From the NCBI RefSeq assembly GCF_030296675.1, contig NZ_AP027736.1:2170001-2234000 (forward strand): a stretch of 64,000 nucleotides of DNA, in the 5' to 3' direction. Shown piece after piece: positions 1 to 64,000 of the stretch. How positions within the stretch are numbered: position 1 is the stretch's first letter; the number at the start of each line of letters is the position of its first letter. Made by a program: the position numbers and the translations under genes. The notes beneath the pieces were generated by a model that had not been told where the DNA came from, did no database searches, and saw only the letters and a program-made list of their open reading frames with translations. This DNA comes from Demequina sediminis. Lineage in GTDB: Bacteria; Actinomycetota; Actinomycetes; Actinomycetales; Demequinaceae.

Positions 1-676
1 AGCCAGCAGGAGCGTCAATCGTGATGGTCACACCACTGTCGAGTTCGATGACCACGCGCACGTCATCCGCTTCATCCCCGTTGAATGAGTCGGTTTGCCC
101 GATTTCGATGTTGGGGATATCAGCACTTGGACCACCCGCTGAAGGCAGTCCTTCGCCTGTGCCGTTGATGGTGCCGCTATCCTTAACGTTAAGGTTCACA
201 ATGTCGCCGCCAGAGTCGTCCACGCTGATGTGAGCGTTGCCGTCCGAGGACCAGTCCTTCGATGACTGCCAGATGGTGTCAACAGGTTCGTCCTGTGCGG
301 TCGAGGAGGCGTCAAGGTTGCCGCCCTCGGAGCCGTGAGCGTTGGTGACAGAGTTGTAGATGGCGCGGGTTTCACCGGGGACTCCGCCCTCGTCCTCCGT
401 GACGGGGACTATTTCGATGCTGTCGGCGGGAATATCAGCGGGCGAACTGCTTGCAGGGATGAGTCCCGAGTGAGCGGGAACGTCCACAGGAGCGTCCGCT
501 TCAACGGAGTGGGCTTCACCGACGCTCCACGTCGGAGTGGGAGCGGGTTCAGAGATGGATGCGATGGCGGCGTCGTCCAAGTCAACGCTGTAGCCAACGG
601 CTTGAGAGCAAACAAGCCCGGTGAGCGCGACGCCACCGATGATGGCGAGAGCCTTTCTTGCGATAGATGTGTTCAT
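1..676 (-). CDS. Secreted protein, partial (C-terminus off the window)
   Basis: The gene starts at ATG 676 behind the ribosome site AAGGAAC and stays open for 225 codons to the window edge. The first 28 residues form a signal peptide (ARK, then a hydrophobic stretch ALAIIGGVALTGLVC). The rest is acidic and rich in Ser, Pro and Gly. It shares the signal-peptide core IGGVAL and a motif close to NASVTNARG with the 467-residue secreted protein at 7676-9079, so the two may be paralogues. No known domain is recognised. A -10-like box lies at 721-728. The role is unknown; a cell-surface product of the element is the best guess. Confidence 0.7.
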   Translation of the reverse strand, partial: MNTSIARKALAIIGGVALTGLVCSQAVGYSVDLDDAAIASISEPAPTPTWSVGEAHSVEADAPVDVPAHSGLIPASSSPADIPADSIEIVPVTEDEGGVPGETRAIYNSVTNAHGSEGGNLDASSTAQDEPVDTIWQSSKDWSSDGNAHISVDDSGGDIVNLNVKDSGTINGTGEGLPSAGGPSADIPNIEIGQTDSFNGDEADDVRVVIELDSGVTITIDAPAG

Positions 677-720
677 AATGTTCCTTCGTTGTCATGCGCT
701 TGCGCGCGGGTTCACGAAGG

Positions 721-728
721 AATATCGG
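721..728 (-). promoter_or_regulatory. Leftward -10-like box CCGATATT
   Basis: CCGATATT on the minus strand lies 45 bases before the ATG of the partial secreted protein. The same GATA-type core (CCGATAGT, CCGATAGC, CGGATATT and similar) precedes many transcription units in the element, on both strands. Confidence 0.45.
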
Positions 729-786
729 ACGTTTCACTGTTGGCGCATCGGAATGGCTTCAATCGAACGGAGGAGGCGCGTAGTTC

Positions 787-830
787 GTCCGCGATAGGGC
801 GATGGCTACCTCGCCAGAGTGATGTCCTTT
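787..830 (+). promoter_or_regulatory. Repeated module A: GTCCGCGATAGG ... TGTCCTTT
   Basis: This is one copy of a module that recurs upstream of leftward genes. It has GTCCGCGATAGG at 787-798, a small hairpin GGCGA/TCGCC, then TGTCCTTT. It may be a rightward promoter making a short RNA that ends at the hairpin 860-900, or a shared regulator site. The preceding bases also match module D over about 20 bases (GAATGGCTTCAATCGAACGG). Confidence 0.4.
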
Positions 831-859
831 ATGGAAGGGTTCGAAACCTCCCCGGACAG

Positions 860-900
860 CACGAAGCCCCCGGTGTAACCGAGTCACCGGGGGCTTCGTG
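860..900. terminator. Strong stem-loop, probable terminator
   Basis: CACGAAGCCCCCGGTG (860-875) pairs perfectly with CACCGGGGGCTTCGTG (885-900), a 16-bp stem with a 9-base loop. Neither side has a T tract. It could end a leftward RNA from the box at 982-988 or a rightward RNA from module A. Confidence 0.6.
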
Positions 901-1458
901 CCGACGTGATACCTAAAGGAACTTCTAACCATGTTAGCCCGACGTTGACCGCCTAAGAGGAGCGGTTGGCGTCACTAACATCTATCGGCAGAAATCTCCG
1001 TGCCGTTCAGTCGCCACCTGAGGCTCGGTCGCCATGCCCAGCCGCATATTCAAAAAACGCCATTTAAGCGCCTAGAAATTGCCGGGTGGTGTAAGTGGAC
1101 GCTCCGACCATTCTCGGGCGTTCTAGGGGTGTTCCTGCGCGTTTGAGTGGCATATGCGCCCGTTTCGCCGGGGTGCGGTGACGGGTGTGGCGCTGTTAAA
1201 GGCGGGTGGTGACACTTTTATGTCCCTCGCCGGGGCGGAACCGGGGGAGGTTAATACCGGTATGCGGTAAAGCCGTAGATGGGGAACCTTTGTAGTTCTT
1301 TGCTTTTGACTGAAGAGAGGTATCCCACTCTTTCAATAAGTCACCTTCATCTAACATCGCGCATCCGCTCGCGCACGCTGGCGTTGGAGGTTAATCCTGT
1401 TGTTTGTTTGTTGTTTTGTTTAATGCTTTGAAAGAAGAAGGAACGCGCCCGCGCGAGA
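901..1458. other. Gene-free region with stem-loop and AT-rich tract
   Basis: I see no convincing gene here. A long imperfect stem-loop spans 931-981: ATGTTAG pairs with CTAACAT outside, and GACGTTGACCGC with GCGGTTGGCGTC inside. A leftward box CCGATAG follows at 982-988. The right part (about 1395-1440) is a T- and A-rich tract of TGTTTGTT type, unusual for this GC content and directly next to the palindrome array. The position beside replication genes makes it a candidate origin region. Confidence 0.45.
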
Positions 1459-1566
1459 ACCGGAAGTGTGCTTCCGGTACGTACAGGAAGTACAGTTCCG
1501 GTACGTACCGGAACTGTACTTCACAGTAACCGGAAATGTGCTTCCGCCTACCCGGAAGTCCACTTC
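1459..1566. repeat. Array of GGAAGT/ACTTCC palindromes (operator or origin iterons)
   Basis: Four palindromes lie in tandem. ACCGGAAG-N4-CTTCCGGT is at 1459-1478. A perfect 36-bp palindrome at 1487-1522 has the half-site GAAGTACAGTTCCGGTAC. ACCGGAAATGTGCTTCCG is at 1529-1546 and GGAAGTCCACTTCC at 1553-1566. All share the same half-site. The array lies just upstream of the promoter and start of the winged-helix gene at 1618. The encoded protein is the natural candidate ligand, either as replication initiator or as autoregulator. Confidence 0.8.
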
Positions 1567-1574
1567 CTCCATCC

Positions 1575-1586
1575 TGCCGATAGTAA
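1575..1586 (+). promoter_or_regulatory. Extended -10-like box TGCCGATAGTAA
   Basis: The box TGCCGATAGTAA is identical to that at 3637-3648 in front of the DnaB gene, and TGCCGATAGT recurs at 17121-17130 before the Replic_Relax gene. It lies 31 bases before the ATG at 1618. The TG extension suits an extended -10 promoter, and the palindrome array abuts it upstream. Confidence 0.6.
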
Positions 1587-1617
1587 AAGCATGACTACTT
1601 TCGGAAGGAATCTCGAC

Positions 1618-2718
1618 ATGCGCACCATTCGCGGCATCTCATCCACAAATCTCAACCTGGCAATCGCCGCCAGCGACCTGCCCTCACATCAACGTGGAGC
1701 ACTCCGCGCTGTCCTCGCCTTCGCGCCTACGAAGCGTGATGCCTCGCCCGCCATGCACTTCACACAGAACATGCTCGGCACCCTTATCGGCGTGAGCGAG
1801 CGTCAAGCCCGAACATTACTCAAGGCGCTCGTCAGTGCGGGCGTCATCCTCGAACGCAAGGAACGCCTCGCTAGAGGGCAACGCCGCGAAGAAGTCCGGT
1901 ACCTCAACGCTGAGTGGTTCCTCGACTGCGCCAAGCGCCTCTGCGAGGAGGAAGAGGACTACCTCCGTGAAGCCGGGGAACGCATCAAGTCGTACAGCGA
2001 AGTCATCGAACTCGACACGCTCGACGCCGCCCCTGCTGTCACTGAAGATGCTGACGAAGAGGAAGAAGCGCCTGTCGAAGCCGCTCCCGAGCCTGTAGCC
2101 GAAGCCGCCCCAGAACCGACCCAGGAGCCTGCTGTTCAGGCTGTCCCTGCGGGTGTCCGTGAAGCGTTCGAAGGGGCTGGCAAGCACGCCGTCGTTGACG
2201 CCCTTAGCGCTGACGCGGTTCGCACCATCAACACTGTCACACAGGCTGTCGCAGTTCCTCAGGCTGAACTACGCGAACACCTCGCCGCCGCTATTGCCGC
2301 CGCTGGTACACCCGCTGGCACCGCCGTTCCCCGCAACCATGAAATCGCATCCTGGACTGTCAGCCGCATCAAGGAGTTACTCATCGACGCTGACCTCCGT
2401 GCCGTGCTCACAGGCGTAGAGCGTGACGCTCTCGTGGAGCCGAAGGGCACGGAGGGCATCGACAAGGTGAACAAGCGCGTCCATGCGCTCAAGGTCCAGG
2501 GCGTGAACCTCGCCGCCGCCCTCAACCAGGGGCGCAAAGCCTCCACTACTTCCGCTGACTCGTACCGCGAAGGTGCCGCCGAATGGCTCCTTCACTGGGG
2601 CTTCAAGAACGCCAACCGCTCACACTCTTCAGCGCCTGCCGCTGTCACCCCGTCCACACCGTCCGCCCCCGACACCGTTGACCCGCGCCTCGCCGCGCTC
2701 GTCGTCCAAAGCAACTAA
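1618..2718 (+). CDS. Winged-helix DNA-binding protein, candidate replication initiator
   Basis: This gene encodes 366 residues. I chose ATG 1618 because GGAAGGA lies 8 bases before it and the promoter box is upstream; earlier in-frame ATGs would place the palindrome array inside the gene. Residues about 25-95 look like a winged helix-turn-helix (GVSERQARTLLKALVSAGVI, then a basic wing). A long acidic Ala/Pro/Glu linker follows, then a C-terminal alpha-helical domain of unknown type. It heads the operon with the DnaC-like protein, 12 bases downstream. The context (palindrome array, helicase loader, helicase) suggests origin binding or autoregulation, but no known Rep family is recognised. Confidence 0.7.
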   Translation: MRTIRGISSTNLNLAIAASDLPSHQRGALRAVLAFAPTKRDASPAMHFTQNMLGTLIGVSERQARTLLKALVSAGVILERKERLARGQRREEVRYLNAEWFLDCAKRLCEEEEDYLREAGERIKSYSEVIELDTLDAAPAVTEDADEEEEAPVEAAPEPVAEAAPEPTQEPAVQAVPAGVREAFEGAGKHAVVDALSADAVRTINTVTQAVAVPQAELREHLAAAIAAAGTPAGTAVPRNHEIASWTVSRIKELLIDADLRAVLTGVERDALVEPKGTEGIDKVNKRVHALKVQGVNLAAALNQGRKASTTSADSYREGAAEWLLHWGFKNANRSHSSAPAAVTPSTPSAPDTVDPRLAALVVQSN

Positions 2719-2730
2719 GGAGAGAGAGTC

Positions 2731-3468
2731 ATGACAACCATCCACCCAGCCCTCGATGTACGAATCGAGCAAATCCGTGCCACCGCTGAAGCCCGCCGCC
2801 TTGAGGAGCAACGCGCCCAGGAGAAAGCCGCTCGCGCCGAACGTGCCCGTGAGCGTGCCTCTGAATCCAACCCCGAGCGCGAAGCCCTTGCCAGGGAGTC
2901 CGCGCGTGTCATCCACGAACGTCGCCTTGTAGCCGCTCGGAAGGAAGCGGACGCGTGGGTTCGCCAGGTCGGCGTCCCGACTACTGCGCTCTCAAACTCG
3001 CAGGCGAAGGATGTCCGTGGCGCTGTCCGACGTGTACTCACCGAGTCCACCTCGACGCTCCTGTTTGCCGCCCCTGCTGGCTCACTCCGCACCATGAACC
3101 TGCTCGCCGCATATGACCTCATCGCGGGATTGCACTGCACCACCTCGCAAGTACGTATGCGCTCCACACGTGAACTCGTGTCACTCGCACAGTCAGGCTT
3201 CCGTCGTGCAGAGGAGGAGAAGGCTCTCGTAGAGAAGGGCGGTGTCGTCATCGTTGACCTGTCCGGTGTCGAATCCCTCGACTACCGCGACGGTGAAGCG
3301 CTACGGGAAACCCTGAACCTGCTCGTCGCCGCGTCCTCACGCCGCCAAATCACTCTCGTGCTCGGTGTGACCGCCGCCCTGTCCGCAATGGTTCAGGCGC
3401 TCGGTGAGGGCGTGTACAACGCCGTCCTCGACGCGTCACCTGCGGTAGTTGATGGAATGAGCCGATAA
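2731..3468 (+). CDS. DnaC-like helicase-loader ATPase with degenerate Walker A
   Basis: The protein has 245 residues and starts 12 bases after the previous stop, behind AAGGAGAGAG. Residues 1-75 are a charged coiled coil. The rest follows the DnaC/IstB layout: GVP near 81, LLFAAPAGSLRT at 110-121 where a P-loop should be, RSTRELVSLAQ at 144-154, VVIVDLSG at 172-179 as Walker B, and RRQITLVLG at 204-212 like sensor 1. The P-loop Lys and Thr/Ser are missing, so ATP hydrolysis is doubtful. The adjacent DnaB-type gene suggests a structural loader. Family assignment rests on pattern order, not on a search. Confidence 0.6.
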   Translation: MTTIHPALDVRIEQIRATAEARRLEEQRAQEKAARAERARERASESNPEREALARESARVIHERRLVAARKEADAWVRQVGVPTTALSNSQAKDVRGAVRRVLTESTSTLLFAAPAGSLRTMNLLAAYDLIAGLHCTTSQVRMRSTRELVSLAQSGFRRAEEEKALVEKGGVVIVDLSGVESLDYRDGEALRETLNLLVAASSRRQITLVLGVTAALSAMVQALGEGVYNAVLDASPAVVDGMSR

Positions 3469-3534
3469 CCATGTATGTAGCAACCGCATCGCTTCCGTTC
3501 GGAGTCAAAGTCGCATTTGAAGATGTGGTGTGCT

Positions 3535-3577
3535 CGCCCCCTCCCGTTTCTGCCGTTTTCGGGAGGGGGCTTTTCTC
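3535..3577 (+). terminator. Rho-independent terminator
   Basis: CGCCCCCTCCCG pairs with CGGGAGGGGGC, followed by TTTTCTCTT. It ends the operon of the winged-helix and first DnaC-like genes, 70 bases after the stop, and separates it from the DnaB promoter. Confidence 0.85.
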
Positions 3578-3636
3578 TTGCCTTGACAGCCTCGATAACC
3601 CACTCATCCAGGGCAGTCGCGCTGACGCCGAAAAGA

Positions 3637-3648
3637 TGCCGATAGTAA
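3637..3648 (+). promoter_or_regulatory. Extended -10-like box TGCCGATAGTAA before dnaB-like gene
   Basis: This 12-base box is identical to the one at 1575-1586. It lies 40 bases before the helicase ATG and after the terminator, so the helicase has its own promoter. Confidence 0.6.
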
Positions 3649-3688
3649 GGAATAGCGACTTTGATTTACAACGAACAGGAAGAACATC

Positions 3689-5433
3689 ATGACTTTTACT
3701 GCACAACACGACGCGCCCCCGTATGACCCTGCCTACGACAGTGGTCCCGCCACCTCATCCAGTACTGAAGCGTTTGACGTTGACGCTCACGTGGAAGCAG
3801 GCATCCTCGCGAACCTCTTCAACAGCCCCGACGACCTCAACGCCGTCCGTGACCTCATCACTGAAGATGACTTCCTTGAGCCTCGTCACGCGGTGACCTT
3901 CGCCGCCATGTGTGCAGTCGTTGACAACGGGAAAGCCCTCACCCCCACCCTCGTCGCGCAACACCTACGCGCTCAGAACCTCTTGAACGCCGCAGGGGGC
4001 ACTGAAGCCCTCGCCCTCCTCATCGACCCGCAGGAGGCATCGCTATACGACGCGCCTGCTGACGTGTTCGCGGAAATCCTCCGTGACAACAGCCTCCGCC
4101 GCTCACTCGAAGGGGTGGGACGTGAACTCATCCGTGACGCGGGTGTGTCCTCCACCACCCTCGCGCAAGATGCACTGTCGAACGCGCAGTCCCGCCTCGT
4201 GGAAGCGCAGAACCGTTTCGCTGTAGGTCAGAACGCTGAAGGTGATGACCGTTCAGCGCTCATGCAGATGATGCTCGACCTGGAATCTCACGCCCGCACA
4301 GATGAAGGCATCTCGACCGGTATCCCCGCCCTCACGGAAGCGCTCAACGGTGGCTGGAAGGACCGGAGCCTCAATGTCCTTGCCGCTCGCCCTGGTGTAG
4401 GTAAGTCGATGCTCGCTTGTGACTTCGCTCGTGAAGCCGCTGTCACTCAGGGGCTACGCGTGCTCTTTTTCTCTCTAGAGATGACGCGCAAGGAACTCCA
4501 AGTCCGCCTGGTGTCAGCGCAGTCGCAAATCCCGTCGAAACTCATAGCCCGGAACAACGTGCCTGACCGCGACCTACCCGTTGTCCGCACCGCTATCGAG
4601 TCCATCGCTGACGCCCCCTACGCATCCTTGACGACTCCGCTATGACGCTTGCGGACATCACTCGTGAGGCGTACGCCGCGCACCAAACCGAGGGTGTGGA
4701 CCTCATCGTGCTCGACTACTTGCAACTCGTGCGTCCCGGTAAGGATGACGCTCAGGCTCCGCGCCACGTCCAGGTCGGCAACGTCGCCAACGGGCTACGC
4801 ACCCTTGCTCAACGCCTTGAGGTACCTGTCATCGCCCTCGCTCAGTTGAACCGTGACGTGGAGAAGCGTGGGACTGGTGGAAGCAACAAGCCGCGCCTCT
4901 CCGACCTCCGTGAATCCGGGGCTATCGAACAGGAAGCCGCCACCATCCTCTTCCTCCACCGTGAAGAGTCAGATGACGCGACGGACCACACACTCGCCAC
5001 CTACTCGCTGTCCATGCCCAAGAACCGTTTCGGTGAGGGGCACGGCGGTATCCCGCTACTCGGTCGCCTTGAGGTCGCGCAGTTCGTACCCGGTGAAGGT
5101 AAGTTCCCCGCCGCGACGGCTGAATCACCCGCCCTTGAGAACACCGTGCCTGCACCTGACTGGGCTGTTGGCGACTCCGTATCCCCGGAGCCTGACACGG
5201 GTGCTCCTGTGTGGGGTCCAGGTGACCCGGCTGGCGTACCTGTTGACGACGTTGCACCGCCTACTGCTGTCATCGAAGAAGCGCCGACGTTCGCACCTGC
5301 CCCAGTAGGGTCCACAGAGGAATCGGACACGCCTGAGGACATGCCCGTGAACGCGCCTGAAGATGACCAAACAGAATCCTCAGAGGCTCAACCGCCCGTT
5401 GACGCTGAAGAACTACTCGAACAGGCATGGTGA
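3689..5433 (+). CDS. DnaB-type replicative helicase (one-base frameshift in this sequence)
   Basis: The hexameric helicase unwinds DNA at the element's replication fork. Reading from ATG 3689 (AGGAAG upstream) gives a DnaB-like N-terminal domain (about 30-140), then Walker A AARPGVGKS near 232-240. The frame ends at 4645 after IADAP. The continuation, in the -1 frame, has LRILDDSAMTLADI, Walker B LIVLDYLQL and the motif PRLSDLRESGAIEQEA. One extra C in the run 4614-4618 restores a single 581-residue protein. A Pro/Glu-rich tail of about 100 residues ends it. A second start at ATG 4642 exists but would lack Walker A. Many chromosomal genes here have the same defect, so sequencing error is likeliest; slippage is possible. 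Confidence 0.85.
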
Positions 5434-6005
5434 TGAAGATGCACACACAAACCACCGAAGCCTGGCTGTCATCACTGCCACACCGCTACCGTCACCCGGA
5501 CGCCCTCGACGCGTTCGAGAAGCAAGCCCTTGAACGCGCTGTAGATGGCTCGTGGCTACTCGTACGTACTGACGACGGAAACTCCGCCCTGCACCGCGCT
5601 ATCGCCCTCACAGGGGAACTCAACACACGCATGCAGTCAGAGCGCTGGACCGTGGACCTGGTGAAGCCCAGCAACCTGGTGCAGAACGACTTCGTGACCG
5701 CCCCGCCGTCCGCAAACATCCTCGTGGTCCACGTCAACACGTTCTTCGACTACTACGGGGGACTCTCCGAAGCGCACAGGGAAGCGTTGACGGACCTGCT
5801 CACGTCCTATGACGGTGACCCCAGTCGTCGCATCATCTTCGTGACCTCATCGCCCGTCGAGAGCCTGGAAGAGAACCTCGGCGCTGACCTGTACGCACTG
5901 CTCGCGAAGAACCTCTCCGATGGCGCTGTCATCGACCGTGAGGGGCTACGTATCCCTGACCCCACTGACCGCCTCTGCGGCTGTGAGTACTGGCGTCACG
6001 CTTAG
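5427..6005 (+). CDS. Second degenerate DnaC-like protein
   Basis: The 192-residue protein overlaps the helicase stop; ATGs at 5427, 5433 and 5439 are possible starts. It again follows the DnaC order: LPHRYRHPDALDAF at 17-30, GSWLLVRTDDGNSALHRAIA at 41-60 in place of the P-loop, ILVVHVNTFFDYY at 98-110 as Walker B, RRIIFVTSSP at 134-143 as sensor 1, then NLGADLYALLAKNL. No GK[ST] is left. It aligns piece by piece with the protein at 2731-3468. Both flank the helicase, so they probably act on it. A regulator or inhibitor role is equally possible. Confidence 0.55.
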   Translation: MVMKMHTQTTEAWLSSLPHRYRHPDALDAFEKQALERAVDGSWLLVRTDDGNSALHRAIALTGELNTRMQSERWTVDLVKPSNLVQNDFVTAPPSANILVVHVNTFFDYYGGLSEAHREALTDLLTSYDGDPSRRIIFVTSSPVESLEENLGADLYALLAKNLSDGAVIDREGLRIPDPTDRLCGCEYWRHA

Positions 6006-6697
6006 CGACTGCTCCGCTTCATCTGAACCTCGACGCCTGCTCCACGCATCGTGTACGGGTTCACGCCGTATCCCAGCCCCGTCCGTTGCTGTGTCCGGTG
6101 GGGCTTCAGCGGGTTCCGTACGACCCCAGCGAGGTCCACGAATCTCGTGCCTCCTGCCTTCGCAGTCCGCGCCAGCGTCCTGGTGTCACCCGAAGCCTCT
6201 ACATCGCCTCGTGGGCGCACCTGCACGGGCGCGGTCCTGGTCGTCATGCGCTCAATAATCTCGTGCCCACGCTCGGCCCGGAAGTAGCCGAAGGGACGCT
6301 CGCCGTCGTGCTGTCCACGCGCCTCCAACTCGACCATCTGAGCCTCAACCAGGACTAGCGCTGTGAGCCTCCACACGCCACTGTCCGCATCGCCAGGAAC
6401 CAGGTAGCCGCGTGCTCGCAGGCGTTCCATAGAGGCACGTAGGTGCAGATGCGTGAACCAGGCGAGGTCACGGCGCAGGAGAGCCGTCAGAACGCCCTCA
6501 GAGAGCCGCAGGAGCGCCGTAGAGCCGTCACTGCTAGCCCAGCCAGTATCGACCATTTTCGTGAGCGTACGAACGTCCACAAGAGCGTGCATCTCAGGGC
6601 TGATGTCAGCGTCGGAGAACAGGGAATCTTCAACGTAGGCGGCAGGACTAGCCCAGTGCACGCCTTCAATCGCGTCGAGTGCCGCCTGCTTGTCCAT
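6002..6697 (-). CDS. Uncharacterised 231-residue protein
   Basis: The start is ATG 6697 behind AAGGAACGGAG, with a -10-like box at 6724-6731. It is convergent with the second DnaC-like gene, and the stops overlap by 4 bases. The N-terminal 130 residues look alpha-helical and could hold a winged-helix fold (LTKMVDTGWASSDGSTALL, MERLRARGYLV). The C-terminal third is basic. I do not recognise a family. Confidence 0.55.
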   Translation of the reverse strand: MDKQAALDAIEGVHWASPAAYVEDSLFSDADISPEMHALVDVRTLTKMVDTGWASSDGSTALLRLSEGVLTALLRRDLAWFTHLHLRASMERLRARGYLVPGDADSGVWRLTALVLVEAQMVELEARGQHDGERPFGYFRAERGHEIIERMTTRTAPVQVRPRGDVEASGDTRTLARTAKAGGTRFVDLAGVVRNPLKPHRTQQRTGLGYGVNPYTMRGAGVEVQMKRSSR

Positions 6698-6723
6698 AGT
6701 TTGCTCCGTTCCTTGTCACTAGG

Positions 6724-6731
6724 ACTATCGG
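6724..6731 (-). promoter_or_regulatory. Leftward -10-like box CCGATAGT
   Basis: CCGATAGT on the minus strand lies 27 bases before the ATG at 6697. CTGACG about 19 bases upstream of GATAGT could be the -35. Confidence 0.5.
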
Positions 6732-6789
6732 TACGCGCATCGTTTTGGCGTCAGTGCAGGAAGGACACGACCCCGGCGAGGGGGTCCAG

Positions 6790-6847
6790 AAAAGGACATG
6801 GTTCGGGCGAATCGGCTAGAACAGGCTCGCCTCGACCGTGTCCTTTT
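6790..6847. repeat. Module B: inverted repeat ending in TGTCCTTTT
   Basis: AAAAGGACATGGT (6790-6802) is paired with ACCGTGTCCTTTT (6835-6847); an inner GGCGA/TCGCC pair extends the stem. The right arm matches the GTGTCCTT ends of modules A, C and D. It lies between the terminator at 6913-6964 and the promoter at 6724-6731. Confidence 0.5.
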
Positions 6848-6912
6848 GGGCTAGGAGCCGCACGTAGAGATGCACGGATAACTCTGCACACCGCACTGTG
6901 GGCATAGAAAAG

Positions 6913-6964
6913 CCCCCGCCAGAGGAGCGCAACAACAAGAAAAAACGCTCAACTCTGACGGGGG
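6913..6964 (-). terminator. Leftward terminator of the 9841-7069 operon
   Basis: CCCCCGTCAGAG pairs with CTCTGGCGGGGG on the minus strand, followed by CTTTTCTATG. It lies about 105 bases after the stop of the membrane protein at 7069. Confidence 0.8.
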
Positions 6965-7068
6965 TACTCGGCGGTCGTCACGGGTAGTAGCGAGGGGTCA
7001 TCACTCCCTCATCCGCGACTGTCGCGAGCAATCTCTATATGGTTATCGGACGGCTTTTGGCGGGGCGC

Positions 7069-7671
7069 TTAATCCCCGAAGAGGACGATGCCCTCAGCCA
7101 CGTCCGTGTCGGCATCGTCAGCCCCCTTAGGAGCCTCTTCAGCCACCTCGGAAGGTCGAACACGAACATCACTGACTGCGCCACTCGGCGTCGCGTTACC
7201 GACCGCCTCGACCCCCGCAGTCACGCCCTGCTGGAAGGCTTCCTCGGCGGCGACCCCAGCGGTGTCCGCATCCCTGGTGACGAAGGCAAACACCACCAGC
7301 GCAGTGACAGCCACGCATACCGCCGCAATCGTCCAGAGGCTTGAGAGGGTGCGGTTCTCGCGGTCCTCGCGCTTGCGTTGACGTTCAGCCTTCTTCAGGG
7401 CTTTCGCTTCCTCGTCGGCTTCGCGTTGCTTCTGGTCAGCCTGACGCTTCGCTTCGCGTTGCAGTTCGACGTAGCCAGAGCCGTCATCCTCCTCGTCATC
7501 CAGGAGGAACTTCGAGTCACCCTTTTTGAGCGGCTCGAACGCGAACGTCGCGAACTCGGCTTCCTCGCGCTCCAACACACTTGCGTCGAGCGGTTTCTTG
7601 AGAGCGGCGAGTTCAGCATCCATCTCGTCGTCGGAGGAGAGCGGAGCGGTTGAGTGTGTAGGCAGAGTCAT
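7069..7671 (-). CDS. Single-TM protein with charged cytoplasmic coiled coil
   Basis: The start is ATG 7671, 5 bases after the previous stop, with GGAAG at 7 bases; 200 residues follow. Residues 1-110 are acidic then strongly charged (REAKRQADQKQREADEEAKA), a likely coiled coil. One membrane segment follows (LWTIAAVCVAVTALVVFAFV, about 127-146), then an acidic outer domain of about 50 residues. It is the last gene of a three-gene leftward operon with a secreted protein and a lipoprotein, so it probably works at the envelope, perhaps in conjugation. The family is not recognised. Confidence 0.65.
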   Translation of the reverse strand: MTLPTHSTAPLSSDDEMDAELAALKKPLDASVLEREEAEFATFAFEPLKKGDSKFLLDDEEDDGSGYVELQREAKRQADQKQREADEEAKALKKAERQRKREDRENRTLSSLWTIAAVCVAVTALVVFAFVTRDADTAGVAAEEAFQQGVTAGVEAVGNATPSGAVSDVRVRPSEVAEEAPKGADDADTDVAEGIVLFGD

Positions 7672-7675
7672 GTCA

Positions 7676-9079
7676 TCACTTCCCAGGACCGCTAACAGCG
7701 CGGACGAACTCGACGGAGAGCGGGGTGCCATCACAAAGAGCCATCGCGGTTACGTTCTGAGTGCTCGATGTCGTTTCCCACGACCCGTCAGAGTTCACTC
7801 CCGTGATGGTGACCGACTCGACCTGTCGGGTGCCCTGATACGAGTAGTGCGGCGTCACGACGTTGGGTAAGCCGTTGCCACTAGCCCAGGTTCCGTGCAC
7901 GTACAGGTCCGTGATGATGCCGCTATTCCAGGCTGATGCTGTGTCGTTGATGAATAACTGTTGACCCTTTTCCTGGCGGGAGAGTTTGAAGTTAGCGTTC
8001 GCCACAGAGAGTTTTCGACCAGCCTCAGCGCGCCACGGGGAGCCGTCCTCATTGCGTGTCCAGCGAGTGCGCTCCGCGTGGAGGTTTGAGAGTCCTGACG
8101 GGCGTACAGCCGCGAAGGTCACGGGGTTCGCTTCACCGTTGCGGAAAAGCGCGGCGCTGGTGCGTGCCTCACCGTTGATGGTGACAGCGGGACCGTCGTC
8201 GGCAACGCACTGATAGGCAGGTGTGTTTGTTGTGCTCGTCGGAGCGCAGTCGGCGTACTCGTAATTCCAACTGCCGGGTAGCCAGTCGTTGCTCCACCCG
8301 TTCGCGCAATCCAACTGTCCTCGCGCGTTGGTGACGGACGCATTGAAGATGGCACCGGTGTTGATGACTTCATCTTCGTAGGTGTTGCCGAACTGGTCGG
8401 TGTTCGAGGAGTAGGTCCGAATCGTCACGTATTGCGCCCGAGCGGTTCCGGCGAGTTGGTAGCGCCCAAATTCCGTGATGGAGGTCGATACAGCCGCCTG
8501 CGCAGAGTCAGAGTCGTACGCCGCCGCCAACGTCCTTTCTCCGTTACCCCAGCGAGTCGTGGCGCTAGCGGTGCGAAGAGTTTTCTCTTCTGGTTGAACT
8601 TGCTGGATGGCAATATTGGCGTCCAGCACCACACGTACCGTCACGTCACGGTGTGATGGTGGGTAGATGCAGGAGATGCCTCTGAACTCCACGTAGTCGG
8701 GCAAGATGTCGAGTTCTGCCCCGTGAGCGACGTAGTTCCACAAGGCGTTGTTCGACGCAAAGTAATCAGTGGTGGAGCGGTAAGAGATGCGGTAGCCGAT
8801 AGCGCTAGCCGGGCAGTTCGTGGCGATGTTGCCTTCGCGTGTGAAGGTCGCGAAAACATAGTTAGTGGGAGGTGGGTTCGTGGTGCCACCACCACTGTTG
8901 CCGCCGCCTCCACCTGTGCCGGGGTTGGATGTGCCGCCACCGCCGCCATCGGTTCCCACCCCGCCGCCGAACTCAGTACCAGCGAAAGCGGTGGAGCCGA
9001 CGAGTGCGAGCGCTACGCCGCCGATGAGGGCTATGACGCCACGAGTGATGCGTTTGCCTAAGTTTGCGTCCTTATTCAT
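7676..9079 (-). CDS. Large secreted protein with Gly-rich linker
   Basis: The 467-residue protein starts at ATG 9079, 3 bases after the lipoprotein stop. A signal peptide (residues about 8-34, ending STAFAG) precedes a Gly-rich linker to about residue 70. A roughly 390-residue extracellular domain with several Cys follows (for example NCPAS, GISCIYPP, LDCANG, YADCAP, YQCVADD), suggesting disulphides. There is no sortase motif. The motif NASVTNARG and signal core resemble the partial protein at 1-676. It may be a surface factor of the element, such as mating contact or exclusion; this is inference. Confidence 0.65.
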   Translation of the reverse strand: MNKDANLGKRITRGVIALIGGVALALVGSTAFAGTEFGGGVGTDGGGGGTSNPGTGGGGGNSGGGTTNPPPTNYVFATFTREGNIATNCPASAIGYRISYRSTTDYFASNNALWNYVAHGAELDILPDYVEFRGISCIYPPSHRDVTVRVVLDANIAIQQVQPEEKTLRTASATTRWGNGERTLAAAYDSDSAQAAVSTSITEFGRYQLAGTARAQYVTIRTYSSNTDQFGNTYEDEVINTGAIFNASVTNARGQLDCANGWSNDWLPGSWNYEYADCAPTSTTNTPAYQCVADDGPAVTINGEARTSAALFRNGEANPVTFAAVRPSGLSNLHAERTRWTRNEDGSPWRAEAGRKLSVANANFKLSRQEKGQQLFINDTASAWNSGIITDLYVHGTWASGNGLPNVVTPHYSYQGTRQVESVTITGVNSDGSWETTSSTQNVTAMALCDGTPLSVEFVRAVSGPGK

Positions 9080-9082
9080 GGC

Positions 9083-9841
9083 TTACCCCTCTACGACTTC
9101 TGCGGGGTCGGTGGCGATGGTGAAACCGTCCACCATCCACTGACCGTCAGCGCCAGCAGGAATCATCTTCAGCGTGATGTGAGCGTCCTGCGTCACGTGA
9201 GAGGGAGCGGCGAGGTAGGTCACCTGAACATCGAAGCCGACGCTCACAGCGTCGCCAGTGTCCGAGAGGACAGCAACAGGCTCAGTGAAGAGTCGTGCTT
9301 CAACGCCACCGTCAGCGGGCATCGTGAAATCGGTGCCGTCGATGGTGCCGAGAACGCCGTCCGGGTCGATGGACAGGAAGATGTAGTCACGGCTGTCCTC
9401 ATCGCTCACGTTCGACGTGAGCCACTTCTGCGAGAAGCCTTCCCAGGCGATGTCGTAGTCAGCCTCGGAGTATCCAGGTACAACGAGTTGAGGGTTCTGC
9501 ACGTAACCTTCGTGGATGACCATGAGGGCGTCGTTCACAGCGCGTGAAGCGTCGTCGCCAAATACGGCGGTGACATCCTCGGGGATGGCGATGGTTGAGG
9601 CGTCGAAGTTGAAGCCGTTGTCGTGCTCGAACGCGACGTCGGGGGTGACGGTCGCTTCAGGCGTAGCAGAAGCCTCAGGCGTTGCGTCGGCGGTTGCAGT
9701 CACCTCAGGCTGGGCGTCCTTGGCGAGCGAACGAGTATCCGTCGTATCGCCATTTCCCATCCCGCATGCAGAGAGCGCGAGGGCGAGAGCGCCAGCAGTA
9801 CTAACTGCGGCAATCTTGCGGCTAAGAATGTTGATGTTCAT
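9083..9841 (-). CDS. Lipoprotein
   Basis: The 252-residue protein has a clear lipobox, ALALSACGMG, with the lipid Cys at about residue 26, then a Thr/Glu/Pro-rich linker with TATADATPEA-type repeats. The mature domain (about 70-250) resembles the NTF2-like or Rv-type fold in layout (YSEADYDIAWEGF, TYLAAPSHVTQDAHITLKMI), but this is weak. It is the first gene of the operon that continues with 7676-9079 and 7069-7671. TTTAGGAGAATAAC is the ribosome site, and a promoter box lies at 9903-9910. Confidence 0.7.
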   Translation of the reverse strand: MNINILSRKIAAVSTAGALALALSACGMGNGDTTDTRSLAKDAQPEVTATADATPEASATPEATVTPDVAFEHDNGFNFDASTIAIPEDVTAVFGDDASRAVNDALMVIHEGYVQNPQLVVPGYSEADYDIAWEGFSQKWLTSNVSDEDSRDYIFLSIDPDGVLGTIDGTDFTMPADGGVEARLFTEPVAVLSDTGDAVSVGFDVQVTYLAAPSHVTQDAHITLKMIPAGADGQWMVDGFTIATDPAEVVEG

Positions 9842-9902
9842 GTTATTCTCCTAAAACTTGTTGTTTGCACCGGATGAAGTGCATTTATCATCTACGTATG
9901 AT

Positions 9903-9910
9903 AATATCGG
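9903..9910 (-). promoter_or_regulatory. Leftward -10-like box CCGATATT before the lipoprotein operon
   Basis: CCGATATT on the minus strand, preceded by TG one base earlier (TGCCGATATT), lies 62 bases before ATG 9841. A rightward GTCCGCGATAGG copy is at 9948-9959, 38 bases further upstream. Confidence 0.5.
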
Positions 9911-9967
9911 CATTCACGCCATAATGATGCTTATATGCCACGTTTACGTCCGCGATAGGGGTAATAG

Positions 9968-10000
9968 AAAAGGGCTACGGAAATCAATCCGTAGCCCTTT
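9968..10000. terminator. Bidirectional stem-loop terminator
   Basis: AAAAGGGCTACGG pairs with CCGTAGCCCTTT around an 8-base loop, with A and T tracts on both sides. It ends the leftward gene at 10020-10940, and would also stop any rightward RNA from 9948-9959 within about 40 bases. Confidence 0.8.
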
Positions 10001-10019
10001 GTCGTTTCTGTTTTCAGGT

Positions 10020-10940
10020 TTACGCGGCACTCAACACCCGCCTGTCAGCCTCGGAGTCACCAGCGAGAGCCGCAACGGACTGCTCACCCTTGTCGCTTGA
10101 GCCGTCAGCACTGGAAGCGCCAGCCTCCATCCGCTCGGACGCCTTCTTCCACGCCGCCCGAACGCGGTCACGGTGCGCCCTGCCTTCATCCGTGGGGAGG
10201 GAGAGGAACCCGGCGTGTGTGAGGTCAAGGTTGGTGGTACCCGGCACCCGCTCCATGACGAACACCGCGAGGTCCACGTTCGCGGTGTTCGCATCCACGA
10301 GCGCCTTGTACTCAGCGCCCGCAAGCACACCCTCAATCGCCGCCACACGAGCCTTGTCGAGAGTAGCCGCCGCCGCCGCCCGAACCGTGGAAGCAAGAGC
10401 CGTGGAAGCAAGAGCCGTGGCACGCGGAGCCTTCTCCTGCTGACGTGCAATCTGCGACTGACGGCGAGCCTCAGCCTTCGCCTCCCGAGCCGCTTCACGC
10501 GCGTCCTCTTGTTCTTGCACAGCACGGTCATCGAGGCGCACTCGGTACATGTAGAACACGCCTTCGACGCTCATGAGGAGGAACAGCGGCGGCACCGAGT
10601 GGAGGATTATTCGCAGAATCGAGCCGTCATAGGCGTACATCACATTCCCGTACACGGACACGGCGGCACCGAGGAAGGTACCGGCGTACGCGAACCACAG
10701 CCGCATGCCGCGCATCGCACCGTGAAGCGCAACAACCGCCATCGTCAACATCATCGAGTCAACCCCAATCGGGAACAGCCACCCCCAGCCCTCGGGGAAA
10801 CCTTCATCGGCGGCAACTGACGCGAGCGAGTGGAATGACAGCACGCCGTTCGCGCCTGCCACGACGAGCGTTCCGAATACCGCCACACGGCGGGTCCAGG
10901 CGTCATCACGATGGTTGATAGGGGCGGAGGTTCTAGCCAT
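10020..10940 (-). CDS. DUF2637 (SpdB-like) four-TM membrane protein
   Basis: DUF2637 proteins are typical of actinobacterial integrative and conjugative elements and are linked to plasmid spread. The 306-residue protein has four membrane segments in its first 130 residues (around 17-37, 52-73, 80-98, 105-126), with the family-like FPEGWGWLFPIGVDSMML. A charged coiled coil (AREAAREAKAEARRQSQ) and a helical cytoplasmic tail follow. I chose ATG 10940; a TTG 36 bases earlier would fall just behind the -10 box at 10981-10988. Confidence 0.75.
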   Translation of the reverse strand: MARTSAPINHRDDAWTRRVAVFGTLVVAGANGVLSFHSLASVAADEGFPEGWGWLFPIGVDSMMLTMAVVALHGAMRGMRLWFAYAGTFLGAAVSVYGNVMYAYDGSILRIILHSVPPLFLLMSVEGVFYMYRVRLDDRAVQEQEDAREAAREAKAEARRQSQIARQQEKAPRATALASTALASTVRAAAAATLDKARVAAIEGVLAGAEYKALVDANTANVDLAVFVMERVPGTTNLDLTHAGFLSLPTDEGRAHRDRVRAAWKKASERMEAGASSADGSSDKGEQSVAALAGDSEADRRVLSAA

Positions 10941-10980
10941 GATGTTCGGTTCCAATCGTTCGAAGTTCGTTGTCAACAGG

Positions 10981-10988
10981 GCTATCGG
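10981..10988 (-). promoter_or_regulatory. Leftward -10-like box CCGATAGC
   Basis: CCGATAGC on the minus strand, with GTGATG about 18 bases upstream, precedes the DUF2637 gene by 41 bases. A GGTGTCCTTCC element (11025-11035) lies further upstream, as in the other modules. The rest of 11036-11185 holds nothing I recognise. Confidence 0.45.
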
Positions 10989-11185
10989 TCAGATTCGAAC
11001 TGGCGCATCACTTCGGCGTGGGGCGGTGTCCTTCCACGGGAGGCGTGTGAGCGCACGAAGCGCCGCTATCCGAGGACCAGGGAGGGGCTAAGCCATACCT
11101 CGCCGTAGGCACACCCCGAGCGGACCTTCGTCGTGTCCGCAGGTGCCGATACAGCAAGGATTTACTCGGCAATGTGACGGACCTC

Positions 11186-11530
11186 TTACCAGCGCCGGGA
11201 GGTCATCCGGTACACGCTCGGGGAGGGGAAAGCCCCAGCGTCGTACATCGCAATCCATAGCGCGCCCATTCGCTCCTGTTCGGCGTTCTGCCAGCCACTG
11301 CGAGCGGCGCTACCACCGGAGGCAATCCAGGACTCATGCGCGCCCACTAGGGCGCGGTTCGAGCCGCGCCAGCCGCCCTGGTTTTCGAGGTACGAGGCGA
11401 GGCACCAACTGTGCCAGGCGACCACAACGCCGTCCGCGTTCGGATACCGCCAGCCCCAACATATGGGATTTGAATCAGCGGCTCGCATCTGCAAAAGAGC
11501 GGGGTGAATACGGCGAATCTCGGCGGTCAT
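11186..11530 (-). CDS. Uncharacterised 114-residue Trp-rich protein
   Basis: It starts at ATG 11530 inside the end of the gene at 11475-11816, in another frame, which suggests translational coupling. It is rich in Trp (WGWRYP, WHSWCL, GGWRG, SGWQNAE), with no recognised domain. Confidence 0.5.
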   Translation of the reverse strand: MTAEIRRIHPALLQMRAADSNPICWGWRYPNADGVVVAWHSWCLASYLENQGGWRGSNRALVGAHESWIASGGSAARSGWQNAEQERMGALWIAMYDAGAFPSPSVYRMTSRRW

Positions 11531-11816
11531 GACGCACCCCCTCAGGGGTGTCCGTCACCGTGTCCGCCGCCTCTACGGGAGCCTCAGTGTCACCGCCACC
11601 GCAGAGGTAGCAGTCGCTGACAACCTCCGCCCACAGTGCCTCGGTGGACTCTCCCAGCACGAGCATGTTGAGAGCCTTGTAGATGCCGTCACGCGGACTC
11701 ATCAACTCGGGGATGTCCACATTTGTGGACACCACAGCCGCGACCAGGCACGTCCAATGACAGCGCCAGTAAACGCCGACGAGGGTTTCGTCAGCCGGGG
11801 CGACTATGAGCATCAT
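11475..11816 (-). CDS. Uncharacterised 113-residue protein with CxxC
   Basis: The start is ATG 11816 (or 11813) with AGGAAG upstream. A YWRCHWTC-type segment and CYLCGGGD near the middle could bind a metal or form disulphides. The gene overlaps the next one by 56 bases. The bases TGTCCAC-N4-GTGGACA at about 11715-11732 form an inverted repeat inside it. Confidence 0.45.
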   Translation of the reverse strand: MMLIVAPADETLVGVYWRCHWTCLVAAVVSTNVDIPELMSPRDGIYKALNMLVLGESTEALWAEVVSDCYLCGGGDTEAPVEAADTVTDTPEGVRHDRRDSPYSPRSFADASR

Positions 11817-12015
11817 GGTGAAAGGGCTTCCTGGTAGTGGTGGGGAGCGCCTCGTGGTTAGAGGGGCGCTCAATGTAGTTATAGGCGAGGGGTGTGACTC
11901 AGCGAAGCGGATGCCACGCGTACGTCCGCGACCGTCACAGCAGGTAACTCGCCGGAACAATGTCCTTTCGACTCCGACCGGGTGAGCGCCGATATGCGGC
12001 GAACCCTCACCAACA

Positions 12016-12023
12016 GATATCGG
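12016..12023 (-). promoter_or_regulatory. CCGATATC box near an opposed copy
   Basis: CCGATATC on the minus strand faces a plus-strand CCGATAT about 25 bases to its left, making an inverted repeat in the gap between the genes at 11475-11816 and 12051-13265. A truncated GTCCGCGA module is at 11924-11931. Confidence 0.35.
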
Positions 12024-12050
12024 TCAACGCTGACAGCAACGCTTCGCCGC

Positions 12051-13265
12051 TCAACGTCGAGCCGTATGGTCGCCGCCAGTCATCCAGTCCTTACCCAGCG
12101 TGTACTGGATGTTGAGCAGTGGAAGCCCGCGAGCAAGCCCTGACTGCACGAGGAAGCGTTCACGCTGTTGGGCTTGTAGCCACGTCATCTCGTCAGCGCT
12201 GTGACTCTCCAACTGCACACTCACGAGTGCCGGATGGTCACGGTTCACTGCCTCAGCCGCTTGCTTGAGAGCATGTAGGCGAGGGTTGTAGCCGCACTCC
12301 GAAGCGTCGAAATGCTCTAGCGCCCTCATCTCGGGAAGCGTCGAAATTCCCACGTAGCAACGCGTGCCTGTCGGGAACTCCTCGGTCACCCCGTTCACGG
12401 TGATGGTGAGGTCGGCAGTCGTTTCCAAGGCGTACATATACCAGCGAGCACCCCTGGCTTCACGTTCGGCTCCCACCCATTGCGGACGCCTGTGAGCGGC
12501 TGTCCAGCGCTCCTCATACTCGGTTTCGCGGTTCCGGTTCTCGCGCGTTTTCCAGTGAGCCGCATAGTCCGCCAGCGTGTCCGCATACGCCTGTGTGAAC
12601 CGCACGTGAGCCCTGTCCTCAGCGACCTCGACGTATCCGTACCGCTCAAGGTTCCGTACCGCCCTGCGAACGTCGATGCCTCTGCACACCTCGCGCATGT
12701 AGGGGTTGAAATCAGTCCATGCTTCCTGGCGGTCAAAACGTAGGACTGTAGAGAGAGCGATGAGGGTGAGCCGTGCCTCCACGTCATCCTGCGGGAAGAG
12801 CCTCGCGGCGCGCTTCATGCCCACACCCTCGACGTACAAACGTGAGCGGTCAGCAAGAGCGGCGGGCGACGTGTGCCAGTGGTCGGGGAAACGCATCTCT
12901 GCGCGAGCGAGGGTGGAATCAACGGCATCCCTGCCGTCGCGCCACACCCAGAAGCCCTCGTCCTGCGTCAGCGCGGTGAGGCTTCCTTCCCAGGTCCAAA
13001 TCCAGCCGTCGAGTAGGGCTTCAGTTTTCGCGCCGTCGTAGCGTTCATTGGTCCATCCGAGGTGCGACTGCAAGCGTGCCCTGTGAGCGGCTACGACGCT
13101 ACGGAAGCCGAACGTGGTGACAGCAAGCGACAGCACTCTCGCGTCAGGGCTTAGGTGCCTGTTGAGGTAGAGGTCAGCGGCGAGCCGATGATGGAGATGA
13201 TTCGTCCACCGAGGTGCCGGTTGATGTGATGGATGTTCTTCGGATGTGGTTCCTTGAGTCGTCAT
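12051..13265 (-). CDS. Winged-helix protein with C-terminal GIY-YIG nuclease-like domain
   Basis: The protein has 404 residues. Residues about 30-95 and 165-225 each look like winged-helix modules (LTLIALSTVLRF, RRAVRNLERYGYVEV). Residues 275-386 carry the GIY-YIG pattern: Tyr at 276-278, CYVGIS at 303-308, Arg314 and His318 (RALEHF), Glu369 in QRERFL, and LLN at 383-385. GIY-YIG domains cut one DNA strand. DNA binding plus nicking suggests a role in replication, transfer or homing. The GIY part is my pattern match; residues could be tested by structure prediction. Confidence 0.6.
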   Translation of the reverse strand: MTTQGTTSEEHPSHQPAPRWTNHLHHRLAADLYLNRHLSPDARVLSLAVTTFGFRSVVAAHRARLQSHLGWTNERYDGAKTEALLDGWIWTWEGSLTALTQDEGFWVWRDGRDAVDSTLARAEMRFPDHWHTSPAALADRSRLYVEGVGMKRAARLFPQDDVEARLTLIALSTVLRFDRQEAWTDFNPYMREVCRGIDVRRAVRNLERYGYVEVAEDRAHVRFTQAYADTLADYAAHWKTRENRNRETEYEERWTAAHRRPQWVGAEREARGARWYMYALETTADLTITVNGVTEEFPTGTRCYVGISTLPEMRALEHFDASECGYNPRLHALKQAAEAVNRDHPALVSVQLESHSADEMTWLQAQQRERFLVQSGLARGLPLLNIQYTLGKDWMTGGDHTARR

Positions 13266-13286
13266 TGCGGGTAACCCCCTTCACAG

Positions 13287-13394
13287 GGGCTATCCGCTAT
13301 TTAGAAGGGGGAACACGTCATTCCGATGCGCCTACAGCGCGCACCGTCCGCGATAGGTGAAAGCCGAGCGCGCCTCGCCTCAGCCGCGTCCTTT
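13287..13394. promoter_or_regulatory. Module C: leftward box, GTCCGCGATAGG and GCGTCCTTT
   Basis: The leftward box GCGGATAGC (13289-13297) serves the gene at 12051-13265. GTCCGCGATAGG is at 13346-13357 and GCGTCCTTT at 13386-13394. The bases before GTCCGCGATAGG (GCCTACAGCGCGCACC) match module E closely. Confidence 0.45.
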
Positions 13395-13563
13395 ACTCCT
13401 CTCCACACCGCCAACAGATGAGCGGCAAACACCACACGACACAGCACTCACCCATGCATGCAAAAAGCCCCGCCAGCAGAGCCAGCAGGGCGTAGATGCA
13501 CACGCGGAGCAGTCAGCGATTCCAGAGCCGCAGAGGGGCGCTCCTAGCGCTGTCAGCACCCCC

Positions 13564-13857
13564 TTATTCGCGTAGGTTCACGTCCTCCTCACCCTTCGAA
13601 TTCAAGAGCACCCCAGCCTCGGAGCGTGGGCGTGTGTCAACAAGGTCGAGCACTGTGTCCTCCACGTGTGGAGGTCCAGAGATGGAGAGATACCGGTTGA
13701 TGATTCGCCCAGCATTCGGGTTCGAACTGTCAGCGATGCGGCGGAACACACAGCCGCTCGGATACGTCCTCGCCACGATGGTCGCGATAGTCGCGCCTCG
13801 TAGTTCTCCGTGCTTGTACGTGGTCATGACGACGGGTAGGTGGTCAGTTGGCTCCAT
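13564..13857 (-). CDS. Small uncharacterised protein
   Basis: The start is ATG 13857 with AAGGA upstream; 97 residues. No domain is recognised. A hairpin at 13886-13923 separates it from the gene at 13956-14201, so it is read through or has its own promoter. A GC-rich inverted repeat with a T tract at about 13460-13487 probably ends it on the left. Confidence 0.5.
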   Translation of the reverse strand: MEPTDHLPVVMTTYKHGELRGATIATIVARTYPSGCVFRRIADSSNPNAGRIINRYLSISGPPHVEDTVLDLVDTRPRSEAGVLLNSKGEEDVNLRE

Positions 13858-13885
13858 GTTGGTTGGTCCTTTCAGTTGGGGAAGA

Positions 13886-13923
13886 GCGAAGGCTCCTGCG
13901 GAGAGAGGTGCAGGAGCCTTCGC
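13886..13923 (-). terminator. Stem-loop between two small genes
   Basis: GCGAAGGCTCCTGC pairs with GCAGGAGCCTTCGC, a 14-bp stem with a 10-base loop. There is no strong T tract; it may attenuate leftward transcription. Confidence 0.65.
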
Positions 13924-13955
13924 GAGTGAAGTACGTATGTGTCCGGGGGCATCGC

Positions 13956-14201
13956 TCAATCGACCACCTCCAAACCAAATCGGCTCAAGTTATAGGCGCG
14001 AATAGTGGCGTTCACCCTGCTCACTGGAATGTCGAACATGGCGGCGTCGGCTTCGGTGAACTCGCGGATGGGTTCGCCGTGGTTCCAGAGTGAGAGCGCG
14101 ACGCGGAGGGTGGTCCGCTTGCCGTTCGGGTGGTTCACGTGGACGTTGTGCGACTCGGCTAACAGATAGGCGACGGTCGCCGGGATGGTGGATACAGGCA
14201 T
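13956..14201 (-). CDS. Small uncharacterised protein, possible DNA-binding
   Basis: The start is ATG 14201 with GAAGGAAC upstream; 81 residues. The C-terminal half (FTEADAAMFDIPVSRVNATI) could be a helix-turn-helix. Weakly supported beyond the reading frame and ribosome site. Confidence 0.5.
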   Translation of the reverse strand: MPVSTIPATVAYLLAESHNVHVNHPNGKRTTLRVALSLWNHGEPIREFTEADAAMFDIPVSRVNATIRAYNLSRFGLEVVD

Positions 14202-14247
14202 GTTGTTCCTTCTTTCGGTTCGGGAGGTTGATGACGCCTCTACAGGT

Positions 14248-14359
14248 GTTATCTGCTGTTTTCGCTCTTCAGTCATCGGAATGGCTTCAATCGAACGGCG
14301 GACTGCCGCGCCTCGTCCGCGATAGGTGAGAGCCGGGCGCTCGCCCGAACCGTGTCCTT
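14248..14359. promoter_or_regulatory. Module D: leftward box, GTCCGCGATAGG and CGTGTCCTT
   Basis: The leftward box GCAGATAAC (14248-14256) precedes the gene at 13956-14201. GAATGGCTTCAATCGAACGG (shared with module A) follows, then GTCCGCGATAGG at 14315-14326, a CGGGCG/CGCCCG hairpin and CGTGTCCTT at 14351-14359. Confidence 0.45.
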
Positions 14360-14421
14360 CTGGGTATCCATGAACCTGCGCTCATGTGCGGGCAACACCT
14401 GCACCCATCCGTACACAGCAA

Positions 14422-14461
14422 GAACCCCCGGCAGGTGAGGAGGTCACTTGCCGGGGGTTCC
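14422..14461 (-). terminator. Leftward terminator
   Basis: GGAACCCCCGGCAAGTGA pairs with TCACCTGCCGGGGGTTC, then TTGCTG on the minus strand. It follows the stop of the gene at 14472 by 10 bases. Confidence 0.8.
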
Positions 14462-14471
14462 GGGTTGAGGG

Positions 14472-14738
14472 TTACGCGGCGAAGCGGACCCCTGTGAAGG
14501 ACTCACGTTCGAACGCGAGGCGCATCATCGCGTCAACGTGGGCGTCGTAGGCGTTTTCGTAGTTGAAGTAAGCCTCTTCGTGGGCGAGGCGAGCCTTCTC
14601 GATGAGGCTGTTGTTTCCGCTCTTCTTGGCTTCTGCGTAGTTCAGTTCTGCGGCTTCTTCGCGCGCTACAGCGGCTTCGTGCCAGTTGGCGGTGGATTCG
14701 ACTTCGGCTTCTAGATTCGTGATGACTTCGGTTCGCAT
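14472..14738 (-). CDS. Small coiled-coil protein
   Basis: The start is ATG 14738 behind GAGAGAGAAC; 88 residues. Most of it is a charged helix rich in Ala and Glu (AREEAAELNYAEAKK), likely a coiled coil. A box CGGATATT lies at 14796-14803. No family is recognised. Confidence 0.6.
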   Translation of the reverse strand: MRTEVITNLEAEVESTANWHEAAVAREEAAELNYAEAKKSGNNSLIEKARLAHEEAYFNYENAYDAHVDAMMRLAFERESFTGVRFAA

Positions 14739-14795
14739 GATGTTCTCTCTCTTCCTTGTTGTTGTGGGCTTAGATTTTTCACCCTTGTAACTATT

Positions 14796-14883
14796 AATAT
14801 CCGCACGTTTACCAGCACAAACACGCCCTACAGCGTGTACCGTCCGCGATAGGGGAACCGCTCGGCTCGCCCCATTCGTGTCC
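14796..14883. promoter_or_regulatory. Module E: leftward box, GTCCGCGATAGG and GTGTCC
   Basis: CGGATATT (14796-14803, minus strand) is followed by ACACGCCCTACAGCGTGT, itself an inverted repeat, GTCCGCGATAGG at 14842-14853 and CGTGTCC at 14877-14883. Confidence 0.45.
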
Positions 14884-14923
14884 ATCCGCACGTTTCACCC
14901 GCGAACCCGCCCCAACACACAAA

Positions 14924-14965
14924 TCACCCCGCTAACCGGAACAGTCGAATGGCTAGCGGGGTGTG
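14924..14965 (-). terminator. Leftward terminator
   Basis: CACCCCGCTAGCC pairs with GGTTAGCGGGGTG, then ATTTGTG on the minus strand. It follows the gene at 15061-15804. Confidence 0.7.
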
Positions 14966-15060
14966 TGACAGCCGCTCGAAGCGACTACGTAATCTGTGGT
15001 TTCTCCTACAGGTATCTCTATCGGCGTGATGACGGCAGTGAGCACATTGCAGTGAGCCGT

Positions 15061-15804
15061 TTAGCCTCGGAAGCCTGCGAGCGGCGGCACATCGACGGGT
15101 TCACGTGTGATGACATCGCCCATCTCAGAGGTATCCACTCCCGCGTCATGGAGCGCGTTCATGCATACAGCGACGAGAGTCATGACCGTTCTCCCTCCGC
15201 GTTCCCCACGAGCGTGTGAGTTGTTGTCACCCAAGAGGGGCAGAGGGCAGTCGTTGTGCGTCGCGTGGAAGCGCTCAGCGAGTAAGAGCCGTACGAGCCT
15301 CGATGCGGGTATACGGGCGTCCTCAGCAACAGCCGCAATAGCGTTATGCGCGTCATGGCTCGCACCGACGTAGATGGCTTCATCGAGTCGTTGAGATTCA
15401 GGGGAGGCGAGAACAGTCGAGAGCACTCCCTCCACACGTGCACGCATAGCAGGCTCCATATCCATGTCGAGCAGGCGACGACGAGCGTGAGCGATACGCG
15501 GGGCTTCGTCACTGAACGGGCGGAACACGTCGCCCGAACGTGAGCGTCCATGCACTGACAGGGCGGCGCGGACGATAGCCCTCGCCTCAGAGGCGAGGCG
15601 TAAGCGTTCCAGCACTTCGTCAGCGTTGATGGCAGATTCGGACAGCGCGGCAGTCAACGCGTTAGCGCTAGCGAGTGCATTCGCCCGGAGCCACCTCAGT
15701 TCGGAGGTAGTGAACCGTACGCGGATGCGAGCCAGCCCGTCACCGTTCCTGAAGGCAGGTAGGGCGAGTAGTGGAGTGTGGACCGTGGTGGTGGTGTTGG
15801 TCAT
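15061..15804 (-). CDS. Uncharacterised 247-residue helical protein
   Basis: I chose ATG 15804, close to the promoter boxes at 15860-15873; an upstream frame extension would pass through them. The protein is alpha-helical and rich in Arg and Ala, with no recognised domain. Segment RIRVRFTTSELRWLRANALA near residue 20 could be a DNA-binding helix pair. It may be a mobilisation-accessory or regulatory protein; this is a guess. Confidence 0.5.
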   Translation of the reverse strand: MTNTTTTVHTPLLALPAFRNGDGLARIRVRFTTSELRWLRANALASANALTAALSESAINADEVLERLRLASEARAIVRAALSVHGRSRSGDVFRPFSDEAPRIAHARRRLLDMDMEPAMRARVEGVLSTVLASPESQRLDEAIYVGASHDAHNAIAAVAEDARIPASRLVRLLLAERFHATHNDCPLPLLGDNNSHARGERGGRTVMTLVAVCMNALHDAGVDTSEMGDVITREPVDVPPLAGFRG

Positions 15805-15859
15805 GATGCGGATTCCTTTCGGGTAAGAGAAGCGGGACACGTTCGGTCCCTCACTTCCT

Positions 15860-15873
15860 CTATCCGCTATCGG
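15860..15873 (-). promoter_or_regulatory. Tandem -10-like boxes CCGATAGCGGATAG
   Basis: Two overlapping copies, CCGATAGC and GCGGATAG, lie 56-69 bases before ATG 15804. Confidence 0.45.
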
Positions 15874-16322
15874 CGGCAAACAGCACCGTTTCGGCGTCAT
15901 CACTCACTCGACCCGTAGCCCTCGACTACACCTCGACCCCGGTCCCTGAGCACTCCGACAGCCGCCTGCACCCGAAATCCACTGTCACGTCCGTAGTCCC
16001 GCTTCGCCTCGCGCGTTCCGCGCTCGCTCCGCTTCCGAACTCGCCAGCACTTAGAACCGTCACGCGCAAGAACCCCGTAGCCGTCACATGTACCGCGAAC
16101 TGCCCCAAGCCCACAGAACCGTGAACCCTGTACCCACGCCCACACGCCTCTATGCCTGTACGCCGTAGATGCATGGAGCAGTTACCGCCAGCAGTGACGC
16201 AGTTGCTGTTACCCCACGCGGTACGCCATACCCGCAAGCCCTAGATGCCAACAGCGACAGCCACGCCAACGTGCCAACGCTGTCTACATTTGTGGACACG
16301 CCAGCGCGTCAGCAGGAGAGGG

Positions 16323-16544
16323 CTACCCCTCGTCGTCAGCCTTCGGCTTCACTGCCAACGGCTTCACGTTGTTCGGACGTACACCGTTCGGCTTCACCTC
16401 GTTGGGACGCACGTTGTTCGGCGTCACCACATTCCGAGTCACACCGTTCGGTTGCACTGCACGTGTCACCGCAGGGGTAACAGCGGGAGTCACCGCACGC
16501 GTCACCGAGGGGGTCACCGCAGGTGTGATGTCGTCATCGCTCAT
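16323..16544 (-). CDS. Possible short repeat protein
   Basis: ATG 16544 opens a 73-residue frame made of tetra- to pentapeptide repeats of the types TPAV, TRAV, RPNNV and KPNGV, ending in an acidic tail. No good ribosome site is seen. The nucleotide repeats may simply be non-coding iterons that happen to be open. Confidence 0.25.
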   Translation of the reverse strand: MSDDDITPAVTPSVTRAVTPAVTPAVTRAVQPNGVTRNVVTPNNVRPNEVKPNGVRPNNVKPLAVKPKADDEG

Positions 16545-16587
16545 GAGTGTCACCGTACCCGCGTCACCCTCACAGTCGCCGGGTACA

Positions 16588-16780
16588 CACCTCACGGGGA
16601 GATGTCACTTCACCGGGAGAGCCTCACCGGGATACACACCTCACAACGGGGAGAGGTACACCTCACAGTCGTCACCCTCCTCACCTCACTCTGTCCACAT
16701 ATGTACACACTCACACCGTCCACACATGTACACATCCGCGTAGCCCTCACCTCACAGTCACCTCGCGGGGTGCACCTCAC
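16588..16780. repeat. Six direct copies of CACCTCAC
   Basis: Exact copies start at 16588, 16637, 16659, 16682, 16748 and 16773, several followed by CGGGGAGA-type sequence. Further copies occur at about 17305 and 17431 inside the next gene. Spacing is irregular. Confidence 0.6.
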
Positions 16781-17010
16781 CGGGGAGAGAGTCCACTGGG
16801 GGCACGCACACAACAGGAGGGGGAGAGTCCACGTGCACGCCTCACCTCGCATGCGACTCCGTGGAAGCAAACACGCTCACAACACACGTGGCGCAGTCGT
16901 CGCGCCATCGGCATGCGTACAAGCCACTACGAACAGGCGCTCGACCTACCAATGCGGGAGAGGGGATACGGAGTAACCCGGAGCCACGCGACTGCAAAAA
17001 TGAGAGTTCC

Positions 17011-17035
17011 AATATGCATGTTTACCAGGGGTTTT
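17011..17035 (+). repeat. Left copy of a 25-bp direct repeat, att-like
   Basis: This matches 20252-20276 at 23 of 25 positions, with TGTTTACCAGGGGTTTT identical. The other copy lies 2 bases from the tRNA-Gly 3' end. The pair flanks 3.2 kb, as tandem attachment sites would. Confidence 0.7.
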
Positions 17036-17051
17036 GTTGTGCGCTGGCACT

Positions 17052-17155
17052 GTAAATCGGACTGGTGGGGGGTGTAGTGCCGTGCGTAGCACCGCCTGAG
17101 TCGGGCGACCGCGCTCGGAATGCCGATAGTTCATGTAAATCGGCACGTAAATCGG
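17052..17155 (+). repeat. GTAAATCGG iterons
   Basis: Exact copies are at 17052-17060, 17135-17143 and 17147-17155; the last two form a tandem 12-bp repeat. They bracket the box TGCCGATAGT at 17121-17130 and lie just before ATG 17183, so they may be an operator or origin iterons. Confidence 0.6.
17121..17130 (+). promoter_or_regulatory. Extended -10-like box TGCCGATAGT
   Basis: The box matches those at 1575 and 3637 and lies 52 bases before ATG 17183, with iterons directly downstream. Confidence 0.55.
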
Positions 17156-17182
17156 CGCGCCGCAACTCGAAGGAACGGCATT

Positions 17183-18777
17183 ATGAACCAAGCATTTACC
17201 CCTGAACGAAGTCCTGGCATCACCCCTGTCACGAAGCGCTCACCTACCCCGTGGACACCCTCACCTCGCCGTGAGTTCACGGGGCGACTCATCGCTGAAG
17301 ATGACACCCCCACCTCACCCTCTTCCCCTCTCACTGGGGAGATGGAGGTGAGAGGGGAGGTGGAGAGTGAGGTGTACACCCCTACCCGCGAGCAGGGTGA
17401 GAGTGAGGTTCACACCCCCGTGAGTGAGGTCACCTCACCCGGTGACGAGTGGGGTGATGTTGACGGTGAACTAGGTGTGTCCTCGCCCGCCTCACCTGTG
17501 AGTGTTGTCACCCCTGTGAGTGCGTCCTCTCCCTCTCACTTCGACCTCACTGACGAGGTGGATGACTGGGACTCTGTGAACACCTCCGATGTCACCCTTG
17601 GGGGTAACAGCGAGGAGCAGAGTGCACCCACGAGCGCCTTCGATATCTCTGAAGAGGTGGACGACTGGGACGCCTCACCTGCCCCTGTATCCACACCCGA
17701 GGTGAATAGCGCGCCGGTCGTAGTCACACCTGTGAAGCCTGCGAAAGCAGTGCAGAAGCCCGTGCAGTCACGCCGTGAGGACCACGCCCTCGCGCCTACT
17801 ACGAAGCCTACGAAGCCCGCAGATGCACGCACTACGTCAGCAAAGAAGGCGACGATAAAGAAGCCTGCCGCCCCGAAGGAAGCCGGTCGGAAGAGTCCCA
17901 CGAAGGCGGACATCGCAGTACTCCACGCGTTGAGCCGTATGCGTATCGCCTCCGTACAGCACGTGGTCCAGATGCTCTCTAACAGTGGTTACGCGAACCT
18001 GCCGGAGGACCACGAGCACTACATCCCGCTTGAGCCGGAGAAGATTCGCCGTCGCCTCGGTGAACTCTCACGCGGCAAAACGCCCTACGTGAACGCGCGG
18101 TACATGAGCCAAGGTGCCCAGATGCTTCCGATGGTGTACTCGGTAACGAAACTCGGTCAGAAGATTGCGGACCCTGCCGCCGCACCGCATCTCACGCCGT
18201 TCCCCATCAACGCATCGAAAACGGGCACCTCGATGGGCGGGCTACTCATCACCGCGTCCTACATCGCGGGATTCGACGCACGTGAAGCCCTCTTCATTCA
18301 TGAGTCGAGTATCAAGCGCGCCATCAAGGCTCAACCCGACAGTGACTTCATCCCTAACTGGTCCCCGGAGATGCACCCGTGGGCAGAAGCACACGAACTA
18401 GCGGTCCTCGTTGACGGCTCGGTAAAGCCTCACGAGCCGGACCTGGTGATGCTCGGTATCGAGGACGACGGCAACGGCGGTGTGACGCACCCCGTGTACG
18501 AGTACATCGAGATTGAAACGAGCATCAAGAGTGAGCAGGAGTACGTGAACCTCTTCCGCGCTTATAAGGCGAAGGGGGTGGATATCCGCTATCTGGTGCA
18601 CAACACGACCCTCCCGGGAAGCAACTCACGCGAGGAAATCGAGAACATCTACAACCGCCTGGTGAAAGCCGCTGAGTATGTGTGGGGAAGCCCATCTATG
18701 CCATCAGCGGTGTGAACATCGACGTGGTGCCGGATGCCTGGAAAACAACTCGACCACTCGATGCCAAGCGCCAGTAA
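17183..18777 (+). CDS. Replic_Relax-type protein (one-base frameshift near the end)
   Basis: The start is ATG 17183 with AAGGAAC upstream. Residues 1-235 are disordered, Pro/Ser/Glu-rich, and hold two matching motifs, FDLTDEVDDWD (120-130) and FDISEEVDDWD (153-163). From about 240 a winged helix follows (SPTKADIAVLHALSRMRIAS), then RRRLGELSRGKTPYVNARY, as in replication-relaxation family proteins of actinobacterial plasmids. The family is often linked to relaxation or transfer. As written the frame stops at 18715; adding one C at 18691-18693 extends it naturally to TAA 18775-18777 through SPIYAISGVNIDVVPDAW. Confidence 0.7.
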
Positions 18778-18785
18778 GCGACACT

Positions 18786-18830
18786 GCCTTCAACGGCGGG
18801 CTACCCCTAGGGAGGTGCCTGCCGTTGGCG
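18786..18830 (+). terminator. Stem-loop after the Replic_Relax gene
   Basis: CAACGGCGGGC pairs imperfectly with GCCTGCCGTTGG. There is no T tract. It lies between two convergent genes. Confidence 0.5.
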
Positions 18831-18867
18831 TGTCAGCGAGGTGAATGCGCCATCACCGCTTCGGGGA

Positions 18868-19620
18868 TTACTGGCGCGCCCAATAGTGGTCGATGCCAGA
18901 GTTAAGCCCGGTCAGTGCTTGCTGGACTGAGTGGTGAACTTTCCCGTCAACGACATCCTCCCAAGGCGGCAACCCCTTCATCTCCCGCTCGTGAAGCCAG
19001 CATTCCCGCTCCCACGCGCGCCGTTCGTCCTTATCGTTCGGTCGAGCGCTTCGCTGGTTCATGGCGGCGTACATGCCGATTGCGTCCGAGAAGGGTGGCA
19101 CACTCTCAACAAAATCAGCGGCTTCGTTTCCAAGCCCGCACCTCCTGAGCATGGCAACGTTGCGGAGTATCTCGCTGTGAGCGCGCCTCACGACGGACAC
19201 TCCATCTGCCGCAAGGAAGAAGCCTTCCTCCTTGGAAATTCCGTCGTCATCGACTTCGATGTCATCCGCAATCAGCACTCTGAAGTCCTCAGCGAAGTAA
19301 ATCCAGGCTCGCAACGCGCCGGTACTCGCGGCTTTGAGGTTCTCTTGTAGCGCCGCCAGCCGCACGCGGTCATCCCGACTCCGCTCAAGCCTCAGGGTTT
19401 CCTCTGACGCCTTCGCCATGCGCTGAGTGGAAATGACGTAGAGAACCGTGACCAAGAGGAAGCCCGCTGAAACTGACACACTCGCGGCGTCAGCGGGGTC
19501 ATCGAAGTACGCAAATGTGAAGGCGATGACCGCCGCCTCGACCAGGACGAGAAGCACATAGCCCCAGGTCCGTTTCAACGTCCGCCCGAACGTGCGCGCC
19601 CACGCCTTGAGTGCCCTCAT
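18868..19620 (-). CDS. Two-TM protein with cytoplasmic helical domain
   Basis: The 250-residue protein has two membrane segments (GYVLLVLVEAAVIAFTFAYF, then VSAGFLLVTVLYVIS) within its first 70 residues, then a coiled coil and a helical domain with WERECWLHEREM. No family is recognised. The layout resembles many small phage or plasmid exclusion-type membrane proteins, but that is only a possibility. It is followed on the minus strand by the convergent Replic_Relax gene. Confidence 0.6.
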   Translation of the reverse strand: MRALKAWARTFGRTLKRTWGYVLLVLVEAAVIAFTFAYFDDPADAASVSVSAGFLLVTVLYVISTQRMAKASEETLRLERSRDDRVRLAALQENLKAASTGALRAWIYFAEDFRVLIADDIEVDDDGISKEEGFFLAADGVSVVRRAHSEILRNVAMLRRCGLGNEAADFVESVPPFSDAIGMYAAMNQRSARPNDKDERRAWERECWLHEREMKGLPPWEDVVDGKVHHSVQQALTGLNSGIDHYWARQ

Positions 19621-19658
19621 GAGTTCACGCTAGCGGTGGGTGGTCGTGCCCTTACGGC

Positions 19659-20009
19659 TTAGATGCGCTCCACGTGCACGCGTGTCGCTCGGACTCCGCC
19701 TTCCCAGTACCCCTCGAACGTGACGCGGTACGTGAACTTGAGCCGCCCGTTGACCGTCACGGTGTCCGCGTCAGTTGTTCGGTCGCGGCACATGGTCCAC
19801 GCTTCCCACACTGCCGTGGTCCAGTCGTGCATGTGGTGGGAGTTCCACTCTGCCCACATCCAGAACTCATCCGGGAAGTGCGTGGTGCCGTGGGTGAGTT
19901 CGGGCGGCGCACCCTGGTAGAGGTCGGCGTTGTTCAGGTACATGCCCACGTCATCGGTGAGCGCTTCGGGGCGGTCAAGTGAGTTCAAGTCGCCAGTGTT
20001 GACGTACAT
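19659..20009 (-). CDS. Uncharacterised 116-residue protein
   Basis: The start is ATG 20009 behind AGGGCAGAAAGGCAGAT-type sequence. It is rich in Trp, His and Asp (FWMWAEWNSHHMHDW). No domain is recognised. It is the last gene before the tRNA junction. Confidence 0.55.
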   Translation of the reverse strand: MYVNTGDLNSLDRPEALTDDVGMYLNNADLYQGAPPELTHGTTHFPDEFWMWAEWNSHHMHDWTTAVWEAWTMCRDRTTDADTVTVNGRLKFTYRVTFEGYWEGGVRATRVHVERI

Positions 20010-20278
20010 ATCTGCCTTTCTGCCCTCGGTACCTCCGAGAACGCGCGCAGGGTACAGCGACATTTGAGGTGCGAATACGCCCTGACAGAGGGGGACCACG
20101 GGGGCGCTAGTGGGGCGAGATTCTGGTCCCCGACCTTCAACTTGAGCGCGTGATGAACGGGGAACTCTCAAGAGTCCGCAAAATAGGGTAAAGCCCTAAA
20201 CTCCCAGAACAACTCCCGAGCCGGAGTATGCATCAGGGGCTTTGGAGTCGTAATTTGCCTGTTTACCAGGGGTTTTAG
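20010..20278. other. Element right end next to tRNA-Gly
   Basis: No gene is seen. TAGGG-TAAAG-CCCTA at 20184-20198 is an inverted repeat. The right copy of the att-like repeat is at 20252-20276. This is the expected place for integrase arm sites. Confidence 0.5.
20252..20276 (+). repeat. Right copy of the 25-bp direct repeat, att-like
   Basis: It differs from 17011-17035 at two positions and ends 2 bases before the encoded CCA end of tRNA-Gly. Confidence 0.7.
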
Positions 20279-20352
20279 TGGAGCGGGTGACGGGAATCGA
20301 ACCCGCACTGTCAACTTGGGAAGCTGAAGTTCTGCCATTGAACTACACCCGC
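20279..20352 (-). tRNA. tRNA-Gly (anticodon CCC)
   Basis: The cloverleaf is clear: acceptor GCGGGTG/CACCCGC, D arm GTTC/GAAC, anticodon loop TTCCCAA on stem TCAGC/GTTGA, and T arm CGGGTTCGATTCCCG. CCA is encoded. The 3' end faces the element, the usual integration geometry. Confidence 0.95.
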
Positions 20353-20458
20353 GTGCGCCGCTCGGAGGCGGCGCGTCACCCATTCTAGAGGGTGACGGCG
20401 AGGGCCTCGACAGCACGCGCGGAAGCGCGCCGCCGAGGCCGTCGCCGTGAGCGACGCG

Positions 20459-21373
20459 TCAGCGTTGCGGAGCTGCGGCAATCGCGAACGATGCGGACAC
20501 GGTCTGTCCGGGCTCGATCACGAACAGGCCCGTGCCCTCGACGCCGTTCGCCTTCAGGGTGAAGGCGTCGTTGGCGTTCGAGACGGGCTCGAAGGCGAAG
20601 AAGTCCTTGCCCGGCGGGATGTACAGCACCGCGTGCTCGAGCAGGGCATCCGCCGTGATCGTGAGCGACACCGCGCCGGGGTAGTCGACCGTGGCGAGCA
20701 CCTCGCCCGTGCGACCCGCGAAGCAGTCGTCGACGAAGGTCTGACCGATCGGCTTGCGCACCGAGAAGTCCGCGTGCTCGGGGATCGGGCCGGCGCCCTC
20801 GGTGGGCATCTGGTTCTCGAGTGCGTACGCCTGGGTGCAGTTGACCTCGAGCTCGCCCTCGGGGGAGCCCGCGACCGAGCGCAGGAAGTAGGGGTGGTGG
20901 CCGAACCCGGCCGGGAAGGCCTCCTCGTCCACGTTCTCGATCGCGTACGTCCACACGAAGCGGTCGTCCTCGAGCGCGTACGTGAAGCGTGCGATGAAGC
21001 TCCACGGCCAGTTGACGCCAAAGAAGTCGCGCGAGTCGAACTCGAGGACCACGTGCTCGGGTCCGCTCTCGACTACGGCCCACGGGTACTCCCACCCGGT
21101 GCCGTGAATCGCGGTGCCGTCCGGCCAGTTGACGCGCAACGCGTACGCGGAGCCGTCCCAGGCGAGCCGTCCCTCACGGATCCGGTTCGACCAGGGGACC
21201 AAGGGGTAGGACGCGGTCTCGGTGGCCACGTCGAGGTCGGCGGCGGAGGTGGGGCGGAGCACGTCCTCCCAGTCGTCGCCGATGCGGACCTGGCCGAAGG
21301 CGACGGACCCACCGGTGGCGGGTACGAGCCCCACGCGCCAGTGCGGGTTCTCGATGGTGATGATCTCAGGCAT
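20459..21373 (-). CDS. Aldose 1-epimerase (galactose mutarotase) family protein
   Basis: Enzymes of this family interconvert alpha and beta sugars. ATG 21373 begins with MPEIITIENPHWRVGLVPAT; earlier in-frame codons look non-coding. The 304 residues show LVPWSNRIREG, AIHGTGW with the likely catalytic His, GHHPYF and FVDDCF near the expected places. It could instead act on a phosphorylated sugar. Confidence 0.85.
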   Translation of the reverse strand: MPEIITIENPHWRVGLVPATGGSVAFGQVRIGDDWEDVLRPTSAADLDVATETASYPLVPWSNRIREGRLAWDGSAYALRVNWPDGTAIHGTGWEYPWAVVESGPEHVVLEFDSRDFFGVNWPWSFIARFTYALEDDRFVWTYAIENVDEEAFPAGFGHHPYFLRSVAGSPEGELEVNCTQAYALENQMPTEGAGPIPEHADFSVRKPIGQTFVDDCFAGRTGEVLATVDYPGAVSLTITADALLEHAVLYIPPGKDFFAFEPVSNANDAFTLKANGVEGTGLFVIEPGQTVSASFAIAAAPQR

Positions 21374-21462
21374 GGCACCATCATGGCCGAATGCGCAGGT
21401 TCCGGCGACGCCGCAGGTCCCAAGAGGTCCCGAGTCGCGCCGCGACGCGCCACAATGTCGGC

Positions 21463-22269
21463 ATGAGGATCGGCGGAACACTCGCAGTGGTCGCGCTCGC
21501 GGGCGCCCTGGCGGGCTGCGCGTCGAGCCCCACGTTTCCCGTCGTGGGCGAGTCGGCCACGGTGACGCCGCCGGAATCCTCGGTACTGCAGTGGATCACC
21601 GTCGAGATCGAGGCGGCCTCGAGCCAGCCCGTGACGGTTCAGGGCGGATCCGTGTTCTCGCCCTTATTCGAGCGGCTCGACGCCGTCGAGGTCGGCGAGG
21701 TGGTCGAGCCCGACGGCACCGTGGGTATCCGTCTGCCGCTGGGTGACGCCGTCTGCCCGGCCTCGACCGGATCGTCGAGCGCTCAGTTGGTCCTCGAGTC
21801 CGAGGGCGCGGAACTGATCCAGGCGGTGATGCTCGACGATGCCGTGCTCGCGGGGGTCCACAAGGAGCGGTGTGCGCTCGCCGCGTCGATGCAGGCCGCC
21901 GAGGTGTCCCTGGGTGCGTCGCATGGCGCGGGCGAGGACGCGGTCGGCACCAGCATCGTGATGACGCGCAGCATCTCGCCGTTGCCCGCGACGCTGCTGA
22001 GCGTCACGGGGTCGGACGTCTTCACCGTGACCCCCTCACCGGGCGAGCTGCCGGCCACGCTCGTGGTGGGCCGTGAACGCCTCGAGGTTCCCGTCTCGAT
22101 CTCACTCGTGCAGTGCCCTGGCTCGGCGAGTGAGCTCACGGAGAGCGACTTCGTGTTCTCGGCCCGCCTCGCCGTCGAGGGGGCCGAGCCTCATCCCGCG
22201 GCCGTACGCGCGGCGGGTGACCTGCGCGACGATCTGGAGGCGCTCGTCGACACCTGCGCGGGTGCCTAG
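21463..22269 (+). CDS. Lipoprotein of unknown function
   Basis: ATG 21463 starts a 268-residue protein with lipobox ALAGCAS (Cys19). The mature part is beta-rich with paired Cys (DAVCPAS, KERCALA, VQCPGS, VDTCAG). It is divergent from the epimerase gene with 89 bases between starts. The family is not recognised. Confidence 0.75.
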   Translation: MRIGGTLAVVALAGALAGCASSPTFPVVGESATVTPPESSVLQWITVEIEAASSQPVTVQGGSVFSPLFERLDAVEVGEVVEPDGTVGIRLPLGDAVCPASTGSSSAQLVLESEGAELIQAVMLDDAVLAGVHKERCALAASMQAAEVSLGASHGAGEDAVGTSIVMTRSISPLPATLLSVTGSDVFTVTPSPGELPATLVVGRERLEVPVSISLVQCPGSASELTESDFVFSARLAVEGAEPHPAAVRAAGDLRDDLEALVDTCAGA

Positions 22270-22325
22270 CGCGACGGCGGTATTCCCGCTCCCGCGAAGT
22301 CTCATCATCCCTGCTAGAACTCGCA

Positions 22326-22368
22326 GGCAAGGGGACGATGCGCGGCCCGCGAGGCATCGTCCCTTGCC
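22326..22368. repeat. Hairpin built from two inverted GGGGACGATGC copies
   Basis: GGCAAGGGGACGATGC (22326-22341) pairs with GCATCGTCCCTTGCC (22354-22368), one base bulged. It lies after the lipoprotein stop and could act as a terminator, but there is no T tract. It contains two copies of the dispersed motif. Confidence 0.7.
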
Positions 22369-22472
22369 AAGGTGCGTTGCACCCTTCGACGGGTCCGCGC
22401 TCAGGCGCCCCGCCGCCGGAGGTACCGGCGGCCGCGACAGGGCCCGCTGGAGAGCAGGGGAGGGACAGCATC

Positions 22473-22712
22473 ATGGCACTCGGTTCCGGCATCTTCTTGA
22501 TTGTCATCGGCGCGATTGCGGCCTTCGCGGTGCGCGACTCTGTCGACGCGGTGGACCTCACGATGATCGGCTACATCTGCATGGCCGCAGGTGTGGTGGC
22601 GATCATCGTGTCGCTCATCGCGAACCAGCAGCGCAGCAACACGACTCACCGCGAGATTCGCGACGAGCACGTCGACCAGCACCGCATCGACGATCGCCGC
22701 ACGGACGTATAG
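22473..22712 (+). CDS. Small two-TM protein (DUF6458-like)
   Basis: ATG 22473 with AGGGA upstream opens 79 residues: two membrane helices (GIFLIVIGAIAAFAV and IGYICMAAGVVAIIVSLIA), then a charged His/Arg/Asp-rich tail (HREIRDEHVDQHRIDDRR). This matches the layout of small actinobacterial DUF6458 proteins; function unknown. Confidence 0.75.
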   Translation: MALGSGIFLIVIGAIAAFAVRDSVDAVDLTMIGYICMAAGVVAIIVSLIANQQRSNTTHREIRDEHVDQHRIDDRRTDV

Positions 22713-22812
22713 CGCCCACAGCCTCGCGGCCGCTCGACGCGCGCCGCGAGGCTGACGGACGTAGCCTGGCCGCGTTGGACAGGCACGGCTCACTCACCTT
22801 GAGGGAGAAACG

Positions 22813-23265
22813 ATGGCGACGGTCGCGAGTTACTTCAACTTCGACGGCACGTGCGAGGAGGCCTTTGCCCTCTATCGCGATGTCCTGGGTGGGGAGTTCG
22901 ACGGCCCGCCCATGTACATGCGAGACATGCCGGTCGAACCCGGTCAGCCGCCCCTTCCCGAGGAGGAAGGCGGGCGCGTGATGCACATGGCGCTCACGCT
23001 GCCCGGGGGACACCAGCTGATGGGGACGGACATCGTGCCGTCGATGGGGATGACATTGACGCGCGGCAACGCGATGTACGTGACCCTTACCCTCGACGAC
23101 GAGGATGCGCTGCGCGAGATCTTCGCGAAGCTCTCCGAGGGTGGTGTCGTCACCGCCGAGCCGACTCCCATGTTCTGGGGCGACCTCTACACGGACTTCT
23201 TCGACCGCTACGGCATTCAGTGGATGCTCCTCGCGCCGCTCACGGAGGGCCAAGGGCTGGCGTAG
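22813..23265 (+). CDS. VOC/PhnB-like protein
   Basis: The 150 residues start YFNFDGTCEEAFALYRDVLG and end in FGDRYG-like FFDRYGIQWML, the hallmarks of PhnB-type glyoxalase-fold proteins. AGGGAGAAACG precedes the ATG. The substrate is unknown. Confidence 0.85.
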   Translation: MATVASYFNFDGTCEEAFALYRDVLGGEFDGPPMYMRDMPVEPGQPPLPEEEGGRVMHMALTLPGGHQLMGTDIVPSMGMTLTRGNAMYVTLTLDDEDALREIFAKLSEGGVVTAEPTPMFWGDLYTDFFDRYGIQWMLLAPLTEGQGLA

Positions 23266-23422
23266 AGCCCGCGCCGCGCTGTCTCGCGGCTCCGCCACAC
23301 AAGCCACCCCGGCATCGGCCCTCAGCGGCCTCCGCGGGCGTGACACGCCGACGACACGCCGGGACCCGTGTGGCGGAGCCGCGAATCCGTGTGGCGGAGC
23401 CGCAGCACTCCAGACGCAGCGG

Positions 23423-24763
23423 CTAGGGCTGAGCCGAGCGGTCGACGATCTGCTGCGCGAGGATGTCCTCGGCGGCGCGCGAGCGAGCCTCGCGTTCCTC
23501 TTGCGCCACGCGCGGATAGCGCACGCGCACGAACGGCCGCGCGAGTTGATACGAGACCGTCAGTCGAGCATCGCGCACCACCCAGGCCGCCGCCCCAAGT
23601 GCGATCGCCATCGACGCGATGGCCCCGACTCCGATCGCCCACCGCGGACCCCAGTGCTCGCCGATCCACCCGACGAGGGGTGAGCCCACCGGCGTCGCGC
23701 CCAGGAACACCATCATGTACAGCGCCATCACGCGCCCTCGCATGAGCGGGGTCGTGGTGGTCTGCACTGCAGCGTTCGCCGAGGTAATCATGGTGAGCGC
23801 GAAGAAGCCCACCGCGATGCCGCTGACCGCATAGAGCTCGTAGGTCGGCGCGAGCGCCATGAGTCCGGACGCCGCCCCAAACCCGAACGCGGCGCCCACC
23901 ACGAGCCTCAGCCGGACGCGCCGCCGCCGCGCCGCGAGCAGCGCGCCGGTGACCGAGCCGATCGCGAGGATCGAGCCCAGCACGCCGTACTCGCCCGCGC
24001 CCTTGCCGAACTCGGTTGCCGCCATCATCGCGCTCGTGAGCTGGAAGTTGAGGCCCAGCGCGGAGACCACGCTCACCACGACCATGATGACCAGGATGTC
24101 GGGCCGCCTGCGCACGTAGCGCACGCCCTCGCGCACCTGCCCGCGCCGCCTGCTCGCGCGCTCCTGAGGGTGAAGGTCCGCGGTGCGCATCAGCATCAAC
24201 GCGGCGATGGTCGCGCCGTACGTCACCGCGTTGATGAGAAACACCCATCCGGTGCCCACCGCGGCGATGAGGAGCCCGGCCACGCCGGGACCGATCAGCC
24301 TGGCGGCGTTGAACGATGCGCTGTTGAGGGCCACGGCATTCGGCAGGGAGGCAGTCGGCACCAGGTCGGAGACGAAGGTCTGGCGCGCGGGACCGTCAAT
24401 CGCGGACACCACTCCGAGCCCCAGCGCGAAGCCGTACACGTGCCAGAGCTCGACCTCTCCGAGCACGACGAGCAGCCCCAGCCCGAGGCCGAGGAGTCCC
24501 TGACCCACCTGGGTCCATATCAGCAGCGTGCGGTGGTCGACGCGGTCGGCGAGCACGCCGGCCCACGGCGACAGGAACAGGAAGGGAGCGAACTGCAGCG
24601 CGGTCGTAATGCCCACCGCCACGCCCGACTCCTGCGTGAGGACCGTCAGGACTAGCCAGTCCTGCGCCACGCGCTGCATCCACGTGCCCACGTTCGACAC
24701 GAGCGCTCCCGCGAACCACAGGCGGAAGTTGGGGATGGAGAGCGAGGCGAAGGTGTGTGACAT
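23423..24763 (-). CDS. MFS transporter, exporter type
   Basis: The 446-residue protein has about 12 membrane helices and the signature GVLADRVDHRTLL between helices 2 and 3. It resembles EntS/MFS_3 exporters, which pump out siderophores or drugs. ATG 24763 (MSHTFASLSIPNFRLWF) fits the family start. An inverted repeat at 24777-24797 lies just upstream, so a repressor probably controls it; no regulator gene is adjacent. Confidence 0.9.
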   Translation of the reverse strand: MSHTFASLSIPNFRLWFAGALVSNVGTWMQRVAQDWLVLTVLTQESGVAVGITTALQFAPFLFLSPWAGVLADRVDHRTLLIWTQVGQGLLGLGLGLLVVLGEVELWHVYGFALGLGVVSAIDGPARQTFVSDLVPTASLPNAVALNSASFNAARLIGPGVAGLLIAAVGTGWVFLINAVTYGATIAALMLMRTADLHPQERASRRRGQVREGVRYVRRRPDILVIMVVVSVVSALGLNFQLTSAMMAATEFGKGAGEYGVLGSILAIGSVTGALLAARRRRVRLRLVVGAAFGFGAASGLMALAPTYELYAVSGIAVGFFALTMITSANAAVQTTTTPLMRGRVMALYMMVFLGATPVGSPLVGWIGEHWGPRWAIGVGAIASMAIALGAAAWVVRDARLTVSYQLARPFVRVRYPRVAQEEREARSRAAEDILAQQIVDRSAQP

Positions 24764-24776
24764 GCGTCCTTTCCCA

Positions 24777-24797
24777 TACTTTGCGAGACGCAAAGTA
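24777..24797. promoter_or_regulatory. Perfect inverted repeat, likely operator of the MFS gene
   Basis: TACTTTGCG-AGA-CGCAAAGTA, 9-bp arms, lies 13 bases before ATG 24763. It fits a dimeric repressor of MarR, PadR or HxlR type. Confidence 0.7.
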
Positions 24798-24882
24798 ATC
24801 CGACACCTCTAGGGTACGCCCGGGCCGCATCGTCACTGGCTGAATCGTGACTGCGCTCGCGGCGAGGTGCCTCGCGGAGGGA

Positions 24883-25431
24883 TCAGGCGATGCCGAAGAC
24901 CACCCACGTCACCGCGGCCACGCCCGCGGTGGCGAACACGGCCGCGGCTCGCGACGCGAGCGTGGTGAGCCGCGTGACTGCGAGCCACACGAGCACTCCG
25001 ACGGCGAGGAGCGCCTGGGCCCACCAGTACGCCACCGGCGTGGTGTCCGCGATGCGCGTGAGGCCGTGCGTCGCCTCACCCAGCGCGAGTCCGGGCATCC
25101 ACGCGACCGCGGCGGCCGTCGCGAGCGGGTGGAGCCGGCGGCGCATCAGCACGATCGCGATGCCCACGAGCGAGCCGATCACGATTCCCGCCATCGACCA
25201 GAAGACCAGCTCCGCCGACATCCCGTATCCGCGCACCTGCGCCGTCACGTAGTAACCGAGCATCGCGAGCGGCCCGGCGGCGGCGCCCAACGCGATGGTC
25301 GAGACCGCTCCCCTGCCCGCCCATGCGACCGCGGCGGAGAGTGCGACCACGGGTGCGGCGCTGTTGAACAGCGGCGCGAGGACGTCAGGCGCGTACGTCT
25401 GCCCCCAGGACATCGCGACGCCGGCGATCAC
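24883..25431 (-). CDS. DUF6518-like polytopic membrane protein
   Basis: GTG 25431 opens 182 residues with about six membrane helices; the frame is open 45 bases further upstream, so the start is uncertain. Layout and motifs ([17 protein letters not shown]) resemble DUF6518 proteins of actinobacteria. Function unknown. Confidence 0.65.
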
Positions 25432-25639
25432 GGCGCCGACCAGGGCAAGGGGAATTCGCGTCTGCAGGCCGCCATCCTACGAGGGGCGACGGGCGGGGCT
25501 TGGGAGGGGACGATGCCTGGCGTACCCTGGTCCGAGCGCGCCACGAGGGTTGGCGTCGAGGAGGCAGGGTGGAGCTTTAGGGTCGCCGGACGTCACGTCT
25601 GGCCACGGTCATCGCACCTTCCAGACCCTCGGAGCACCC

Positions 25640-27254
25640 ATGCCCACCCTCTCCTTTTCTCACGTCTCGTTCGCCTGGCCCGACGGCCGGCGGGTCTTTG
25701 ACGACCTCACGACCGCGGTCCCCGAGGGCCTCAGCGCCCTCGTGGGTCGCAACGGAATCGGCAAGTCCACGCTGTTGCGCCTTGCGCTCGGCGAGCTCAC
25801 TCCCACGGCCGGAACCATCTCCACCGCCGGGCGTCTCGCGTACGTGCCTCAGGACCTCATCCTTGGGGTCGACGCCCGGGTCATCGACGTGCTCGGGGTC
25901 GCCCCCGGGTCGACGCCCTGAGGGCCATCGAGTCGGGGTCCGGCGACCCCGCGCACTACGAGGTGCTCGGCGACGACTGGGGCGTCGAGGACAGGGCGCT
26001 GGCGGTGCTGAGGGTCCTGGGCCTCGAGGTCGGGCTCGACCGCAGGGTGGGGCACGTCAGCGGCGGCGAGGCCGTGCTGCTGGGGGTGGGTGCCGCGCTG
26101 CTCGCGGACCCGGATCTCCTCATCCTCGACGAGCCGACCAATAACCTCGACGCCGAGGCCCGCGCCGCGCTGCGGGACAGCCTCTCGAGCCGACGCGGCG
26201 CGACGCTGGTCGTCACCCACGACCGCGGAATGCTCGAGACGGTCGACAGGATCGGGGAGTTGCGCGAGCGCGACGATCGCACCGCCGACCTCCACTGGTA
26301 CGGGGGCGCGCTCGGCGAGTTCGAAAGCGCGCGTGCAACCGAAGGCGAGGCCGCCGCCCGCGCGGTCACGGCGGCCGAGTCCGCCGTCGCGCGGCGAGGC
26401 CGCGAGCTCGACGCCCACGTGGCGGCGGCAGGGCGGCGGTCGAGGCAGGGGGAGAAGGCGCGGGCGCAGCGGAGGGTCGTGGGGCTGGCGGCCGATGCCG
26501 CGAAGAACCGCGCCGAGCGCACGGACGCGCGGGTGCGGGCCATCCACGAGCAGCGCCTGGCCGCCGAGCGCGAGCGCCTCGACCAGGCCCGGGCCGCGCT
26601 CCCCCGTGACCGCGCCATCCGGATCGACCTCCCCGCGACCGCGGTGCCCTCGCGTCGACTCGTGGCGGAGGCCGCCGGCCTGGTCACCCGCACCGGCGCG
26701 GAGCTCGATGCGCTCGTGCGAGGGCCCGAGCGCATTCACGTTGCAGGAGGCAACGGCGCAGGCAAGACGACGTTGGTCGCGACGCTGCTCGGAGAGATCG
26801 CGCCGGCCTCCGGTCGGGCGAGTGTCGCCGTGTCGGCGGGCGTGCTGCGCCAGCGGCTCGATGTCCTCGACCCGTCGCTGTCGGTGATCGACAACGTGAG
26901 GCGCCGTGCGCCCGAGGCCAGCCCGCAGGACGTGCGCGACAGCCTGGGACGCTTCCAGTTCCGCGGCGCCTCCGCCGGCGCGCCGGTGAGCACCCTTTCG
27001 GGAGGCGAGCGCTTTCGTGCGGCGCTCGCGTGCGTCCTGCTTGCGCGTCCCGCTCCCCAGCTGCTCGTGCTCGACGAGCCGACCAACAGCCTCGACCTCG
27101 ACTCGCAGGCGCGCCTGCTCGAGGCGCTGGCGGACTTCCAGGGGCACTCCTCGTCATCAGCCACGATCCCGCGTTCGTCGAGGCGCTGCATCCGACACGG
27201 CGCTGGACCGTCGCGGCCGAGGGAGGCCCGGTGACGGACGAGCCGCTCGCGTGA
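25640..27254 (+). CDS. ABC-F type ATPase (two one-base frameshifts in this sequence)
   Basis: ABC-F proteins act on ribosomes (translation factors or antibiotic protection). ATG 25640 opens domain 1 with GRNGIGKST; the frame fails at a C run (25902-25906) and continues in the next frame with LSGGE-like HVSGGEA and [12 protein letters not shown]. Domain 2 has [16 protein letters not shown] and [13 protein letters not shown] second shift at the G run 27141-27144 restores [13 protein letters not shown] and a stop at 27254. Adding one base at each site gives a protein of about 538 residues without missing motifs. Confidence 0.85.
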
Positions 27255-27355
27255 GTCCCCAGCCTTCTGGCGTGGACAACGGGCCCGTGCGGGGTGAGCA
27301 TGACAGGGCGGGACCGCGACCGTGGCCCGGGGCATCGTCCCGCTAGCCTGGCCGC

Positions 27356-28345
27356 ATGCCCGCATTGCTGATTCTTGGAGGCACGGCCTGGGTGGGTCGC
27401 GAGACCGCCCGCGAGGCACTCGCGCGGGGGTGGGAGGTCACGTGTCTCGCGCGCGGCGAGTCCGGAGCGGTGGCGGCAGGGGCGCGGCACGTGGTCGCCG
27501 ACCGCGACAGCCCCGACGCCTACGCCGAGGTCGCGGGGCACGACTGGGACGCCGTGGTCGAGGTGAGCTGGCAGCCGCGCCACGTGCGCGAGGCCGCGCA
27601 GGCGCTCGCGGGCCGCGCGGCGCACTGGACCTACGTGTCCTCGGTGGCGGCGTATGCGCCGTCGCGCAGCCTCATCCCGGAGGACGCCCCCTTGCGCGCG
27701 CCCGCCGCCCCTGACGAGCGCGTCGACGCGAGCCGCTACGACGCCGCGAAGGTGCGCTGCGAGCTCGACACGCTCGTGGTGCATCCCGCGGCGCTGCTCG
27801 TGCGCGCCGGCGTGATCGTGGGACCGGGCGACAACACGGAGCGGTTCCCGTACTGGCCGCGACGCGCGGCGCAGGCCGGTGCCGCGCCCATGCTCGCGCC
27901 GGCCGAGCCGGCGCACCCGCTGCAGCTCATCGACGTGCGTGACCTCGTCGCGTGGATGCTGGGCGCGGTCGAGGCGGGGGTGACGGGTGCCGTCAACGCG
28001 GTGGGTCCGCAGATCCCGTTCGGGACCATGGTGGCCGCCGCGCGCGAGGCGGCCGGAGCCACCGGCCCCCTCGTCGAGGCGCCAGCCGACTGGCTCGAGG
28101 AGCGCGGGGTGCGGCGGTGGAAGGGCGAGGCGTCCCTGCCGCTGTGGGTTCCCGATCGCGGCGAGGAGGCACGTACGGGATATCACTCCGACGAGCGGCT
28201 GCTGGCGACCGGGGCGACGCTGCGCCCCCTCGCGGAGACGATGCGCGACGTCCTTGCCGAGGAGATCGCCCTGGGCGTGGAGCGCGGGGGCGTGGCGGGG
28301 CTCACGCGCGAGCGCGAGCTCGCGCTGCTGGCGGAGCTGGGCTAG
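27356..28345 (+). CDS. NAD-dependent epimerase/dehydratase family protein
   Basis: The 329 residues begin LLILGGTAWVGRETAREAL, a Rossmann NAD-binding motif, and have YVSSVAAYAP and a tail typical of the atypical SDR family. The usual YxxxK is present as RYDAAK. The stop overlaps that of the convergent deaminase by 4 bases. Substrate unknown. Confidence 0.85.
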   Translation: MPALLILGGTAWVGRETAREALARGWEVTCLARGESGAVAAGARHVVADRDSPDAYAEVAGHDWDAVVEVSWQPRHVREAAQALAGRAAHWTYVSSVAAYAPSRSLIPEDAPLRAPAAPDERVDASRYDAAKVRCELDTLVVHPAALLVRAGVIVGPGDNTERFPYWPRRAAQAGAAPMLAPAEPAHPLQLIDVRDLVAWMLGAVEAGVTGAVNAVGPQIPFGTMVAAAREAAGATGPLVEAPADWLEERGVRRWKGEASLPLWVPDRGEEARTGYHSDERLLATGATLRPLAETMRDVLAEEIALGVERGGVAGLTRERELALLAELG

Positions 28346-28818
28346 ACCCAGAAGCCCTCGTGCACGGTCGCCGCCTCGTCCTCGAGCAGCGGGCCCGTGA
28401 CCCGAATGTCGCGCCCGCCCGCCGCGAAGACCTCGCGGCACGGCAGCGCGAGCGTGGGGTTCTCGGGGTGCGCGCCGGTGATCGCCAGGAGCCCCGACTC
28501 GGACAGCCCGAAGACGACGGCGCCGATCCCCGCCCAGTAGATCGCGCCGGAGCACATCGCGCACGGCTCGGTGCTCGTGACGAGCGTCGCGCCGGCGAGC
28601 TCGTCGGCGTCGAGCTGGTTGCTCGCGAGGCGCACCAGGTTGGTCTCGGCATGGCCCGTCGCGTCGCGGTGCGTGGTGACGGTGTTCTCCGCCTCGAGCA
28701 CGATCCGCCCGCTGGCGTCGACCAGCACGGCGCCGAAGGGATGGTTGCCGTGCTCGCGCGCGGACCGCGCGACGTCGATGGCGCGGCGCAGGTGGGAGAG
28801 CGTGGTGGGGTCGGTCAT
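28342..28818 (-). CDS. Nucleoside deaminase (cytidine/guanine deaminase family)
   Basis: The 158 residues carry the zinc site HAE (TGHAETN) and PCAMC (TEPCAMCSGA), as in guanine deaminase and tRNA adenosine deaminase relatives. Asn in HGNHPFGAVLVD supports guanine-deaminase-like enzymes. It acts in the cytoplasm on a free base or nucleoside. Confidence 0.9.
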   Translation of the reverse strand: MTDPTTLSHLRRAIDVARSAREHGNHPFGAVLVDASGRIVLEAENTVTTHRDATGHAETNLVRLASNQLDADELAGATLVTSTEPCAMCSGAIYWAGIGAVVFGLSESGLLAITGAHPENPTLALPCREVFAAGGRDIRVTGPLLEDEAATVHEGFWV

Positions 28819-28862
28819 GGCCCCAGGCTACGGCCGCCGTGTGCGGCTGTCGGGCGTGCCGG

Positions 28863-30188
28863 TCAGACGCGACCGAATCCCTCGGTGTCCTCGGCGAACT
28901 CCGCCGCGACGTCCTCGGACACCGTCGCGCGGGTGGCGGCGATCGCGGCCAGGTAGTCGCCCGTGGTGGGGCCTACGCCCGCGGTGGGGCCCGTGCCCGC
29001 GCCGCCACCCGCATCGTCCCCGTGCCCGGCAATCCCCGTGCGCACGGCCGCCTCGAGCGCGGCCTGGCTGGCCCTCCGCGCGGCGAACTCGATGTCCGCG
29101 GGGGTGAAGCCCTCGCTCGCGTGGACCAGCGCGTCGCTGTCGACGGCCGATGCGGCGGCAGGAGGGATGAAGCGCGTCCAGATCGCGCGGCGAGCCTCGG
29201 CGTCGGGGAGGCCGATGGGGATGACGTAGTCGAAGCGGCCGTGGCGCAGGAATGCGCTGTCGAGAGAGCGGATGAAGTTGGTCGCACACACGAGGAGGCG
29301 GTCGGGGCGCTCGCGGAACGCGGGGATGATCTTGAGCAGCTCGTTGGTGACGCCCTGCAGCGGAGACGGCGGGTCGCCGCGGCGGTGCGAGGCGATCTCC
29401 TCGACCTCGTCGATGAGGACAACCGCGTGCTCGAGCTCCGCGATGCGGTGGAACGTGTCCCTGAGGGCTCCCGCGAGTCCGGCCGGGTCCGCCGCGAGCC
29501 GCGACGGGAAGACCTCGACGAAGGACCACTCGAGGCGCGACGCGATGGCCTTCGCGAACGTGGTCTTGCCGGTGCCGGGCGGGCCGAACATGACGACCGC
29601 GCGCGGCGGGGCGACCCCATAGCGCTCGGCGAGGGAGGGCTCCGCGAGTGGCAGAACCAGACGCTTCTCGATGAGGTCCTTCTCGCGACGCATGCCCGCG
29701 ACGCCGTCCCACAGCCCGCGCGGGAGCACGCGGCCGCCCAGTTCGGCGAGCAGTGCCATCTCCGCGCGCTGCACGGGCAGGCGGCGCTCAAGGTAGCGCA
29801 CCGCCTTCTTCTCCGCGAAGCCCGCGTCGCGGAACGCCTCGAGGTGGGTCTGCGCGGTGGGCACCAGGGCGGACAGGGTGGTGGGTCCGGCATGGGCGAC
29901 CCGCGTCTCGAGGGCGGCGAGCAGGGCAGGGCCCACGCCCTGGCCGTGCCAGGAATCGTCCACCCCGTGGAACACCACCCAGGCCTGGTTGTGTGCGCGC
30001 CTGCCGACGGCCGCGCCCACGATCTGGTCTCCCACGGCGGCGACCACCGCGATGTCCTCCGACGCGGAGGTGAGGACCTCCGCGAGTGCGTAGACCGGCT
30101 CGATGCCGGCGGCGCGCGAGCGCTCCCAGAGCCGCACGATCCCCTCGAGGTCGTGGGCGTGGGCGTCTCGGACTCGCCACGTGGACAT
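28863..30188 (-). CDS. GNAT acetyltransferase fused to AAA+ ATPase
   Basis: ATG 30188 starts a 441-residue protein. Residues 1-140 are a GNAT domain (VRDAHAHDLEGIVRLWE; acetyl-CoA loop DSWHGQGVGPALL). Residues about 160-400 are an AAA+ module with Walker A GPPGTGKTT, Walker B VVLIDEVEE, sensor LLVCATNF and arginine-finger region HGRFDYVIP, close to the FtsH/p97 group. The frame extends upstream but that part is the antisense of the esterase gene. The joint role may be protein acetylation linked to remodelling; unproven. Confidence 0.85.
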   Translation of the reverse strand: MSTWRVRDAHAHDLEGIVRLWERSRAAGIEPVYALAEVLTSASEDIAVVAAVGDQIVGAAVGRRAHNQAWVVFHGVDDSWHGQGVGPALLAALETRVAHAGPTTLSALVPTAQTHLEAFRDAGFAEKKAVRYLERRLPVQRAEMALLAELGGRVLPRGLWDGVAGMRREKDLIEKRLVLPLAEPSLAERYGVAPPRAVVMFGPPGTGKTTFAKAIASRLEWSFVEVFPSRLAADPAGLAGALRDTFHRIAELEHAVVLIDEVEEIASHRRGDPPSPLQGVTNELLKIIPAFRERPDRLLVCATNFIRSLDSAFLRHGRFDYVIPIGLPDAEARRAIWTRFIPPAAASAVDSDALVHASEGFTPADIEFAARRASQAALEAAVRTGIAGHGDDAGGGAGTGPTAGVGPTTGDYLAAIAATRATVSEDVAAEFAEDTEGFGRV

Positions 30189-30452
30189 GGTTGCCTCCCT
30201 CGTACGTCGGCGTGCGGGGTGTGATCGAAGATACCCCAGGGGGTATGCGGCGCCTAGGGGTCGTGGTCGCGGGGGTGCAGGTTGTGCGGGAGCGCCGACA
30301 GGTTGTGCGGACGCGCTCCCCCGAGGCACGGGGTGTCGGTTGGCTGGGGTCAGGTCGAGCATCGGCCTGCCAATGGAGTCAGGCCAGGGCCGTCGCGCCC
30401 CCGATCGTGAGTGTGCGCCAACGGAGGCGCACGCCGTGGAAGGAACAATCTG

Positions 30453-32384
30453 ATGGAGACCACCGCGGCCCACCGCCGCACCCTTGCCCGCCGCGCCACG
30501 TGGCTTGCGACCCTGTCGCTCGCCTCCGCCCTTGTCGGAGCGGGCGCGGCGTCGGCCGAGCCCGTACCCTCGCCCCTGGGCGCGACCGTCACCAAGACCG
30601 ACACCGCCCCGACGGGATACGAGGTCACGTTCCGCGTGGAGTCCGACTCCGCACACGTGTACCTGCTCGGCGACACCTACTTCACTCAGCCCGACATGCT
30701 GGGCGGGGCGGAGACCTTCTTCAGCCACGAGGGTCGCACCGGCGACGAGTGGCGCGAGGGCGACATCTCGCATCCGCTCTTCACCAACGTGCCCGCCGAG
30801 CTCACGGAGGTGTCCGAGGGGCTCTTCGAGATCACGATGGCGCTGCCGGCGGGCGCCTTCAGCTACGGGTTCGCGCACACCGACGAGCCGTGCACGATGG
30901 GCTTCTCGTGCGCCGCGACGCCCGACCCCACCAACCCTCCGGTCTTCGCTGACGCGACCGGGGCATCGTCCCAGGCGCTGTCCCAGGTCTTCGTCCCCTC
31001 TCACCCCTCGTTCCCGACCTACGACGCCGACGCCCAGGGTCACCCCGTCGACGGCACCCTGGAACACGTGCTGTTCACCGACGCGGGGGAGATCTCGCCC
31101 GCGGGCGACAACCAGCTGGGCGTGTACCTGCCTCCCGGATACGACCCCGAGCGGGCCGAGCCCTATCAGCTGCTCGTGCTCTCGCACGGCGCATACGACA
31201 ACGAGACGTCGTGGTTCAGCCAGGGGCGCGCGGCGAACATCGTCGAGCACGCGATCGACACCGGCGCGATCGAGGACACCGTGGTGGTGACCACCAACTT
31301 CTACAACTTCGACTCCGGCTCGACGGAGGAGGGCACTACCCTCTATGCCGCCTACGCCGAGGCGCTGCGCACCGTGGTATTGCCGATGGTCGAGGACGCG
31401 TATCACGTGTCGACCGAGCGGGCCGATCGCGCCTTCGGCGGACTGTCGATGGGCGGCGGCATCTCGACGCACCTGCTTCAGCATGATGCCGACCTGTTCG
31501 GCTACTTCGGGATCTGGTCGGGGGCACAACTGGGCCTGGGCGACATCTCGGCCGACGAGCTGGCCAACCTCGACAGCGCGCTCGGCATTCACGTGGGCGC
31601 GGGCGAGCAGGACTACCTCGCGGGGATCGGCGAGGGCTCCGCGCAGCGCGCGCTCGCGTATCGCCAACTCGGGCTGCGCGTCGACGAGCACTCGATGGAC
31701 GGCGGACACACCTTCCAGGTGTGGCGCACGATGCTCCACGACTACCTCGAGAACGTGGCCTTCGCGGACGTTCCCGCGCATGAGCCCGCGACGCTCCTCA
31801 CCGACATCTCGCCGGTGATCGACGATGCACGCCACACCGAGTTCTTTACCGAGATCTCGTGGCTCGCGGAGCAGGGGATCACTCGTGGGTGGGAGACCGA
31901 CGGCGGCCGGGAGTTCCGTCCGCTGGGCACGATCACGCGTGACGCCATGGCCGCGTTCCTCTACCGGCTCGCGGGGTCGCCCGAGTGGGAGGCTCCCGCG
32001 GCCTCTCCCTTCATCGACGTGACGCCGTCGACCACCGAGTTCTACGCCGAGATCACGTGGCTCGCGGATCAGCAGATCACGCTCGGGTGGGAGACTGCGG
32101 CGGGTCAGGAGTATCGGCCGCTCGCGCCCATCACCCGGGACGCAATCGCGGCGTTCCTCTACCGGTTCGCCGCACCGGCGGGGTACGAGGCCCCCGCCGA
32201 GTCCGCGTTCGTGGACGTCGCGCCGGGTTCGACGGAGTTCTACACGGAGATCGCGTGGCTCGCCGAGTCGGGTATCTCGACGGGGTGGGTCGAGGGTGAC
32301 GCCGCGGAATTCCGGCCGCGCTCCGCGACCACGCGTGACGCGATGGCGGCCTTCCTGTTCCGCCTGACCGGCCTCGCCGGCTAG
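30453..32384 (+). CDS. Secreted esterase with three SLH-type repeats
   Basis: The 643-residue protein has a signal peptide (to about ASAEP), an N-terminal beta domain, then an alpha/beta-hydrolase core of the CE1/enterochelin-esterase type: YLPPGYDPE, nucleophile GGLSMGGG and a late His in DGGHTFQVW. Three C-terminal repeats of about 60 residues (EISWLAEQGITRGW; FRPLGTITRDAMAAFLYR) are SLH domains that bind it to the cell wall. It probably trims acyl groups from polysaccharide. Confidence 0.85.
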   Translation: METTAAHRRTLARRATWLATLSLASALVGAGAASAEPVPSPLGATVTKTDTAPTGYEVTFRVESDSAHVYLLGDTYFTQPDMLGGAETFFSHEGRTGDEWREGDISHPLFTNVPAELTEVSEGLFEITMALPAGAFSYGFAHTDEPCTMGFSCAATPDPTNPPVFADATGASSQALSQVFVPSHPSFPTYDADAQGHPVDGTLEHVLFTDAGEISPAGDNQLGVYLPPGYDPERAEPYQLLVLSHGAYDNETSWFSQGRAANIVEHAIDTGAIEDTVVVTTNFYNFDSGSTEEGTTLYAAYAEALRTVVLPMVEDAYHVSTERADRAFGGLSMGGGISTHLLQHDADLFGYFGIWSGAQLGLGDISADELANLDSALGIHVGAGEQDYLAGIGEGSAQRALAYRQLGLRVDEHSMDGGHTFQVWRTMLHDYLENVAFADVPAHEPATLLTDISPVIDDARHTEFFTEISWLAEQGITRGWETDGGREFRPLGTITRDAMAAFLYRLAGSPEWEAPAASPFIDVTPSTTEFYAEITWLADQQITLGWETAAGQEYRPLAPITRDAIAAFLYRFAAPAGYEAPAESAFVDVAPGSTEFYTEIAWLAESGISTGWVEGDAAEFRPRSATTRDAMAAFLFRLTGLAG

Positions 32385-32397
32385 GTCGACGGAGGGC

Positions 32398-33003
32398 TCA
32401 GGGATGGCGGGCGCTCGCGCTCGCCATCCCTAGCCAGTCGTGCGGCACGCCGTCGAAGCACCAGCCCAGCTTCGGCGCGCCGGCGCTGATCCACAGCGCG
32501 GGGACGCGCTTGTCGCCGCGCGTCGAGCCGTCGAGCATGAAGCAGTGATTCTTCGCCAGGACCGCGGGGTCGAGCGCGAGCACCGAGAGGCCCTCGTCGA
32601 TCGTGAGCGGGGTGCGCCCGGCGGCGGCGATCGGCTCGCGCGTGTCGCGGGGTGCGACTCCGCGGTAGCGGTCGCCCCGGTCGAACCCCTCGAGGAGATA
32701 CAGCGGGCCGGAGGGCACGGCGAGTTCGGGCCGAGGGTCGTAGGGCGCGAGGCCTGCGCGGGCATCGGAGAAGTGATTCTTGTCGAGAATCCCCTGCTTG
32801 GTGCCGTCGCTCAAGCGCAGCAGCGGCACTCGCTCCTCCGGATCGATGAGCTCACGCGTCACTACCAGGGTGACGTCCTCGCGCGTCTCAGCGGCGTCGG
32901 TCAACGGCTCGGCGAGCGCGCGGAACCGCGCGTCGGTAAGCCCCGCGAGGCGCGGATACCCCAGCGCGACATAGCGGTCGACCTGCCAGCGGATGTCCGT
33001 CAT
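32398..33003 (-). CDS. DUF5701 family protein
   Basis: The 201 residues match the DUF5701 pattern (VPLLRLSDGTKQGILDKNHF; KNHCFMLDGSTRGDKRVPAL; LGWCFDGVPHDWLGMAS). Function unknown. It is divergent from the ArsR gene with about 125 bases between starts. Confidence 0.8.
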   Translation of the reverse strand: MTDIRWQVDRYVALGYPRLAGLTDARFRALAEPLTDAAETREDVTLVVTRELIDPEERVPLLRLSDGTKQGILDKNHFSDARAGLAPYDPRPELAVPSGPLYLLEGFDRGDRYRGVAPRDTREPIAAAGRTPLTIDEGLSVLALDPAVLAKNHCFMLDGSTRGDKRVPALWISAGAPKLGWCFDGVPHDWLGMASASARHP

Positions 33004-33120
33004 GGTGCCCCCTCGTCGAATGCCCGTGAGGTCTCAACGCGCGGCGGCCCGCCTTTGTCGCTCCGGGAGCCACCCGCGTCGCGCGAGGGGTTGCGGGAGA
33101 GCGCGCGGGGGCGTAACGTG

Positions 33121-33134
33121 CAACCACATGGTTG
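33121..33134. promoter_or_regulatory. CAACCA-N2-TGGTTG operator over the start codon
   Basis: The 6-bp inverted repeat contains the ATG at 33128, so a leaderless transcript would start inside its own operator. Such sites are typical of SdpR/ArsR-type autorepressors paired with AHSA1 genes. Confidence 0.7.
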
Positions 33135-33478
33135 TAGATGAACTCGCTCAGGCCGACGTGGATCGCATCTTCCACGCGCTGGCAGACGCGACCCGGCGCG
33201 ACATTGTCCGTCGGACGCTCTCCGTCGAGTCCTCTGTCAGCGAGCTGGCCAGGGCCTACGACATGTCCTTCGCCGCGGTGCAGAAGCACGTGGCAGTCCT
33301 GGAGGGAGCCGGTCTGGTGACCAAGCACTCCCGCGGACGCGAGCGCATGGTGAGGGGCAACGCCGCCCAGATCGCCCGTGCCCGCGCCCTGCTCACTCAA
33401 CTCGAGGACCTGTGGAGGGCCCGGTTCAGCCGGCTCGACGAGGTCCTCGCCGATCCGCCGCCCCCGCCGCGTCCCTGA
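33128..33478 (+). CDS. ArsR/SdpR-type transcriptional repressor
   Basis: The 116 residues form a winged helix (IFHALADATRRDIVRRTL, ELARAYDMSFAAVQKHVAVL, GLVTKHSRGRERMV). There is no metal Cys motif, as in the SdpR branch. It overlaps its operator and is followed after 19 bases by an AHSA1 gene, its usual partner. Confidence 0.9.
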   Translation: MVVDELAQADVDRIFHALADATRRDIVRRTLSVESSVSELARAYDMSFAAVQKHVAVLEGAGLVTKHSRGRERMVRGNAAQIARARALLTQLEDLWRARFSRLDEVLADPPPPPRP

Positions 33479-33497
33479 CAGTCCCCAAGGAGTGCCC

Positions 33498-34487
33498 ATG
33501 CCTCTCACGACCGTCGCCTCCGACCCGGAGGCCCTCACCATCACCGTCGTCGGCGAATACGCCGTCCCCGTCGAGCGGCTCTTCCAGGCCTATCTCGATC
33601 CGCGTCAGCTCGAGCGCTTCTGGGGCCCCGAGGAATGGCCGGCCACCTTCACCAGGCACGACGCCGCCCCTGGCGGTCGCTCCGAGTACGCCATGACCGG
33701 GCCCGACGGCGAGACGTCGCGCGGCTACTGGCGGTGGATCTCCGTCGATGCCCCTCGCTCCTTCGAGGTCGAGGACGGCTTCGCCAACGCGGACGGCTCG
33801 GACAACACCGACCTCCCCGCCATGCGCATGGTCTACACGTTCGAGCCGACCCCCGACGGCTCGCGCTTCACGTCGGTCACCTACTTCGACTCGATCGAGT
33901 CCCTGCAGACCGTGGTCGACATGGGGATGGAGGAGGGGCTGCGCTCGGCGATGTCGCAGATGGACGCGGTGCTCGCGGACCTCGAGTCCTTCGCCGCTGG
34001 CCGCGCGACGCAGGCGCAGCTGCTCTCCGACACCCAGGTGCGCGTCTCGCGCGTCATCCGCGGCACGGTCGAGCAGGTGTGGCGCGCCCACCACGAGCCC
34101 GCGCTCATGCAGCGCTGGCTCCTGGGACCCGAGGGCTGGGAGATGACCACTGCCGATGTCGCGTCCGCCGTGGGCGACTCGTACACGAACCGCTGGGCGC
34201 CCGTCGCGGGAGGGCCGGCGGATGGCGCCGAGGCCTTCGGCTTCGAGGGCGAGCTCCTCGCCTCCGACCCGCCGTACCGCGAGGTCACCTCCGAGCGCAT
34301 GATCGGGATGCCCGGGCCGGGCACCACCAACGAGCTCACTCTCACGCCCGTCGCGGGCGGGACGCTGATGAGCCTGGTCATCACCTATCCCGACAAGGAC
34401 CTGCGCGACATGATCCTGGCCACCGGCATGACGGACGGCATGGAGTCCAGCTACCTGCGCCTCGAGTCCGTGTTGGCGGCCGCGTGA
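33498..34487 (+). CDS. Tandem AHSA1/SRPBCC domain protein
   Basis: The 329 residues hold two START-like domains (residues 10-165 and 175-325), each opening with a strand and YLDPRQLERFWGPE or HEPALMQRWLLGPEGWE. AAGGAG precedes ATG 33498. These proteins bind small hydrophobic ligands; the target is unknown. In operon with the ArsR-type repressor. Confidence 0.9.
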   Translation: MPLTTVASDPEALTITVVGEYAVPVERLFQAYLDPRQLERFWGPEEWPATFTRHDAAPGGRSEYAMTGPDGETSRGYWRWISVDAPRSFEVEDGFANADGSDNTDLPAMRMVYTFEPTPDGSRFTSVTYFDSIESLQTVVDMGMEEGLRSAMSQMDAVLADLESFAAGRATQAQLLSDTQVRVSRVIRGTVEQVWRAHHEPALMQRWLLGPEGWEMTTADVASAVGDSYTNRWAPVAGGPADGAEAFGFEGELLASDPPYREVTSERMIGMPGPGTTNELTLTPVAGGTLMSLVITYPDKDLRDMILATGMTDGMESSYLRLESVLAAA

Positions 34488-34729
34488 GCGAGCACCGCGT
34501 CCCGGCTCCGCATCTGGAGCCGGGACGCAAGCTCGCCGGTCCGGTGTCCTACTTCCCGAGCATCGAGCGCACGTACGGCCGCCCGATGCAGGAGTGGCTG
34601 GACCTCGCCGCGGCGCGTCTCGACGCGGGAGACACCCACATGCAGGCGGTCGCCCACCTCAAGGACGAGCACGGCATGGGTCATGGGCACGCGAACGCCG
34701 TGGTCCACTACGTCAAGCAACGTCTCTAG
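34484..34729 (+). CDS. DUF4287 protein
   Basis: GTG 34484 overlaps the previous stop (GTGA). The 81 residues contain YFPSIERTYGRPMQEWLDL and MQAVAHLKDEHGMGHGHANA, the DUF4287 pattern. Third gene of the ArsR operon; function unknown. Confidence 0.85.
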   Translation: MSEHRVPAPHLEPGRKLAGPVSYFPSIERTYGRPMQEWLDLAAARLDAGDTHMQAVAHLKDEHGMGHGHANAVVHYVKQRL

Positions 34730-34767
34730 CGGTTGCGCGCTCGCCTCACCGGCGCACACTGGGAGTC

Positions 34768-35278
34768 ATGGATGCCGCAACGTCGCTCGATCCCGCCCAC
34801 GAGGGCCGCGTACTCGTGATCGACGGGCGGGACGTGTTGCGATTCGAGCGCGACCTTACCGCGCCGCCCACACGCGTGTGGAGCGCGCTCACCTCGCCGG
34901 AGGACACCGGGCGGTGGTCGTACCGCGCGACCTTCGAGGGGCGGGCGGGCGGGCGGCACGGTGACGTTCGACTACGGCGAGGCTGGCACGGCGACGGGGG
35001 TCGTGACGGCCTGGGAGGAACCCGTCGCCCTCGCGTACGAGTGGGGAGAGGGGACGATGCCGTGGCGGGTACGGATGACCCTCGCCCCCGCGGGGGACGG
35101 CACGCGGCTGACCTTCGATCACCTCGCACCTGACCCGCACCATCCGGACTACGCCGCCGGGTGGCACTGGCACCTCGATCGCCTTGCTCAGGTCATCGCG
35201 GGCGACGAGCCGGCACGCGTCGACTCGGACGCCCACTTCGAGGAGCTGCAGCGGCTCTACGCGCGCGCCGAGGGCTGA
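34768..35278 (+). CDS. SRPBCC/AHSA1 protein (one-base shift in this sequence)
   Basis: ATG 34768 starts FERDLTAPPTRVWSALTSPE; the frame is lost in the GGGC-rich stretch near 34938-34957 and the fold resumes as VTFDYGEAGTATGVVTAWEE to the stop at 35278. Here removing one base (not adding) rejoins the halves. About 169 residues when joined. It converges with the histidine kinase with 22 bases overlap. Confidence 0.75.
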
Positions 35279-36663
35279 CGCGGGAACGTCAGCGTCACCG
35301 TCGTGCCCCGGCCCTGTGCGGAGTCGACGTCGAGCGTTCCCCCGTGGACCGACACGATCGCCGCGGTGATCGCAAGTCCGAGCCCCGCCCCACCCGTGGC
35401 GCGGGTGCGCGAGTGGTCGCCGCGCACGAACCTCTCGGTCGCGCGCGCCGCCATCTCGGGCGACATCCCCGGGCCGTCGTCGCTCACCGCGATCCTGGCC
35501 ACGGCATCGTCCCCGCTGACGGCGACCCTGACGGCCGAGCCGCCGTGGACGGCCGCATTGGTCACGACGTTGATGACCGCCTGCCGCAGGCGGTCGGGGT
35601 CGCCCATGACGATGATGGGCGCGGCGGCGTCGAGCGCAAAGCTCACGCCCTCGCGCGCCGCGGTCGCGTCGCCGAGGACCTCGGCGCACAACGCGCTGAG
35701 GTCCACCTCGATCGGCGACATCTGCGGCTCGGCGTCGTACTTCGCGAGCTCGAGCAGGTCCTCGACCAGGCGGCGCATGCGGCCAGCCTCCGCCTCGGTA
35801 CGACGCCATGCGTCCGCGATGTCCTCGTCACGCGTGAGCGCGCCGCGCCGATACAGCTCGGCGTAGCCGAGCACCGTGGTGAGCGGCGTGCGCAGCTCGT
35901 GCGAGGCATCGGCGACGAACTCACGGAGGCGCGCCTCGGAGCGCTCGCGTTCCTCGAGGGCGTCCGTGAGCGTCGAGATCATGGTGTTGAGCGAGGTCGC
36001 GAGCGCCGCGGACTCCGAGCCGCGGCCCGCGCCCTCGAGGCGCACGTCGAGGTCGCCGCCCGCGATGCGGGCCGAGGCGTCGACCATGCGGCGCATCGGC
36101 GTGATGCCCAGCCTGATCACCCAGCCGCCCACCGCCGCGAGACCGCCGATCACGATCACGAGCCCGACGGCCTCGATCAGCATGAGGCGCTGCGTCGTGG
36201 CCTCCACGGAGTCGAGCGAGAGGGCGGTGATGTCCGTACCGAAACTCGTGGCCTTCGCGAGGACGCGGTAGCCGGGGCCCTCGCCGTCCGACGCCGGCAC
36301 CGTGAGGAAGACCGAGCCGGACGTGGGCAGGTCGCCGGCCGTGAGCACGGGGACCGTGCCATCCGCGCCGTCGACATTCGGGGAGAAGAACACCTGCAGC
36401 GAGCCCGACGAGTCGACGACCCCGCGCAGCACGTCCGAGGGGCGCGAGACGTCGGGGTCCGTGTCGCCGTCGCTGAGCCGGGGCTCGTGGCGCGTCGTGT
36501 CGACGGGGCCCGAGGAGGACGCGAGGCGCTCGTCGAGCTGTTCGACCAGGTATGAGTGCGTCACCGCGGTGACGAACGCGGCCACCATGATGACCGCGGC
36601 GGCGATGCCCGCCAGCCCCACCATGAGTCGTGCCCGCAGACTGAGTCCCTCGGGTCGGGTCAC
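35257..36663 (-). CDS. Sensor histidine kinase
   Basis: The 468 residues have two membrane helices (about 12-35 and 168-190) around an outer sensor domain, a HAMP linker, the H box DASHELRTPLTTVLGY, the N box NVVTNAAVHGG, and G boxes DDGPGM and GGAGLGLAIT. It pairs with the regulator upstream; ATG and stop overlap by 4 bases. Confidence 0.95.
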   Translation of the reverse strand: MTRPEGLSLRARLMVGLAGIAAAVIMVAAFVTAVTHSYLVEQLDERLASSSGPVDTTRHEPRLSDGDTDPDVSRPSDVLRGVVDSSGSLQVFFSPNVDGADGTVPVLTAGDLPTSGSVFLTVPASDGEGPGYRVLAKATSFGTDITALSLDSVEATTQRLMLIEAVGLVIVIGGLAAVGGWVIRLGITPMRRMVDASARIAGGDLDVRLEGAGRGSESAALATSLNTMISTLTDALEERERSEARLREFVADASHELRTPLTTVLGYAELYRRGALTRDEDIADAWRRTEAEAGRMRRLVEDLLELAKYDAEPQMSPIEVDLSALCAEVLGDATAAREGVSFALDAAAPIIVMGDPDRLRQAVINVVTNAAVHGGSAVRVAVSGDDAVARIAVSDDGPGMSPEMAARATERFVRGDHSRTRATGGAGLGLAITAAIVSVHGGTLDVDSAQGRGTTVTLTFPRQPSARA

Positions 36664-37343
36664 GGCAGCCTCAGCGTGTAGCCCACGCCGCGGATGGTGT
36701 GGATGAGCTTCGGCTCGGTGGCGTCGACCTTGCGGCGCACGTAGCCGATGTAGGTCTCGACCACGCCGGGGTCGTCATCGCGCGAGTATCCCCACACGCC
36801 CTCGAGCAGCTGGCCGCGCGAGAGCACCCGCCCGGTGTGCTGCATGAGGTGGCGCAGGAGGTTGTATTCGGTGGGGGACAGCTGAATCTCCTCGCCGCCG
36901 CGCGTGACACGGTGCGCGACATCGTCGAGTTCCAGATCCGCGACGCGGTAGACGTCCGAGGCGCTGGGGGCGCGCTCGACGCGACGCGACACGGCCTCGA
37001 CGCGTGCCACGAGCTCGTCGAGGTTGAACGGCTTCTGGAGGTAGTCGTCGCCCCCGATCGTGAGCCCCTCGACCTTGTCCTTGGCGCTGTCACGCGCGGT
37101 GAGGAAGATGATGGGGGTGCGATCCCCCGACTCGCGCAGGCGCCGGCACACGGCGAAGCCGTCGAGACCGGGCATCATGACGTCGAGCACGATGAGGTCG
37201 GGGCGCGTCTCGCGCACCGCGCGCAGCCCCTCGTGGCCGTCGGTGGCCTCGGAGACCGAGTACCCCTCGTAGCGCAGGGCGGCGCAGAGCATGGTGCGGA
37301 GGTTGTCCTCGTCATCGACAACCAGGATTCGGCGTTCGGGCAT
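36660..37343 (-). CDS. OmpR-family response regulator
   Basis: ATG 37343 gives 227 residues: receiver with VVDDEDN, phospho-Asp in LIVLDVMMPG, LTARD and KPF, then a winged-helix output domain (LSPTEYNLLRHLMQHTG; ETYIGYVRRKVD). It is the cognate partner of the kinase at 35257-36663. Confidence 0.95.
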   Translation of the reverse strand: MPERRILVVDDEDNLRTMLCAALRYEGYSVSEATDGHEGLRAVRETRPDLIVLDVMMPGLDGFAVCRRLRESGDRTPIIFLTARDSAKDKVEGLTIGGDDYLQKPFNLDELVARVEAVSRRVERAPSASDVYRVADLELDDVAHRVTRGGEEIQLSPTEYNLLRHLMQHTGRVLSRGQLLEGVWGYSRDDDPGVVETYIGYVRRKVDATEPKLIHTIRGVGYTLRLP

Positions 37344-37578
37344 GACCCCAGTATCGCGGGCCATCCTCACGATTTGCTGGGAGCGCACGGAGAGCACGCT
37401 CGGGGCGGCATCTTCGGGAGGTGCGCGGTGGCGGCGCGAGCTGACCTCGAGGGACGAGGCTCCGATCCCAGGTGACTCCACTTCTGCTCCCAGCCCTCTC
37501 ACAGCCGGCGCGGGTTACATCGAGGTGAACAAGCGGCCCGGCGGTCTCGCCCGGCGCCCCCGAAATCGAGAGGTGCCC

Positions 37579-38247
37579 ATGCCCGTCTATGCCTTCATCG
37601 CCGCCGACCTGGTCGCGATCGCCATCCTTGTGTTCGGCCTCTACTTCCCCCGCCACCGCCGTCGCGACATGATCGTGGCGCTGCTGTCGATCAACGTGGG
37701 CGTCATGGGCGTCACGTATGCGATGACCAACGCGGAGATCTCGCTCGGCTTCGGTCTGGGGATCTTCGCGGTGCTGTCGATCATCCGCCTGCGCTCGACC
37801 GAGATGGACCATGCGGAGATCGCGTACTACTTCACCGCGATCGCGCTGGGCCTGCTGGGCGGCTTCCCCGCGATCAGCCCGTCGGTGAGCCTCACGCTCA
37901 TGGCCGTGCTGCTCGCCGTGATCCTCGTGGGCGATCACCCTTCCCTGTTCCGCCGCACGCGTCACCAGCAGATGGTGCTCGACCGCGCCCTTCCCCTCGA
38001 GGAGGAGGCGCGCCGCCACCTCGCGGCCTTGCTCGGCGCGGAGATTCACCGCGTCACGCTGCGCAAGGTCGACATGGTCGAGGAGACCACGCTGGTGGAC
38101 GTCCGCTACTCGCTCGTCGCCCCCGCGCGCTCGGGGGACGATGCCGGGCACGTCACCGCGCACGCTCCCACGGTCGAGACGGTCCCCGTGCCGATGCGCA
38201 CCACGGCGCCCGTGACCGTTGCCCCCGCAGCCGAGGCCTCGCGATGA
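37579..38247 (+). CDS. DUF4956 membrane protein
   Basis: The 222 residues have four to five N-terminal membrane helices and the DUF4956 core SLGFGLGIFAVLSIIRLRST, then a soluble domain. It overlaps the VTC gene by 4 bases. DUF4956, VTC and Cthe_2159-type proteins are a known gene neighbourhood. Confidence 0.9.
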   Translation: MPVYAFIAADLVAIAILVFGLYFPRHRRRDMIVALLSINVGVMGVTYAMTNAEISLGFGLGIFAVLSIIRLRSTEMDHAEIAYYFTAIALGLLGGFPAISPSVSLTLMAVLLAVILVGDHPSLFRRTRHQQMVLDRALPLEEEARRHLAALLGAEIHRVTLRKVDMVEETTLVDVRYSLVAPARSGDDAGHVTAHAPTVETVPVPMRTTAPVTVAPAAEASR

Positions 38248-39010
38248 CCGCCTGGGAGGAGCGCCTCGCCGACCTTCCCTCGGTGGCCCTCGCTCAGCTC
38301 GAATCCGAGGCCGCGCTGCTCACGCGCGTGGACCGCAAGTACATCGTCGCCCCCGCGGTGTGGGCGGACGTCATGGCCGCCATACCGGCGATGCGCGCGC
38401 TCGAGATCGACGGCGCCCGCGACTTCGGCTACTCGTCGATCTACTTCGACACCCCCGAGCTCGAGTCGTATGCCGCCGCGGCCCACCGTCGCCCCTCGCG
38501 CTACAAGGTGCGCATCCGCGAGTACCTCGACACGGGAGGCCGCTCGATCGAGGTCAAGCTGCGCTCGGCCAAGGGCGAGACCGTCAAGCACCGCGAGTGG
38601 CTCCCCGAGGGGCGGCGCGCGACCGGCGGCTCGACGGCCCCGCCAGGGAGTTTGTCGCGGGCTTCCCGCAGGTCGCTCCCGCGGTCGACCGCCTCGAGGC
38701 GGTGCTCGCGACGCACTACCGACGCTCCACGCTGGTGCTCGACGGCTCGCGCGTGACCATCGATCGTGACGTCACCGCGATCGACACGGACGGCGCGCAC
38801 CTGCACTTCGGCGACGCGATCATCGTCGAAACCAAGACCGCCCGCCGCGCGGGCGACGTCGACCGCGCCCTGTGGGCACGTGGCGTGCGACCCGCGCGGG
38901 TGTCCAAGTACTGCACGTCGCTCGCGGCGCTCCAGCGTGAGCTCCCCGCGAACCGGTGGGCGCGCACGATGCGCCGCCACCTCTCCCCGACCCCCGCCCC
39001 GGCGGCTTAA
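38244..39010 (+). CDS. VTC-domain (polyphosphate polymerase-like) protein, one-base frameshift
   Basis: VTC domains make polyphosphate or a related polymer from NTPs. ATG 38244 opens with LLTRVDRKYIV and SRYKVRIREYLDTG, then IEVKLRSAKGETVKHREWL. The frame is lost near the C run 38638-38641 and continues as AREFVAGFPQ, HYRRSTLVL, DAIIVETKT to the stop at 39010. One added base joins them into about 255 residues with the basic triphosphate-tunnel motifs intact. Confidence 0.85.
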
Positions 39011-39023
39011 GAAAGGCCCTGTC

Positions 39024-40841
39024 ATGCGCAAGCCCACCCTCCTGTTCGCCGGCCTCCTCACCGGCACGCTGTTTTTGGCCGGCTGCACCTCCGCCGAGCC
39101 CACCGAGGTCACGGCCACCGGCTCGGACGAGGCCGTGGTCTCGACGGACACGACCGACTCCGGCGACACCGCCACGACCGTCGCCGCGTCGACCGACGTC
39201 CTGACCGAGGTCACGTATGCCGAGCTGGGCGTCAAGGAGGTCGATCTCGCCGTCGACGAATCCGCCGCCGTCGACATCACGCTGTCGGACTCGGGCTCCA
39301 CGGGCGGCGATGGGGTGACCGTCGACGGGTCGACCGTCACCATCACCGCGGGCGGCGTCTATCGGCTCTCGGGCACCCTCTCCGAGGGGCGCGTGGTGGT
39401 CGCGACCGCCGACGAGGACGTCACGCTGATTCTCGACGGAGTCGACATCACGTCGCCCGACACCGCCGCGCTGGACATCGAGGGCGCCGACGAGGCGATC
39501 GTGTGGCTCGCCGCCGGGTCGACGAACACGCTCTCCGATGCGGCCGACGCGACCGTGGCCACGGAGGACGCCGAGGACTCCGCGTCGACGGACACCCCGA
39601 ACGCGACGCTGTACTCGACCGCGAACCTCTGGATCGCGGGCGACGGAGCGCTCGTGGTCAACGGCGTGGCCGCGGACGGCATCACGTCGAAGGACGGCCT
39701 GGTCATCGCCGGAGGTGACCTCACCGTCACCGCCGCGGACGACGGCATTCGAGGCAAGGACCACCTGGTGATCTCGGCAGGGGCCGTCACCGTCGAGGCG
39801 GGCGGCGACGGGCTGCGCTCCGACAACGAGGACGTGGCCAACGAGGATGGCGAGGCGCTGGGCGTCGTGTGGATCGACGGCGGCACGATCGACGTGACCG
39901 CCGGGGTCGACGCGATCGACGCGTATCGCCAGGTCGCGATCGAGGGCGGCGCGCTCGCTCTCGCCGCCGAGGACGATGGCATCACCACCGAGGGTGTCCT
40001 GCACGTGTCGGACGGCACGGTGGACATCTCGGCGTCCTACGAGGGCCTCGAGGGAGGAGTGATCCGCCTCACGGGAGGTGAGGGGAGCATCGTCGCGAGC
40101 GACGACGGCATCAACGTCAATGGCGGCACGGACGCCGCGGCGGGAGCCGGCGGAGGAACGATGCCCGGCGGTGGCACGCGGCCCGGCCGCACCCAGGACG
40201 ATGCGGCCACCGGGGACGCGGCCGCCGACAGCACGACGACAGACGGTGCGGCCACGAGTGACGCGGCCACCGTCGCGACGACAGACGGCGCCACCGACGC
40301 CACCACCGTCGCGATGGGACCAGGAGGAGGCATGGAGCAGGCCGCGGAGGGACGCTACCTCGAGATCACCGGCGGCACGTGGGTGATCGACGCCGACGGC
40401 GACGGGCTCGACTCGAACGGCACCGCGACCATGACGGGCGGCACGGTGGTGGTGAGTGGTCCGACCAACAACGGCAACGGCGCAATCGACGTCAACGGCA
40501 CATTCGAGATCACGGGCGGCTCGCTCGTGGCGGCAGGCTCGGCCGGGATGCTGGTGTCGCCCACCGCGACCGGCGACCAGGGAGTGCTCACCGTGAGCTT
40601 CGCCTCCGCGATCGCCGAGGGCACCGTGATCACGGTCTCGGACTCGGATGGCGACCACGTTGCGTCCTTCACGACCTCGAAGATCTCTCAGGCGGTCGTG
40701 TTGTCCGTCCCCGGCCTGGTGTCGGGCGAGGAGTACACGATCAGCACGGGCGCAAGCGTCGACGGCGAGGAGGTGAGCGGACTCGTCGTGGGAGGCAGCG
40801 CGACCGGCGGCGACGAGCTCGGCTCGCTCGCGGCCGACTGA
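39024..40841 (+). CDS. Cthe_2159-like carbohydrate-binding lipoprotein
   Basis: The 605-residue protein has lipobox FLAGCTS (Cys about 20), then a beta-solenoid of repeated strands (TVTITAGGVYRLSGTL, DGIRGKDHLVISAG, GVLHVSDGTVDISASYEG), as in the Cthe_2159 polygalacturonate-binding family. A Thr/Ala-rich low-complexity insert lies around residues 385-430. It is third in the DUF4956-VTC operon and acts at the cell surface. Confidence 0.85.
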   Translation: MRKPTLLFAGLLTGTLFLAGCTSAEPTEVTATGSDEAVVSTDTTDSGDTATTVAASTDVLTEVTYAELGVKEVDLAVDESAAVDITLSDSGSTGGDGVTVDGSTVTITAGGVYRLSGTLSEGRVVVATADEDVTLILDGVDITSPDTAALDIEGADEAIVWLAAGSTNTLSDAADATVATEDAEDSASTDTPNATLYSTANLWIAGDGALVVNGVAADGITSKDGLVIAGGDLTVTAADDGIRGKDHLVISAGAVTVEAGGDGLRSDNEDVANEDGEALGVVWIDGGTIDVTAGVDAIDAYRQVAIEGGALALAAEDDGITTEGVLHVSDGTVDISASYEGLEGGVIRLTGGEGSIVASDDGINVNGGTDAAAGAGGGTMPGGGTRPGRTQDDAATGDAAADSTTTDGAATSDAATVATTDGATDATTVAMGPGGGMEQAAEGRYLEITGGTWVIDADGDGLDSNGTATMTGGTVVVSGPTNNGNGAIDVNGTFEITGGSLVAAGSAGMLVSPTATGDQGVLTVSFASAIAEGTVITVSDSDGDHVASFTTSKISQAVVLSVPGLVSGEEYTISTGASVDGEEVSGLVVGGSATGGDELGSLAAD

Positions 40842-40998
40842 GCGGAGGAGGCCGTTCCCGGCCAACTCCCGTCCCCGTCTCAGCCGGTTCTCAGGGAGCG
40901 TCGGTTGACTATGAGGTGCGTCGCCCGGTCCACGAGCCCCCGGGCCGGGCGACGCTCCTCCGTTCGATCGTGGTCCTGCCGCCACGTCGACCGCACGA

Positions 40999-41036
40999 GC
41001 GAGGCCCCCGGTGTCTGCCAACACCGGGGGCCTCGC
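40999..41036. terminator. Bidirectional stem-loop between convergent genes
   Basis: GCGAGGCCCCCGGTGT pairs perfectly with ACACCGGGGGCCTCGC around a 6-base loop. It separates the Cthe_2159-like gene from the LysR gene. No T tract. Confidence 0.75.
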
Positions 41037-41042
41037 GGCGTC

Positions 41043-41918
41043 TCACGCGCCGCGCAGGAGCGCCGCGAAGGCCTCCGCGGCGGGCGCGGGCTCTCGCGGC
41101 AGGGCGAGGAAGATCTCCCGATACGTGGGTGGCTGCGTGGGAATCGCGACGATGCCGGGGATCGCCGGGCTCGCGTCGAGGGCCAGGCGCGTGAGCAGCG
41201 CCACGCCCAGCCCCTCCGCGATGAGCCGCTGCGCCGCGATGTAGTCCTCGGTGACGAAGGCGATGTGGGGGACGAAGCCCGAGTCGGCGGCGTGCGCGAC
41301 GAGGTGCGTGCGGCATCGGGCGCATCCCGAGATCCACCGCTCGTGGGCGAGGGCGCCCAGGTCGAGGCGCGTGCGACCCGCGAGCGGATGAGAATCCGGC
41401 AGGATCGCGAAGTACTCGTCCTGGCCCAGCGGGGTCAGCGGGAGGTCGTCGGGCGTGGGTGTCGCGGAGTCGGCGAAGCCGATCACGAGGTCAGCCCTCC
41501 CGTCCCTGAGCAGCGCGAGGGCCTCGTCGGTCTCGGTCTCCTCGAGGCCGATCTCGACGCCCGGATAGGTCGCGGCGAACTGTGCGAGCGGTCGCGGCAG
41601 GGTGGTGGCGCAGTACGAGGTGAAGGCCGCGATGCGAAGGCGACCCACGCGCAGGTCCGCGTGGCGGTGGAGGCATCGCTCGGCGTCCTCGAGGCTCGCG
41701 GCGATCGCGTCCGCATGCTGAAGCAGGGCCTCGCCCGCGGGGGTCAGGCGTGTGACGCGTCCCGCGCGGGCGGTCAGGGGCACGCCGGCGCGCCGCTCGA
41801 GCGCCCGCAGATGATGGGCGACGGTCGGCTCGCTCAGCGTCAGCGAGCGCGCGGCGGCCGCCTTCGAGCCGTGGCGCGCGACCTCGCGAAGGATGAGCAG
41901 CCGCTCGACGTCGATCAT
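41043..41918 (-). CDS. LysR-family regulator
   Basis: ATG 41918 gives 291 residues: helix-turn-helix (KAAAARSLTLSEPTVAHHLR) and a LysR substrate domain. It is divergent from the aminotransferase, with 79 bases between; CCACAA-N9-TTGTGG at 41947-41967 is the likely box. It probably controls that gene. Confidence 0.9.
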   Translation of the reverse strand: MIDVERLLILREVARHGSKAAAARSLTLSEPTVAHHLRALERRAGVPLTARAGRVTRLTPAGEALLQHADAIAASLEDAERCLHRHADLRVGRLRIAAFTSYCATTLPRPLAQFAATYPGVEIGLEETETDEALALLRDGRADLVIGFADSATPTPDDLPLTPLGQDEYFAILPDSHPLAGRTRLDLGALAHERWISGCARCRTHLVAHAADSGFVPHIAFVTEDYIAAQRLIAEGLGVALLTRLALDASPAIPGIVAIPTQPPTYREIFLALPREPAPAAEAFAALLRGA

Positions 41919-41946
41919 GACACCATCATCGCATCGAGGTCTCCAC

Positions 41947-41967
41947 CCACAAAGGCCCGTCTTGTGG
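41947..41967. promoter_or_regulatory. LysR-box candidate in divergent promoter
   Basis: CCACAA-N9-TTGTGG is a dyad with T-N11-A character, midway between the divergent starts at 41918 and 41998. Confidence 0.6.
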
Positions 41968-41997
41968 AGGTGTGCGAGGCGGCCCGAGCATGGAGGC

Positions 41998-43031
41998 ATG
42001 CTTGCGATCGCCTCCGCCTTCACCCGCGTGCCGGGCTACCTCGACACCGCGTCCTACGGGTTGCCTTCCCGCGCGGCGGCCCGCGCGGTCCGCGACGCGG
42101 TGCGCGCGTGGCAGGCCGGAACGCTCGACCCCGCCGCGTTCGACCCCGCGGTGGAGCGCATGCGTGCGGCGTTCGGGACGCTCGTCGGCGCGGCCGCGGA
42201 TGATGTGACGCTCGCCGGTTCGACGTCTCAGGTCGTGGGCATGGTGGCTGCCTCGCTTCCCGACGGCGCGCGCGTCGCGATTGCCGAGGGCGACTTCGCC
42301 TCGGTGTGCTTCCCGTTCCTTGCGGACCCGCGCCTGCGGGTCGACGTGGTGCCGCTCGACGGGATCGTGGCGGCGGCTGCCACGGCCGACCTCGTGGCGG
42401 TGAGCGCCGTGCAGTCGTCCGACGGCCGGGTCGCGAATCTCGACGCGCTGGCCACTGCGGCGCGCGTGTCGGGCGCGAAGACGCTCGTGGACGCGAGTCA
42501 CGCCGCGGGATGGATGGAGCTGTCTGCCAGGGACTTCGATGTGGTGGTCGCGAGCGCCTACAAGTGGCTCGCCGCTCCGCGCGGGATCGCGCTCGCGGCG
42601 GTGCGACCCGACGCCGCCTGGGTGCGTCCCGTGAACGCGGGCTGGTACGGAGCGGACCGGCCGTGGGACTCGCTGTACGGGCCGCGCATGCAGCTCAGCG
42701 CGACCGCGCGCCGCCTCGACACGTCGCCGCCGTGGCAGCTGGTCGAGGCGGGCGCGATCTCCCTCGAGCTCCTCGCGAGCCAGGCGGTCGCGGAGATCGG
42801 GGCGCATAGCGTGGGCCTCGCGACGCGTTCCGCGAGCGCATCGGGATGCCACGCGGCGCCTCGCCGATCGTCGCGGTCGAGGGTGTCGACGCGGACGCCC
42901 TGGCGGGAGCCGGGATTCGCGCCTCGTCACGCGGCGGTCGCGCGCGCTTCGCCTTCCACGTCGCGAACGACGAGCGCGACGTCGACCTGGTCGTCCACGC
43001 GGTGCGCGCCAAGGCCCGTGCGGCGGCGTGA
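41998..43031 (+). CDS. Class V aminotransferase-like protein, one-base frameshift
   Basis: The PLP-enzyme starts YLDTASYGLPSRAAA and has VDASHAAGWMEL and the Lys site VVASAYKWLAAPRG. The frame fails at TT 42828-42829; an added T gives RFRERIGMPRGASPIVAVEG and a stop at 43031 (about 344 residues). Its reaction is unknown; selenocysteine-lyase or kynureninase relatives are possible. Confidence 0.85.
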
Positions 43032-43067
43032 GGCGTCACCGCACCACGGCGAGAGGGAGGCCGGGCC

Positions 43068-43909
43068 CTAGCCCGCGAGCTCGGCGCCGAGCTCCTTCGA
43101 GCGCGACACGGCGGCGTTGGCGCCCGCCGAAATCACGCCCTGCAGGCCCGCGTGGGTCATCGCGTCGAGCGCCGCGAGCGTGGTGCCTCCGGGCGAACTC
43201 ACCCGACGTCGCAGCTCCTGCGGCGTGTCTCCCGACTCGGCGAGCAGCTGCGCCGCCCCCGTGAAGGTCTGCTGTGCAAGCGTGCTCGCGAGCTCGCGAT
43301 CGAGGCCCTGCATCACGCCTGCCTCGGTCAGCGCCTCGACCACCGCGAAGAAGTAGGCCGGGGCCGACCCGGCGACGGCGATCACCGCGTCGATGTTCTC
43401 CTCGGGAACCCTCACCACGAGGCCGGTCGCCTGGAGCATCGTCTCGACGAGCGCGAGGTGATCGTCGGTGGCCGCCGCACCGGCGGACACCGAGGTCGCG
43501 CCGCGACCCACGACCGCGGGGGTATTGGGCATGACGCGCACGACGGGCGTGCCCGCGGGCAGGTGGCGCTCGTAGAAGGACGACGGCAGCGCCGCGGCGA
43601 CCGTCACGACGAGCGTGCCGGGGGTGACGGCGGCGGAGATCTCGTCGAGGACCTCCGCCATCTGCTGTGGCTTGACGGCCAGGAGCACCACTCCCGCGCC
43701 GGCCGCCGCCTCGGCGGCGGCGCCCGCGGTCGCGACCTCGTGCGCGTCCGCGAGGGTCGCGAGGCGCTCCGCGTTGCGGTCGACGACCGTGATCGACGAG
43801 CCCGGCCACCCCGCGACACGCATCGCGGAGACGAGGGTTTCGCCCATCACTCCGCCGCCAATCACGGCGACGGAAGGGTGCTCGGACAGGGGGAGGCTGG
43901 CGTGCTCAT
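43068..43909 (-). CDS. proC: Pyrroline-5-carboxylate reductase, one-base frameshift near the start
   Basis: ProC makes proline from pyrroline-5-carboxylate. The main frame (from 43865) has VIGGGVMGE, LLAVKPQQ, VRVMPNTPA and the signature RRRVSSPGGTTLAAL. A natural start at ATG 43909 is out of frame; one extra base in the run 43889-43893 gives MSTPASPLSEHPSVAVIGGG and a 280-residue protein, the usual length. Confidence 0.9.
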
Positions 43910-43958
43910 GGTTCCAACCTAGCGCGGCCTCCCGACGCGGGCCCGGCGGGTGGGGGCG

Positions 43959-44708
43959 TCACGCCGTCCGGCGCCGCAGCGTCACCACCCCGAGCGCGAG
44001 GGCGCCCGCGATGAAGGCCGCCAGGATGGCCACCTCGGGCCAGATGCCCGCGGTATCTCCTGCGACCAGGTCGTTGATCGCGTCGATCGAGTAGCTCATG
44101 GGCAGGGCGTTGGAGATGAGCTCGAGCGCGCGCGGCATCTCCTCGCGCGGCATGAAGAGCCCCGGGATGAGGAGCTGGGGCAGCAGCACCGCTGGCATCA
44201 TCTGCACGGCCTGGAACTCGGTGCGCGCGAGCGACGAGGCCGCGAGGCCGAGCGCGGTGCCCAGCAGCGCATCGAGCACGATGACGAGCACGAGCGCGCT
44301 CGTGGCGCCCGCGATCTCAAGGTCGAGCGCGTACACCGTGAAGACGACCAACAGCGTGCCCTGGACGATCGCGACGAGTCCGAAGGCGCTCGCGTATCCG
44401 AGCACGACATCGCTGCGGCGCAGCGGCGAGGCCATGAGACGCTCCATCGTGCCGGACGTGCGCTCCCGCAGCGTGGATACCGACGTGATGATGAACATGA
44501 GGATCATGGGAAACAGCCCCATGAGGCGCGCGCCGAGCGGGTCGAAAAGCGGCTGGCCGGTCGCGGGATCCGGAGTGTCGCCGAACATCCACCACAGCAG
44601 CGTGAGCAGGAGCATCGGCACGACGATCAGCAGCGCGACGGTGCGGTGGTCGCGGCGCAGTTGCTGCAGGATGCGGCGCGCGGTGGTCGCGGTGAGCCGG
44701 GGGTTCAC
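43959..44708 (-). CDS. ABC-2 type transporter permease
   Basis: GTG 44708 overlaps the ATPase stop. The 249 residues have six membrane helices with the ABC-2 pattern (SVSTLRERTSGTMERLMASP). Exporter partner of the ATPase at 44705-45448; substrate unknown, perhaps a drug. Confidence 0.9.
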   Translation of the reverse strand: MNPRLTATTARRILQQLRRDHRTVALLIVVPMLLLTLLWWMFGDTPDPATGQPLFDPLGARLMGLFPMILMFIITSVSTLRERTSGTMERLMASPLRRSDVVLGYASAFGLVAIVQGTLLVVFTVYALDLEIAGATSALVLVIVLDALLGTALGLAASSLARTEFQAVQMMPAVLLPQLLIPGLFMPREEMPRALELISNALPMSYSIDAINDLVAGDTAGIWPEVAILAAFIAGALALGVVTLRRRTA

Positions 44709-45448
44709 GACGCCCTCCGGGTGGCGAGGGCGAGGAAGGCCGCCTCGGCATCGTCCGTTCCCGTGCTCGCGAGGATGTGGGCGAGCGTGCCGTCCGCGAG
44801 GATTTTCCCGTCCCTGATGAAGACCAGCCGGTCGCAGCGCACGGCCTCGTCCATGACGTGGCTCGACACCAGGATGGTGGTGCCCGCGTGCGCGAATCGC
44901 CTCAACAGCGCCCACAGCTCGTTGCGGATCGCGGGATCGAGCCCCACGGTCGGCTCGTCGAGGATGAGAACCTCGGGGCGTCCCACGAGGGCCGCGGCGA
45001 GCGAGGCGCGTGTGAGCTGGCCCCCGGACAGCGTGCCCGCGAGTTGGTCGGTCTGATCCGCGAGGCCCACCGCGTGGATCGTGTGGGTGACCGTCTCAGG
45101 CGGCGCGTCGACGAGCGACGCGAAGTACGCGACGTTCTCGCGCACCGTGAGGTCGGGATAGATCGATGGCGCCTGGGTCACGTAGCCGACGAGCGCGCGG
45201 ACCGGGGCGCTGCCCGCCGCGTGGCCCGCGACGGTCACGGTGCCGCCCTGCGTGATCTGCGCGCCCACGATCGCGCGGATCAGCGTGGACTTGCCGGCGC
45301 CCGAGGGCCCCAGCAGGCCGACGATCGACCCACGGGGGATCTCGAGGCTGAGGTCGTGAAGGACTTCCCTGCCGCCGCGCACCACGCGCAGGCGGTCGAC
45401 CACGATGACGGGCGCCTCGGCGCTCTTATTCTCCATTTGATGAATCAT
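44705..45448 (-). CDS. ABC transporter ATPase
   Basis: ATG 45448 (or 45436) gives about 247 residues with GPSGAGKST, LSGGQLTRASLA and LILDEPTVGLD, and the switch His in LVSSHVMDEA. In operon with the TetR regulator upstream and the permease downstream. Confidence 0.95.
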   Translation of the reverse strand: MIHQMENKSAEAPVIVVDRLRVVRGGREVLHDLSLEIPRGSIVGLLGPSGAGKSTLIRAIVGAQITQGGTVTVAGHAAGSAPVRALVGYVTQAPSIYPDLTVRENVAYFASLVDAPPETVTHTIHAVGLADQTDQLAGTLSGGQLTRASLAAALVGRPEVLILDEPTVGLDPAIRNELWALLRRFAHAGTTILVSSHVMDEAVRCDRLVFIRDGKILADGTLAHILASTGTDDAEAAFLALATRRAS

Positions 45449-45468
45449 GCGCCCGGCCGGGCGCGCTG

Positions 45469-46068
45469 TCAACCGGAGAGGTCCCCGTCGAGGTAGCGCT
45501 GGAGCGTGGGGGCGTACAGGGCGGAGAGCGTGTCGCGGCTCGCGGTGGCCAGCGGCGGCACCTCGAGCACGTAGCGTCCGAGTGCGAGTCCGGTGAGCTG
45601 TGTCGCGCACGCCGCGGCGCGCTCGGGTGCGCGGTCCTCGCGCACGAGCCGCAGGACCAGGTCTCGCATCATGACCCCCGCCATGGCCGCGCCCACCTCA
45701 TGGGTCGACACCGCCGACGCGAGGACCGCGCGCATGCGCGCGCCCGTGACGGGGTCCTCCCACAGGTCGAGGGCGAGCCGGAGCAGGCCGTCGCCCAGGC
45801 GTTCTCGGGGAAGCGCGAGGAGCGCGACCACGCGCTCGTCATTCTCGGCGAGCGGCCTCATCACCTCGACGAAGAGGTCCGACTTGGCGGGGAAGTAGTG
45901 GCGCACGAGGGCGGGGTCGACGCCCGCGGTGCGGGCGATCTCGCGCACGGACGATGCCGCGTAGCCCTTCTCTCCGAAGACCCGGGTGGCGGCGGCCACG
46001 ATGTCTCCGCGCGTGTCTGAGTCACCTCCGCGCGGACCGCGGCTGCGCGCCCTCTCCTGCGGGGTCAT
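45469..46068 (-). CDS. TetR-family regulator
   Basis: ATG 46068 overlaps the preceding stop (ATGA). The 199 residues have IVAAATRVFGEKGYAASSVR and REIARTAGVDPALVRHYFPA, the TetR helix-turn-helix. It probably represses the ABC exporter downstream. Confidence 0.92.
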   Translation of the reverse strand: MTPQERARSRGPRGGDSDTRGDIVAAATRVFGEKGYAASSVREIARTAGVDPALVRHYFPAKSDLFVEVMRPLAENDERVVALLALPRERLGDGLLRLALDLWEDPVTGARMRAVLASAVSTHEVGAAMAGVMMRDLVLRLVREDRAPERAAACATQLTGLALGRYVLEVPPLATASRDTLSALYAPTLQRYLDGDLSG

Positions 46069-47325
46069 AGGCCGAGCGCGGCGACCAGCGCGAGCGCGGC
46101 ATCGGACGGGCCGACCGCCTCGAAGTAGGCGGCGTCGTGCGTCCACATCACGCGCGTCTGGCCGTCTCCCGTGCGCTCGGCGCGCTCGCCCACGACCGTG
46201 CCCGCGACGACCGCCTCGGCGAGCTCGGCGTCCGGGCCGGCCTCACGGACCAGGGCGTCGTGAGCGTCGGCGGCGTGATAGAGCTGGCGCGCCTCGAGCG
46301 TGACCTCCGAGGCTCCGTCGCTGTACGTGAGCGTGTGGTGTTCCGCGACGCGGCCGGGCAGGGCATCGTCAAGCAGCGGATCGTTGGTCACGACCGCCAC
46401 GAGGGCCCATGTGCCGGCCGTGGTCGGCAGCGCCGCAAGGAACGCGGTCGGGTCCTCGGGGGTGATGGGCTCGACCGCCGTGCCGGCGGGCGCCGAGATG
46501 ACGCGCTGTTCCGGCAGCGTGATCGCCTCGGGGCGCAGCACCCCCACCACAGCGCGGTCGCGATCCCTCCCAGGATCAGCAGCCCGATGACGATGAGCGG
46601 CCACGCGCGTCCTGGCCTGCGTCCGGGGACGGGTCCCTCGCCGCGCCCGCCGGAGCCGGAGTCGCCGCCAGCGGCCTGCGTCGTCGGCTCGTCGGGCGGG
46701 GGGACGATGCCGCGGTCGCCCGGCGCGAGGGCGACGCCGCCGGCGATGCCGCGGGGGCATCGTCCGTTCCCCCCATCACCGGGGCGAACGCGGTGGGCAC
46801 GACGCGCGGGCGGTACAGCGGCGCGTCCCCGCTCGGCAGGCGCGTGATGGTCGGGGCCTCGGCGGCCGGTCGGGCGGTGGCGAACGTGGGCACAAAGGCG
46901 GGTGCGTCGTCCTCGAGAGCGAAACCAAGATGCGCGGCCGTGGCCAGATCTGACGCGTCTCTTGACGCGACGCGTGGCACGCCGCCGAGCGGAGTGGGGG
47001 CGCCTGCCGCCGACAGCGCCGCGTTGGTCGCCGCCGCCGCGCCCAGCCGGTCGAACGGGCGCAGGGGTGCGCTCGGGGTCGCGGGGGCCGCATCGTGGGA
47101 GGCGGCCTCGAAGGGCGAGCGTGGCTCGGGCAGCACCTCGTGTGCGGGGGGACCGGGGTTGGGGGCGGTGAGGTCGTCGTCCACGTCGATCTCGATGGGC
47201 TCGGGTCGCGGCTCGGCCCGGTGTGCGCGCGGCGCCGCCGGCTTGGAGGGCGCCACCGCCTCGCGGGGCGCGCCCAGGGAGGGAGAGTGCTCGGATGTCG
47301 CGTCGCCCGCTTGCTCGGCCGTCAT
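46065..47325 (-). CDS. Single-TM protein with long disordered N-terminus, two frameshifts
   Basis: ATG 47325 opens an Ala/Pro-rich disordered region of about 190 residues. The frame must shift once near 46750, giving PPDEPTTQAAGGDSGSGG and a membrane helix WPLIVIGLLILGGIATALWW, and again at the C run 46541-46545, giving LRPEAITLPEQRVISAP and a soluble domain to 46065. Each shift is repaired by one added base. About 419 residues; function unknown. Confidence 0.65.
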
Positions 47326-47385
47326 GGGGTCAGCCTAGGGGCGGCGTCCGACGGCGGTGTCTGACCACGCCGGTAGCGTGAGCGC

Positions 47386-48759
47386 ATGGCCGCCACCACC
47401 CGCAAGACATCGCCCGGATACCGCTGCACCGAGTGCGGCTGGACCGCGGTGAAGTGGGTCGGTCGGTGCGGCGAGTGCCAGGCATGGGGGACCGTGATGG
47501 AGGCGGGCGCGGCCCCCGCGGGTCCCGCGACCAAGGCGACCTCGGTCACCACGCCCGCGACGCCCCTGCCCGACGTGTCGGCGGCCGCGGCCTCGCGCTC
47601 CGCCACGGGGGTCGGGGAGTTCGACCGTGTCCTGGGCGGCGGACTCGTGCCGGGCGCGGTGATCCTGCTCGCGGGCGAGCCGGGCGTGGGCAAGTCCACG
47701 CTCCTCCTCGACGTCGCGGCGCGCACCGCCCGCGCGGGCGGGCGCGTCCTCTACGTGACCGGTGAGGAGAGCGCGGGTCAGGTGCGCCTGCGGGCCGAGC
47801 GGATCGGGGCCCTCGAGCAGGAGGTGCTACTCGCCGCCGAGACGGACCTGGGGGCCGTCCTCGCTCATCTCGACCATGCCGAGCCCACGCTCGTCATGAT
47901 CGACTCGATCCAGACCATCGCCTCGGCGCAGATCGAGGGCACCCCCGGCGGCGTGGGCCAGGTGCGCGAGGTGTCGAGCGCGCTCATTCAGGCCGCCAAG
48001 ACCCGTGGTCTGCCCATGGTTCTCGTGGGACACGTGACCAAGGACGGCTCGGTCGCCGGGCCCAGGATCGTCGAGCACCTGGTCGACGTCGTGTGCCACT
48101 TCGAGGGCGATCAGCACAGCCCGCTGCGGCTGCTGCGCGCGCTCAAGAACCGATTCGGCTCGGTCGACGAGGTCGGCTGCTTCCAGCTGGTCGACACGGG
48201 AATCGAGTCCGTGTCGGACCCCTCGGGGCTGTTCCTGTCGCGCGAGGCGGAGTCCGTGCCGGGCACGTGCCCCACGATCACGATCGACGGCAAGCGCCCG
48301 TTGCCCGCGGAGATCCAGGCCCTCGTCGCGCCCAGCGCCCTCGCGAATCCTCGCCGCGCGACCTCGGGTGTCGACGGCCCCAGGGTGGCGATGCTTCTCG
48401 CGGTCCTTCACCGCCGCGTGGGGCTCGCTGTCGCGGCGGACGACGTCTACGTCTCGACGGTCGGCGGCGCGCGCGTCACCGAGCCCGCGGCGGACGTGGC
48501 GCTCGCGCTCGCGCTCGCCTCGGCTCGCGCGGATGTGCCCGTGCGATCGAACTGGGCCGCGGTCGGCGAGGTGGCGCTATCGGGCGCGGTGCGACCCGTC
48601 TCCGCCACGGCTCAGCGCGTCGCGGAGGCCGCGCGGCTCGGCTTCACGGATGTCATCGTGCCCGCCTCGACGGAGACCGGCCGCCTGCCCGCCGGCGTGC
48701 GCGTGCATCCGGTCACCTCGGTCGCACAGGCCGTCGCCCTCGCGCTTCCGCGCGACTGA
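47386..48759 (+). CDS. radA: DNA repair protein RadA
   Basis: RadA drives branch migration in recombination. The 457 residues have a Cys4 zinc finger (CTECGWTAVKW, CGECQAWG), Walker A GEPGVGKST, the RadA motif KNRFGSVDE, and a C-terminal Lon-like domain. Its 3' end starts a tandem repeat (48742-48813). Confidence 0.97.
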   Translation: MAATTRKTSPGYRCTECGWTAVKWVGRCGECQAWGTVMEAGAAPAGPATKATSVTTPATPLPDVSAAAASRSATGVGEFDRVLGGGLVPGAVILLAGEPGVGKSTLLLDVAARTARAGGRVLYVTGEESAGQVRLRAERIGALEQEVLLAAETDLGAVLAHLDHAEPTLVMIDSIQTIASAQIEGTPGGVGQVREVSSALIQAAKTRGLPMVLVGHVTKDGSVAGPRIVEHLVDVVCHFEGDQHSPLRLLRALKNRFGSVDEVGCFQLVDTGIESVSDPSGLFLSREAESVPGTCPTITIDGKRPLPAEIQALVAPSALANPRRATSGVDGPRVAMLLAVLHRRVGLAVAADDVYVSTVGGARVTEPAADVALALALASARADVPVRSNWAAVGEVALSGAVRPVSATAQRVAEAARLGFTDVIVPASTETGRLPAGVRVHPVTSVAQAVALALPRD

Positions 48760-48813
48760 TAGCTGGTGCTTCCGCGCGACTGAGAACTCGTGCTGCCGCG
48801 CGACTATCGGTCG
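48742..48813 (+). repeat. Three 24-bp tandem repeats at the radA 3' end
   Basis: Copies start at 48742, 48766 and 48790; each contains GCT-CCGCGCGACT-type sequence. The first covers the last codons and stop of radA (LPRD-stop); the next two repeat them outside the gene. Confidence 0.75.
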
Positions 48814-48842
48814 GGCCGCGCCCGGGCGGCCCGGGCATCGTT

Positions 48843-49442
48843 CTACTGCAGATCGAAGCGTGCCGCCTCGGCCGCCACCCCCGCGAGCGTGAGCTCCGCA
48901 CGGTACGTGCCGGCGCGCGGAGCGGCATCCACCGTTGCGCATCCCTCCGCGGACCGGATGCCGGGCCACGCGACCGTGGCGTCCTGAGTGTCGCCCGGCT
49001 GGAGGAGCCACTCGGCGTCGAGGAGCGAGGCCTCGGCGGGACAGTCTCCCGACGACCAGATGCGGTCCTCTCCCGACGTGATGAGGAGGGTGGTGGCGTC
49101 GCCCGTCGCGTCGAGCACGCACGGCGCGGTGCCCGTGTTCTCGACGGTGACGTCGAAGCGCGCGGGGCTGCCGGCGGCGACCGTCGCGGGGTTCGCGGCG
49201 ACGGTGACGGCGAGGCCGTCCTCCGCACACGCGACCGTCGCCGTCGACGCGGCGGCGGAGTTCGTGGGCGAGGCCGTGGGCGACGGGGACGCGCCGGGCT
49301 GCGGGTCACCCGCCGATCCGAGTGCGCGCGTGATGAGCCACACGACGATCACGACGGCAGCGAACGCGAGGAGCACCACGGCACGTCGACCCCAGTAGAC
49401 CGCGGCGGGCTGGTCGCCCACCGGCCTGAGGAACCCGTTCAT
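48843..49442 (-). CDS. Membrane-anchored Cys-containing protein
   Basis: ATG 49442 gives 199 residues: one membrane helix (AVVLLAFAAVVIVVWLIT, about 21-38), a Ser/Pro/Thr linker, then a beta domain (VTVENTGTAPCVLDATGD) with four Cys. It resembles DUF4232-type outer domains in layout. Function unknown. Confidence 0.75.
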   Translation of the reverse strand: MNGFLRPVGDQPAAVYWGRRAVVLLAFAAVVIVVWLITRALGSAGDPQPGASPSPTASPTNSAAASTATVACAEDGLAVTVAANPATVAAGSPARFDVTVENTGTAPCVLDATGDATTLLITSGEDRIWSSGDCPAEASLLDAEWLLQPGDTQDATVAWPGIRSAEGCATVDAAPRAGTYRAELTLAGVAAEAARFDLQ

Positions 49443-49497
49443 CGTGCCTCCTTGTCGCCTCCACGGTAGGCGCGCCGTCGCTGGGATGATGGACGGC

Positions 49498-50411
49498 ATG
49501 CCGACCGCCGCTCAGAATCTCGCGAGTGCCGATCCCGCGACGGACACTGCCCGGGTCGCCGCGGTCCGCGAGTGGTTCCGTGACGCCGGCCGCGACCTGC
49601 CGTGGCGCGGGGGCACCACGCCCTGGGGTGTGCTGGTCAGCGAGATCATGCTGCAGCAGACTCCGGTGGTGCGCGTCGAGCCCGTATGGCGCGAGTGGAT
49701 GGCCCGCTGGCCCACTCCCGGCGACCTCGCGGCGGCCTCACAGGCCGATGCCGTGCGCGCGTGGGGGCGGCTGGGATACCCGCGCCGCGCCAAGCGGCTG
49801 TGGGAGTGCGCGGCCGCGATCGCCGAGCGTCACGGCGGGCAGGTGCCGTCCGACCCGGTCGCGTTGCGCGACCTGCCAGGGGTCGGGGACTACACCGCGG
49901 GCGCGGTGATGGCATTCGCCTTTGGTCGCCGGGCGCTGGTGCTCGACACCAACGTGCGGCGCGTCATCGGGCGGGCGTGGCGCGGCGAGGCACTCCCTCC
50001 CGCTCATCAGACCGCCGCCGAACGCACGCATGCGGCGGCGCTCGTGCCCGAGGGCGACGCGGCCGCGGCGGAGTGGGCGGCCGCATCCATGGAACTGGGC
50101 GCGCTCGTGTGCACGGCGCGCGTCGCGCGGTGCGACGAGTGCCCGCTCGCGCGGTCGTGCGCGTGGCTCGCCGCGGGCCGCCCCGGACTCGCCGAGGCGC
50201 CTCGCCGCACCCAGCCGTGGCACGGCACCGACCGCCAGGTCAGGGGAGGATCCTCGCCCTCTTGCGGGTGGCATCGTCCCCCGTCAACGTCACCGGACAC
50301 GCCACGCTCGAGGACGTCGAACCGGGTCAGCTCGACCGCTGCCTCGAGGGGCTTGTCGCGGACGGGCTGGTGCGAGCCGTGTCGAGCGAGCGGGGCACGT
50401 ACGAGCTGTGA
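49498..50411 (+). CDS. mutY: A/G-specific adenine glycosylase, one-base frameshift
   Basis: MutY removes A opposite 8-oxoG. ATG 49498 gives RDLPWRGGTTPWGVLVSEIMLQQ motifs in pieces (VSEIMLQQTPVVRV), helix-hairpin-helix LPGVGDYTAGAVM, catalytic VLDTNVRRV and the FeS ligands C-x6-C-x2-C-x5-C (CTARVARCDECPLARSC). A missing G at 50243-50246 breaks the C-terminal part; restored it reads RILALLRVASSPV to 50411, about 304 residues. Confidence 0.93.
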
Positions 50412-50426
50412 CCCCGCCCGCGCGGC

Positions 50427-51439
50427 CTACGCGTGGTGCGTGCCGTGCACCGCGTGCGGCTCGATGGCGGCGAGCTCGGCATCCGTGAGCTCGGGGAAGG
50501 AGAGCGCCTCGACGTTGGCTCGCAGCTGCGCCACCGAGCTCGCGCCCACGAGGGCCGAGGTCACGCGGCCCTGGCGCAGCACCCACTGCAGCGCGAGCTG
50601 AGCGAGGGTCTGGCCGCGGCCGAGAGCGATCTCGTTGAGCGCGCGCGTGCGCTCGATGTAGGTCTCGGAGATCTGCTTCTCGCTGAGGAACTGCGAGTGT
50701 GTGATGCGCGAGCCCTCGGGGACACCGCCCAGATAGCGGTCGGTCAGCATGCCCTGCGCGAGCGGCGAGAACACGATCGAGCCGGCGCCGACCTCGTCGA
50801 GCGCGTCCAGCAGCCCGTCCTCGGGGGTGCGCTCGTACATCGAGTACTTGAACTGGTGGATGAGCAGCGGCGTGCCCAGGTCCCGCAGGATCGCCGCGGC
50901 GGTGCGAGTGTCCTCGGGGCCGTAGTTCGAGATGCCGGCGTACAGGGCCTTGCCGGAGCGCACCGCCTGGTCGAGGGCCATCATCGACTCCTCGATGGGA
51001 GTGTCGGGGTCGGGGCGGTGGTGGTAGAACACGTCCACGTAGTCGACGCCCATGCGTGCGAGCGACTGGTCGAGGCTCGCGAGCAGGCTCTTGCGCGAGC
51101 CCCACTCCCCGTAGGGTCCTGGCCACATGTGATAGCCGGCCTTGGTGCTCAGGATGAGCTCGTCGCGATACGGCCTGAGGTCGCGCGCGAGGACGCCGCC
51201 AAAGTTCGACTCGGCGCTGCCGGGGGCGGTCCGTAGTTGTTCGCGAGGTCGATGTGCGTGATGCCCAGGTCGAAGGCCGCGAGCAGGATCTCGCGTTGCG
51301 TGTCGAGCGGGTGCAGTCCGCCGAAGTTGTGCCACAGGCCCAGGCTCACGGCGGGCAGCCGCAGGCCCGAGCGTCCGGAGCGGCGATACGGCATGGTCTC
51401 GTAGCGGGCATCGGCGGCCACATACGGGTCCTGTGTCAT
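50427..51439 (-). CDS. Aldo/keto reductase, one-base frameshift
   Basis: ATG 51439 opens MPYRRSGRSGLRLPAVSLGL and FDLGITHIDLANNYGPP; at the run 51222-51226 one base is missing, then SAESNFGGVLARDL, STKAGYHMWPGPYG and VDVFYHHRPDPDTP follow to 50427. The joined protein (about 337 residues) is a YghZ/GPR-type reductase of the AKR14 kind. Confidence 0.9.
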
Positions 51440-51542
51440 GGGGTTCAGCCTACGGTCGCCCGTCTCCCCGCACGGCACGAGGCCCGCCTCTCCCTGGGGA
51501 GAGACGGGCCTCGGTGAAGCCGAGCCGTGCGGCCGGTGCCGG

Positions 51543-54064
<2,522 letters not shown>

Positions 54065-54247
54065 GTCAGCCTCCCTTGTTTCGTCCGGCCGGAGCCGGGA
54101 TCGCGGCGGATCGCCACCGCGGGTGTTTCCAGGCTAACCGCGGGCCCCCACCGCTCATGCCCGTGTTCGCCAGAGGCGTGAAGCGATTGCGAGGGGACGA
54201 TGCGGGCGGTGGGCACGGCGCGGGTCGGGCCGAGGCGCAGGAGGGGG

Positions 54248-54301
54248 TTGACATATCGATGATCGATACATATCGTTTCTCGATAGCAACGACTATCGAT
54301 A
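54248..54301 (+). promoter_or_regulatory. Promoter with ATCGAT operator array
   Basis: TTGACA (54248-54253), 17-base spacer and TATCGT (54271-54276) form a near-consensus promoter. TATCGAT or ATCGATA half-sites occur at 54254, 54262, 54280 and 54294, overlapping and following it. The downstream XRE protein is the likely ligand. Confidence 0.8.
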
Positions 54302-54312
54302 AGGAGCAGATC

Positions 54313-54921
54313 ATGACCGATGCACGCGACCTTGACCGGCCCGACAGGGCAGGGATGTACCTCTCGATTGCTGTGGTCACGCTTGCGGCGGTGCTCGCCA
54401 TCGTGACTGCCGTGCGCAGGCTCGTCGAGGTGGGGGACGGCACCAATGTGCCGGTGACCGTGCCACTCACCGGCGAAACCGCGGCACTGCCTCTTGGACC
54501 CGACGGCGCCGCGCTCGAGGCGACCGTCGAGACCGCGACGGTCATCGTGCCCGACCCTGCCCCGGCCACGCTCTTTGCCCTCTACGCCGAGCCGGTGTGG
54601 ATCGCGCTCATGGTGGTCGCAGGAGTGGTCTTTGCCGCGATGTTCTTCCTGCGTCTCGCGCGCGGCCTCGCCTTTGAACGCGGCACGTCGCGGCTGGTGT
54701 ACGTCGCCGCGGGCGTGCTCCTCGCGGGCTGGTTTGTGGGCTCGATCCTCACCAACATGACCGTGCATGGGGCACTCTCCGCGGTGAGCGACTACACGTA
54801 TGACTCCGTCAGTTTCGAGGTGAGCCTGCTGCCCTTCTTCGTCTACCTCGTCGTCGGGGCGTTCGCGGCCGCGCTGCAGATCGGGGAGCGGCTCCAGCGG
54901 GACACCGAGGGGCTCGTGTGA
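54313..54921 (+). CDS. DUF2975-like four-TM membrane protein
   Basis: ATG 54313 with AAGGAG upstream gives 202 residues with four membrane helices (about 18-38, 92-112, 128-150, 170-190), in the DUF2975 layout. The stop overlaps the start of the XRE gene. DUF2975-XRE pairs are common; function unknown. Confidence 0.8.
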   Translation: MTDARDLDRPDRAGMYLSIAVVTLAAVLAIVTAVRRLVEVGDGTNVPVTVPLTGETAALPLGPDGAALEATVETATVIVPDPAPATLFALYAEPVWIALMVVAGVVFAAMFFLRLARGLAFERGTSRLVYVAAGVLLAGWFVGSILTNMTVHGALSAVSDYTYDSVSFEVSLLPFFVYLVVGAFAAALQIGERLQRDTEGLV

Positions 54922-55151
54922 GCCCGGCCGACGCGGAGCCCACCGGCATCCACTGCCGTCTCGACGAGCTGCTCGCGGACCGCGGCATGACGCTGACCGA
55001 ACTCAGCGCGCGCGTGGGCGTCTCGGTGGTCAATCTCTCGGTGCTGAAGAACGACCGCGCGAGGGCGATCCGCTACTCGACGCTCGCCGCCATCTGCGAC
55101 GTGCTGGACTGCGAGGTGGGGGAGCTGCTGATGAGAGCCCGTGAGGGGTAG
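54918..55151 (+). CDS. Small XRE (YozG-type) regulator
   Basis: GTG 54918 gives 77 residues with one helix-turn-helix (MTLTELSARVGVSVVNLSVL) and DVLDCEVGELL. Partner of the DUF2975-like protein; probably autoregulates through the ATCGAT array. Confidence 0.9.
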   Translation: MSPADAEPTGIHCRLDELLADRGMTLTELSARVGVSVVNLSVLKNDRARAIRYSTLAAICDVLDCEVGELLMRAREG

Positions 55152-55295
55152 CCGGGCGTGACCCCTTCGTCCCCCGGCCGATGCCGGACCCCACCAATCA
55201 GGGAGGTACCTCATAGAGGGGGCAGGAAGGGCATCCCTACAGTCGAGATGGGCCGGCACGAGCGCGCGTCGACTCGAACGAAAGGAACCGCTCGC

Positions 55296-56291
55296 ATGAT
55301 CGAGGCGACCAACCTCAGCAAGAAGTTCGGCAGCACCACCGCCGTCGACCACGTCACGTTTGCCGTGCAGCCAGGCGTGGTGACCGGCTTCCTCGGGCCC
55401 AACGGCGCCGGGAAGTCGACCACGATGCGCATGATCCTCGGCCTCGACAGGCCGACCAGCGGACAGGTCACCGTCAACGGGCAGCCCTACGCGAAGCTCG
55501 TCACGCCGTTCAAGGAGATCGGCGCGCTGATCGACGCCAAGGGCGTCCACCCGCGCCGGTCGGCGCGATCCCACCTGCGCGCGATGGCCGCGACGCACGG
55601 CATCTCGGACCGCCGGGTCGATGAGGTGCTCGAGCTCACGGGCCTCACCGCGGTCGCCAAGAAGAAGGCGGGTGGCTACTCGCTCGGCATGGGCCAGCGA
55701 CTCGGCATCGCGGGCGCGCTCCTCGGCGACCCGCGCATCGTCATGTTCGACGAGCCGGTCAACGGGCTCGACCCCGACGGCGTGCTGTGGGTGCGCCAGC
55801 TCGCGCGGCGCCTCGCGGACAACGGCCGCACAGTGTTCCTCTCGAGCCACCTCATGAGCGAGGTTCAGCAGACCGCCGACCACGTGATCGTGATCGGCCG
55901 CGGCAGGATCCTCGCGGACGCCTCGCTGCACGAGTTCATGGGCGCATACGCCCGCACCGGCGTGATCGTCACGTCGCCGGACGCGGCGCGCCTCGCCGAG
56001 CTCGTCACTCTCGAGGGCGGCCTTGTGACCCAGCTGGATCACCGCGAACGCGTCTCCGTCACGGGGCTCGATGCCCGTGACATCGGCCGCATCGCCCGCG
56101 ACCACAGCCTCTGGCTCGCGGAGTTGCGCGACGAGAGCACGAGCCTCGAGGACGCGTACATGAGGCTCACCGCAGACCAGACCGACTACCGCGCGGGCGT
56201 CCCGGGGAGACCGGCGCCGCACTCAAGGAGGCAGCGAAGTGACCACCGCATCCGCCACGACCGCACCCGCGCCTTCCGCCGCGGCGGTTGA
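55296..56291 (+). CDS. ABC transporter ATPase
   Basis: ATG 55296 with AAAGGAA upstream gives 331 residues: GPNGAGKST, YSLGMGQRLGIAGAL and VMFDEPVNGLDPDG. The atypical LGMGQ signature is that of BcrA-type exporters. It overlaps the permease start by 53 bases, so its C-terminal tail may be a read-on. Confidence 0.93.
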   Translation: MIEATNLSKKFGSTTAVDHVTFAVQPGVVTGFLGPNGAGKSTTMRMILGLDRPTSGQVTVNGQPYAKLVTPFKEIGALIDAKGVHPRRSARSHLRAMAATHGISDRRVDEVLELTGLTAVAKKKAGGYSLGMGQRLGIAGALLGDPRIVMFDEPVNGLDPDGVLWVRQLARRLADNGRTVFLSSHLMSEVQQTADHVIVIGRGRILADASLHEFMGAYARTGVIVTSPDAARLAELVTLEGGLVTQLDHRERVSVTGLDARDIGRIARDHSLWLAELRDESTSLEDAYMRLTADQTDYRAGVPGRPAPHSRRQRSDHRIRHDRTRAFRRGG

Positions 56292-57072
56292 GGTCATCGC
56301 ACACCCCGCCGGCTACCGTCGCGCCGTCCGTTCCGAGTGGATCAAGGCGCGCAGCCTGCGGTCGACCTGGATCCTCGTCGCCTTTGCGCTCGCGGCGTTC
56401 GTCGGTGTTCCCACCCTCGTGGTCGCGAACGCCTCCGACGTGGGCTCCTCCTCGAGCGCGGAGGTGATGGGGGTGCTGTACTTCGGCCTCGACTTCGTGC
56501 TCCTGCTCGTCGCGGTGCTCGGCGCGCTGCTCACCACCTCCGAGTTCACCACGGGGATGGCGCGCAACACCTTCACGGCGACGCCCGGCCGCGGCACGGT
56601 GCTCGCCGCGAAGGCGACCATCGCGGGGCTGTTCGCGCTCGCGATCGGGATCGTCGGCCTTGCGACCGCGTGGGCCGTCAATGCGGGCGGCCTGGCCGAC
56701 CTCGGGGTGTCCATCGACCTGGGCGACACCGCCACGATGCGCGCGCTGCTGGTCAACCAGCTCAGCATCGTCGTGTTCGCGATGCTCGCGGTCGCGCTCG
56801 GTGTCCTGTTGCGCAGTTCCGTCGGCGCGATCTTCACCATCGTCGCGATGCAGCTCATCCTTCCCGGCGTGCTGGCGATCGTGCCCAACACGATCGCGAA
56901 CTGGGTGGGCGCGGTGCTCCCGTCCGCCGCGGCATCGGCGGCCGTCGCGACCGAGCCCCTCGCCGCGGGTCAGATCGGCCTGGACTCCGGGTGGGGCCTC
57001 GTGGTCCTGCTCGCGTGGGCGGTCGTGCCGATGGCCGGCGCGCTCGTGTCGCTGCGGGCGCGGGACATCTAG
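56239..57072 (+). CDS. ABC transporter permease (BcrB/ABC-2 type)
   Basis: GTG 56239, with AAGGAGG upstream inside the ATPase gene, gives 277 residues and six membrane helices (WILVAFALAAFVGVPTLVV, YFGLDFVLLLVAVLGALLTT). It has the SEWIKARSLRSTW start common to this family. Forms an exporter with the ATPase. Confidence 0.9.
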   Translation: MTTASATTAPAPSAAAVEVIAHPAGYRRAVRSEWIKARSLRSTWILVAFALAAFVGVPTLVVANASDVGSSSSAEVMGVLYFGLDFVLLLVAVLGALLTTSEFTTGMARNTFTATPGRGTVLAAKATIAGLFALAIGIVGLATAWAVNAGGLADLGVSIDLGDTATMRALLVNQLSIVVFAMLAVALGVLLRSSVGAIFTIVAMQLILPGVLAIVPNTIANWVGAVLPSAAASAAVATEPLAAGQIGLDSGWGLVVLLAWAVVPMAGALVSLRARDI

Positions 57073-57088
57073 GCCCTTCCGCGGGGCG

Positions 57089-57514
57089 TCAGGCCTCGAG
57101 CAGGATCGTGATGGGGCCGTCGTTCACGAGCTCGACGTCCATGTGCGCGCCGAACACCCCGGTCCCGACGTCGAGGCCGCGCTCTCGTAGCGCGGCCACG
57201 ACGGACTCGACCAGCGGCTCGGCCACGGGACCGGGGGCCGCGCCATTCCACGACGGCCTGCGTCCCTTGCGGGTGTCCGCGTAGAGCGTGAACTGGGACA
57301 CGACGATGACGGGTGCCCCCACGTCCGCCACGGACCGCTCGTCCGTGAGGATGCGCAGCTCGGCGATCTTGCGCGCGATCGTCTGCACCTGCTCGGGGCC
57401 ATCGCCGTGCGTGACCCCCACGAGTGCCACGATTCCCTGACGGGTGAACGATGCCGTCACCGTGCCGTCGACGGTCACGGAGGCGCGCGACGCGCGCTGC
57501 AGGACCGCCTTCAC
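57089..57514 (-). CDS. dtd: D-aminoacyl-tRNA deacylase
   Basis: Dtd removes D-amino acids from tRNA. The 141 residues start [17 protein letters not shown] and carry [15 protein letters not shown] and the GP motif NGAAPGP; both Dtd signatures are present. Confidence 0.96.
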
Positions 57515-57868
57515 CTACCAGCCGCCGCGCTGCGCGTTGCCCGAGCCCCGCGTGGGTCCGAAGCCGCCCAGCTTGGGGCGCACGTCCACGAAGTACACGA
57601 CCACGCCGACCACCGCTGCGATCCCGAGGAATCCGACGATGCCGCCGCCGGTGCCAATGGGCCACGGCATCGAGATGAAGGCGATCGCGCTCGCCACCGC
57701 GAGGATCGCGACCCATGCGGTCTTGGACCACTTGCCCGCCGCGGTGAAGGCGCCCTCGGGGCGACGCAGCGCGTCGATGAGCCCCCAGATCGCGCCCACG
57801 AGCGCCGCGGCCGAGATCGCGAAGATCACCATGCCCTGCAGGAATCCAAAGCCGAACACGTCATGCAC
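57515..57868 (-). CDS. DUF2516-like membrane protein
   Basis: The 117 residues have three membrane helices and WGLIDALRRPEGAFTAAGKW, typical of DUF2516. It directly abuts dtd on the same strand. Function unknown. Confidence 0.85.
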   Translation of the reverse strand: MHDVFGFGFLQGMVIFAISAAALVGAIWGLIDALRRPEGAFTAAGKWSKTAWVAILAVASAIAFISMPWPIGTGGGIVGFLGIAAVVGVVVYFVDVRPKLGGFGPTRGSGNAQRGGW

Positions 57869-57897
57869 CTCCGGTGTGGGGGAAACCGGAACCTACG

Positions 57898-58323
57898 CTA
57901 ACGCAGGGGAAGCACCTGGAGCCCCTCGGCACGACCGGCGGTCGCGAGCCGGCGGTCCCATGCGACGAACACCGGCGAGGCGTCGGCGAATTCGAGAGCG
58001 CTCGCGAGGTGGAGCGCGTCTCCCGCTCGCAGCGGGCGGCGATCGCACAGGTCCGCGGCGCGCTCGGCGATGCGCGCGGTCACCTCGAGCTTGGCGATGC
58101 CGGGCCAGAGCTCGGCCCATCGCTCACGGGCCTGCGCGGCGGGGGCGGCGTCGATCCTGCCGATTCGCTCGGCCGAGGCCAACACCGAGCGCACCTCGGC
58201 GTCCGCGATGCGCGAGGTCACCAGCGCATCGGCGCCGCTCCACAGCGCGACCGCGAGATCGCTGCCCGTCTCGAGGACGCACAACTTGAGCAGCGCGGAC
58301 GTGTCCAGATAGACGAGAGACAT
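57898..58323 (-). CDS. PIN-domain toxin (VapC-like)
   Basis: The 141 residues show the PIN acidic set: LDTSALLK (Asp7), ADAEVRSVL (Glu43), RAGDALHLA and VAWDRRL. PIN toxins cut RNA. It follows its antitoxin gene by 3 bases. Confidence 0.88.
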   Translation of the reverse strand: MSLVYLDTSALLKLCVLETGSDLAVALWSGADALVTSRIADAEVRSVLASAERIGRIDAAPAAQARERWAELWPGIAKLEVTARIAERAADLCDRRPLRAGDALHLASALEFADASPVFVAWDRRLATAGRAEGLQVLPLR

Positions 58324-58326
58324 GCC

Positions 58327-58587
58327 CTACCTACGCAGGCGTCCGAGCAGGCTGGACAGCGCGTCCTTGGCCGCCTCGGCCTGAGGCAGGCGCGGTACCG
58401 CGCGGTCGTCCGCGGGAAGGGCCAGCACGCCCTCCTCGGCGAGCCGGGACAGCAGGGACATCGACTCGACGGGGCCGATCTTCGCGACGGGCAGTCCGTC
58501 CTCGGTGAGGATGACGTCCTCGCCGTCGCGGGCGGCGGACAGCGCCGCATCCAGGCGGCCCGCCAGTTCGCTCACGGGGATTTCCAC
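58327..58587 (-). CDS. Phd/YefM-type antitoxin
   Basis: GTG 58587 gives 86 residues: VEIPVSELAGRLDAALSAA and VILTEDGLPVAKIGP, the Phd/YefM DNA-binding half, then a tail that would bind the PIN toxin. First gene of the toxin-antitoxin pair. Confidence 0.8.
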   Translation of the reverse strand: MEIPVSELAGRLDAALSAARDGEDVILTEDGLPVAKIGPVESMSLLSRLAEEGVLALPADDRAVPRLPQAEAAKDALSSLLGRLRR

Positions 58588-58637
58588 AGAGCCACCGTAC
58601 CCCGGCGGCGGAGCAAACCCGTGGAGCGCGCGAACGG

Positions 58638-59789
58638 CTACGGCAGGTCGCCGCCGTCGGCGGCGCACCCCTTGCCCATCAGCAGGCCCTTCATCGTGGG
58701 GCCCGGCTTGGGCGGCCGGTCGGCCGAGAAGCCGTCCGCGTTCACGATCAGCTCCTGCGCGGCGGCCACGGGCCCGCCCTCGGTGGGCACGGTGAGGATG
58801 GTCGACGGGTCGACCGCCCGCTTGAGCACGGCGAGCGCGATCGGGCCCAGTTCGTGGTGGCGCGCCACGGATGTCACGCGGCCCACGATCGGGGCCGGAG
58901 CCCCTGCCGTGGCAGTGCCGTGCACGGGTGCCCCGGGCTCGGGAAGCTCGTGGCCAGACCCGTCGAGGTGAAGCATGGTGAGTCGCCGCGGCGGCCGGCC
59001 CACGTTGTGGACCTTCGCGACCGTCTCCTGACCTCGATAGCAACCCTTGTGGAGGTGCACGGCGGTCCGCAGCCAGTCGAGCTCGTGCGGCAGGGAGGTC
59101 TCGTCGATCTCGCGTCCCGCGCGGGGACGATGCGCGGCGATCCTGATCGCCTCGGTCGCCCAGGTGCCCACGAGCGTCCAGCCGGCGTCGAGTCGCGACT
59201 GGATCTCGCGATCGAGAGTGTCGCGCTGGACGAGCACGAGCCGCCATGCGCGGGCCGCTCCGGGGTGGTCGGTCGGGGACGCCGCATAGGTGGTGCCTCC
59301 CGCCGTCACGCCCGGCCAGGGATCCACCCACGTGACGGGCTCGCCGTCGGCGGCCGGTCGCGACACCGCCTCGCCGATCGCCGCCCAGTCCGCGGTGACG
59401 TCCGCCACCTCGACGCGCAGCATGAAGCGCATGCGGTCGAGGAAGGCGGCGAGCGCGGGCGCGGTCTCGGACAGGAGCCACGCGGTCGAGCCGTCGTCCA
59501 CGAGCCCCGCGACGTGCTCGATGCGTCCCTGAGGGGACAGGATCATGAGCTCGGACGACTCGCCGGGAGCGAGCGATCCGACGGCCTGCGTGCACAGCGA
59601 GTCGAGCCACGTGAGCCGGTCGGGTCCCGTGACCGTCACGACGCCCAGGTGGGACTGGTCGGCGACCGCGCGGCCGGCCTCGAGGGCGCGCTGTTCGGCC
59701 GTGGGATCGCCGTAGTGCCACGCGATACCCGCGTCGGCGCCGTCGCCGGGAACCGCGCCGTGGCGCGACAGAAGAGGTGAGGCGGTCAT
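58638..59789 (-). CDS. ygfZ: YgfZ/GcvT family folate-binding protein
   Basis: YgfZ helps assemble or repair certain FeS proteins. ATG 59789 gives 383 residues with the signature KGCYRGQETVAK and the GcvT fold. It is in a leftward group with the nitrobindin-like gene. Confidence 0.92.
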   Translation of the reverse strand: MTASPLLSRHGAVPGDGADAGIAWHYGDPTAEQRALEAGRAVADQSHLGVVTVTGPDRLTWLDSLCTQAVGSLAPGESSELMILSPQGRIEHVAGLVDDGSTAWLLSETAPALAAFLDRMRFMLRVEVADVTADWAAIGEAVSRPAADGEPVTWVDPWPGVTAGGTTYAASPTDHPGAARAWRLVLVQRDTLDREIQSRLDAGWTLVGTWATEAIRIAAHRPRAGREIDETSLPHELDWLRTAVHLHKGCYRGQETVAKVHNVGRPPRRLTMLHLDGSGHELPEPGAPVHGTATAGAPAPIVGRVTSVARHHELGPIALAVLKRAVDPSTILTVPTEGGPVAAAQELIVNADGFSADRPPKPGPTMKGLLMGKGCAADGGDLP

Positions 59790-59814
59790 GCCGGGAGAAC
59801 GCGCGGGCGACCGG

Positions 59815-60383
59815 TCACGATTCCTGAACCTCGGCATCGTCCCCCGTGCCAGGCGCGTCGACGCGCGACAGGCGAGCGCTTGCGTACGACTGCAGCTCGT
59901 GACCGAAGGCCGCGAGGTCCCACGCCCACATGAGTTCGCCGCCCACATTGCCGTACATGCGGGTTGCGCCGCGCACGTCGGGTCCGGACTCGGTGGCCGC
60001 CGCGAAGCGGGTCGCGAGGTCGATGCGGCCGTTGCCCACGGCACCGAAGTACGCGGTGAGCAGGCCCGAGGCGTCCGCGAGCACCACCTCGAGCGGGTGC
60101 TGGAAGTCCTCGAGCTCGACACCCTCGGGGGCCGACGGCGCGACGCGCCAGAATCCCGACTCGGTGGACCAGACCTGGCCCTCCTCGCCATCGGGACCCA
60201 TGAGGGTGAGCGTCGAGGTGTAGCTCAGGTAGGGGCCGCCGTCGTGATCGAAGACCACGCGCTGGCGGAAGTCGGCGGTGTCGATCCCGGGATACTCCAG
60301 GACGCCGTGGCCCTCCCAGACGCCCACGACCCATGCGAGGGGTAGACCTCGGGTGCGAGGTCGGTCGGAATGACGAAGGTCAC
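59815..60383 (-). CDS. Nitrobindin-like (FABP-fold) heme protein, one-base frameshift
   Basis: GTG 60383 opens with TFVIPTDLAPEVYP; an extra base in the run 60339-60342 joins this to LAWVVGVWEGHGVLEYPG, the family GxWxGxG motif. The rest is a beta barrel ending RLSRVDAPG. About 190 residues. Bacterial members bind heme and nitric oxide. The start overlaps the stop of the small gene at 60380-60490. Confidence 0.85.
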
Positions 60384-60490
60384 CGCTTGGGCCCCTTGAG
60401 CAGGCGGAACGCGACGATGCCCGCGATCCAGGCGGTCGCGCCGAAGGCTGCGACCGCGAGAGCGGTGAAGGTCACCTCGAGTGCAGTCAT
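60380..60490 (-). CDS. Small 36-residue membrane protein
   Basis: ATG 60490 gives 36 residues with one membrane helix (FTALAVAAFGATAWIAGIVA) and a basic end. The stop overlaps the GTG of the next gene (GGTGA), which implies translational coupling. Not recognised; the tight coupling is the main support. Confidence 0.55.
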   Translation of the reverse strand: MTALEVTFTALAVAAFGATAWIAGIVAFRLLKGPKR

Positions 60491-60509
60491 GATTCGAGTC
60501 TATGACGGG

Positions 60510-60947
60510 TCAGGCGGGCCGGGTCGTGGCGCGCTTGACGAGGAGGTAGATCTCGCAGCCGAGGCACAGGTTGAAGACGCCGTTGAGGAACGAGGCGAAC
60601 GTCACGAAGGCCGTGAAGACGTAGAACGCGACGTCGAGCCCGGCGAGACCGGAGGCGACGGCGAGGATCGCGAAGCCGAGCCCCATCTGCTGCGCGAAGC
60701 GCGGCGGACGGAAGGACTCGGTCTCCGTGGGAGGGGCCAGCCGGGGTCGCACGACGGTGCGGAACACCCAGCCCTGCAGCGTCGCCTGCGGTCCCACGAT
60801 CGCGCCGGGGAGGAACAGCACCAGCAGCACGGCCATGATCGCGATGCCCGCCGCGTTGGCGCCGGCGAGCAGCGCTGCCACGGAGAACGCGAGCTGGAAG
60901 AACGCGCCAAAGCGCGGGCCTCGCGGGTCGATCTGAATGTCCTTCAC
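60510..60947 (-). CDS. DUF4395 membrane protein
   Basis: GTG 60947 gives 145 residues with four membrane helices and the DUF4395 patterns IDPRGPRFGAFF and NLCLGCEIYLL. It usually sits beside a thioredoxin-like gene, as here. Confidence 0.88.
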   Translation of the reverse strand: MKDIQIDPRGPRFGAFFQLAFSVAALLAGANAAGIAIMAVLLVLFLPGAIVGPQATLQGWVFRTVVRPRLAPPTETESFRPPRFAQQMGLGFAILAVASGLAGLDVAFYVFTAFVTFASFLNGVFNLCLGCEIYLLVKRATTRPA

Positions 60948-60973
60948 GGTGGCCTCCTGCGGCGAGTGTAGGG

Positions 60974-61408
60974 CTAGATGGAGTAGTCGGTGCCGGTGCG
61001 GGGGACCGCGGCCAGGGCCTCGCGCGCCTGGGCCTCGCTTGGGGCGCCGGAGATGCGGGACACGACCACCCCGTCGCCATCGAGGATGAGGATCGTGGGC
61101 GTGCGCATCACCTCGAACTCGCGCGCGAGGTCGAGCCGCTCGGCGGCGTCGATCTCGACGTGGACCACGCGCGGGTCCTCGCCCGCGATGCGCGACAACA
61201 GAGCCGCGGTGGGCGGGCACTTGGCGCACATGGGCGTCGAGAACTGCACGAACGTCGCGTGGAAACCGCGCTGGACGCCCAGCGTCGCCGAGGACAGCGC
61301 GCCGGCCCGCTCGACCTCGTGCACCACGCCTTGGCGGCGCTGCCACCAGAGCGCGGCGACGGAGGCGATCGCGAGGACCGCGACCACGATGAGGACTCGG
61401 ATGAGCAT
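60974..61408 (-). CDS. Membrane-anchored thioredoxin-like protein
   Basis: ATG 61408 gives 144 residues: an N-terminal helix, FVQFSTPMCAKCPPTAAL with CxxC, and the cis-Pro MRTPTILIL. It likely acts as a thiol reductant with the DUF4395 protein. Confidence 0.9.
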   Translation of the reverse strand: MLIRVLIVVAVLAIASVAALWWQRRQGVVHEVERAGALSSATLGVQRGFHATFVQFSTPMCAKCPPTAALLSRIAGEDPRVVHVEIDAAERLDLAREFEVMRTPTILILDGDGVVVSRISGAPSEAQAREALAAVPRTGTDYSI

Positions 61409-61451
61409 GAGGGACCTTTGTGAGGGGGCGCCGGAGACCGGCGCACCGGGA

Positions 61452-62186
61452 CTAGCCGACGAGCAGGCGGCCACCGATGTACACGAGCGCGCCTGCTGCA
61501 AGAACGGGCGCGAGGGCCGATGCCATTCCCGCGAGGGGGTCGCGGACCTTCGGCTCTCGGCGGACGAGCTCCTGGAGAAGCGTCACGATCACGCCGCACA
61601 GGAGGCCCACGCCGCCACCCGCATACCAGGGCAGCTCGGGGAAGAGCGCTCCCGCGGCCATGCCGACGCCGGTCGCGAGCGCGAGCGCGATGATGGTGTT
61701 GACGTGGCCGTTGCGCGTCGACACCGAGGCGATCGCCGCGACGGCGAGCGAGGCGCCCGCGGCGACCACGAGGTCCTCGGCGCCGTGCGTGCGACTCGCC
61801 GCGACCCACGCGGCGCCGGACGCGACGACGATCGCCCCGGCCGAGGTCGCCGCGACCGATGTCACCGCCCTGCCACGCGAGCTGGGAAAGAACACCTCGG
61901 AGACCAGCGCGGCGATCGCCATGAGCGCGACGGCGATCACCATGTGGCGCAGGTACGGAGCGGTCCGCCCGAGCACCACCGCGACCAGCGCAAGTGTCCC
62001 GCCCGCCATGAGCACCGCGGAGGACGCGCGCCGCCTCGACGCGCGCAGCAGCAGCGGCCAGCCGAGCCCGAGCAGGATGGTCATCGCGAACACGGCGACC
62101 GCGAGATACCGCGGTCCCAGGAATCCCGCGACGGCCACGACGGCAGCCGCTGCGGCGCCGATGGTCGCCCGAGTGGTGGGAAGCAT
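61452..62186 (-). CDS. Polytopic membrane protein
   Basis: The 244 residues form about seven to eight membrane helices with short loops. No family is recognised. It is divergent from the regulator at 62244 with 57 bases between starts. Confidence 0.75.
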   Translation of the reverse strand: MLPTTRATIGAAAAAVVAVAGFLGPRYLAVAVFAMTILLGLGWPLLLRASRRRASSAVLMAGGTLALVAVVLGRTAPYLRHMVIAVALMAIAALVSEVFFPSSRGRAVTSVAATSAGAIVVASGAAWVAASRTHGAEDLVVAAGASLAVAAIASVSTRNGHVNTIIALALATGVGMAAGALFPELPWYAGGGVGLLCGVIVTLLQELVRREPKVRDPLAGMASALAPVLAAGALVYIGGRLLVG

Positions 62187-62243
62187 GGGCGTTAGTGTCT
62201 CAGACGGCGCCCCGCTAGAGTGAAGCCAAAATCGGAGGTGGGA

Positions 62244-62954
62244 ATGGCAGACCTGCTCGTGCTCACGCCGTCAGGCGACGGCGCGACCGAGGTCTTGCCC
62301 GCTCTCGCCCTGCTGTCCCATCGCACCCGTGTGGTCGCGCCGGAGCCGTCGGCGATGCTTGACGCCATGGACGCCGATGTCCTGATTGTCGACGCGCGCA
62401 CCGACCTCGCCGAGGCGCGCAATAACTGCAACCTCATCCAGGTCACCGGGGTCGCGGTGCCGCTCCTGCTGGTGTTGCGCGAGGGCGGCATGTCGATCGT
62501 CAACGCGGACTGGGGAGCCTCCGACGTGGTGCTGTCGGACGCCGCGCCCGCCGAGGTCGAGGCGCGCATTCGCCTGTTGATCGGCCGCGCGAACGCCGCA
62601 GACCCGCTGGACCGGGTCGCCGAGTTCTCGTCGGGCGAGCTCACCGTGGACGTCGGTGGGTACACGGCCCGTCTCAAGGGCGTCCCGCTCGACCTCACCT
62701 ACAAGGAGTTCGAGCTCCTCAAGTACCTCATGCAGCACCCGGGGCGCGTCTACACCCGCGACCAGCTGCTGCAGGAGGTGTGGGGCTTCGACTACTACGG
62801 CGGCACCCGCACCGTCGACGTTCACGTGCGGCGCCTGCGCGCCAAGCTGGGCGCCGAGCACGAGCAGCTGATCGGCACCGTGCGCAACGTGGGATACCGC
62901 TTCGACCCGCCGCAACCCGCGCGCGGCGCGGCGCACGAGGCCGCCGCGCGGTAA
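62244..62954 (+). CDS. Orphan OmpR-type regulator (GlnR-like)
   Basis: ATG 62244 gives 236 residues. The receiver domain is atypical: [18 protein letters not shown] lacks the normal acidic pocket, as in GlnR. The output domain is a winged helix ([33 protein letters not shown]). GlnR controls nitrogen genes, but other orphan regulators look similar. No kinase is adjacent. Confidence 0.85.
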
Positions 62955-62993
62955 GCGCGGGGTCAGCCCGCGGTCAGCCTGTCTGGGCGCCGG

Positions 62994-63701
62994 TCAGCGC
63001 TCCTGGCGCACCTTCGCGCCCGGGGCCGACGGGCACAGCGCGGCGATCTCGCACGACCCGCACTGGGGGGACCGCGCGGTGCAGCGCCGCCGGCCGTGGA
63101 AAATCACGCGGTGAGACCAGAGGGTCCACTCGCGTCGCTCGATGAGCGCCATGAGGTCACGCTCGACCACGACGGGATCCTCGTTGACCGTGAGGCCCAG
63201 CCGGCGCGCGAGCCGGCCCATGTGGGTGTCCACCGTGATCCCTGGGATCCCGAACGCGTTGCCGAGCACGACGTTGGCGGTCTTGCGGCCCACGCCGCGC
63301 AGGGTCACCAGGTCGCTCTGGCGGCCAGGGACGACACCCCCGAAGCGCTCGACGATGTCTCGGCTGAGTCCCAGCAGGGACTCGGCCTTCGAGCGGAAGA
63401 AGCCGGTGGGACGGATCAGTTCCTCGAGGGTGTCGCGATCGGCGGAGGCCATGGTCGCGGCATCCGGATAGCGGGCGAACAGCGCGGGCGTCACCTGGTT
63501 GACGCGCACGTCCGTGCACTGCGCGCTCAGCACGGTCGCCACGAGCAGCTCGAACGGATTGCGGTAGTCCAGTTCGCAGTGTGCGTCGGGGTACACCTCC
63601 GCGAGCGCGCGATTGATGGTGCGCGCCCGGCGCACCAGCGCCACCGGCGGCGCAGTCTGCGCATCGGTGGCGATGGTGAGGGTGCGGCCGGCCATGGCCA
63701 C
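62994..63701 (-). CDS. nth: Endonuclease III
   Basis: Nth removes oxidised pyrimidines. The 235 residues have [28 protein letters not shown] with the catalytic Lys, [13 protein letters not shown] with the catalytic Asp and the FeS ligands C-x6-C-x2-C-x5-C. ATG 63701 or 63695 may start it. Confidence 0.96.
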
Positions 63702-63787
63702 ACCCTAGCGACCGCTCAAGACGAGCCGCCCTCCCGCCGATACATCGGGGGTAGGCGCGCGCGGCGCCGTGGGTGCGGGAGGTATGG

Positions 63788-64000
63788 GTGGTCACGACAG
63801 TGGCGGCGGACGTCATCGCAGACCTCCGGCAACGACGCCGAGACATGCGGAGGGAACTCGCGCGCGTGCGCTGGTGGCGGCGACTCCTTCATGCCCGCCG
63901 CGATCTCGCCGTTGCCTTTCTCGCCCAGCCGGCCCAGGCATCGTCCACCGGCCTCCATCTGTCGTGGGAGGCGCTCGCGGCTGGAGCGCCCACGCCGGCC
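63788..64000 (+). CDS. RsiG-like protein, partial
   Basis: GTG 63788, with GGGAGG upstream, opens a frame to the window end (71 codons). DLRQRRRDMRRELARVRWWR and RLLHARRDLAVAFL are a helical hairpin like that in RsiG-type anti-sigma factors. Weak, as only the N-terminus is seen. Confidence 0.5.
   Translation, partial: MVTTVAADVIADLRQRRRDMRRELARVRWWRRLLHARRDLAVAFLAQPAQASSTGLHLSWEALAAGAPTPA

Follow-up and report, generated by a model that had tools for sequence, protein, structure and literature searches.

Why does one 11-mer recur so often along the chromosome of Demequina sediminis? In a 64,000-nucleotide stretch of it, hereafter the window, an earlier note had located seven exact copies on the plus strand, four on the minus strand, and three ten-base copies. 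All of them are real and lie where claimed (table 1), and the strong excess that had been proposed proved understated. The genome (2.7 Mb, one contig) holds 283 copies, 142 on the plus and 141 on the minus strand, against 3 (1 and 2) for the reversed word, a control that flatters the excess because it contains TAG and is penalised in coding DNA. We therefore relied on Markov and synonymous-codon controls instead. In 443,722 bases of the organism's own DNA, 46 copies of the 11-mer were observed for 0.73 expected by a third-order Markov model; in this 444-kb sample, the core GACGATGC occurs 276 times for 51 expected and GGGACGATGCC 64 times for 0.93. The sample was used in place of the 43.7-kb chromosomal part of the window, in which a k-mer scan put rare A+T-rich words on top. 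Allowing up to one mismatch, we found the 11-mer at 18 places, compared with 3.8 (sd 1.9, maximum 9) in 100 dinucleotide shuffles. Counting both strands, there is about one 9-mer per 2.5 kb and one 11-mer per 9.6 kb.

The natural unit is a graded motif and not the 11-mer. Its approximate form is GGG-GACGATGC-S-nn-GG, strict in the core and lax on either side: substitutions are tolerated in bases 1–3 and hardly in the nearly strict core ACGATGC, and weak base preferences run on for some bases 3' of the core.

Table 1. Word sites and the lower-GC element in the window
Feature	Position	Strand	Context
Lower-GC element	1..20278		DnaB-like helicase and DUF2637 frames; word at composition background
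Exact word	22331..22341	+	Intergenic; left arm of inverted pair
Ten-base copy (AGGGACGATGC on minus)	22354..22364	-	Right arm, paired with 22331
Exact word	25506..25516	+	Intergenic
Ten-base copy	27332..27342	-	Intergenic
Exact word	29011..29021	-	Within predicted gene 28863-30188 (-)
Ten-base copy	30963..30973	-	Within predicted gene 30411-32384 (+)
Exact word	35050..35060	+	Within predicted gene 34961-35278 (+)
Exact word	35504..35514	-	Within predicted gene 35257-36624 (-)
Exact word	38134..38144	+	Within predicted gene 37525-38247 (+); in 0 of 9 aligned relatives
GGACGATGC	40196..40204	+	In gene
GGACGATGC	44748..44756	-	In gene
GGACGATGC	45949..45957	+	In gene; kept in 4 of 10 aligned relatives
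Exact word	46700..46710	+	In gene 46576-47325 (-)
GGACGATGC	46757..46765	-	Inverted relative to 46702, 55 bp
Exact word	50271..50281	-	B-dialect D. aurantiaca: GCCGATGCC at aligned position
GGACGATGC	52941..52949	-	In gene; GGACGACGC in 11 of 19 aligned relatives
Exact word	54193..54203	+	In gene 54157-54921 (+)
Exact word	59123..59133	+	In gene 58638-59789 (-)
Exact word	59834..59844	-	In gene 59815-60327 (-)
GGACGATGC	63938..63946	-	Intergenic

A frequent word in DNA of high G+C content may simply reflect base composition or a preference for certain codons or codon pairs. Some frames are indeed common at this GC, and synonymous shuffles give 37 of 52 copies in one opposite frame. However, across 463 predicted genes, GGACGATGC occurs 124 times, compared with 24.5 in synonymous-codon shuffles (sd 4.4; maximum in 100 shuffles 36), and the 11-mer 28 times, compared with 2.8 (maximum 7). 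The core GACGATGC lies 103 times along and 94 times opposite to the direction of the gene, and exceeds the shuffles in five of the six frame-and-direction classes (e.g., 33 vs. 1.5 and 78 vs. 15.5). A codon pair acting in one frame only, which the note had named as a possible refutation, is not the source. As had been claimed, copies occur in genes of both directions and in gaps, and the gaps are denser: their 63.6 kb contain 48 copies of GGACGATGC, compared with 124 in the 380.8 kb of genes. The word is lacking in other Demequina whose G+C content is also close to 70%. The synonymous shuffles refute a codon or composition by-product, to which we give practically no credence.

Close pairs are also in excess. 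At distances of 10–30 bp, we counted five inverted and four direct pairs, against a mean of 0.69 each under random placing (500 draws, maximum 5 for each kind). Four of the five inverted pairs are predicted to fold with z below −3 into terminator-like hairpins (−30.2 kcal/mol and z −4.3 for the pair 22331/22354); no clear U run was found 3' of the word hairpins. Copies that are paired or in short tandem could be explained if the word were carried by a small repeat family (REP or MITE) of which relics remain, and the genome does harbor another repeat, GTGTGGCGGAGCC. Against such an origin, the 41 sites that we aligned (30 forward sites and the 11 of the window) have little in common apart from the word and a weak preference for G. 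Sites are also found within genes, and at some of them the aligned relatives show single-base differences. The flank alignment thus makes repeat relics very unlikely.

The word is at background in one part of the window. The element at 1–20278, mobile-looking and with a GC content of 61% versus 72%, contains no 11-mer, as had been stated, and a single GGACGATGC (at 7083), for 0.5 expected by its own composition and 8–9 at host density. Just one other 5-kb bin falls below 62% GC; it contains two copies of the word, which is the host rate.

Chi sites and FtsK-orienting sequences are short, frequent, chromosome-wide, and leading-strand-biased, and species-specific Chi words are known. The Demequina word resembles them in shortness, frequency, and spread, but not in strand bias. 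We set the replichores by dnaA at 2,073,757 and by the turn of the GC skew near 0.72 Mb. Of 167 sites, 76 are then on the leading and 91 on the lagging strand, which fits an equal split (P = 0.28) and rejects a 75% leading-strand bias (P about 5e-16). Sampled around the chromosome in 20 stretches of 20 kb each, sites number 3–15 per stretch (mean 7.7, variance 10.5), and their density shows no ori–ter trend. Two readings offered by the earlier note, a Chi-like and a segregation signal, fail on these data, the first for want of the predicted leading-strand bias and the second for want of polarity and of any ori- or ter-limited cluster. FtsK/KOPS sequences, for which ori-to-ter polarity is predicted, and matS- or parS-like sites, which this spread does not match, were both rejected. 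A Chi-like site controlling a host recombination nuclease (AdnAB, RecBCD, or AddAB type), and sparing or recombining self DNA, would be frequent and chromosome-wide and could be at background in a mobile-looking element; the longer graded motif, the close inverted pairs, and the change of dialect between sister clades described below are not expected of it, and together with the strand balance they render it improbable. The binding site of a chromosome-organising protein (a nucleoid occlusion, domain, or segregation factor) agrees with a chromosome-wide, non-palindromic word at background in the element. It is at odds with the lack of ori–ter trend and polarity, with site turnover, and with dialect change, and we rate it slightly below the Chi-like site.

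Comparison within the family shows that the word is a clade dialect that follows phylogeny. Among 47 Demequinaceae genomes, the A word GGGGACGATGC is present in 149–467 copies in 16 and in 2–26 copies in the other 31. The B word GGCCGATGC reaches 584–2,018 copies in 19 genomes, 18 of which are outside the A set. Both dialects share the core CGATGC, and the base after GACGATGC is preferentially C in D. sediminis and G in relatives. The dialect labels cluster on a RadA tree, where they need 6 changes and shuffled labels 16.8 on average; one species with the A word, D. salsinemoris, stands apart from the main A clade. Orthologous sites can switch word with dialect, as at 59123 and 50271. At 59123, eight of the nine main-A-clade relatives that were aligned have the full 11-mer, the ninth, iriomotensis, showing one change, and D. 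aestuarii has GGCCGATGCG. At 50271 the switch is not clean, as two A-dialect relatives, T00192 and D. subtropica, also have GCCGATGC at the aligned position. D. sediminis genes likewise show some excess of GGCCGATGC (61 vs. 22.5 in synonymous shuffles). Conservation of individual sites is modest: GGACGATGC is intact in 28 of 80 aligned cases versus 274 of 1,082 for permuted 9-mers, and the D. sediminis genome has several sites of the window to itself. At 52941..52949, GGACGACGC is a synonymous Asp change in that frame. No clear word of their own was found in three word-poor Demequina (G026, G034, and G004).

Methyltransferase sites can be enriched by biased short-patch repair, and HIP1-like words are iterated in genomes. 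A modification or repair footprint of either kind would likewise yield a strand-symmetric, chromosome-wide, clade-variable word. The word is, however, non-palindromic, and neither a lax-strict-lax motif nor inverted pairs nor an excess in gaps is expected; a methylation target alone, also among the suggestions of the note, would not account for the excess. We regard this explanation as improbable to the same degree as a Chi-like site.

D. sediminis encodes the competence genes comEA, comEC, and dprA, a type IVa pilus operon (PilB/PilT/PilC/PilA/PilD/PilM), and a Tad-like T2SSF, assigned by score. Its comEA is under the NCBIfam cut-off and above the Pfam cut-offs for its domains. PilB and ComEC are each split into two overlapping frames in this assembly (completeness 93%), reflecting either sequencing indels or real loss. 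Pilin genes were seen, none of them tied to the word. In the family, comEC is present in 46 of 47 genomes, and all 38 genomes examined for a PilC-like T2SSF have a high-scoring one; no correlation between these genes and the word was found in either set. As comEC and T2SSF also occur in the word-poor genomes G004, G026, G034, G037, and G043, the presence of the machinery does not track that of the word; competence without specificity in those genomes would be consistent with this.

Taken together, the word probably is a mark of self DNA that works like the DNA uptake sequences (DUS) of Neisseriaceae and the uptake signal sequences (USS) of Pasteurellaceae, a reading to which we assign a probability of roughly 0.7. 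Of the four options first offered, the uptake-like one agrees with the lack of strand bias, the dialects, the sites in genes and gaps, the inverted pairs, the element at background, and the competence and pilus genes. We infer biased uptake, the existence of a receptor, and transformation in Demequina itself. A surface DNA receptor (a type IVa or Tad pilin, or ComEA) would prefer duplex DNA bearing the motif; the bound DNA would be brought in by pilus retraction and ComEA/ComEC, and recombination would then replace the homologous stretch. Because word-bearing alleles would enter more often, biased transformation would let the word accumulate wherever the function of protein and RNA permits, and a change of receptor would give rise to a new dialect. 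In literature outside preprints and most subscription journals, we found no published data on uptake or transformation in Demequina, and the papers available to us describe such self marks from Neisseriaceae and Pasteurellaceae only.

In the parts of the literature available to us, uptake specificity is ascribed to species of two families, the Pasteurellaceae and the Neisseriaceae (PMC7811141, PMC5031613). Like the Neisseriaceae DUS, the Demequina words are 10–12 bases long, run to hundreds or thousands of copies, form dialects that are consistent within clades and have a common core, and occur in close inverted pairs. DUS are also few in acquired DNA, for which Demequina shows one element at background and one other low-GC bin at the host rate, and rely on a type IV pilus and ComEC route, of which Demequina has the genes (PMC3630211, PMC2397512). 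The density is below that of meningococcal DUS, spaced roughly 1.15 kb apart (PMC2397512). Demequina differs in its host, a monoderm high-GC Actinomycetota, in the word itself, and in that no ComP-like receptor was pinpointed. The Pasteurellaceae USS is also a short chromosome-wide word with dialects, whose build-up has been explained by molecular drive with no need for a fitness benefit (PMC7811141, PMC5031613); its sequence, AAGTGCGGT (PMC5031613), is unrelated. Closer in taxonomy, Micrococcus luteus, another actinomycetotal species with comEA/comEC and Tad genes, shows Flp/Tad-pilus-dependent transformation (PMC4322843, PMC6370729); Demequina, unlike it, also has a type IVa pilus operon. 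In the available text on M. luteus, the term "uptake sequence" is absent from PMC4322843, and the mention of DUS in PMC6370729 concerns Neisseria.

Comparable strand-balanced words were found in two more families, Dermatophilaceae (GGTATGCCG, CGTATGCCGCTG, and CGAAGGGG), in which a Tad-like T2SSF is present in the genomes tested, and Microbacteriaceae (CGGATGCCTC). The latter word showed no excess at named Microbacterium loci. ATGC is contained in five of the six words of Demequinaceae (GGGACGATGC and GGCCGATGC), Dermatophilaceae, and Microbacteriaceae, and one of the six resembles Neisseria ATGCCGTCTGAA; these likenesses either hint that recognition has one shared physical basis or are due to chance. 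In a survey of one stretch of at most 20 kb from each of 20 genomes of 18 families (five shorter, one of them all N), f19 was the one family with a convincing new lead, and f8 showed an apparent repeated protein motif. Since 20 kb reveals strong words only, a B-dialect control (L141) being indistinct from noise, the negatives of this survey say little. Genome G168 (family f17) gave no clear word of its own. We lean toward the view that self-specific DNA uptake evolved repeatedly in the Gram-positive Actinomycetales, with at least three families having their own words. A Tad- or type IVa-pilus/ComEA apparatus would recognise these words, which would serve as genetic borders between sister clades.

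If this is true, several families of words and their dialects within one monoderm order would mean that self-marks evolve often, and would offer many natural replicates for weighing a benefit to the cell against build-up by drive alone. Many soil and marine Actinomycetales would be predicted to be naturally transformable, given DNA with the right word, and the dialects would provide a sequence-based map of the borders of gene exchange within genera.

Across the single-contig 2.7-Mb genome of Demequina sediminis, of which the window covers positions 2,170,001–2,234,000, GGGGACGATGC occurs 142 times in forward and 141 times in reverse orientation, against three copies of the reversed word. The 11 exact and three ten-base copies that the earlier note had located in the window were all recovered at their positions. 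We analyzed 443,722 bases of D. sediminis DNA (20 stretches of 20 kb and window positions 20279–64000) with a third-order Markov model. The core form GACGATGC was observed 276 times for 51 expected, the 9-mer GGACGATGC 174 times for 12.4, and the longer form GGGACGATGCC, with a C after the core, 64 times for 0.93. In the same DNA, single changes leave 4–28 copies per variant at bases 1–3 of the 11-mer, 0–5 at base 4, and 0–3 in the core ACGATGC, except for A5->C with nine copies, a step toward another word, GGCCGATGC. The base right after the core tends to be C or G, and the fourth and fifth bases after it tend to be G. The 11-mer is thus overabundant, as first proposed, but these variant counts and flank preferences make it the most conspicuous part of a graded motif rather than a unit.

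A coding or composition effect was ruled out by shuffling synonymous codons inside each of 463 genes predicted by a simple gene finder (84.5% coverage, genes of the element at window 1–20278 excluded), together with a higher density in gaps. Genes contain 124 copies of GGACGATGC, versus 24.5 (sd 4.4) after shuffling; per base, the 63.6 kb of gaps are over twice as rich as genes, with 48 copies. Nor does a codon pair in a single frame explain the word: GACGATGC exceeds the synonymous shuffle in five of six frame-and-direction classes, the sixth having zero copies. The rise is 33 versus 1.5 in opposite frame 0, 78 versus 15.5 in same frame 0 and, proportionally smallest, 52 versus 37 in opposite frame 1. 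Within genes, 103 copies of GACGATGC follow the gene direction and 94 oppose it; GGCCGATGC also shows some excess there (61 versus 22.5 by the same shuffle).

Chi, KOPS, and segregation sites were rejected, as their defining traits, leading-strand polarity and an ori-ter trend, are absent. With dnaA at 2,073,757 and a GC skew turn near 0.72 Mb, and with the element and the stretch presumed to hold the terminus excluded, 76 sites are leading and 91 lagging, which does not depart from equality (p 0.28); a leading share of 75% is rejected at about 5e-16. Stretches of 20 kb carry 3–15 copies with no visible ori-ter trend.

Nine pairs of GGACGATGC are spaced by 10–30 bp, five inverted and four direct, when random placing gives a mean of 0.69 per kind and a maximum of five for either kind in 500 draws. 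Predicted folding gives z below −3 for four of the inverted pairs and −0.96 for the fifth. Close inverted pairs are likewise described for the DUS of Neisseria, where they act as terminators (PMC2397512); no clear U run, as a terminator sign, was seen with the D. sediminis hairpins. The genome also carries a second repeat, with core GTGTGGCGGAGCC; one of its 11-mers occurs 40 times in 444 kb, versus 0.4 expected. It is clustered and partly tandem (stretches L032 and L042–L044), and GTGTGGCGGAGC occurs in the window twice on the plus and once on the minus strand. It looks like an extragenic repeat family.

Locations of the features discussed
Feature	Location	Strand	Remarks
Inverted pair	window 22331 and 22354	+ and −	3' of predicted gene; predicted fold −30.2 kcal/mol, z −4.3
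Element	window 1–20278		61% GC; DnaB-like helicase and DUF2637 domains among its frames
DnaB-like helicase of element	window 3689–4645 and 4642–5433		split across two frames
comEA-like gene	about 422–425 kb, beside comEC		HHH_3 and SLBB above Pfam cut-offs; comE models below NCBIfam cut-offs
comEC	about 422–425 kb, beside comEA-like gene		PF03772 above cut-off
dprA	1,161 kb		
Type IVa pilus operon	about 694–706 kb		PilB, PilT, PilC, type IV pilin, prepilin peptidase, PilM
ComEC	D. sediminis stretch L034, 2916–5197		two overlapping frames in this assembly
PilB	D. sediminis stretch L211, 12401–14085		two overlapping frames in this assembly

The element looks phage- or plasmid-like, with no domain match in seven of the ten frames searched. 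It contains one GGACGATGC, for 0.5 expected from its composition and 8–9 at host density. Five 5-kb bins of the sample fall below 62% GC and together hold three copies: four are the element (one copy), and the fifth, in stretch L038, has two copies, the host rate, so that the case for scarcity in acquired DNA comes from one element.

The window RadA is 87–93% identical to 13 Demequina records and groups with 12 of these, at full support, on a RadA tree. Among 47 family genomes, GGGGACGATGC is present in 149–467 copies in 16 (A dialect) and in 2–26 copies in 31 (reversed control 0–7). Four A-poor genomes were sampled by stretches, and GGCCGATGC forms were among the top words in three; the stretches of G004 showed no clear word. 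GGCCGATGC reaches 584–2,018 copies in 19 of the 47 genomes (B dialect; reversed control 44–111); of these 19, G018 has abundant copies of the A word too. D. sediminis totals 394. A-word relatives have G after GACGATGC in the flanks where D. sediminis favors C: GGGACGATGCC numbers 341 copies in D. sediminis, and among fourteen named relatives 17–78 in thirteen and 165 in phytophila. On the RadA tree, the A word marks the clade of 13 rows that D. sediminis forms with 12 named records, as well as D. salsinemoris, which stands apart from it. The B word is scattered over 14 rows. The three dialect labels require six changes, versus 16.8 when shuffled, with labels assigned by thresholds that we set on loci no longer than 21 kb, three rows lying near the B threshold and the incomplete loci L077 and L097 excluded.

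At window position 59123, GGGGACGATGCG is found in D. sediminis and, within the main A clade, in eight of the nine relatives aligned, the ninth having a change; D. aestuarii (B) has GCGGCCGATGCG, and D. salsinemoris neither word. At 50271, D. aurantiaca (B) has GGCGCCGATGCC, but the A-dialect T00192 and D. subtropica show GCCGATGC as well. The word can switch dialect at orthologous places, though not cleanly. Most window sites are not kept, being intact in 28 of 80 aligned cases versus 274 of 1,082 for permuted 9-mers; identity is 0.76 inside the word, 0.67–0.71 in the immediate flanks and 0.80 on regional average. The overall picture is one of turnover plus some old sites.

The frame splits of ComEC and PilB reflect either assembly indels or real loss. 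In the family, comEC is present in 46 of 47 genomes, its domain nearly whole in one match in 41. High-scoring, PilC-like T2SSF occurs in all 38 genomes tested, word-rich or word-poor, so that presence of the machinery does not predict the word. Word-poor G026 has PilC-like matches only and the remaining word-poor genomes have more; D. sediminis has lower-scoring, Tad-like T2SSF matches as well.

Other words were spotted in flanking loci of Phycicoccus and Ornithinimicrobium. RadA groups family f17 with these genera and, more weakly, with Austwickia (Dermatophilaceae in the wide sense). Counted over 297 genomes of the order, GGTATGCCG has 112–1,210 copies in 13 of 23 f17 genomes, balanced between strands (e.g., 616/594), 4–30 in the other ten, and at most 61 in any genome outside f17. 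In five 20-kb stretches of G220, GTATGCCG was found 86 times for 3.4 expected, 43 per strand. Within f17, G278 carries CGTATGCCGCTG (its form GTATGCCGCT in 23 copies versus 0.06) and G257 carries CGAAGGGG (109 versus 12), and no clear word was found in G168. GTATGCCG, CGTATGCCGCTG, and CGAAGGGG belong to different genera of this family (loci L216–L223 and L256–L265). ATGC is common to five of six main words, and CGTATGCCGCTG resembles the Neisseria DUS given as ATGCCGTCTGAA (PMC5031613), with ATGCCG then CTG; both likenesses may reflect either chance or common recognition. Among the matches listed, the 23 f17 genomes have only Tad-like, lower-scoring T2SSF, and so, if their words serve uptake, the reader could be carried by a Tad pilus or could be ComEA, a parallel to the Flp-dependent transformation reported for Micrococcus luteus (PMC4322843).

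Family f19, grouped by RadA with Microbacterium (Microbacteriaceae), has CGGATGCCTC in all 22 genomes (25–1,390 copies; 271–1,390 in the six of genus g23; strands 712/678), versus 0–19 copies in nine genomes of other families. It is chromosome-wide in G100 and f19 (L249, L251–L255). As two named Microbacterium loci of 21 kb each show no excess of CGGATGCC, the word is not common to the whole family. In one locus, L111 of Microbacterium sp. Root53, GGTATGAG occurs five times in 21 kb for 0.2 expected and is possibly another word.

Where testable, the Demequina word shares the sequence-level traits by which DUS and USS, the uptake sequences of Neisseriaceae and Pasteurellaceae, were recognized; scarcity in acquired DNA, with its one element, is a possible further trait. 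From these traits we consider that it probably works like an uptake sequence, at a probability of roughly 0.7, and stop short of classing it among DUS or USS. Published accounts attribute sequence-specific uptake to species in two families (PMC7811141; PMC5031613), and a Gram-positive, multi-family case would therefore be new. If this reading is true, Gram-positive uptake words in several families would be without precedent, as far as the literature searched shows.
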